Below, piece after piece: positions 1-23,673 of a DNA stretch of 23,673 nucleotides. The DNA is from a virus: IMG/VR virus record IMGVR_UViG_3300021364_002084, positions 1 to 23,673 of that record, one strand, 5' to 3'. How positions within the stretch are numbered: position 1 is the stretch's first letter; every line of letters starts with the position of its first letter. The translations under genes were made by a program, and so were the position numbers. The notes under the pieces were generated by a model. The model made no database searches. It worked only from the letters and a program-made list of their open reading frames with translations, and had not been told where the DNA came from.

Positions 1-403
1 CCAAAGAAGTGTATTCGTTTGATACTGCAACAGTTGTGGGGAATGTAATTCCACCAGTAGTGCCATCAAATGTTGATGTTACACCCCCAACACCAAGGGT
101 AATATCACCAGTTCCGTTAGTGGCAAAAGAAATATTTCCATTACTAGTAGAAACAATGTTTTGACCATTAACATCTAGTGCAGAAGTCAAAATATTATAG
201 TCAGAAGCAACGAAAGTAGATCCGTTGTACTTTAATACCTGATTAGCGGCTGCATTAGCAACATTAACCTGTAGGGTAGATCCATTTCCCAGGGCAGTAT
301 AAATTTCATCAAAATTTTCATTGACTTTTGTGCCGCCAGCACGGAGAGTATCTCCAGTGTTGTCATTGGCGACACTGCCTAATCCAATAGTTTGCTTGGT
401 CAT
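1..403 (-). CDS. Tail-fibre-like structural protein, N-terminal part (cut by left window edge)
   Basis: The frame is open from an ATG at 403 to the window edge, giving 134 visible residues and no stop. It begins MTKQTIGLGSVANDNTGDTL and continues with RAGGTKVNENFDEIY. This matches the N-terminal signature of many phage fibre and virion proteins (IG..AND.TGD.LR....K.N.NF.E.Y), which is often followed by repetitive, Gly/Ser/Thr-rich, beta-structured shafts. The visible part after residue 40 fits that: NGSTLQVN, YNGSTFVASD, NGTGDITLGVGG. The start is supported by a Shine-Dalgarno-like AGGGA six bases upstream and by a late-promoter-like CATAAATA just before that. It lies 23 bases after the giant gene's stop and was probably expressed late with the other tail genes. 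The role as a fibre or baseplate appendage is inferred from the N-terminal motif and context. The C-terminal, specificity-determining part is not in the window. Confidence 0.8.
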   Translation of the reverse strand, partial: MTKQTIGLGSVANDNTGDTLRAGGTKVNENFDEIYTALGNGSTLQVNVANAAANQVLKYNGSTFVASDYNILTSALDVNGQNIVSTSNGNISFATNGTGDITLGVGGVTSTFDGTTGGITFPTTVAVSNEYTSL

Positions 404-423
404 TATCCCTAAGAATTTTTAGT

Positions 424-431
424 TATTTATG
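424..431 (-). promoter_or_regulatory. T4-like late promoter motif (CATAAATA)
   Basis: Read on the minus strand the sequence is CATAAATA, an exact match to the NATAAATA-type -10 element of T4-like late promoters. It overlaps the stop codon of the 6295-residue gene and lies 20 bases before the ATG at 403. Transcription would start a few bases downstream and give a very short leader carrying the AGGGA ribosome-binding site. Position and orientation fit a dedicated late promoter for the fibre-like gene at the left edge. Confidence 0.6.
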
Positions 432-3400
432 CAGGTCTGACAACACCACCATTGATGGTAGGAGTCTCTGTTACTAGAGGTTGTTGTGCATCAGTGGTAG
501 AAGCTTGAGTGATGATCTCAGGATCAATTGCTTCTTCCCCGTAGTTTGCGAGGTTGGGAGCAATGTAATTATCATCGACGCTAGTTGCAACCGAAACATC
601 AGGATTTTGATATCCTGATCCAGGAGCGGACATCGTAACACCCGCAACACCAACTAGTGCTCTAATCTGTGCGTCAAAACCACTAATAGAGTCAACTCTA
701 ACGTTAGGTCTAGTTGTGTAACCAGATCCAGGAGCGGTAACCGATACTGTATTTAGTGTGCCAGAAGTTAGGATCGCTGATGCTGCAGCGTCTTTACCAA
801 AGACAGATCCAAGATAATCGAAGGTGATTAGCGAGTTAGAAGATTCGATAACCGCAACTTCTCTATCTTCAACCTCACCAGTGATCTCGATTAGGTCACC
901 AGGCTCGATTGGGGGGACAATTGTCTCTGCGTCAACGTCTGCTTCAGATCCAACGTAGGAGAATGCAACGAAAGTCGATCCCACACGAGGAATTTCAGAG
1001 AAGATGATTCTAGAACCAACGATCTCAAAACCAACGCCAGGTTCTTGAATAACACCATTGAGCGAAACGATGATGTTATTTTCTGGACGGATGACTGTGG
1101 ACTGGACACCATCTGTAAGAGTCAGCGAGTAGAATGTACCATCTCTTCTCAGGTTGAAAGACTGTCTCAACGAGTCGAAGTCGAAGGAAATATCATCCAA
1201 CTGTCTCAGTTTACCGACATAGAATCCTGTGAATGAGGATCCCAACTCAGGTGCCTCGGTGAATTGAATCGTATCCGAGAATGCGGTATATGCGTTGGTT
1301 GCACCAGGAGGTTGGAGAATACCATTGATGAAGACCAAGATATGACCTGCGGGATCGGGGAAGTAAGGATCACCGTTATTTGACGTAAGTTTGAAGGTAG
1401 TAGTAGTGCCATCAAATCCTTTGAAGAATCTTCTGACTCTAGCTTTCAATTCAATCTTAGAAACAATAACTGCGCGATAGTCGTTACTAATTGCACCTGC
1501 TTCAGGGAATGCTGCGCGGACAGCATCTTTAGTATCAAACGTGCCAACGACATCACTCAGATAAAGTCTTACATTTAGACCAACCGTTCTAATATCTTGT
1601 ACAAGACCAGCAGCAGCGCCAGGAGTTTCAACCAAAGTAGCGACACTTGCATATCCAACGGGGAATGCTTCACCAATACCATAGTCACCAACAATGTCAG
1701 TAACGGTAAATGTACCAAAGACAGGTGTGATATAGACGTAGTTGTTATCAAGATCAACCTCAGTAATAATACCGTAGGTGTTAGTATCTTGAATACCATT
1801 AACAACTTTGTAAAGTCTGTTTCCTACAGTGAAGTTATTGAGGTTGCTAATAATGTTAATACCGAATCTTGTATATCCATCAGAAACAATTCTCTGACCG
1901 ACCGAAACGTCCAGACCACTGAATTTAGAAACTTCAAGATATTGCTCAGAATTTTCTGCGTAAACAACTGCGTTAGTTTCAAATTCTCCATTTAGAGTTT
2001 CTGTATCAACAGTTAGTTTACCACCAGTGTTTTGCAAGACTGCTGCGTCTGCTTTGATGAACGAAACAGTTTCTGCAGTTTGTGTGGAAGTATATCCTCG
2101 GAATGGGACATTATCCTCAAAGTCTCCTTTCAGTTTGTTAAGTTGAATTCTATCTTCGATAGCAGCAATAGTTGCTGTTGTGCTATTTGTAGCACCAACA
2201 ACTACATCACCCACTTGCCATGTGCCAGCGGTAACAACAACATCAACATAAGAGAAGTTTTCGTCAGAAGTGAATCCATAGATTTCACCAGTAATGCCAG
2301 GAGCACCTTGCTTTTGACAAGTCTCATTCATTACAAATGGACCGTCAGTCACATCACCCGAAATACGGAATCTCTTATATTCTTTAACAAGTTGTGCTTC
2401 GTTAGCAACAATTGAGCGAACTTCTGCATACGCATCGCTGAGAGTGCCATAAAATGCATCTGCCTGAGAAATAGCACCGCTAGTGGGAGTAGGATAATCT
2501 CTCCATACTCCAGGATAGTATTCTCTAATGCCATAAGTGCGCGTGGGGATAGTAATGCCACTTGCAGCAACAACACTATTGATATAGGTATCATTCTCAA
2601 GTTGTTGGTCGAGAATGTTAATCAGATAGCGGACAATTCTCTGATATTCACCATCTACATTAGCGCCATATTCAGAATAAAGTTGAGATCCTCCAGCATT
2701 TGAGTAAGATTGGAAACTGGAGAATTGTCCGAAACCGATGAGCTCATTTCTGAGAGCCTGATTCATGTAAAGTCTCAATTTGAATAGAGTGTATTTCTTG
2801 ACATTGTATTCAATATTGTCATAGAAAATAGTGCCACCAACTGCACGGTAAGGATCAAGAGCACCCTGGTTAATTTTTGCGCCCCATAGACGAATGTAGT
2901 TACCACTACCAGTATCACCATGGAATTCAGCACCAAATCTAGATCTAATGCGAGCCTGTAGTTGAATGTTATTGAAACCAAATCCAAACGTCATGGTCGC
3001 ATAAACGCGATACCAATCATCTCCCACAGGAACGATGCCAGCATCATCAACCGTAATGCCACCCTGAGGTTGGAATACACTGCCAATGCTACCATTTAGC
3101 AAATCAACATCGAAGAAAACTTGCTGTGGAGCTGCACCAGGAGAAGACAATTCAGCTTGGAAGCGAATGTATCGCATACCTTGGGACCATTGAGGTGGGA
3201 GTTGTCCCTTCGCAAAGTAAGAAACTGTCCAGGTTTGAGTCTCTGTAGTAGATCCTTCATCAAAAGTAGTTGCAGTCTGATTATCAAATGTTAAGTTAGT
3301 GCCATCAAATGTTTCATAAGAAGAGAGACCATAATTTCTAGAGAGGTATACAGGTGCAAATGCCTGAGTTGCATAAATTCTATCTGCAGTAAATGTGCCA

Positions 3401-6400
3401 TCTGGAGAGCGAGACTCATAACCAGTATCGGCATCAACACTAACATTCTGTCTATTCCAGTTAATTTCAAATCTTTCGGGATTTGTCCAGAAGTTTTGAC
3501 TAATCGATGTACCAGCAACTAGGGAAGAAATTGTATTTGCCCTAGCAATAGTTTGAATGTTAGCGGGATTTTCAAAATATCTGCGATCTAGATCACCCCA
3601 AGTCCTGTTAGGACCATTGGTAACGTAAGATCCTTGCCTGTAATCATTTGCGCCCGAAACACCATAATAGAATTGATAAGATCCATTCTGGACAGGTGCT
3701 GCAGCAACACCAGGATTAGCAGGATCTTCAACGTTAGCAACAACAATATTTGTCAGTAGCTGACCGTTAATTCCATACCATGTATCATCAAAGACTTCCA
3801 CAACAGTCATTGTGCGAAGGACTGTCGCTGTGGGACTACCTTGTCTTTGCTCAATTGTAGATCCAACTTCAAAGTTGGGGGTGCCTTGCATTTGCAAGTC
3901 AAGAGTGTATGTGGAATCATACAATACATTGCTGTCAGAGGTATCGGTAATAGCGATGTCAGCAACGATGTCATCAATAATTCCATTAACAAAGTCATCA
4001 TACTGCCAAGTGCCTGATCCCCACTGCTGCTCGATTTCTGCAGAAATTTCCTCTCTGAAGAAATTTTTGTTAAACATAATCATCTTACCAGCAGCACGAC
4101 CCTCATCACCAACAGGAGTTATTGTGTCAATGATAGTATCGATAAGAGTTGTCCATGCCTGCACGACATCAGCACAATCAGTATCACTGTATGGAGCACC
4201 ATTAGAATCAGTAATCGTGTCATCACGATAAGGTTCTTCAAAAGTCCAAATGGCATTATATTGATCACCTTCTGTACTATCAGTCCTGTTATACAGAAGG
4301 TTGTTGATTGCTTTCTGACCAAGGAATTTAACCCGATCAAATGCTTCTACAGTAGCAAGAATTTGATCCTCAACATGGGTAAGACCCAATTGAGAAGTTA
4401 CATAGAATTCAGCTGCCCTGACGGTGTTACTATTACCACCAGTCAACAAATCTGTGATAACGCTGTCGATTAGAAGACCAATATCAACTTTACATCTGTC
4501 TCTACCAGATGTGCCGCCAGGATATTCAAATGCTCTATAAAGTGTGTTGTTGGCAACATAAGAGAAATTGTTATCAATATGACCGACTGCTTCATCAGAA
4601 ATATATTCTTTATTGAAGAAGAGCAAATCGCCAGCATCTCTAAAACGATCTCCTGTAGGAGCAAGCATTTCATTAGCAAGATCAATCAGAGTATCAATTG
4701 CAGACTGGACATTTGCACAGTTACCAGGATCATTTGTAATACCCCAATCACCAACAATAACATTATCGGTATTGTCTTCAGTTAGATCTCCAGTAATTGC
4801 TTGCTTTGCGTAGATACCCAAACGCTCATGAGCGTAGAGAGACTGTAGCATCTGAAGTCTGATATGCTGAATTTCGTCATTAGCACCAAGATAACTTTCG
4901 ATTGCACCGATTGTCTTTTCATTACCACCATTTTCAATATCATTTGCAATAGCATCCAAGATCAAACCAAGGTCAGTCTTACAACGCAAAGTGCCAGGAG
5001 GTGTGTCAAGACCAGTATACCCAACATTTCTGGGCATAGTAGTTGCCAATTCGGGATAGCGAACGATCAAGTCATACGCTGCTTTATCTACGATTGCGCC
5101 TCTGTTGAAACGAATTAGATTTGCAGCATCCTTAAATCTATTGAGAGAATCACTACCGATTTGATTAGTATAAACAATATCATTTGTAGCATCGTGATAA
5201 GTTGAGGTGAATGTAATCTCAGTAAAGGAATCAGCAACTGCACCAAGATATTCGTATGCAGGCTCAACTTTAGTGATGGTGCCCAACCAGTCACCAGTAT
5301 TGCTGGTAGCAACAGTAGGTGTCTCTGCCTCAGTAAGAGTATCAGTGAGAATATCAACTAGGTTATCAATCGTGTTTTGTACGTCAGCACAATCTGCAGT
5401 AGAGTAATCCAAAACAACAACTGCATTGCTAGTAGCACTCACAAAGGTATGAGTATATTGCTGTCCAACAGGAGAAGCACCAACATTAACAGTGATTGAA
5501 AGCGCAGTAGTTGCAGTAATTGGTAAGACTGCTTCATGTGCAGGATCAGTTACACGAGGATATGCAACTTGTAGATTATTTCCATCCGAAGTGCAAGTAA
5601 ATGTGATGGATTCAGTAGTCAAAGTAACTCTATCAGCGGTAGTCAAAGAGTGACCGCCAATTTCCAATACCAAATCACCTGTAGCAGGATCATAAGTGGC
5701 TGCAGTTGGTTGCTTAGTCGTGAGAGTTGTGTAAGAAGAGTCTGTGAGAGATGCGTCAGTGACTTGAGTGAGTCCATGAGATCCAGTTACAGTAACCAAG
5801 ACATTATTGATGACTTCCTTAGCAAGAACTGCAAGTCTGTCATATGCCCAGATAGTTTCAGTGATCTCTGTATCAACGTGGTTGAGAGTTACTGGGTTGT
5901 TGTTTCTGTTGACATACAGAGCAGCAGCATCCCACATGTGGTTGTTAGATCCATTTCTAAGATCCTCAACCAATTGCTCAACAATATCCTCAACGTCATC
6001 AATGCAGTTAATATTACCACCAGGGATAACTAGGGAAGGATATTGTGCTACTAGTTGTGCAACAACTTCTTCTGCGAGGAATTTCTTATTTGCTGCCAAC
6101 AGATTTGCTGCATCCAGATATCTGTGAGACTTACCAACAAAACCCGCAGGGACGTTAGCAGAGTTTGCACGAGTTGTCTCTAGAATTGCATCATTTGCAA
6201 ACTGATCAGTATCTGCCCAAGTAGCAACACCAGACCAATCATCCGTGTAAGTTTGTGCATCAGCACCATCAAAGTGGACTAGAAGTTTAGTATCTGTATC
6301 ACCCTGCCAGATACCCGTAGGAGCAGTAAATGTCGCTGTATAACGAGCAACAGTAGAGATTCTAAACTCATCAATATGACCATCAAATCCATTAGCAGCA

Positions 6401-9400
6401 CTACGGTCAGCACCAATTCTGACAGTCAAAGGAGAAACATAATTACCACCATCTGCATAGTCACCACCAGATTGAAGACCATCAACAAACAACTTAGTTG
6501 TAGATCCTGACTTAGAAACAGCAACGTGATACCAAGTATTTGAAGACAGTGCAGCACTTGTGATTACATCACTGCCATTGATGTGATATTTGAGATTTGC
6601 ACCATCAACATAGAGATAGGGAGCAACTTGAGGATCAGCAGTCCTCATGTCAAATACCGTCTTGTTACCAGTTACATCAGTCAATCTAATCCAACACTCG
6701 ATGGTATATGCGCCAACGCCAAATCCAAACTCAGCAGATGTTGCATTGGTCTCAACATAGTCTGTAGTAGCAGAGTCTAGAAGCAGAGATGCTGTGCCAA
6801 ATTTCTTTTGGGCAGTATCTAATTGAGCACTATTTTGGAAATCGATTTCATGATAGTCTTCGCCAGTCGATTGACAACGACCCATTTTACCTAAGAATAC
6901 AGTCTTTCTCGCTTGACTATATGCAATAACTTCTGCTTTAGAATTTCTAGATCTGATAACTTGACCAGGAGAGAAGAATCCTACACCATTCGTAGATTGA
7001 TTCTTATAGGTTAGTTTTCTTACTACACCAGGATCATCTGCACTGAAACTACCGACCTCATTACCATATGCGAGACTGAAGTTTCTAATAAACTCATTCT
7101 CAGTAAACGCACCACTCTGATTTTGTGTCGTAATGACATAGTAGTTGATCAATTCGTTAGTTGGGAATTGGAAATCAAACGCAGTGGTATTGTCAGTGTA
7201 ATCGACAATAGAAATCTGAGAAGAAGCAATGTCATCAATAATGACGTTAGGATATGTTGTAGAGATCAATCTGTTGAATAGCAGACCGAAGAAAGATGAT
7301 CCTTCAGAGATTGTTACCGAAGGAATTGCTTCATTGGTAACAGGATCAGTATATACAGCAGTTGAAGTAACTCTTGCAACAACACCAGATCCAGCAGCAA
7401 TAATAACATCGTTTAATTGAATGTCATACAGACCAGGAGTTGACTTGTATGTACCAGTAGTCTTACTGAGAATTAGTCTATCAGTAATACTAATATCAGT
7501 ACCGTAGATTGGAGAATCTTCCAATTGTTGAGTAGAAGTCGTGCCATCTTGACCTCTCAGTACGGTCAACGTTGTTGACTGAGCACCATCAGTAACCCCT
7601 GTTACTGCAAAGATTTCTGCTCCAAACTGATATTTCTTACCAACCTCAAAAGTACCTGCAGCAACAGGTGCTTCTGTGCCATCTGCCAGAATAACTTCAA
7701 ACTGAGTAGTAGAAAGACCAATAGTATATCTCAGTTTACCACGAGCAATTTCTTGACCTTTCTCAAGGTTGATTTCTTCAACTTTAGCAGTATTACCATC
7801 AAAGTTTCTTACAGTTTCGCCAAAGACAAACAGACCATTATTAACAACAGGAGTATCAACTCTGGAAGAAATTGTGTTTACATCACCAGTAAATCCACCA
7901 TAATTTTCAAGTTGATTTGAAGTGACAGTAACAGAATCACCAACAACAAATGGAATTTGTGTTGTAGTCACATATGCATAAACCTCACTGCCAATTACAT
8001 TTGTAATTACTGCTGTTGCGCCAGATGAAGCCACAATTTCTTGACCAATCTGATTTTCTCCCAAACTACCAGTGGTGTTATCAAACGTGAAGGTTTGAAT
8101 TTGTCTTACGTTACCAGCAAATCCAGTAGCACCAACAGTTGTCAATTCACCAGCAATGAAATTAACATTTGTAGTTCTATAACCGAAGATCGTGTTTCCA
8201 ACAACAGAAGTAACAGTGAGTCTTGCTGTGGAGGATCCACCGACAACTTCCATACCAGGATTGGGGAAAATGCCAGATTCGTTGCTAAATTCCAGTTGGA
8301 CAGTATCAATAGTATCAACAGTAACGTTGACGTATCTTACGCTCGCATCGGGTTGAGGAGGTTCGGAGAAAACAACAGAGTCACCCTGAATTTCAAATGC
8401 AGTGCCTGGTGTTTGAGTAATACCGTTGAGAATAATCATCAACTGATTGGCATTAGCAACAACTGTATTTCCATTAACCGTTAGTGGGAATGCTGTCCTA
8501 ACACCATCAAAGAGACTAGATATATCATCAATTCTTTGTACAACAGAAGTCAAGATATTCTCAGAAGAAGTCAGGCGCTTCTGTCTGAATAGGACTTCAG
8601 TATTATTGAATTCCTGATAAACGGGCTCAACCAGAGTGAAGTTTTGAATATTAGGAACTGTTGCTTGCTGTGCCAACTCAACAGACTTTGTAAGTTGGAA
8701 TGCAGTTTCCTTATTGGGAATGAATGCATACTCATTCAGATTCAGCTCACCAAACACCTTAAAGGATGCTGGATGGACATTCTTGAGTAGAATATTTTTC
8801 CAATCACTGATAGAAACAGAAGACTTAACAGCATACGAGAAGTCTTGATAATAGTAGGAGTCTTGGACTTTCTGAATAATTTCAGAAGGTTTACCAACGT
8901 CATCAATAAACTGACCAGTAGTTTGAGTAATTGATCCAATTTCTAGGACACCAGTAGCGATTTTCAGGTCGCTGATAATACCAGAAGACTTAGAAATTAC
9001 ACCAGTAAGTCTTTCACCAGAAACAAAGTCTCCTGTGTAATCTACAATCTTGAGAAGTCTAGGACCAATTTGCCAACCGTCATTAGTAGAGACAAAACCA
9101 GTTGCGGTTGCATTTTCAATAGATGGTCCTTGATATACTTGCTCACCTTCTAGGAAAATAGAGGTGGTAACGTTTGCCTCTGCAGTTGCACCAAAAGACT
9201 CAGTTAGTACTTGTTGTCTGCCGATACCAGCGTTTGCAAAAGAAATTGCATCACCAAGCTCAGCGTTTGCTGGAGTAATAGCAAGTTTCAATTGATCATC
9301 ATCAAGAGACTGTGCTGTGCCAGCAATTGCATAATATGTTGTAGTGCTATTCAATCTACCGAGAGCACCTGCTGCCAAGGGGAAGTCTGCACCATCTCCA

Positions 9401-12400
9401 GTATCAACTACATTTAGAGTTACTTCAGCACCATTTTGAATACCATGGGGGAATGCAAACTGCAATAGACCCAAATCAAGGTTGACAACATAGTTGAAAG
9501 AAGATCTCAAACCAACTGTAGGAGTCGAAGAATAACCAGATCCAGGATCCTTAACAATGATGTCATCAATACGACCATTCTTGATTGTCGCTTCTGCAAT
9601 TGCACCAGATCCACCACCACCAGTGATAACAACAGTAGGTGCCTGGGAGTATCCAGATCCAGGATCAGTTACAGTAATACTAGACAGAATGCTGGTAGAT
9701 GTTAGTTGTGCGTTGATGGGGAAAGTAATTTCAGGACGCAACGTGTAGTCATGAGGATAATCATAACCAAAGTTGTTATTCTTAAGTTTCTTAATCTTAC
9801 CAACGTTAGTGCCTCTAGTGAAGATTGCTGCACCAGTGCCAAAAGGAGGAATGACAACTTGAAGATCTGCACCAGATCCAGTCAAACCAGCGCCAAGAAT
9901 ACCAGGAATAGACTCAACATCAATAGATGCTGTAGTGTATCCTTTGCCAGGAGAAGTAACCGTAGCAGATACAATCTGACCAGGAATTGTCAATCCTTCA
10001 TCATCGGTAGTATTTTCTACAACTAGAGATACAAAACCACCTTCGCCGTCACCAGCAATAGGGACACTATCGTATCTACCAACAGCATATTCAGTGCCAG
10101 GCTCATTGATTTGAATTCTTTCAATTTTTCTGTTAGAAAGAATTGAAGAAACAATAGGTAGTCTAGTATAGAATCCACCCGTATTAACAATACGAATATC
10201 TGCGATAGATCCAACTGCCTTTGTGGAGCTAGTGGAATAAGAAGCAGTGGAGACTGCTGCAGGACCCTCAGGCTCATTAAGTAGAGGGAATCTCATGGTG
10301 TCATCACCAGTTGTGATAGTGCCACCCGAAGTACTACTGATCTGGAATTCTCCATTATATGGAGATGTCACAACATCTAGATAAGATCCAGGAATAACGG
10401 GAGAGTCATCACCAGTCCTACCAGGGTCAAAGTAATATGAAATGTTAGTAACTAGACCAGTATTAACTTTAAATGTGACTGTAGGATTGGCTTGACCACC
10501 GCCAGTGACACCAGGAGATCCTTGTCTAGAAATTAGGTTGAAGGAATACTCTAGTTTATAGAGACTATCTCTAGCAAACGAAAGGTTTGCACCAACCATA
10601 GAAGAGTGACTGAGATCAAACACATACTGGTGACCATAATACATCTTCAAAGTTGGAGACTTAATAAAGATGTCCACATTGCCAGGTGTTGTAGAAGGAA
10701 TAGTTACTGCCTGTTGAGGCAACTTGTAAGTAAATTCCTTAATACTAATGACATCTTCAACCGAGAATGCACCATCATACTCATCATAAACAACACTATT
10801 AACTTCTTGAGATGGATTACCATCAACAAAAATATTTTCACCCTCTTTAAGATAGTGGCTGGAAGATGTAATTACATATACCGTATCACTTGTTTCAACC
10901 GCAGTAACCTGAAGTACTTTGTTAAGATTAGTAATTAGAGTAATTTTAGTTACACCAGTTAGATTAGTAATGTTAATGGTTGTATATCCAGCGTTGTAAC
11001 TTACATCACTAGAAGAAAGACTTACAACAGATCCAACAACAAAACTAGTTACACCAGATACTTCTTCAATTTTTACAGAATATTGATCTTCTTGGAAGGG
11101 TTTGAATCTAGCATATTCATCTAAATTATCAGTGCCTCCAATATCACTAGGAGCATCAAAGTCTGCAAGGTCGATATCAAATGTACCAGGAGTGGTGTTG
11201 TCAACCTCCACAAACTGGTATTGCTTCATCTCATTGACATCATTAGGGATAGGACCTCTAATTCCGTACGTACTTTGCTCATCAAACCTGACAGTGTTGA
11301 GTCTACCTGTATTCAGGTCATTTGTCCAGTCATTATTGTTTACTGCTACATATACTTTTCTATTTGTATAATCAATAGAAGTTATGTATCCACTGTTAAT
11401 AAAACTGTCAGCCTCAGTATTCAATACAAGTTTTGCACCAACAGTAAAGACAAAGGGTTGATTGATTGTTAGAGCGAGGATATTATCAATCTTTGCAGTA
11501 TTTGTAACCTTGAAGAAGTATCTGTCTTTAACAACTGCAGTTGCTTTAACCTTTCTCGATCCAGGAGAAGGAACAGTTGCAGTGCGTCCAGACCAGACAT
11601 CTTGCTGATATGTCAATTCCGTAGATCCACCTTGCGTGCCACTACCAGATACGGTATAGTTTGTTGTGGAATCGTCATAATCAAGTGCTTGGAAACCAGC
11701 ATCTGCCAGAGCATAACCAACATTAGTAATTGTCAAACCAGCACCAGTTACAGGTGTAACTGCTGTCCTAACTAGGTCAATCTCAGTATTTGCAAATAGG
11801 TCAGAATCACTTGCATTTAGATCACCAAGTCTTGTTGTGTCTTGATTCTTGTCAATCTTGAATCCAATACCTTGATAATCTGCGTAGTTATAGGTATTTG
11901 TAAAGTCAGCAAACCAAGCATCATCAGTCCAGTTATATGCAAAAGCAAAATCACCGTTGGATGGAATAGTAACAATGTCGGAAGGTACAGTAGGAGTAAT
12001 TGCTCTGTTTCTCAGTCTGACGTTATCAAGTCTGAATTGACCCTGACGATCGGATGCAAAATCAGTTGCGCCAGCACCCCAACCAACTTGGTTGCCGAAG
12101 AATAGATCTTTGTTTGCAAAACTTGTGTTAGACTGGGTGCCTTGTAGAATTTGGATACCATTGACATAAGCGGTATAAGTATTGCCACTCTTCTGCAGAG
12201 TATATTTTGCCCAGGTGTTACTTGCAAACATTGTGGTTTGCGTGGACTCTAGAGCAGTTGCTGTATTAAGCAGAGTTGTGTTATCGGCAACTGCCAATTG
12301 CAGTTTGCCAGTGCCCATGTCATATCCAAACCAGATGCCGCCTGTAGCGGTCTGAGCGCCACCAACACCTAGTAGTGTCTGATAACCCTGAGAGAGGGTC

Positions 12401-15400
12401 TGTGACTCCGTAGAGTCAACGTAGATGAAGAATTCAAGAGTCCAGTTGCCATCAAGCAATGTGCCTAGTTGAGCACTAGGAATTTGTAGATATGCATTCT
12501 CCCAAGTGGTGTTAAGACCCGCAGGTTGATAACCAAAGATTTTAGCAACATTATCTTCAACCTTGAATGCGTCACTTGCGCCAACACTTGTGGGAACGTA
12601 GTGACCAGTTTGATCGCTAATATCAGTGATAAACTGAAGGATTAACTCATTTCTATTCCACTTGCTTTGACCAAAGATGTGGACATCACCAGAAGAGTCA
12701 ACAGCAAGAGATTTACCAACAATACCTTCGATTCTATTGCTAGTAGTTGTTGCCAATTCGGAAACAAACTCATTTCTGTTGTGCTTCTGAATTGTGCCGT
12801 CATACTTGATCTTAAGGGTATGTACGTCGGTTTTGGAATTGGTGGTGCTAACTTGTGTGTATCCAACGTTTAGATCACCAAAGATATCAATTTCGGAAGT
12901 GTCGATGATGTCAATATTGCCACCAGCAGGAGCAACATAGGCATAATTCCAAATCTCAGTGCCAGATTCATTAAACTTACCAACCCAGAATCTATCCTTA
13001 GTTGTAGGAGTTGCTTTTAGTCTTAGACCAGTTGTGACATAGAATTCGTCAAATTCATCGACTGCAATGCTAGGACTTACAAAAGAATAAACACTATTGC
13101 TAATTTCTTTGATCCAGGCAACTGTAATTGCTTGAGTTGAGATGCTAACTCTACCAATAGCGACGTTTAGGTCTGTAGCAGAAGATGTTGCTGCAGTTTC
13201 CATGCAGAAAAATACATCATCGCCATTTACAACGATGTCAGTAATTTTTTCCGACTTATTGGGAGATGTAAGTTTTCTCTTGACAGTAAATCCACCAGTA
13301 GTGTCAAGTACTGCCAAGAATGCATCATATGGATATGCAGAGTTGGTATTTGTGTAACCACCAATGATAAATCTAGTATCTGATACTTTTTCTAGAGAAG
13401 TTACATTATCTGCTCTTGTGGATCCAGAGATACCTGCATATGCTTTCTGGAATCCGAGAGTTGCACCTAGACCATTAGCATTTTCTACATATTTTACCAA
13501 GAAGATATCTGGATTGTATGCATCGAGAATTGTTGTATTTGTGCGAGCATCACCAACTACCCAAATGTCATTTCCATCAACGAGAAGTTTTTTGAAGGAA
13601 AGATTCTTGGTTGTGCTAGGTTGATTGGGTTTTAGAGTGGTTTCCCAAACTTTAACACCAGTAGAGTTGAGTTTAGAGATATAACCAATGGTATCTCCAG
13701 TGCTATCTACAGTTTCACCGCAAATGTAAACTTCTTTCAGATCATTAACAAAAACATCATTGATAGACGTTTGTTGATCAACATTTATACCATGACCAAT
13801 AGTCGAGACGTAATAATCTGCCTTTTTGAAGACCTGTGGGTGTGAAAGAATGACACGAGGATTTTGAGTGTATCCAGATCCAAAATTCAAGACATTGAAT
13901 TCAGTAATAGCACCAACTTGATTTACAATCGCTTCAATTTCACCGCCAGTGCCATCTCCATCAATGATAACCGTTGGGGGGATGTCCGAGTTGTATCCTG
14001 CACCATTAACATCAACAACGACCTGCTCAATACCTTTATATTGTCTTACAACATACTCTTTATTGGTATTTTCGGTTACTGGTGTATAATCAACAAAAAC
14101 CCTGTCACCAATAACTAGATTGTGGGGATTGGATGCTTGAAGAATACCATAATTAACACCATCAACGGTTTCAAAGGTATAAGATTCTACATTTTCACCT
14201 TTGATCTTAGAAACACGAGCAGAAGCACCAGATCCACCAGTATCAGTATTGTCAAAGACCAGTCTATCGTCAACCTGATAGTTTTGACCAGCATTTTCAA
14301 TTGTAAATCCAGTTACAGATGCATCTTCAAATCTAGTAATCGTTTCAACTTCAATATCAACCTTGGAGTCGAATTTAACTGCGGGGAAATAATCAAATAC
14401 TTGTAGGGGAGACTCCTCAAACATTTGCTCGGGATCATCAATCTCCGCCTGATCAATAATACCGTCTCTATTCTCGTCTTCGGCGTCAAATAGTAGGATA
14501 TCGCCAGATTCTGTAGTTAGAGCGTTTGTAGAGGCGTTTGGAGTCCTCTCAACGTCAATATCGACGTTTTCATATGGATCTCTGTAACGGACAACACCAG
14601 TTGGGATGTTTTGCTGTACAGCAGAGTCTCTAAGATTCCAAATGTCAACAATAGAGTTATAGGAAGGACCCATAACATATGGGAAAACAGGATTGCCATC
14701 TTCTGTAGCATCAATAGTGACAAAGTAGCAATATCTGCCATCAGGGAAGTCTGGTGTCTTACAGAATCTACCATTGTATTGATCTAGATCGCCAGATCCG
14801 AAAACATATTGATAGTCGTCAATATATGTGCCTGCAACGTCTGTTGTTAGAGCGGGTCCATCAACTCTAGCAGGTGTGATGTTGGTTACTTCATCATAAA
14901 TCAAGTTTGTCTTCAAAGAGTATGAAGATCTAATTCTGGAGATTTCAGAGCTTTGATCGGTAGGATCAATATAACCATAAGGACCGTAAATGGGGTTACC
15001 ATCAAATGCCCAACCAAGGATAGGAGAGTGCTCAAGAGATGTTTCTTGCTCTTTAATATTCCCGTTGCTGTCTTCAAACAAATTATCGCCCAAGAGATAT
15101 CTAAGTCTTTGGGGATTTGAAACGTGAGAGTACTCACCACCATACTGAATATTAAATCCTTCAAAGAGTGTGCCCTGAGCAGTATCAAAATTCTCAGATT
15201 CTTGCAGGTTGTAAGTCCACTGGAAAACGTTAGCAGTAAATTTAGCGTCTTGACCAATCGAATTCAATCCAATGACTGTAGTTCCTTGAGAGTATCCAAT
15301 ACCTCTGTTAATAATTTCAATACCAGTAACTCTACCAGCATTTTCGCCGTCAGTATCAATCGTTGCTCTAGCAACTGCACCAAAACCATCACCTTGAATG

Positions 15401-18400
15401 GTTACTTCTGGTGCTGTAGTATATCCACTACCAGCGGCAATAATTGCGATAGAAATGATTCTACCATTATTAACAATTGCTTGTGCAACAGCACCTTGAC
15501 CAGAACTTAGAGATACTGTAGGTATAGAAGTATAAGAAGCACCACCACTGGTAATCGTAACCTCTTTGATGCCGCCCCTAACAGATGCCGTGCCAGTTGC
15601 ACCTTGACCACCGCCACCAACAATAGTTACCAAGGGTTGTGATGTGTATCCACTACCACCATTGTTGACAAGAATTCTGGAAACTACACCTTTAGTGACA
15701 ATAGCAGTGGCAGAAGCACCAGACCCACTACCACCAACAATAGACACAAGAGGCGATGATGTATATCCAGATCCACCATTAGTCACTTCAATCTCAAAAA
15801 GAGATCCATCAACAGTGACGTTTGCAGTTGCACCAGATCCTCCACCACCGCTAATTGCCAATGCAGGGGGATTTGCAGCATCATAGTTTTGACCTCTATC
15901 ATCGATAGAGATGGAGGTTACTGCACCAAATGTCTTTTTGTTATTAGACTTATATGCTAAAACTGATACACCATTAACCCAGGTGCCAATAGGACCAGGA
16001 ATAGTATCAGTTTTTGTAGAAATTGTTTCTGTTGTGAAGGGGAAACGGTTTAGTTTTCTCTGGTTGCCAGGTAGGAATGCAGATCCTAGGAAAGGACCAA
16101 TCTCATAGTTTGGAATACCCGTAGAGGCAACATAAACATGCTCTGTATTAAAAAACGAGTTTTGGACATTAGTCGTATATGGACTAATTGCAGCATTAAC
16201 AGCATTAGACTGAGACTTACCTTTGTTGAGGTCAACTGAAATGAGAACATTGCCTTGGGGAATAACTGCTGCAGGTTGTGGCAACTGATACTGGAATACC
16301 GTCTGAGAATCCCTAGAAGTGACCAGGAAGGTGCCATTATAGACAATGGGGTTAGCACCATAAACAGTCACCTGATCACCCACTAGGAGACCGTGTGGAC
16401 TGCTTGTAGTGACTGTTGCAGACTGATTATTGATACCACCAAATGTTACTGATTCTACTTGTAGAAGTTTTTTGACGTTATACAACCAAGTTGTGAGTCT
16501 TGGGTCGTCTGAAGTGCCACCAAGTTTAGAAACTGTTAGTTTGTCCCCTGGCAAATAATAAGATCCAGTATCAGTCAGAGTGGTTTGTTGAGCATCAACA
16601 ATACCAACAACATTCATGACAACTTCTTGTGCTGTGCCTCTATTAAGGTAAACAAAGAAGTTGGAAGAAACTACGGTAGCGGAATCCCATGATTGTGCTG
16701 TTGTATTAGAAGAACCTCTAGTACATTCGATAAACTGGTTTAGGGACTTCTCTTTGTATTCAACAATTTCATTACCAGCGATAACAAATTCGCCGTTTCT
16801 CTCTGGCCAACCAATTGTAGAGTCAACAGTGATAATGTCATTATCTACCTCAAGTGGCTCAGCAAGTTTTGTTTTATATGGGACAACAAAGGTGCCTTCA
16901 ATAGTCTCTTCAGAAAGAATCAATTCATAAATGATGTCTTCAGAAGTAGCAATAGAAATGTAGTTTTCTACTAGAGCACTTGCATTTCTGATGTTGGGGT
17001 CTGCAATATCTTCAACCTGCTGGATAAGAGCATCTTGAATGTTTGCTGGATCACCAGAGACCAAAGTTGCACGAAGGACAGTGTTGATTTCCCAAGTCGC
17101 AGCAGATGGTTTAATAATCTGATCCTTGGGATAAGAAACAGTTACATTTTCACCATAAAGAAGTTTGAATAGATAAGCAACACTTAGCGAAGTGCCCTTA
17201 GTGCTATAAAAATCTTTAATGGTTTTAATAGCAGTCCTAACATCGATAGATTCATAATCGAGTTGAGGAATGTCGGGAAGATACTGCTCAATGTATTTGT
17301 CAAGCAATCTCTTGACAAACAAAGCGTCTAGGCACTTAACTTCTGCGTTAATTGCGTGTGAAGATGCGGTAGTATCGTTGCTGAATACTGCATTGCCAGT
17401 TTCTTCATATGCAGTGATACCACTAGCTGCTCTAGCGCAACCTTCAAATCTACATTTTTCATATCCACTGCCACTGGTAAGGACTCTGAAACCAGTAATT
17501 TCATTAAGACCCACTTCGACAGAAGCTTCTGCTTGAGGAGGTGCCTGAATAATGATTTTTGGAGGATTTGCGGCACTATATCCACTACCAAAATTAGTAA
17601 TGTTGATGTCAGTGATTTGACCGTTAAAGATCGACGCTGTTGCGGTTGCACCAACACCACCGATGTATACGCCAGAAGTATCTGTTCTATCATCAACGAT
17701 ATAAACAGACGGAATATCCTCATAACCACTACCACCACTTAGCAACTCAATATCAATAACACGTCCCGTGCCATCAACAGTTGTTTCTAGGACTTGAGCG
17801 CCAGTTGGGTTGACGACTGCAATTCTAGGAGCAGTAGTATAACCCTGACCTGCATTCAAAACAGTAATCGAGGTAATTACACCATTTGTAAGGTTTGCTC
17901 TAAGAGATGCTTTGATGGGGTTGATACCATCAGGTTCGTCAACATAAATTTCAGGTGCTGTCGTATATCCGCTACCACCGTTAACGATTGGAGGGGGTCC
18001 AGCAATTACACCACCATTTGCACCATAAGTCATGGTGACTGCGCCCAGCTCAGCGCCGCCTGGTTGTCTGAAGGTAACTCTGGGTGTAAATGTATATCCA
18101 CTACCAGAAGAAATAGTTTCTAGAGATGTAACAGTACCATTTGTGACTACCGCCCTAATTTCTGCAGCAACAGATCCCTCTTGAGTTGGCGATTCAATTA
18201 CAACAGTAGGAGGATTTGTATCACTATAACCTCTACCACTTTTTAGAAGAGTGGTATTTTTGATTCCGTTAATTAGAGGTTGTACAGAAGATCCTGATCC
18301 ATTGTTAGACTTAACTGCAACCTTAGGAGGATATGCAAATCTATATTGAGATCCACCCTCCGCAACTTCGACAGAAGTAAGTTGACCTGCCGCATTAACA

Positions 18401-19314
18401 CGAGAAAAACCAACGGCACCAGAGCCAAAAGAAGGAATTGGTGCTTCAATAGAGAACAGATCGAGTCTTCTACCCGTAATAGGCACCAAATTGATGAAAT
18501 TGATTAAATTTCCATCAAAAGTAAAATCAATCTTTGGTTGTAAAATTTGACCATCATAGATCGCAATAACATATTCATCCACTTCGGGACTGTATGCATT
18601 CGCATCTCTAGTAATAGCAAAGTTGATTTTGCCTTCACCAAATGCACTTGAGATGTTATCGAGTGCGTAAATGGTGTTTTCAATAAAACCACTCAAATAG
18701 ATGATTTGAGTTTCCGCTGCACTGTCAGCAGGCAATTTAGTTCTTGGTGCTGTAGTAAAGACGATAAAGTCTCCATCGATAACAAAGTCAACTCCAGGAA
18801 TCAAATACTCATTGTAGAGTTTTACGAGTACATGAAAGTTTGACGGGGGAGAAACTGGAGTGTCTTGAAGTGTCAGTTGAAAACGTCTTTCAACACCGTC
18901 GAATAGATTTATAGGATTGGCAAGAGTAGTCCACTTCTGCTTTACCTGTTCATACGAAATACCAGGAGATAGACCAATACTAGGAGACTGTACTGCTTTC
19001 TCATAGTAAATAACTTCATCACCAATTAGAATGCTGCCATCATTCTCTAGAAATTCATCAACGTTTTCTACAAAGATTGTAGAATCTGAAGCACCTGTGG
19101 ATTCTACAATCTTTGTAGATCCACCAAGAATTCCAACGTCAAGTTTATCAATATCTAAGTAATTTAGAAACTCATTGATAATATTTTGACCGTAACCCGT
19201 CTTTTCCTGAGACTTATAATAGTACTCAAGAAATTTATTAAATAGGGGATTAAAATCGTTAACAAACTGAGGTGTTTGAGAACTAATCGCTTGGGAAACC
19301 TTGTTTATAGACAT
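427..19314 (-). CDS. Giant modular baseplate/tail-fibre structural protein (6295 aa)
   Basis: This single uninterrupted frame encodes 6295 residues, roughly 670 kDa. The ATG follows the gp6 stop by three bases (TGA-TAA-ATG), suggesting coupled translation. I see no strong Shine-Dalgarno sequence. Approximate order of modules by residue: 1-50, an N-terminal segment of the type seen in phage tail proteins (QTPQFVNDFNPLFNKFLEYY); 305-620, GSGY repeats; 700-740, FYSTKGTS...LFKLLYGE...YPKDQI, a motif I associate with tail-attachment regions; 1125-1345, a second GSGY block; 1415-1560, YHYH-like (GWAFDGNPIYGPYGY, later FPDGRYCYF); 1830-2230, probable seven-bladed beta-propeller; 2245-2440, laminin-G-like; 2890-2912, GHQYVFDLSHSS module; 3035-3280, a degenerate GSGY block; 4165-4365, second laminin-G-like domain; 4397-5100, alpha-helical repeats with a beta insert (SITFTC...YPRVTDP); 5275-5490, carbohydrate-binding-like (SPDGTFTAD...WGAKINQG); 5960-6120, LNGVIQEPG repeats. 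It occupies the place of T4 genes 7-12. The adhesin or fibre role is inference; being a real structural gene is near certain. Confidence 0.9.
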   Translation of the reverse strand: MSINKVSQAISSQTPQFVNDFNPLFNKFLEYYYKSQEKTGYGQNIINEFLNYLDIDKLDVGILGGSTKIVESTGASDSTIFVENVDEFLENDGSILIGDEVIYYEKAVQSPSIGLSPGISYEQVKQKWTTLANPINLFDGVERRFQLTLQDTPVSPPSNFHVLVKLYNEYLIPGVDFVIDGDFIVFTTAPRTKLPADSAAETQIIYLSGFIENTIYALDNISSAFGEGKINFAITRDANAYSPEVDEYVIAIYDGQILQPKIDFTFDGNLINFINLVPITGRRLDLFSIEAPIPSFGSGAVGFSRVNAAGQLTSVEVAEGGSQYRFAYPPKVAVKSNNGSGSSVQPLINGIKNTTLLKSGRGYSDTNPPTVVIESPTQEGSVAAEIRAVVTNGTVTSLETISSGSGYTFTPRVTFRQPGGAELGAVTMTYGANGGVIAGPPPIVNGGSGYTTAPEIYVDEPDGINPIKASLRANLTNGVITSITVLNAGQGYTTAPRIAVVNPTGAQVLETTVDGTGRVIDIELLSGGSGYEDIPSVYIVDDRTDTSGVYIGGVGATATASIFNGQITDINITNFGSGYSAANPPKIIIQAPPQAEASVEVGLNEITGFRVLTSGSGYEKCRFEGCARAASGITAYEETGNAVFSNDTTASSHAINAEVKCLDALFVKRLLDKYIEQYLPDIPQLDYESIDVRTAIKTIKDFYSTKGTSLSVAYLFKLLYGENVTVSYPKDQIIKPSAATWEINTVLRATLVSGDPANIQDALIQQVEDIADPNIRNASALVENYISIATSEDIIYELILSEETIEGTFVVPYKTKLAEPLEVDNDIITVDSTIGWPERNGEFVIAGNEIVEYKEKSLNQFIECTRGSSNTTAQSWDSATVVSSNFFVYLNRGTAQEVVMNVVGIVDAQQTTLTDTGSYYLPGDKLTVSKLGGTSDDPRLTTWLYNVKKLLQVESVTFGGINNQSATVTTSSPHGLLVGDQVTVYGANPIVYNGTFLVTSRDSQTVFQYQLPQPAAVIPQGNVLISVDLNKGKSQSNAVNAAISPYTTNVQNSFFNTEHVYVASTGIPNYEIGPFLGSAFLPGNQRKLNRFPFTTETISTKTDTIPGPIGTWVNGVSVLAYKSNNKKTFGAVTSISIDDRGQNYDAANPPALAISGGGGSGATANVTVDGSLFEIEVTNGGSGYTSSPLVSIVGGSGSGASATAIVTKGVVSRILVNNGGSGYTSQPLVTIVGGGGQGATGTASVRGGIKEVTITSGGASYTSIPTVSLSSGQGAVAQAIVNNGRIISIAIIAAGSGYTTAPEVTIQGDGFGAVARATIDTDGENAGRVTGIEIINRGIGYSQGTTVIGLNSIGQDAKFTANVFQWTYNLQESENFDTAQGTLFEGFNIQYGGEYSHVSNPQRLRYLLGDNLFEDSNGNIKEQETSLEHSPILGWAFDGNPIYGPYGYIDPTDQSSEISRIRSSYSLKTNLIYDEVTNITPARVDGPALTTDVAGTYIDDYQYVFGSGDLDQYNGRFCKTPDFPDGRYCYFVTIDATEDGNPVFPYVMGPSYNSIVDIWNLRDSAVQQNIPTGVVRYRDPYENVDIDVERTPNASTNALTTESGDILLFDAEDENRDGIIDQAEIDDPEQMFEESPLQVFDYFPAVKFDSKVDIEVETITRFEDASVTGFTIENAGQNYQVDDRLVFDNTDTGGSGASARVSKIKGENVESYTFETVDGVNYGILQASNPHNLVIGDRVFVDYTPVTENTNKEYVVRQYKGIEQVVVDVNGAGYNSDIPPTVIIDGDGTGGEIEAIVNQVGAITEFNVLNFGSGYTQNPRVILSHPQVFKKADYYVSTIGHGINVDQQTSINDVFVNDLKEVYICGETVDSTGDTIGYISKLNSTGVKVWETTLKPNQPSTTKNLSFKKLLVDGNDIWVVGDARTNTTILDAYNPDIFLVKYVENANGLGATLGFQKAYAGISGSTRADNVTSLEKVSDTRFIIGGYTNTNSAYPYDAFLAVLDTTGGFTVKRKLTSPNKSEKITDIVVNGDDVFFCMETAATSSATDLNVAIGRVSISTQAITVAWIKEISNSVYSFVSPSIAVDEFDEFYVTTGLRLKATPTTKDRFWVGKFNESGTEIWNYAYVAPAGGNIDIIDTSEIDIFGDLNVGYTQVSTTNSKTDVHTLKIKYDGTIQKHNRNEFVSELATTTSNRIEGIVGKSLAVDSSGDVHIFGQSKWNRNELILQFITDISDQTGHYVPTSVGASDAFKVEDNVAKIFGYQPAGLNTTWENAYLQIPSAQLGTLLDGNWTLEFFIYVDSTESQTLSQGYQTLLGVGGAQTATGGIWFGYDMGTGKLQLAVADNTTLLNTATALESTQTTMFASNTWAKYTLQKSGNTYTAYVNGIQILQGTQSNTSFANKDLFFGNQVGWGAGATDFASDRQGQFRLDNVRLRNRAITPTVPSDIVTIPSNGDFAFAYNWTDDAWFADFTNTYNYADYQGIGFKIDKNQDTTRLGDLNASDSDLFANTEIDLVRTAVTPVTGAGLTITNVGYALADAGFQALDYDDSTTNYTVSGSGTQGGSTELTYQQDVWSGRTATVPSPGSRKVKATAVVKDRYFFKVTNTAKIDNILALTINQPFVFTVGAKLVLNTEADSFINSGYITSIDYTNRKVYVAVNNNDWTNDLNTGRLNTVRFDEQSTYGIRGPIPNDVNEMKQYQFVEVDNTTPGTFDIDLADFDAPSDIGGTDNLDEYARFKPFQEDQYSVKIEEVSGVTSFVVGSVVSLSSSDVSYNAGYTTINITNLTGVTKITLITNLNKVLQVTAVETSDTVYVITSSSHYLKEGENIFVDGNPSQEVNSVVYDEYDGAFSVEDVISIKEFTYKLPQQAVTIPSTTPGNVDIFIKSPTLKMYYGHQYVFDLSHSSMVGANLSFARDSLYKLEYSFNLISRQGSPGVTGGGQANPTVTFKVNTGLVTNISYYFDPGRTGDDSPVIPGSYLDVVTSPYNGEFQISSTSGGTITTGDDTMRFPLLNEPEGPAAVSTASYSTSSTKAVGSIADIRIVNTGGFYTRLPIVSSILSNRKIERIQINEPGTEYAVGRYDSVPIAGDGEGGFVSLVVENTTDDEGLTIPGQIVSATVTSPGKGYTTASIDVESIPGILGAGLTGSGADLQVVIPPFGTGAAIFTRGTNVGKIKKLKNNNFGYDYPHDYTLRPEITFPINAQLTSTSILSSITVTDPGSGYSQAPTVVITGGGGSGAIAEATIKNGRIDDIIVKDPGSGYSSTPTVGLRSSFNYVVNLDLGLLQFAFPHGIQNGAEVTLNVVDTGDGADFPLAAGALGRLNSTTTYYAIAGTAQSLDDDQLKLAITPANAELGDAISFANAGIGRQQVLTESFGATAEANVTTSIFLEGEQVYQGPSIENATATGFVSTNDGWQIGPRLLKIVDYTGDFVSGERLTGVISKSSGIISDLKIATGVLEIGSITQTTGQFIDDVGKPSEIIQKVQDSYYYQDFSYAVKSSVSISDWKNILLKNVHPASFKVFGELNLNEYAFIPNKETAFQLTKSVELAQQATVPNIQNFTLVEPVYQEFNNTEVLFRQKRLTSSENILTSVVQRIDDISSLFDGVRTAFPLTVNGNTVVANANQLMIILNGITQTPGTAFEIQGDSVVFSEPPQPDASVRYVNVTVDTIDTVQLEFSNESGIFPNPGMEVVGGSSTARLTVTSVVGNTIFGYRTTNVNFIAGELTTVGATGFAGNVRQIQTFTFDNTTGSLGENQIGQEIVASSGATAVITNVIGSEVYAYVTTTQIPFVVGDSVTVTSNQLENYGGFTGDVNTISSRVDTPVVNNGLFVFGETVRNFDGNTAKVEEINLEKGQEIARGKLRYTIGLSTTQFEVILADGTEAPVAAGTFEVGKKYQFGAEIFAVTGVTDGAQSTTLTVLRGQDGTTSTQQLEDSPIYGTDISITDRLILSKTTGTYKSTPGLYDIQLNDVIIAAGSGVVARVTSTAVYTDPVTNEAIPSVTISEGSSFFGLLFNRLISTTYPNVIIDDIASSQISIVDYTDNTTAFDFQFPTNELINYYVITTQNQSGAFTENEFIRNFSLAYGNEVGSFSADDPGVVRKLTYKNQSTNGVGFFSPGQVIRSRNSKAEVIAYSQARKTVFLGKMGRCQSTGEDYHEIDFQNSAQLDTAQKKFGTASLLLDSATTDYVETNATSAEFGFGVGAYTIECWIRLTDVTGNKTVFDMRTADPQVAPYLYVDGANLKYHINGSDVITSAALSSNTWYHVAVSKSGSTTKLFVDGLQSGGDYADGGNYVSPLTVRIGADRSAANGFDGHIDEFRISTVARYTATFTAPTGIWQGDTDTKLLVHFDGADAQTYTDDWSGVATWADTDQFANDAILETTRANSANVPAGFVGKSHRYLDAANLLAANKKFLAEEVVAQLVAQYPSLVIPGGNINCIDDVEDIVEQLVEDLRNGSNNHMWDAAALYVNRNNNPVTLNHVDTEITETIWAYDRLAVLAKEVINNVLVTVTGSHGLTQVTDASLTDSSYTTLTTKQPTAATYDPATGDLVLEIGGHSLTTADRVTLTTESITFTCTSDGNNLQVAYPRVTDPAHEAVLPITATTALSITVNVGASPVGQQYTHTFVSATSNAVVVLDYSTADCADVQNTIDNLVDILTDTLTEAETPTVATSNTGDWLGTITKVEPAYEYLGAVADSFTEITFTSTYHDATNDIVYTNQIGSDSLNRFKDAANLIRFNRGAIVDKAAYDLIVRYPELATTMPRNVGYTGLDTPPGTLRCKTDLGLILDAIANDIENGGNEKTIGAIESYLGANDEIQHIRLQMLQSLYAHERLGIYAKQAITGDLTEDNTDNVIVGDWGITNDPGNCANVQSAIDTLIDLANEMLAPTGDRFRDAGDLLFFNKEYISDEAVGHIDNNFSYVANNTLYRAFEYPGGTSGRDRCKVDIGLLIDSVITDLLTGGNSNTVRAAEFYVTSQLGLTHVEDQILATVEAFDRVKFLGQKAINNLLYNRTDSTEGDQYNAIWTFEEPYRDDTITDSNGAPYSDTDCADVVQAWTTLIDTIIDTITPVGDEGRAAGKMIMFNKNFFREEISAEIEQQWGSGTWQYDDFVNGIIDDIVADIAITDTSDSNVLYDSTYTLDLQMQGTPNFEVGSTIEQRQGSPTATVLRTMTVVEVFDDTWYGINGQLLTNIVVANVEDPANPGVAAAPVQNGSYQFYYGVSGANDYRQGSYVTNGPNRTWGDLDRRYFENPANIQTIARANTISSLVAGTSISQNFWTNPERFEINWNRQNVSVDADTGYESRSPDGTFTADRIYATQAFAPVYLSRNYGLSSYETFDGTNLTFDNQTATTFDEGSTTETQTWTVSYFAKGQLPPQWSQGMRYIRFQAELSSPGAAPQQVFFDVDLLNGSIGSVFQPQGGITVDDAGIVPVGDDWYRVYATMTFGFGFNNIQLQARIRSRFGAEFHGDTGSGNYIRLWGAKINQGALDPYRAVGGTIFYDNIEYNVKKYTLFKLRLYMNQALRNELIGFGQFSSFQSYSNAGGSQLYSEYGANVDGEYQRIVRYLINILDQQLENDTYINSVVAASGITIPTRTYGIREYYPGVWRDYPTPTSGAISQADAFYGTLSDAYAEVRSIVANEAQLVKEYKRFRISGDVTDGPFVMNETCQKQGAPGITGEIYGFTSDENFSYVDVVVTAGTWQVGDVVVGATNSTTATIAAIEDRIQLNKLKGDFEDNVPFRGYTSTQTAETVSFIKADAAVLQNTGGKLTVDTETLNGEFETNAVVYAENSEQYLEVSKFSGLDVSVGQRIVSDGYTRFGINIISNLNNFTVGNRLYKVVNGIQDTNTYGIITEVDLDNNYVYITPVFGTFTVTDIVGDYGIGEAFPVGYASVATLVETPGAAAGLVQDIRTVGLNVRLYLSDVVGTFDTKDAVRAAFPEAGAISNDYRAVIVSKIELKARVRRFFKGFDGTTTTFKLTSNNGDPYFPDPAGHILVFINGILQPPGATNAYTAFSDTIQFTEAPELGSSFTGFYVGKLRQLDDISFDFDSLRQSFNLRRDGTFYSLTLTDGVQSTVIRPENNIIVSLNGVIQEPGVGFEIVGSRIIFSEIPRVGSTFVAFSYVGSEADVDAETIVPPIEPGDLIEITGEVEDREVAVIESSNSLITFDYLGSVFGKDAAASAILTSGTLNTVSVTAPGSGYTTRPNVRVDSISGFDAQIRALVGVAGVTMSAPGSGYQNPDVSVATSVDDNYIAPNLANYGEEAIDPEIITQASTTDAQQPLVTETPTINGGVVRPA
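950..1430 (-). repeat. Tandem LNG.xQ.PG modules in the giant protein
   Basis: Two adjacent copies (residues about 5960-6035 and 6038-6121) share the pattern FDG..T.F.L....LVF.NG.LQ.PG....F...I.F.E.P..GS.F..FYVG. More divergent copies occur near residues 3600-3660 (LNGITQTPGTAFEIQGD) and, twice, near residues 135-290 (NLFDGVERRFQL...IPGVDFVIDGD and NISSAFGEGKINFAI). Each is about 70-85 residues and predicted to be all-beta. Similar NGVxQxPG modules recur in marine phage tail proteins. The recurrence at both ends and the middle of the chain suggests structural adaptor or shaft units. Function is unknown. Confidence 0.65.
3960..6130 (-). repeat. Alpha-helical Cys-containing repeats in the giant protein
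   Basis: Three full units and one partial unit start near residues 4403, 4728, 4891 and 5071. Each opens with a helix like RDAGDLLFFNKEYISDEA. It then has a conserved Cys and an acidic helix (C.xDIGLILD.I..DL..GGN..T..A...Y), a segment H..xQ...T..A.DR...L.K.AI.N.L, and a closing helix (D/N)CA(D/N)V..AI.TLID. The first unit is interrupted before its closing helix by a beta module carrying SITFTC and YPRVTDP. The helical character stands out in an otherwise beta-rich chain. I do not recognise a named family. Intervals between units are unequal, so exact boundaries are approximate. Confidence 0.7.
9480..10210 (-). repeat. GSGY-type glycine-rich repeats, degenerate block
   Basis: Residues about 3035-3280 of the giant protein carry copies such as VTSPGKGYTTA, VTDPGSGYSQAPTVVITG and VKDPGSGYSSTPTVGL, mixed with diverged forms (NTGGFYTRLP, NEPGTEYAVG). 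The better copies recur about every 40 residues and match the two stronger blocks nearer the N-terminus. The pattern alternates short beta strands with Gly turns. Confidence 0.65.
15290..15930 (-). repeat. GSGY-type glycine-rich repeats, best conserved block
   Basis: Residues about 1125-1345 of the giant protein hold five to six copies of a roughly 35-40 residue unit: NGGSGYTS.PLV.IVGG.G.GA.A.A.V..G.V..I.V. Clear copies begin at VTNGGSGYTSSPLVSIVGG, VNNGGSGYTSQPLVTIVGG, TSGGASYTSIPTVSL and IAAGSGYTTAPEVTIQG. Each contains two or three short beta strands separated by Gly-rich turns, which suggests a beta-solenoid or beta-prism shaft. DNA similarity between copies makes this a likely site of repeat expansion by recombination. 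Confidence 0.75.
17460..18400 (-). repeat. GSGY-type glycine-rich repeats, N-terminal block
   Basis: Residues about 305-620 of the giant protein carry about eight copies of the same unit, for example EGGSQYRFAYPPKVAV, SSGSGYTFTPRVTF, NGGSGYTTAPEIYV, NAGQGYTTAPRIAV, SGGSGYEDIPSVYI and NFGSGYSAANPPKIII. Spacing is about 40 residues. The block lies between the N-terminal tail-like segment and the FYSTKGTS motif, so it may form a spacer inside the anchoring region. It ends at an unusual GSGYEKCRFEGCARA with two cysteines. Confidence 0.7.
19067..19119. repeat. Perfect 20-base inverted repeat inside the giant gene
   Basis: The left arm (19067-19086) and right arm (19100-19119) are exact reverse complements over 20 bases, separated by 13 bases. 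Each arm also contains a shorter palindrome with 7-base arms and a 3-base centre: TCTACAA-AGA-TTGTAGA at 19067-19083 and TCTACAA-TCT-TTGTAGA at 19103-19119. The segment lies about 200-250 bases into the coding sequence and encodes TKIVESTGASDSTIFVEN. In mRNA it could fold as one long stem or as two small hairpins. Role unknown. Confidence 0.9.
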
Positions 19315-19317
19315 TTA

Positions 19318-21375
19318 TCAGAAACACTGTTGATTTGCCAAATTACCTGGGACAGTAATATCGGGGATATCGATCACTGTTGGGACATTATTAAAGTCGT
19401 CTGGCGTAAGACTATTTATTGGGATATTGGAAGGCAATGGCGTGCCAATAGGGGTAACTGAGATGTTTGGAGTGATAATTTCAATTGTGCTACTTGGCTC
19501 AGAAACCGAGATTGTAGAGTTGTTTGAAGGAATTGCCAAAACAGGTATACTTAGATCCCCCAAATTATCGATTGCTGCATCTGAAGTATCAACTTCTGCT
19601 TCTGTGGAATCAGCGTCAAAGTCACCGCCAGTGATACTAGGAAGATTGTTTCCACCAGCACCAATGATTGATACAGGACCAAAACAAATTTGACCAGTTT
19701 GATAGTTTACAGTTCCTGCTTTATCATTAGTGAATACTTTTCTATTTCCACTGTTGTAGTAGATTCTTATATTTCCATATCCATCATCTTCAAAATATTG
19801 AATTCTTCCAGGATCTTGCAGTGTCCTGAATTGACCAGATTTAATTACTGGAGCCTTAGGACAGGATTGATCTCCTCCGCCACCACCATCATCATCGCTT
19901 CCATCTCCACTATCATACAGGGGTTGTCCTACGGTAATGCAATAAGTGTTTGTTTCTGGTGGCACTGGATTGATATATTTCAGCAAACTAATCTGAGTGC
20001 TAGAATCTGTAATGCATCTATCAGAATTGACAAGTGCTCTTTCAAAATTACCAAGACTAAATGATTGACCAAAGTTATTGATACCAGATGTTGCTGCCCA
20101 GTCTGCTGCCGCTGCTTGAGCATTACTACCAATTGCACTAACTGCTCTACCAGAGCAAGCAGGGTCATATTGCAAGAATACTTTGGGATAGATGTACATC
20201 GTATCCGCATCAATGACAACAGATTCAATTGATGCCATTGAGTATGATCTCATCTGACTAGCAAGCGACTTTTTAGTCGCATCATTGAGTTTAGATCCCG
20301 TTTTTGTCTTAATCGCAATGTATACTTTTCCGTATACTGGAGGATCTAATTCATCTCCACCAAAAGCAACAACAGTTTTAGCGTTATCGTAGATTTTTTT
20401 AGTGATAACTTCGTAATCTTGAGAGGTAACTGCTCTATATTGAGCGGAGTAGAATCTAGGAGCCAAGTATTTCATGGACTCCAATGATTCTGCAGCAGAT
20501 CCATAATTTGATTTGTTTGCAACTTCAAACGCGACCTGCCCAACACCATAGACTGCACCGTTACTGTCTATGAATCTACCAACAAAAGTAAATCTACTGA
20601 TGCCATTTGCAGCTGCTCCAACCGTAACAAGATAGTTGAGATCAATAACTTCTCCGTCTCCAAGATCTCTTCCGATTACTCCATCGCCAAATAAGATCTC
20701 AAATCGCATATCCTCACCTTCACTGAGGAAATAAACGCGGTCTGTAGACGTAACAGTAGTCACATTGTCTACAAGATTATAAACATCTGACGCAGTTGAG
20801 GAAGCATTTGCTCTAACTCTTACGGAAAGAGTTGAAGTATCCGCGTTTGGAGACGGAATGGTGTAGGTTTGTTTGATAAACTTGTTAACTGTATATGAAA
20901 AGTTGACAATACTGCCCTCATAAATTTTCACACACCTAAATGTTGCTTGACCTGTAGTTTGATCTACAACAGCCGTAATCGGTTCTAGGATATTCCAAAC
21001 ATAGTTACCACCAGTACATACAGGTCCCGATTGCAGCGTTACGTTGTTTGGATATACATCATTCTCAGCTGTAGTCTGTACAGTGATGTGAATGTAAGCA
21101 TATGCCGCTTTAATCGAAGTTGGAGTGTAGTTTAGAAGTTTTGCTTGCTTGACTACATTGTCTCTAACAGTAGCACTATCCAGAAATGCCTCATTCATCG
21201 CCATATTGGCGGTAAATGCCGTATAATATGTGTTATACGCCAAAATGTCGATTAAGTACGACAGAGACGACCCCTCAAAATCATAATCTGTAAACTCATC
21301 TCGAGTTCTTAGGTATGATTTGATCGAAGACTTAATATCTTCAAAGTCCAGTGCTGTTAAATTCTTGGGTTGCAT
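19318..21375 (-). CDS. gp6: Baseplate wedge protein gp6
   Basis: This 685-residue protein resembles T4 gp6 (660 residues), whose dimers form the inner ring joining the baseplate wedges. Recognisable parts are the N-terminal YDFEGSSLSYLIDILAYNTY and NEAFLDSATVRDNVVKQAK (residues about 31-79), and a central MKYLAPRFYSAQYRAVTSQDYEVI-like stretch (about 300-325) typical of gp6/baseplate-J proteins. Around residues 487-502 a low-complexity Asp/Gly linker (DGSDDDGGGGGD) separates the conserved core from a C-terminal part. That part carries an SCPKAPVIKSGQF...YYNSG domain and a Ser/Thr/Pro-rich tail ending in two prolyl-isoleucine motifs. The ATG follows the gp25 stop by three bases, and the stop lies three bases before the giant gene. 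No clear Shine-Dalgarno sequence is visible, so translation is probably coupled to gp25. Confidence 0.92.
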   Translation of the reverse strand: MQPKNLTALDFEDIKSSIKSYLRTRDEFTDYDFEGSSLSYLIDILAYNTYYTAFTANMAMNEAFLDSATVRDNVVKQAKLLNYTPTSIKAAYAYIHITVQTTAENDVYPNNVTLQSGPVCTGGNYVWNILEPITAVVDQTTGQATFRCVKIYEGSIVNFSYTVNKFIKQTYTIPSPNADTSTLSVRVRANASSTASDVYNLVDNVTTVTSTDRVYFLSEGEDMRFEILFGDGVIGRDLGDGEVIDLNYLVTVGAAANGISRFTFVGRFIDSNGAVYGVGQVAFEVANKSNYGSAAESLESMKYLAPRFYSAQYRAVTSQDYEVITKKIYDNAKTVVAFGGDELDPPVYGKVYIAIKTKTGSKLNDATKKSLASQMRSYSMASIESVVIDADTMYIYPKVFLQYDPACSGRAVSAIGSNAQAAAADWAATSGINNFGQSFSLGNFERALVNSDRCITDSSTQISLLKYINPVPPETNTYCITVGQPLYDSGDGSDDDGGGGGDQSCPKAPVIKSGQFRTLQDPGRIQYFEDDGYGNIRIYYNSGNRKVFTNDKAGTVNYQTGQICFGPVSIIGAGGNNLPSITGGDFDADSTEAEVDTSDAAIDNLGDLSIPVLAIPSNNSTISVSEPSSTIEIITPNISVTPIGTPLPSNIPINSLTPDDFNNVPTVIDIPDITVPGNLANQQCF
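19413..19420 (-). promoter_or_regulatory. Candidate late promoter (AATAAATA) upstream of the giant gene
   Basis: The minus-strand sequence AATAAATA matches the NATAAATA late-promoter core exactly. It lies within the last ~100 bases of gp6 coding sequence, 98 bases before the giant gene's ATG. It could supply extra late transcription of the giant gene independent of gp6. The motif is short and AT-rich, so a chance match inside a coding region is possible. Confidence 0.35.
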
Positions 21376-21378
21376 TGG

Positions 21379-21801
21379 TTAGGGGCGCTGTAATACGAAA
21401 TCTACATTTTCAATAATTGGTAGACCAATAATCTTATATTCAACTGTTACCTCAATGGCATTATTATCATAATCTGCAGCACACTGCACTTTCGTAACAG
21501 AAATGCGTTTTTCATTATTTCTAAGTGTATTTAGAATCTCATTTTGAATTGAATCTACCAGGAAAGGATCTAGTGGCTCAAAGAGAAGTGCCGATATACG
21601 AGATCCATAATTAGGTTGATAAAATTTTTCTCCAGGAACGGTTAAGACTAGATTTTTGACCGACTGCTTAATGGCATTATCATTTGACACACTATTTACA
21701 TCGTTAGTAAATGCATTTCGTGTAAAATCCATCGCAAGGTCTTTGAATGCTCTAGACCTATTGCGACCGAAATCTGCGCCAGTAATTGATTTTAGTGCCA
21801 T
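21379..21801 (-). CDS. gp25: Baseplate wedge protein gp25 (GPW/gp25 family)
   Basis: The 140-residue length is normal for T4 gp25-like proteins, which sit at the inner baseplate and template sheath assembly. Family landmarks are visible at residues 51-76: LVLTVPGEKFYQPNYGSR followed by LLFEP, corresponding to the usual PGER...P.fGs.l...FEP pattern, here with Lys in place of the Arg of PGER. The C-terminal half (IEVTVEYKIIGLPIIENVDF) is the expected beta strand pair. The ATG lies inside the last codons of the preceding 61-residue gene (10-base overlap), and gp6 follows after three bases. The gene-25/gene-6 pairing is standard for contractile-tail baseplates. Confidence 0.93.
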   Translation of the reverse strand: MALKSITGADFGRNRSRAFKDLAMDFTRNAFTNDVNSVSNDNAIKQSVKNLVLTVPGEKFYQPNYGSRISALLFEPLDPFLVDSIQNEILNTLRNNEKRISVTKVQCAADYDNNAIEVTVEYKIIGLPIIENVDFVLQRP

Positions 21802-21977
21802 CTTTCTACAAAGTCGTCAAAACCACCTTTGCCACCGCACCATCTAGAATTTCTGTCCTTAGGGGGACGATTCTTATCCAGATTATTCAAAATCTTGTCA
21901 GCGCGTGGATCTGTAATTAAAACCATCCCCGACTTGATGAAATCTTGACTTTGATCTGGAATTGGATTGTTTGCCAT
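21792..21977 (-). CDS. Small protein of unknown function (61 aa)
   Basis: The frame encodes a hydrophilic 61-residue protein with no membrane segment or signal peptide. Its centre reads MVLITDPRADKILNNLDKN, and it ends in a Gly/Trp/Cys segment, SRWCGGKGGFDDFVERWH. I do not recognise a family. It is credible as a gene because its stop overlaps the gp25 start by 10 bases and it fills the space between gp25 and the upstream leader. No strong Shine-Dalgarno site is free: the only purine-rich candidate, AGAG, lies inside the hairpin at 21985-22006. A small baseplate assembly or wedge accessory role is possible from position only. Confidence 0.75.
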   Translation of the reverse strand: MANNPIPDQSQDFIKSGMVLITDPRADKILNNLDKNRPPKDRNSRWCGGKGGFDDFVERWH

Positions 21978-21984
21978 GATTTTT

Positions 21985-22006
21985 AAGCTCTGTTGGGACA
22001 GAACTT
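21985..22006 (-). promoter_or_regulatory. Leader hairpin that may occlude the ribosome-binding site
   Basis: In the minus-strand RNA, AAGUUCUGU and ACAGAGCUU form a 9-base stem with one G-U pair and a CCCA loop. The stem ends seven bases before the ATG at 21977, and its 3' arm contains the only plausible Shine-Dalgarno bases (AGAG). It is followed by A residues, not U residues, so it is not an intrinsic terminator in the sense direction. It could lower translation of the 61-residue gene and coupled gp25, or mark a processing site. Confidence 0.5.
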
Positions 22007-22031
22007 TTAAAGGGGTTGCTATCCCTAGGTA

Positions 22032-22691
22032 TTATTTAGCGTCGTCTTCAATCTCTTTCTTCGTGCGCCAGAAATAATCAGTGTTATCACCAAGTCTACC
22101 CCAAGGCACTCCATTCTCAACTTGATAATGCTCCGTCGAAACCTTAAAATCTGGAATTTTGGGATCTTCGGGTGTTAGTGAAATGTCATAAATGCGACAA
22201 CGGTTGTTTGGATACAGTGCAAACTGACCATTTTCGAGATTTATGAGATTAAATGACTTATGCTCCTCTGGAATTTCGCTAGTTGAGTAATCTAGCACAT
22301 CAGGGTTGGCATGATAGTTGTCTAATGTGCATATGTACGACCCTTTAAGAGTCCCGAAATGCCTTGTACGCACTTCCCACTCCATAGACGCTGTAAACTG
22401 CTTACAGAGCGATGTGACGCCATAGTCCATGCAATTCCAAAACTGCAAATTTGGAAGGTCTAGGTCTGGATCGGGAGTTTTTGCTTCACTTACAAAGGCA
22501 CTGATGGGCAATTTATCAAACATTGCCCCATATTCAGGTAAATACGTCTCAAAATAAAAAGCACGTCCAGGAATCGACTTAGCCGACACCCAGACGCCCT
22601 CTACAAACTCTCCGTAACCATCTTGAAGATCTCTTAGATATTCCTTACGGACATATACCTTTTCATCAGGAAGGTTACAAATTAGATTCAT
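22032..22691 (-). CDS. Conserved-looking phage protein of unknown function (219 aa)
   Basis: The protein begins MNLICNLPDEKVYVRKEYLR and looks like a single soluble domain of mixed alpha/beta structure, with many aromatic residues (FYFETYLPEYG, NLQFWNCMDYG, SMEWEVRTRHFG, DYFWRTKKEIEDD) and no signal peptide or membrane helix. The style resembles proteins of unknown function in cyanophage genomes near the baseplate genes, but I cannot assign a family. Its ATG overlaps the stop of the preceding 48-residue gene (ATGA), with AAGG eight bases upstream as a ribosome-binding site. The stop overlaps a late-promoter-like motif. It is probably expressed with the structural genes. I considered gp53 and saw no recognisable similarity. 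Confidence 0.85.
   Translation of the reverse strand: MNLICNLPDEKVYVRKEYLRDLQDGYGEFVEGVWVSAKSIPGRAFYFETYLPEYGAMFDKLPISAFVSEAKTPDPDLDLPNLQFWNCMDYGVTSLCKQFTASMEWEVRTRHFGTLKGSYICTLDNYHANPDVLDYSTSEIPEEHKSFNLINLENGQFALYPNNRCRIYDISLTPEDPKIPDFKVSTEHYQVENGVPWGRLGDNTDYFWRTKKEIEDDAK
22033..22040 (-). promoter_or_regulatory. Degenerate late-promoter-like motif (GCTAAATA)
   Basis: The minus-strand sequence GCTAAATA differs by one base from NATAAATA. It overlaps a stop codon, as the exact motif at 424-431 does, and opens one of the few intergenic gaps in the window. It lies 55 bases before the 61-residue gene that leads into gp25 and gp6. A TAGGGATA octamer follows 5 bases downstream, as it also does after the motif at 424-431, though at a different spacing. 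Promoter activity is plausible but unproven. Confidence 0.35.
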
Positions 22692-22834
22692 CTACCTTGA
22701 CCGCGATAACGTTTCTTTGCTTTGTTACGAGAAGTAGCAGCATAGTTTGTATTCTTGCTAGATCCCTGTCGAGTGGTTTTGGGTTTCGATTCAATTAGTT
22801 TTTGACCGCTAATACCGACTTTTGCTCTTGCCAT
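22688..22834 (-). CDS. Very small basic protein (48 aa), unknown function
   Basis: A frame of 48 codons runs from the ATG at 22834 to a TGA at 22688. The protein begins MARAKVGISGQKLIESKPKT and ends RNKAKKRYRGQGR. It is strongly basic, with about 13 Lys/Arg, especially in the last ten residues, and lacks hydrophobic segments. An AGGAG lies 12 bases before the start, inside the last codons of the PAAR gene. The stop overlaps the next gene's start as ATGA. These signals and the exact fit in the gap support a real gene. Small basic proteins of this kind occur in cyanophage structural clusters, but I know no function. Nucleic-acid binding or a disordered assembly peptide are possibilities from charge alone. 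Confidence 0.8.
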   Translation of the reverse strand: MARAKVGISGQKLIESKPKTTRQGSSKNTNYAATSRNKAKKRYRGQGR

Positions 22835-22841
22835 AATTTAG

Positions 22842-23345
22842 TTAAACTCCTATGTATACTTTTGCTGCGCCTGTTGCAATTAGCGACATGCATGGTGGAC
22901 CCAATGGATCCGCAATTCTGCACATTCTCCTACCATTACACCACACTGACTTAGTTGTAGCAATTGCTTTTCGGACGTGTGCTCCTCCTCCAGCAATGTC
23001 TTCAACACATAATGTCTGTGTTGGACATGGAATTGGGACGGGTGGCGATTTACACCCCCCAGGAACAATGAGATTTGTGCAAGTTGGGGGATGGTTTGTC
23101 AGCAAGTCTTGATCCAAGATTGGGATCATCCCACTAATAGCTACATTTACAACCGCCTGCATGATGTTTAAAGGCGATTGTGCAAATGGTGGCCAAATGT
23201 TAAAGGGTGACATCGTGGCAATTGACTTTTTAGGTGCTGTCTTACAAGTGCCCGCACAAGGCACTGGAGCATGGACGTTTGCTGGAATGCAAATACCATG
23301 ACCCGAGTCAACACCTGCATAGACTGCTGCTGGTAAACCTGCCAT
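22842..23345 (-). CDS. PAAR-motif spike-tip protein
   Basis: PAAR proteins sharpen the tip of contractile-tail central spikes (T4 gp5.4 is about 97 residues); this one has 167. The first part (MAGLPAAVYAGVDSGHGICI, with H16, C19, H25, C30 and C34) and the last part (VWCNGRRMCRIADPLG followed by IATGAAKVYIGV) match the two halves of a PAAR fold, where His and Cys bind a metal at the apex. Residues about 35-115 form an insertion containing SPLNIMQAVVNVAISGMIPI and a Pro/Cys-rich stretch (PPVPIPCPTQTLC), which makes the protein longer than a minimal PAAR. An AGGAG lies 11 bases before the ATG. The neighbours gp25 and gp6 fit a baseplate-hub context. Metal ligands and the insertion's role are inferred. 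Confidence 0.82.
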   Translation of the reverse strand: MAGLPAAVYAGVDSGHGICIPANVHAPVPCAGTCKTAPKKSIATMSPFNIWPPFAQSPLNIMQAVVNVAISGMIPILDQDLLTNHPPTCTNLIVPGGCKSPPVPIPCPTQTLCVEDIAGGGAHVRKAIATTKSVWCNGRRMCRIADPLGPPCMSLIATGAAKVYIGV

Positions 23346-23374
23346 ATTTTACTATACTCCTAGATTATCGTCAA

Positions 23375-23673
23375 TTAGAAGAAAGGATTGCCATATGCTT
23401 GCACGGCACTTGCATAAGTTTGTGTAGCTTTGGTTAGATTATGCCTAACTAGCATACTACCACTTGCCGACCAACTTTTGCAACCATCACCGAGCATGGG
23501 ACTTGTAGTATATGTATATGAAACCGTGGTCTCTGTCGTGGTGGTCTCACCTGACACAGGATCTGGATCACTCTCATCAGATGTCGTTGTACTACTGTTT
23601 GCAGGCATTCCTGGTGGTGGACATCCTGGTTCTATATGACCACAACCGTCCTCTGCAACGTTACATCCAATGG
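23375..23673 (-). CDS. C-terminal part of an unidentified structural protein (cut by right window edge)
   Basis: The frame stays open from the stop at 23375 to the window edge, giving 98 residues. The ATG at 23608 is therefore probably internal and not the true start. The upstream part, IGCNVAEDGCGHIEPGCPPP, is Cys/Gly/Pro-rich. It is followed by a Thr/Ser/acidic linker (STTTSDESDPDPVSGETTTT) and a compact C-terminal domain with SMLVRHNLTKATQTYASAV ending in GNPFF. Its place immediately before the PAAR gene suggests a spike or hub-associated protein, since such genes often adjoin in T4-like phages. The visible residues do not let me name it. The gap to the PAAR start is 29 bases. Confidence 0.65.
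   Translation of the reverse strand, partial: IGCNVAEDGCGHIEPGCPPPGMPANSSTTTSDESDPDPVSGETTTTETTVSYTYTTSPMLGDGCKSWSASGSMLVRHNLTKATQTYASAVQAYGNPFF

Follow-up and report, generated by a model that had tools for sequence, protein, structure and literature searches.

How a single protein of 6295 amino acids fits into the baseplate of a T4-like cyanophage is the question raised by the locus studied here. The window, i.e., the whole stretch of DNA that was analyzed, is an isolated IMG/VR record of 23,673 bases, and genes located elsewhere were judged from complete relatives of this phage. In a preliminary description the giant protein was proposed to be a fused, baseplate-attached fiber that stands in place of the T4 genes 7-12.

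Genomic Setting of the Giant Reading Frame

The frame (positions 427-19314, minus strand, 6295 codons) starts with ATG, contains no internal stop codon and is separated from gp6 by 3 bases, so that the preliminary description of an uninterrupted frame directly after gp6 was correct. At the base composition of the gene, the log10 probability of so long a frame occurring by chance is approximately -174. The nearest annotated isolate found was Synechococcus phage S-MS29 (78.5% over the giant's first 900 residues). When the giant was compared with its S-MS29 ortholog, most changes were located on third codon positions in every 600-codon window, which indicates that its whole length is under protein-level selection. 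The reading order on the same strand is PAAR protein, gp25, gp6, giant, and start of a PHROG 677 gene (Table 1). These genes belong to the late baseplate operon, and the window covers only a fragment of this T4-like cyanophage. For the gene at 22032-22691, the PHROG 3704 label 'ferredoxin' conflicts with the annotation 'transcriptional regulator' given to its positional counterpart in S-MS29.

Table 1. Features of the window and positions of cpeT and repeat-bearing tail genes in five cyanophage loci.
Feature	Sequence	Position	Strand	Evidence or remarks
PAAR-motif protein (T4 gp5.4-type)	Window	22842-23345	-	PHROG 281, E 6e-24
gp25, baseplate wedge	Window	21379-21801	-	PHROG 261, E 1e-61
gp6, baseplate wedge	Window	19318-21375	-	PHROG 219, E 5e-218
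Giant baseplate wedge protein, 6295 aa (cyanophage gp7; PHROG 701)	Window	427-19314	-	PHROG 701 alignment from residue 1 to end
gp7 core block 1 (residues 1-60)	Window	19135-19314	-	Short gp7s of pf16 and Melnitz-1 co-linear, that of HTVC008M weakly so
gp7 core block 2 (residues 655-830; FYSTKG motif)	Window	16825-17352	-	T4 gp7 715-761, hhalign E 5e-7; blastp 58% over 26 aa, E 1.3e-4
YHYH domain (residues 1373-1536), part of insertion 2	Window	14707-15198	-	PF14240, 118.9 bits
Laminin-G/concanavalin-like module (residues ~2273-2396)	Window	12127-12498	-	PF13385, 26.2 bits, cut-off of 27.6 narrowly missed
gp7 core block 3 (residues 3415-3570; HPASFKVFGE motif)	Window	8605-9072	-	T4 gp7 864-890, hhalign E 1.5e-4; pf16 374-458, E 1e-11
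Laminin-G/concanavalin-like module (residues ~4202-4324)	Window	6343-6711	-	PF13385, 66 bits
Phycobiliprotein-like repeat R1 (4396-4664, split by beta insert)	Window	5323-6129	-	Repeat HMM; Cys4437 in CIDD, Cys4642 in DCADVQ
Phycobiliprotein-like repeat R2 (4725-4889)	Window	4648-5142	-	Repeat HMM; Cys4778 in CKTD, Cys4866
Phycobiliprotein-like repeat R3 (4887-5071)	Window	4102-4656	-	AlphaFold pLDDT 91.8, pTM 0.89; Cys4941 in CKVD, Cys5047
Half repeat R4 (5070-5121), without Cys	Window	3952-4107	-	Repeat HMM, E 3e-4
N-terminus of next gene, gp9/gp10-type connector family	Window	2-403	-	PHROG 677, E 6e-50; PHROG 958 (T4 gp10 family), E 2e-11
cpeT	L089 (S-PM2)	1953-2480		
Tail gene	L089 (S-PM2)	3929-15268		
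cpeT	L090	1191-1715		
Tail gene	L090	3002-17281		
cpeT	L091	15524-16048		
Tail gene	L091	1122-14570		
cpeT	L092	1439-1978		
Tail gene	L092	2684-14737		
cpeT	L093	14955-15491		
Tail gene	L093	2809-13890		

Orthologs of the Giant Protein Are Components of Cyanophage Virions

PHROG 701 (6136 positions) spans the giant from end to end. A tblastn search with its first 900 residues returned 476 phage records, 290 of them with at least 80% coverage and nearly all of them cyanophages. The family is already known and conserved in hundreds of cyanophages, and its members are annotated as 'virion structural protein', 'gp7: baseplate wedge initiator' or 'baseplate wedge subunit'. PHROG 701/T4-GC969, S-SZBM1_208, and gp7 of S-SSM7 share family and place with the giant, and the position after gp6 is the same in Syn19, S-MS29, S-CAM8, and S-SZBM1. 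Lengths within the family range from 3007 to 6619 aa, the variation being located mostly in the insertions and the C-terminal arm.

Purified virions of S-SM1 contain T4-GC969 (PMC3037559), the cluster to which Syn19_088 belongs. In virions of S-SZBM1, the 6619-aa protein S-SZBM1_208 (724 kDa) was detected with 71 peptides and 13.5% coverage (PMC9146016). It is the ortholog of the giant, being encoded directly past gp6 and showing 44% identity over residues 1-2228, 47% over 2729-3740, and 41% over 5585-6290. For S-CREM2, the gene at the same place, a counterpart by position with 1937 aa calculated from its coordinates, was represented in virions by 91 peptides (PMC10665884). The detection of orthologs by mass spectrometry in S-SM1 and S-SZBM1 argues against an absence of this protein from virions, which the preliminary description had named as a finding that would speak against its proposal. 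A second S-SZBM1 protein, S-SZBM1_205 (615 aa, locus L075 8260-10107), is also annotated as 'baseplate wedge initiator'. Since it is similar in its N-terminus to the wedge subunit Syn19_090, this label looks wrong.

Relationship of the Giant Protein to gp7 of T4

Core blocks 2 and 3 of the giant match, in the same order, short genes located after gp6 in pf16 (523 aa), Melnitz-1 (896 aa), phiM7 (1006 aa), and HTVC008M (1016 aa). Block 1 could be aligned to T4 gp7 only through a mixed core alignment, which joins the core segments for comparison, and gave no significant hhalign signal against T4 gp7 when used alone. Block 2 also matched the Pfam family Baseplate_wedge (PF23786), with a score under the cut-off of that family. 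The controls T4 gp5, gp6, gp8, gp9, gp10, gp11, gp12 (part), and gp53, five shuffled sequences, and the reversed gp7 all yielded hhalign E-values >0.05. Two families, PHROGs 26741 and 17744, have matches in the giant as well as in T4 gp7. The proteins encoded after gp6 that have blocks in common form a size series of 523, 896, 1006, 1016, and 3007 aa (S-SSM7), followed by those with 6114-6619 aa; the 3007-aa member is annotated as gp7 baseplate wedge initiator. Since the short gp7s of 523-1016 aa bear the same blocks, the giant represents an inflated gp7. Judged by short conserved motifs, it is what Kyanoviridae have as their version of T4 gp7, the wedge initiator.

The giant is laid out as a gp7 with two insertions (residues ~107-654 and 831-3414) and a C-terminal extension of ~2,700 residues past residue 3570. 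It resembles T4 gp7 (PHROG 964) in the position past gp6, in the co-linear core blocks (T4 residues ~643-890), and in being a wedge protein. It differs from T4 gp7, which has neither the two huge insertions nor the C-terminal extension, by a six-fold length, and the N-terminal ~640 residues of T4 gp7 are absent from the giant.

A fusion replacing several T4 outer wedge genes (7-12) had been suggested by the size of the giant and its position past gp6, and it would agree with the observation that none of the cyanophage genes at this place could be aligned with T4 gp10 or gp11 from end to end. However, gp8 (PF09215) is a separate gene of ~510 aa scoring over the Pfam cut-off in Syn19, S-MS29, and S-CAM8, and it was detected in all 13 further cyanomyoviruses at E ≤ 1e-3 (over the Pfam cut-off in seven). 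The gene order in Syn19 is gp25, gp6, giant, gp9, a 1399-aa wedge subunit, and gp8, and the PHROG 677 gene following the giant has an N-terminal motif common to T4 gp9 and gp10. Separate homologs, which the preliminary description had regarded as arguing against its own proposal, were found for gp8 in relatives and, in part, for gp10 in the form of the PHROG 677 neighbor. Moreover, T4 gp8 had no blastp match to the giant, the matches of T4 gp9, gp10, and gp11 were at chance level, and T4 gp8 and gp10 were among the hhalign controls without a signal for the core blocks. With gp8 and a gp9/gp10-type gene standing as separate neighbors in complete relatives, and with the giant itself a gp7 homolog whose blocks recur in short gp7s, the fusion is very unlikely and was rejected.

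Adhesin-like and Repeat Modules of the Giant Protein

Among the modules predicted in the preliminary description, the YHYH domain, a laminin-G-like module (residues ~4202-4324), and repeats were recovered, whereas the propeller and the carbohydrate-binding module had no Pfam match at E ≤ 0.05. The view of the giant as a baseplate-attached, adhesin-like structural protein that is anchored by its N-terminal part is supported. Scanning of the first 3600 residues against NCBIfam gave no match, and PDB profile searches with the giant in pieces gave marginal matches only.

Fifteen GxGY...P repeat units are scattered along the giant. Units of this kind, seen at residues 300-620, 1180-1310, 1770-1830, 3219-3275, and 6196-6245, are common to many other cyanophage virion protein families, including the 'head closure Hc2' family and gp8, and this sharing is probably the cause of misleading PHROG labels. 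The labels 'head and packaging' (PHROG 701) and 'head closure Hc2' (PHROG 460) were not adopted for the giant, the latter because the overlap with PHROG 460 falls on the common GxGY repeats.

The C-Terminal Extension Contains Repeats Related to Phycobiliproteins

Residues 4396-5121 comprise tandem copies of one helical unit of ~165 aa, three full ones and a half one, as defined by a repeat HMM. The Pfam family PF00502 was matched at residues 4391-4435 with 27.0 bits (cut-off 22.2) in a 600-aa piece, a score that varies with the piece scanned (22.3 bits in a 126-aa piece, 20.3 bits in a 296-aa piece). R2 and R3 gave no PF00502 match when scanned alone. Of 31 single repeats compared with Pfam, nine matched PF00502 (E ≤ 0.1), and no other family matched more than one.

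When a profile of 30 repeats was searched against all PDB chains, phycobiliproteins accounted for all 60 matches listed (best E 1.1e-5), and the matches listed for a second alignment with 31 repeats were again all phycobiliproteins (best E 4.4e-5). The sequence match spans helices B-E and not the entire domain; no counterpart of the N-terminal phycobiliprotein helices preceding helix B was identified in the repeats. In Foldseek searches with AlphaFold models, 49 of the 50 best PDB matches of the single-copy model (R3) were phycobiliproteins (best match: E 1.3e-4, probability 1.00, TM-score 0.62), as were 48 of the 50 best matches of a four-copy model (pLDDT 74). The exceptions were 8u0f ('bacterial fluorescent protein') with both models and a tandem haemoglobin with the four-copy model only. 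The structural matches to phycobiliproteins had identities of 12-20% and TM-scores of about 0.6. These results show that residues 4396-5121 are related to phycobiliproteins in sequence and in fold, the latter being a predicted globin-type fold.

The repeats resemble phycobiliproteins (PF00502) and bilin-biosynthesis-associated globins (BBAGs; PMC10151467) in the predicted globin-type fold, in a CxxD/CxRD site, and in a second Cys before the last helix, but differ from them by their tandem arrangement within a virion tail protein and by the low identity. No description of phycobiliprotein-like domains in phage tails was found in the literature searched, which left subscription papers mostly outside, so that an earlier description is possible. 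The records and papers on the giant's family also contained no mention of such domains that we could find. The gp7 giant family is already known, and the phycobiliprotein-like repeats in its C-terminal extension are probably new.

Conservation of the Chromophore-Site Motif in the Repeats

The CxRD motif binds bilin in many phycobiliproteins and in some BBAGs (PMC10151467). Cys84-x-Arg86-Asp87 served as reference for the chromophore site, and in the PDB profile alignments the Cys and the Asp of the repeats fall on the Cys and the Asp of this site. Among 129 distinct phage copies, 111 have a Cys in the respective column and 18 lack this first Cys. An Asp at position +3 is present in each of the 111 Cys-bearing copies and the full CxRD motif in 43, the family consensus being CKRD. 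The three full copies in the window have kept Cys and Asp without the Arg (CIDD, CKTD, and CKVD). The giant contains only 18 Cys in 6295 residues, including the two expected per full copy and one more in the insert of R1. The second conserved Cys of the phage repeats sits at the helix-H position. In beta subunits, Cys-153 is the residue served by T-type lyases (PMC10452541); by eye, the second Cys of the phage repeats is its counterpart.

With about an even chance, the repeats are structural spacers only, having a globin-type helical fold that stems from a bilin-binding ancestor or from convergence, and cysteines that form disulfides or bind no ligand. Such a role would be in line with the many repeats and their low identity to phycobiliproteins, with the absence of the CxRD Arg from the window's protein and of the first Cys from part of the copies, and with the extracellular location of virions, where disulfides are possible. 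Yet, the invariant Asp of the Cys-bearing copies and the full CxRD motifs are hard to explain without a chromophore site, and the repeats co-occur with CpeT.

Co-occurrence of the Repeats with CpeT

A tblastn search with one repeat returned 335 phage records, 334 of which were named Synechococcus, Prochlorococcus or cyanophage and one 'Marine'; a divergent repeat copy gave a similar distribution. The repeat profile found none in pf16, phiM7, HTVC008M, Melnitz-1, and T4. Co-occurrence with CpeT, a bilin lyase scored here as family PF06206, was analyzed in 21 isolate genomes. Both repeats and CpeT were present in 13 of them (Syn19, S-MS29, S-CAM8, P-HM2, S-SZBM1, P-SSM4, S-RSM4, Syn1, S-CAM1, S-WAM2, S-PM2, S-CAM7, and S-CREM1) and neither in seven (S-SM2, P-SSM2, P-TIM68, S-CRM01, HTVC008M, Melnitz-1, and phiM7), while S-SSM7 has only C-terminal scraps of a repeat and no CpeT. 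Counting S-SSM7 as lacking, full repeats are confined to CpeT-bearing genomes (Fisher P 5e-6; 1e-4 for cyanophages alone), an association that is not independent because the genomes are related. Two of three environmental records have repeats together with CpeT; the third, a 250-kb IMG/VR record, has a repeat without CpeT. This record contains one full repeat (CADD) in a 1122-aa frame at 190500-195500. In cluster C cyanophages, cpcV is found instead of a T-type lyase (PMC10665884).

In S-PM2, S-WAM2, S-RSM4, Syn1, and S-CAM1, cpeT is located ~0.7-1.4 kb upstream of a repeat-bearing tail gene on the same strand (Table 1). These five genes encode 'short tail fiber proteins' of 3,693-4,759 aa, whose full repeats mostly contain CKRD, CRRD, CERD or similar motifs. 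The adjacency suggests that the giant tail protein is a candidate substrate of the phage CpeT. Within the S-PM2 tail fiber gene, sixteen tRNA genes are annotated (NC_006820, 168556-173383; L089 6557-11384). ARAGORN detected no tRNA within this stretch, and the tRNA coordinates of the record look misplaced.

It is possible, though rather unlikely, that the repeats carry a covalent bilin attached by the phage CpeT. The conservation of the CxxD/CxRD site would fit such a role, as would the second Cys, which is conserved and whose helix-H position is like that of the beta-subunit site of T-type lyases (PMC10452541). CpeT presence matches that of full repeats throughout the isolates (13 with both, 8 with neither), and cpeT lies just upstream of the tail gene in five phages. 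However, the association was observed among related genomes, the adjacency may go back to one ancestral event, Syn19 and S-SZBM1 have cpeT at a great distance from the repeat gene, and the environmental record with the CADD repeat has no CpeT.

Discussion

The giant is very probably a cyanophage gp7 whose arms carry adhesive modules and phycobiliprotein-like domains, the latter as scaffold or as bilin carriers. By homology to T4, core blocks 1-3 would bind gp6 and start wedge assembly. Three stretches of the chain would project from the baseplate as long arms, one on either side of block 2 and the third past block 3. These arms would be built of GxGY repeats, the YHYH domain, and laminin-G-like lectin modules, and the C-terminal one would bear the three and a half tandem domains with predicted globin fold. 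The arms may reach the host surface and take part in adsorption. For the phycobiliprotein-like domains, two roles are conceivable: a structural scaffold taken over from a globin that bound bilin, or true carriers of bilin, whose maturation would depend on the CpeT of the phage.

As a gp7, the giant would be a small wedge protein that was inflated more than ten-fold by adhesive modules and whose core is still co-linear. The phycobiliprotein-like repeats matter more than this inflation and raise the interest of the finding. Through them, phages that abound in the ocean have in their tails the fold and the chromophore site of the light-harvesting antenna of their cyanobacterial hosts, and the cyanophage CpeT lyase gains a candidate acceptor. 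The benefit of cyanophage CpeT is usually assumed to lie in host light harvesting. If the phage CpeT attached bilin to the repeats, it would serve the virion instead of or besides the host antenna, and the question of its acceptor is directly testable on purified virions. That cyanophage tail or baseplate proteins carry bilin-binding phycobiliprotein-like arrays which are chromophorylated or folded by the phage CpeT lyase is a tentative proposal, to which we assign a slightly better than one-in-four chance. If it is true, cpeT, a 'photosynthesis' gene of the phage, would act in virion maturation, and the particles themselves would be pigmented or light-sensing or would mimic the antenna of the host.
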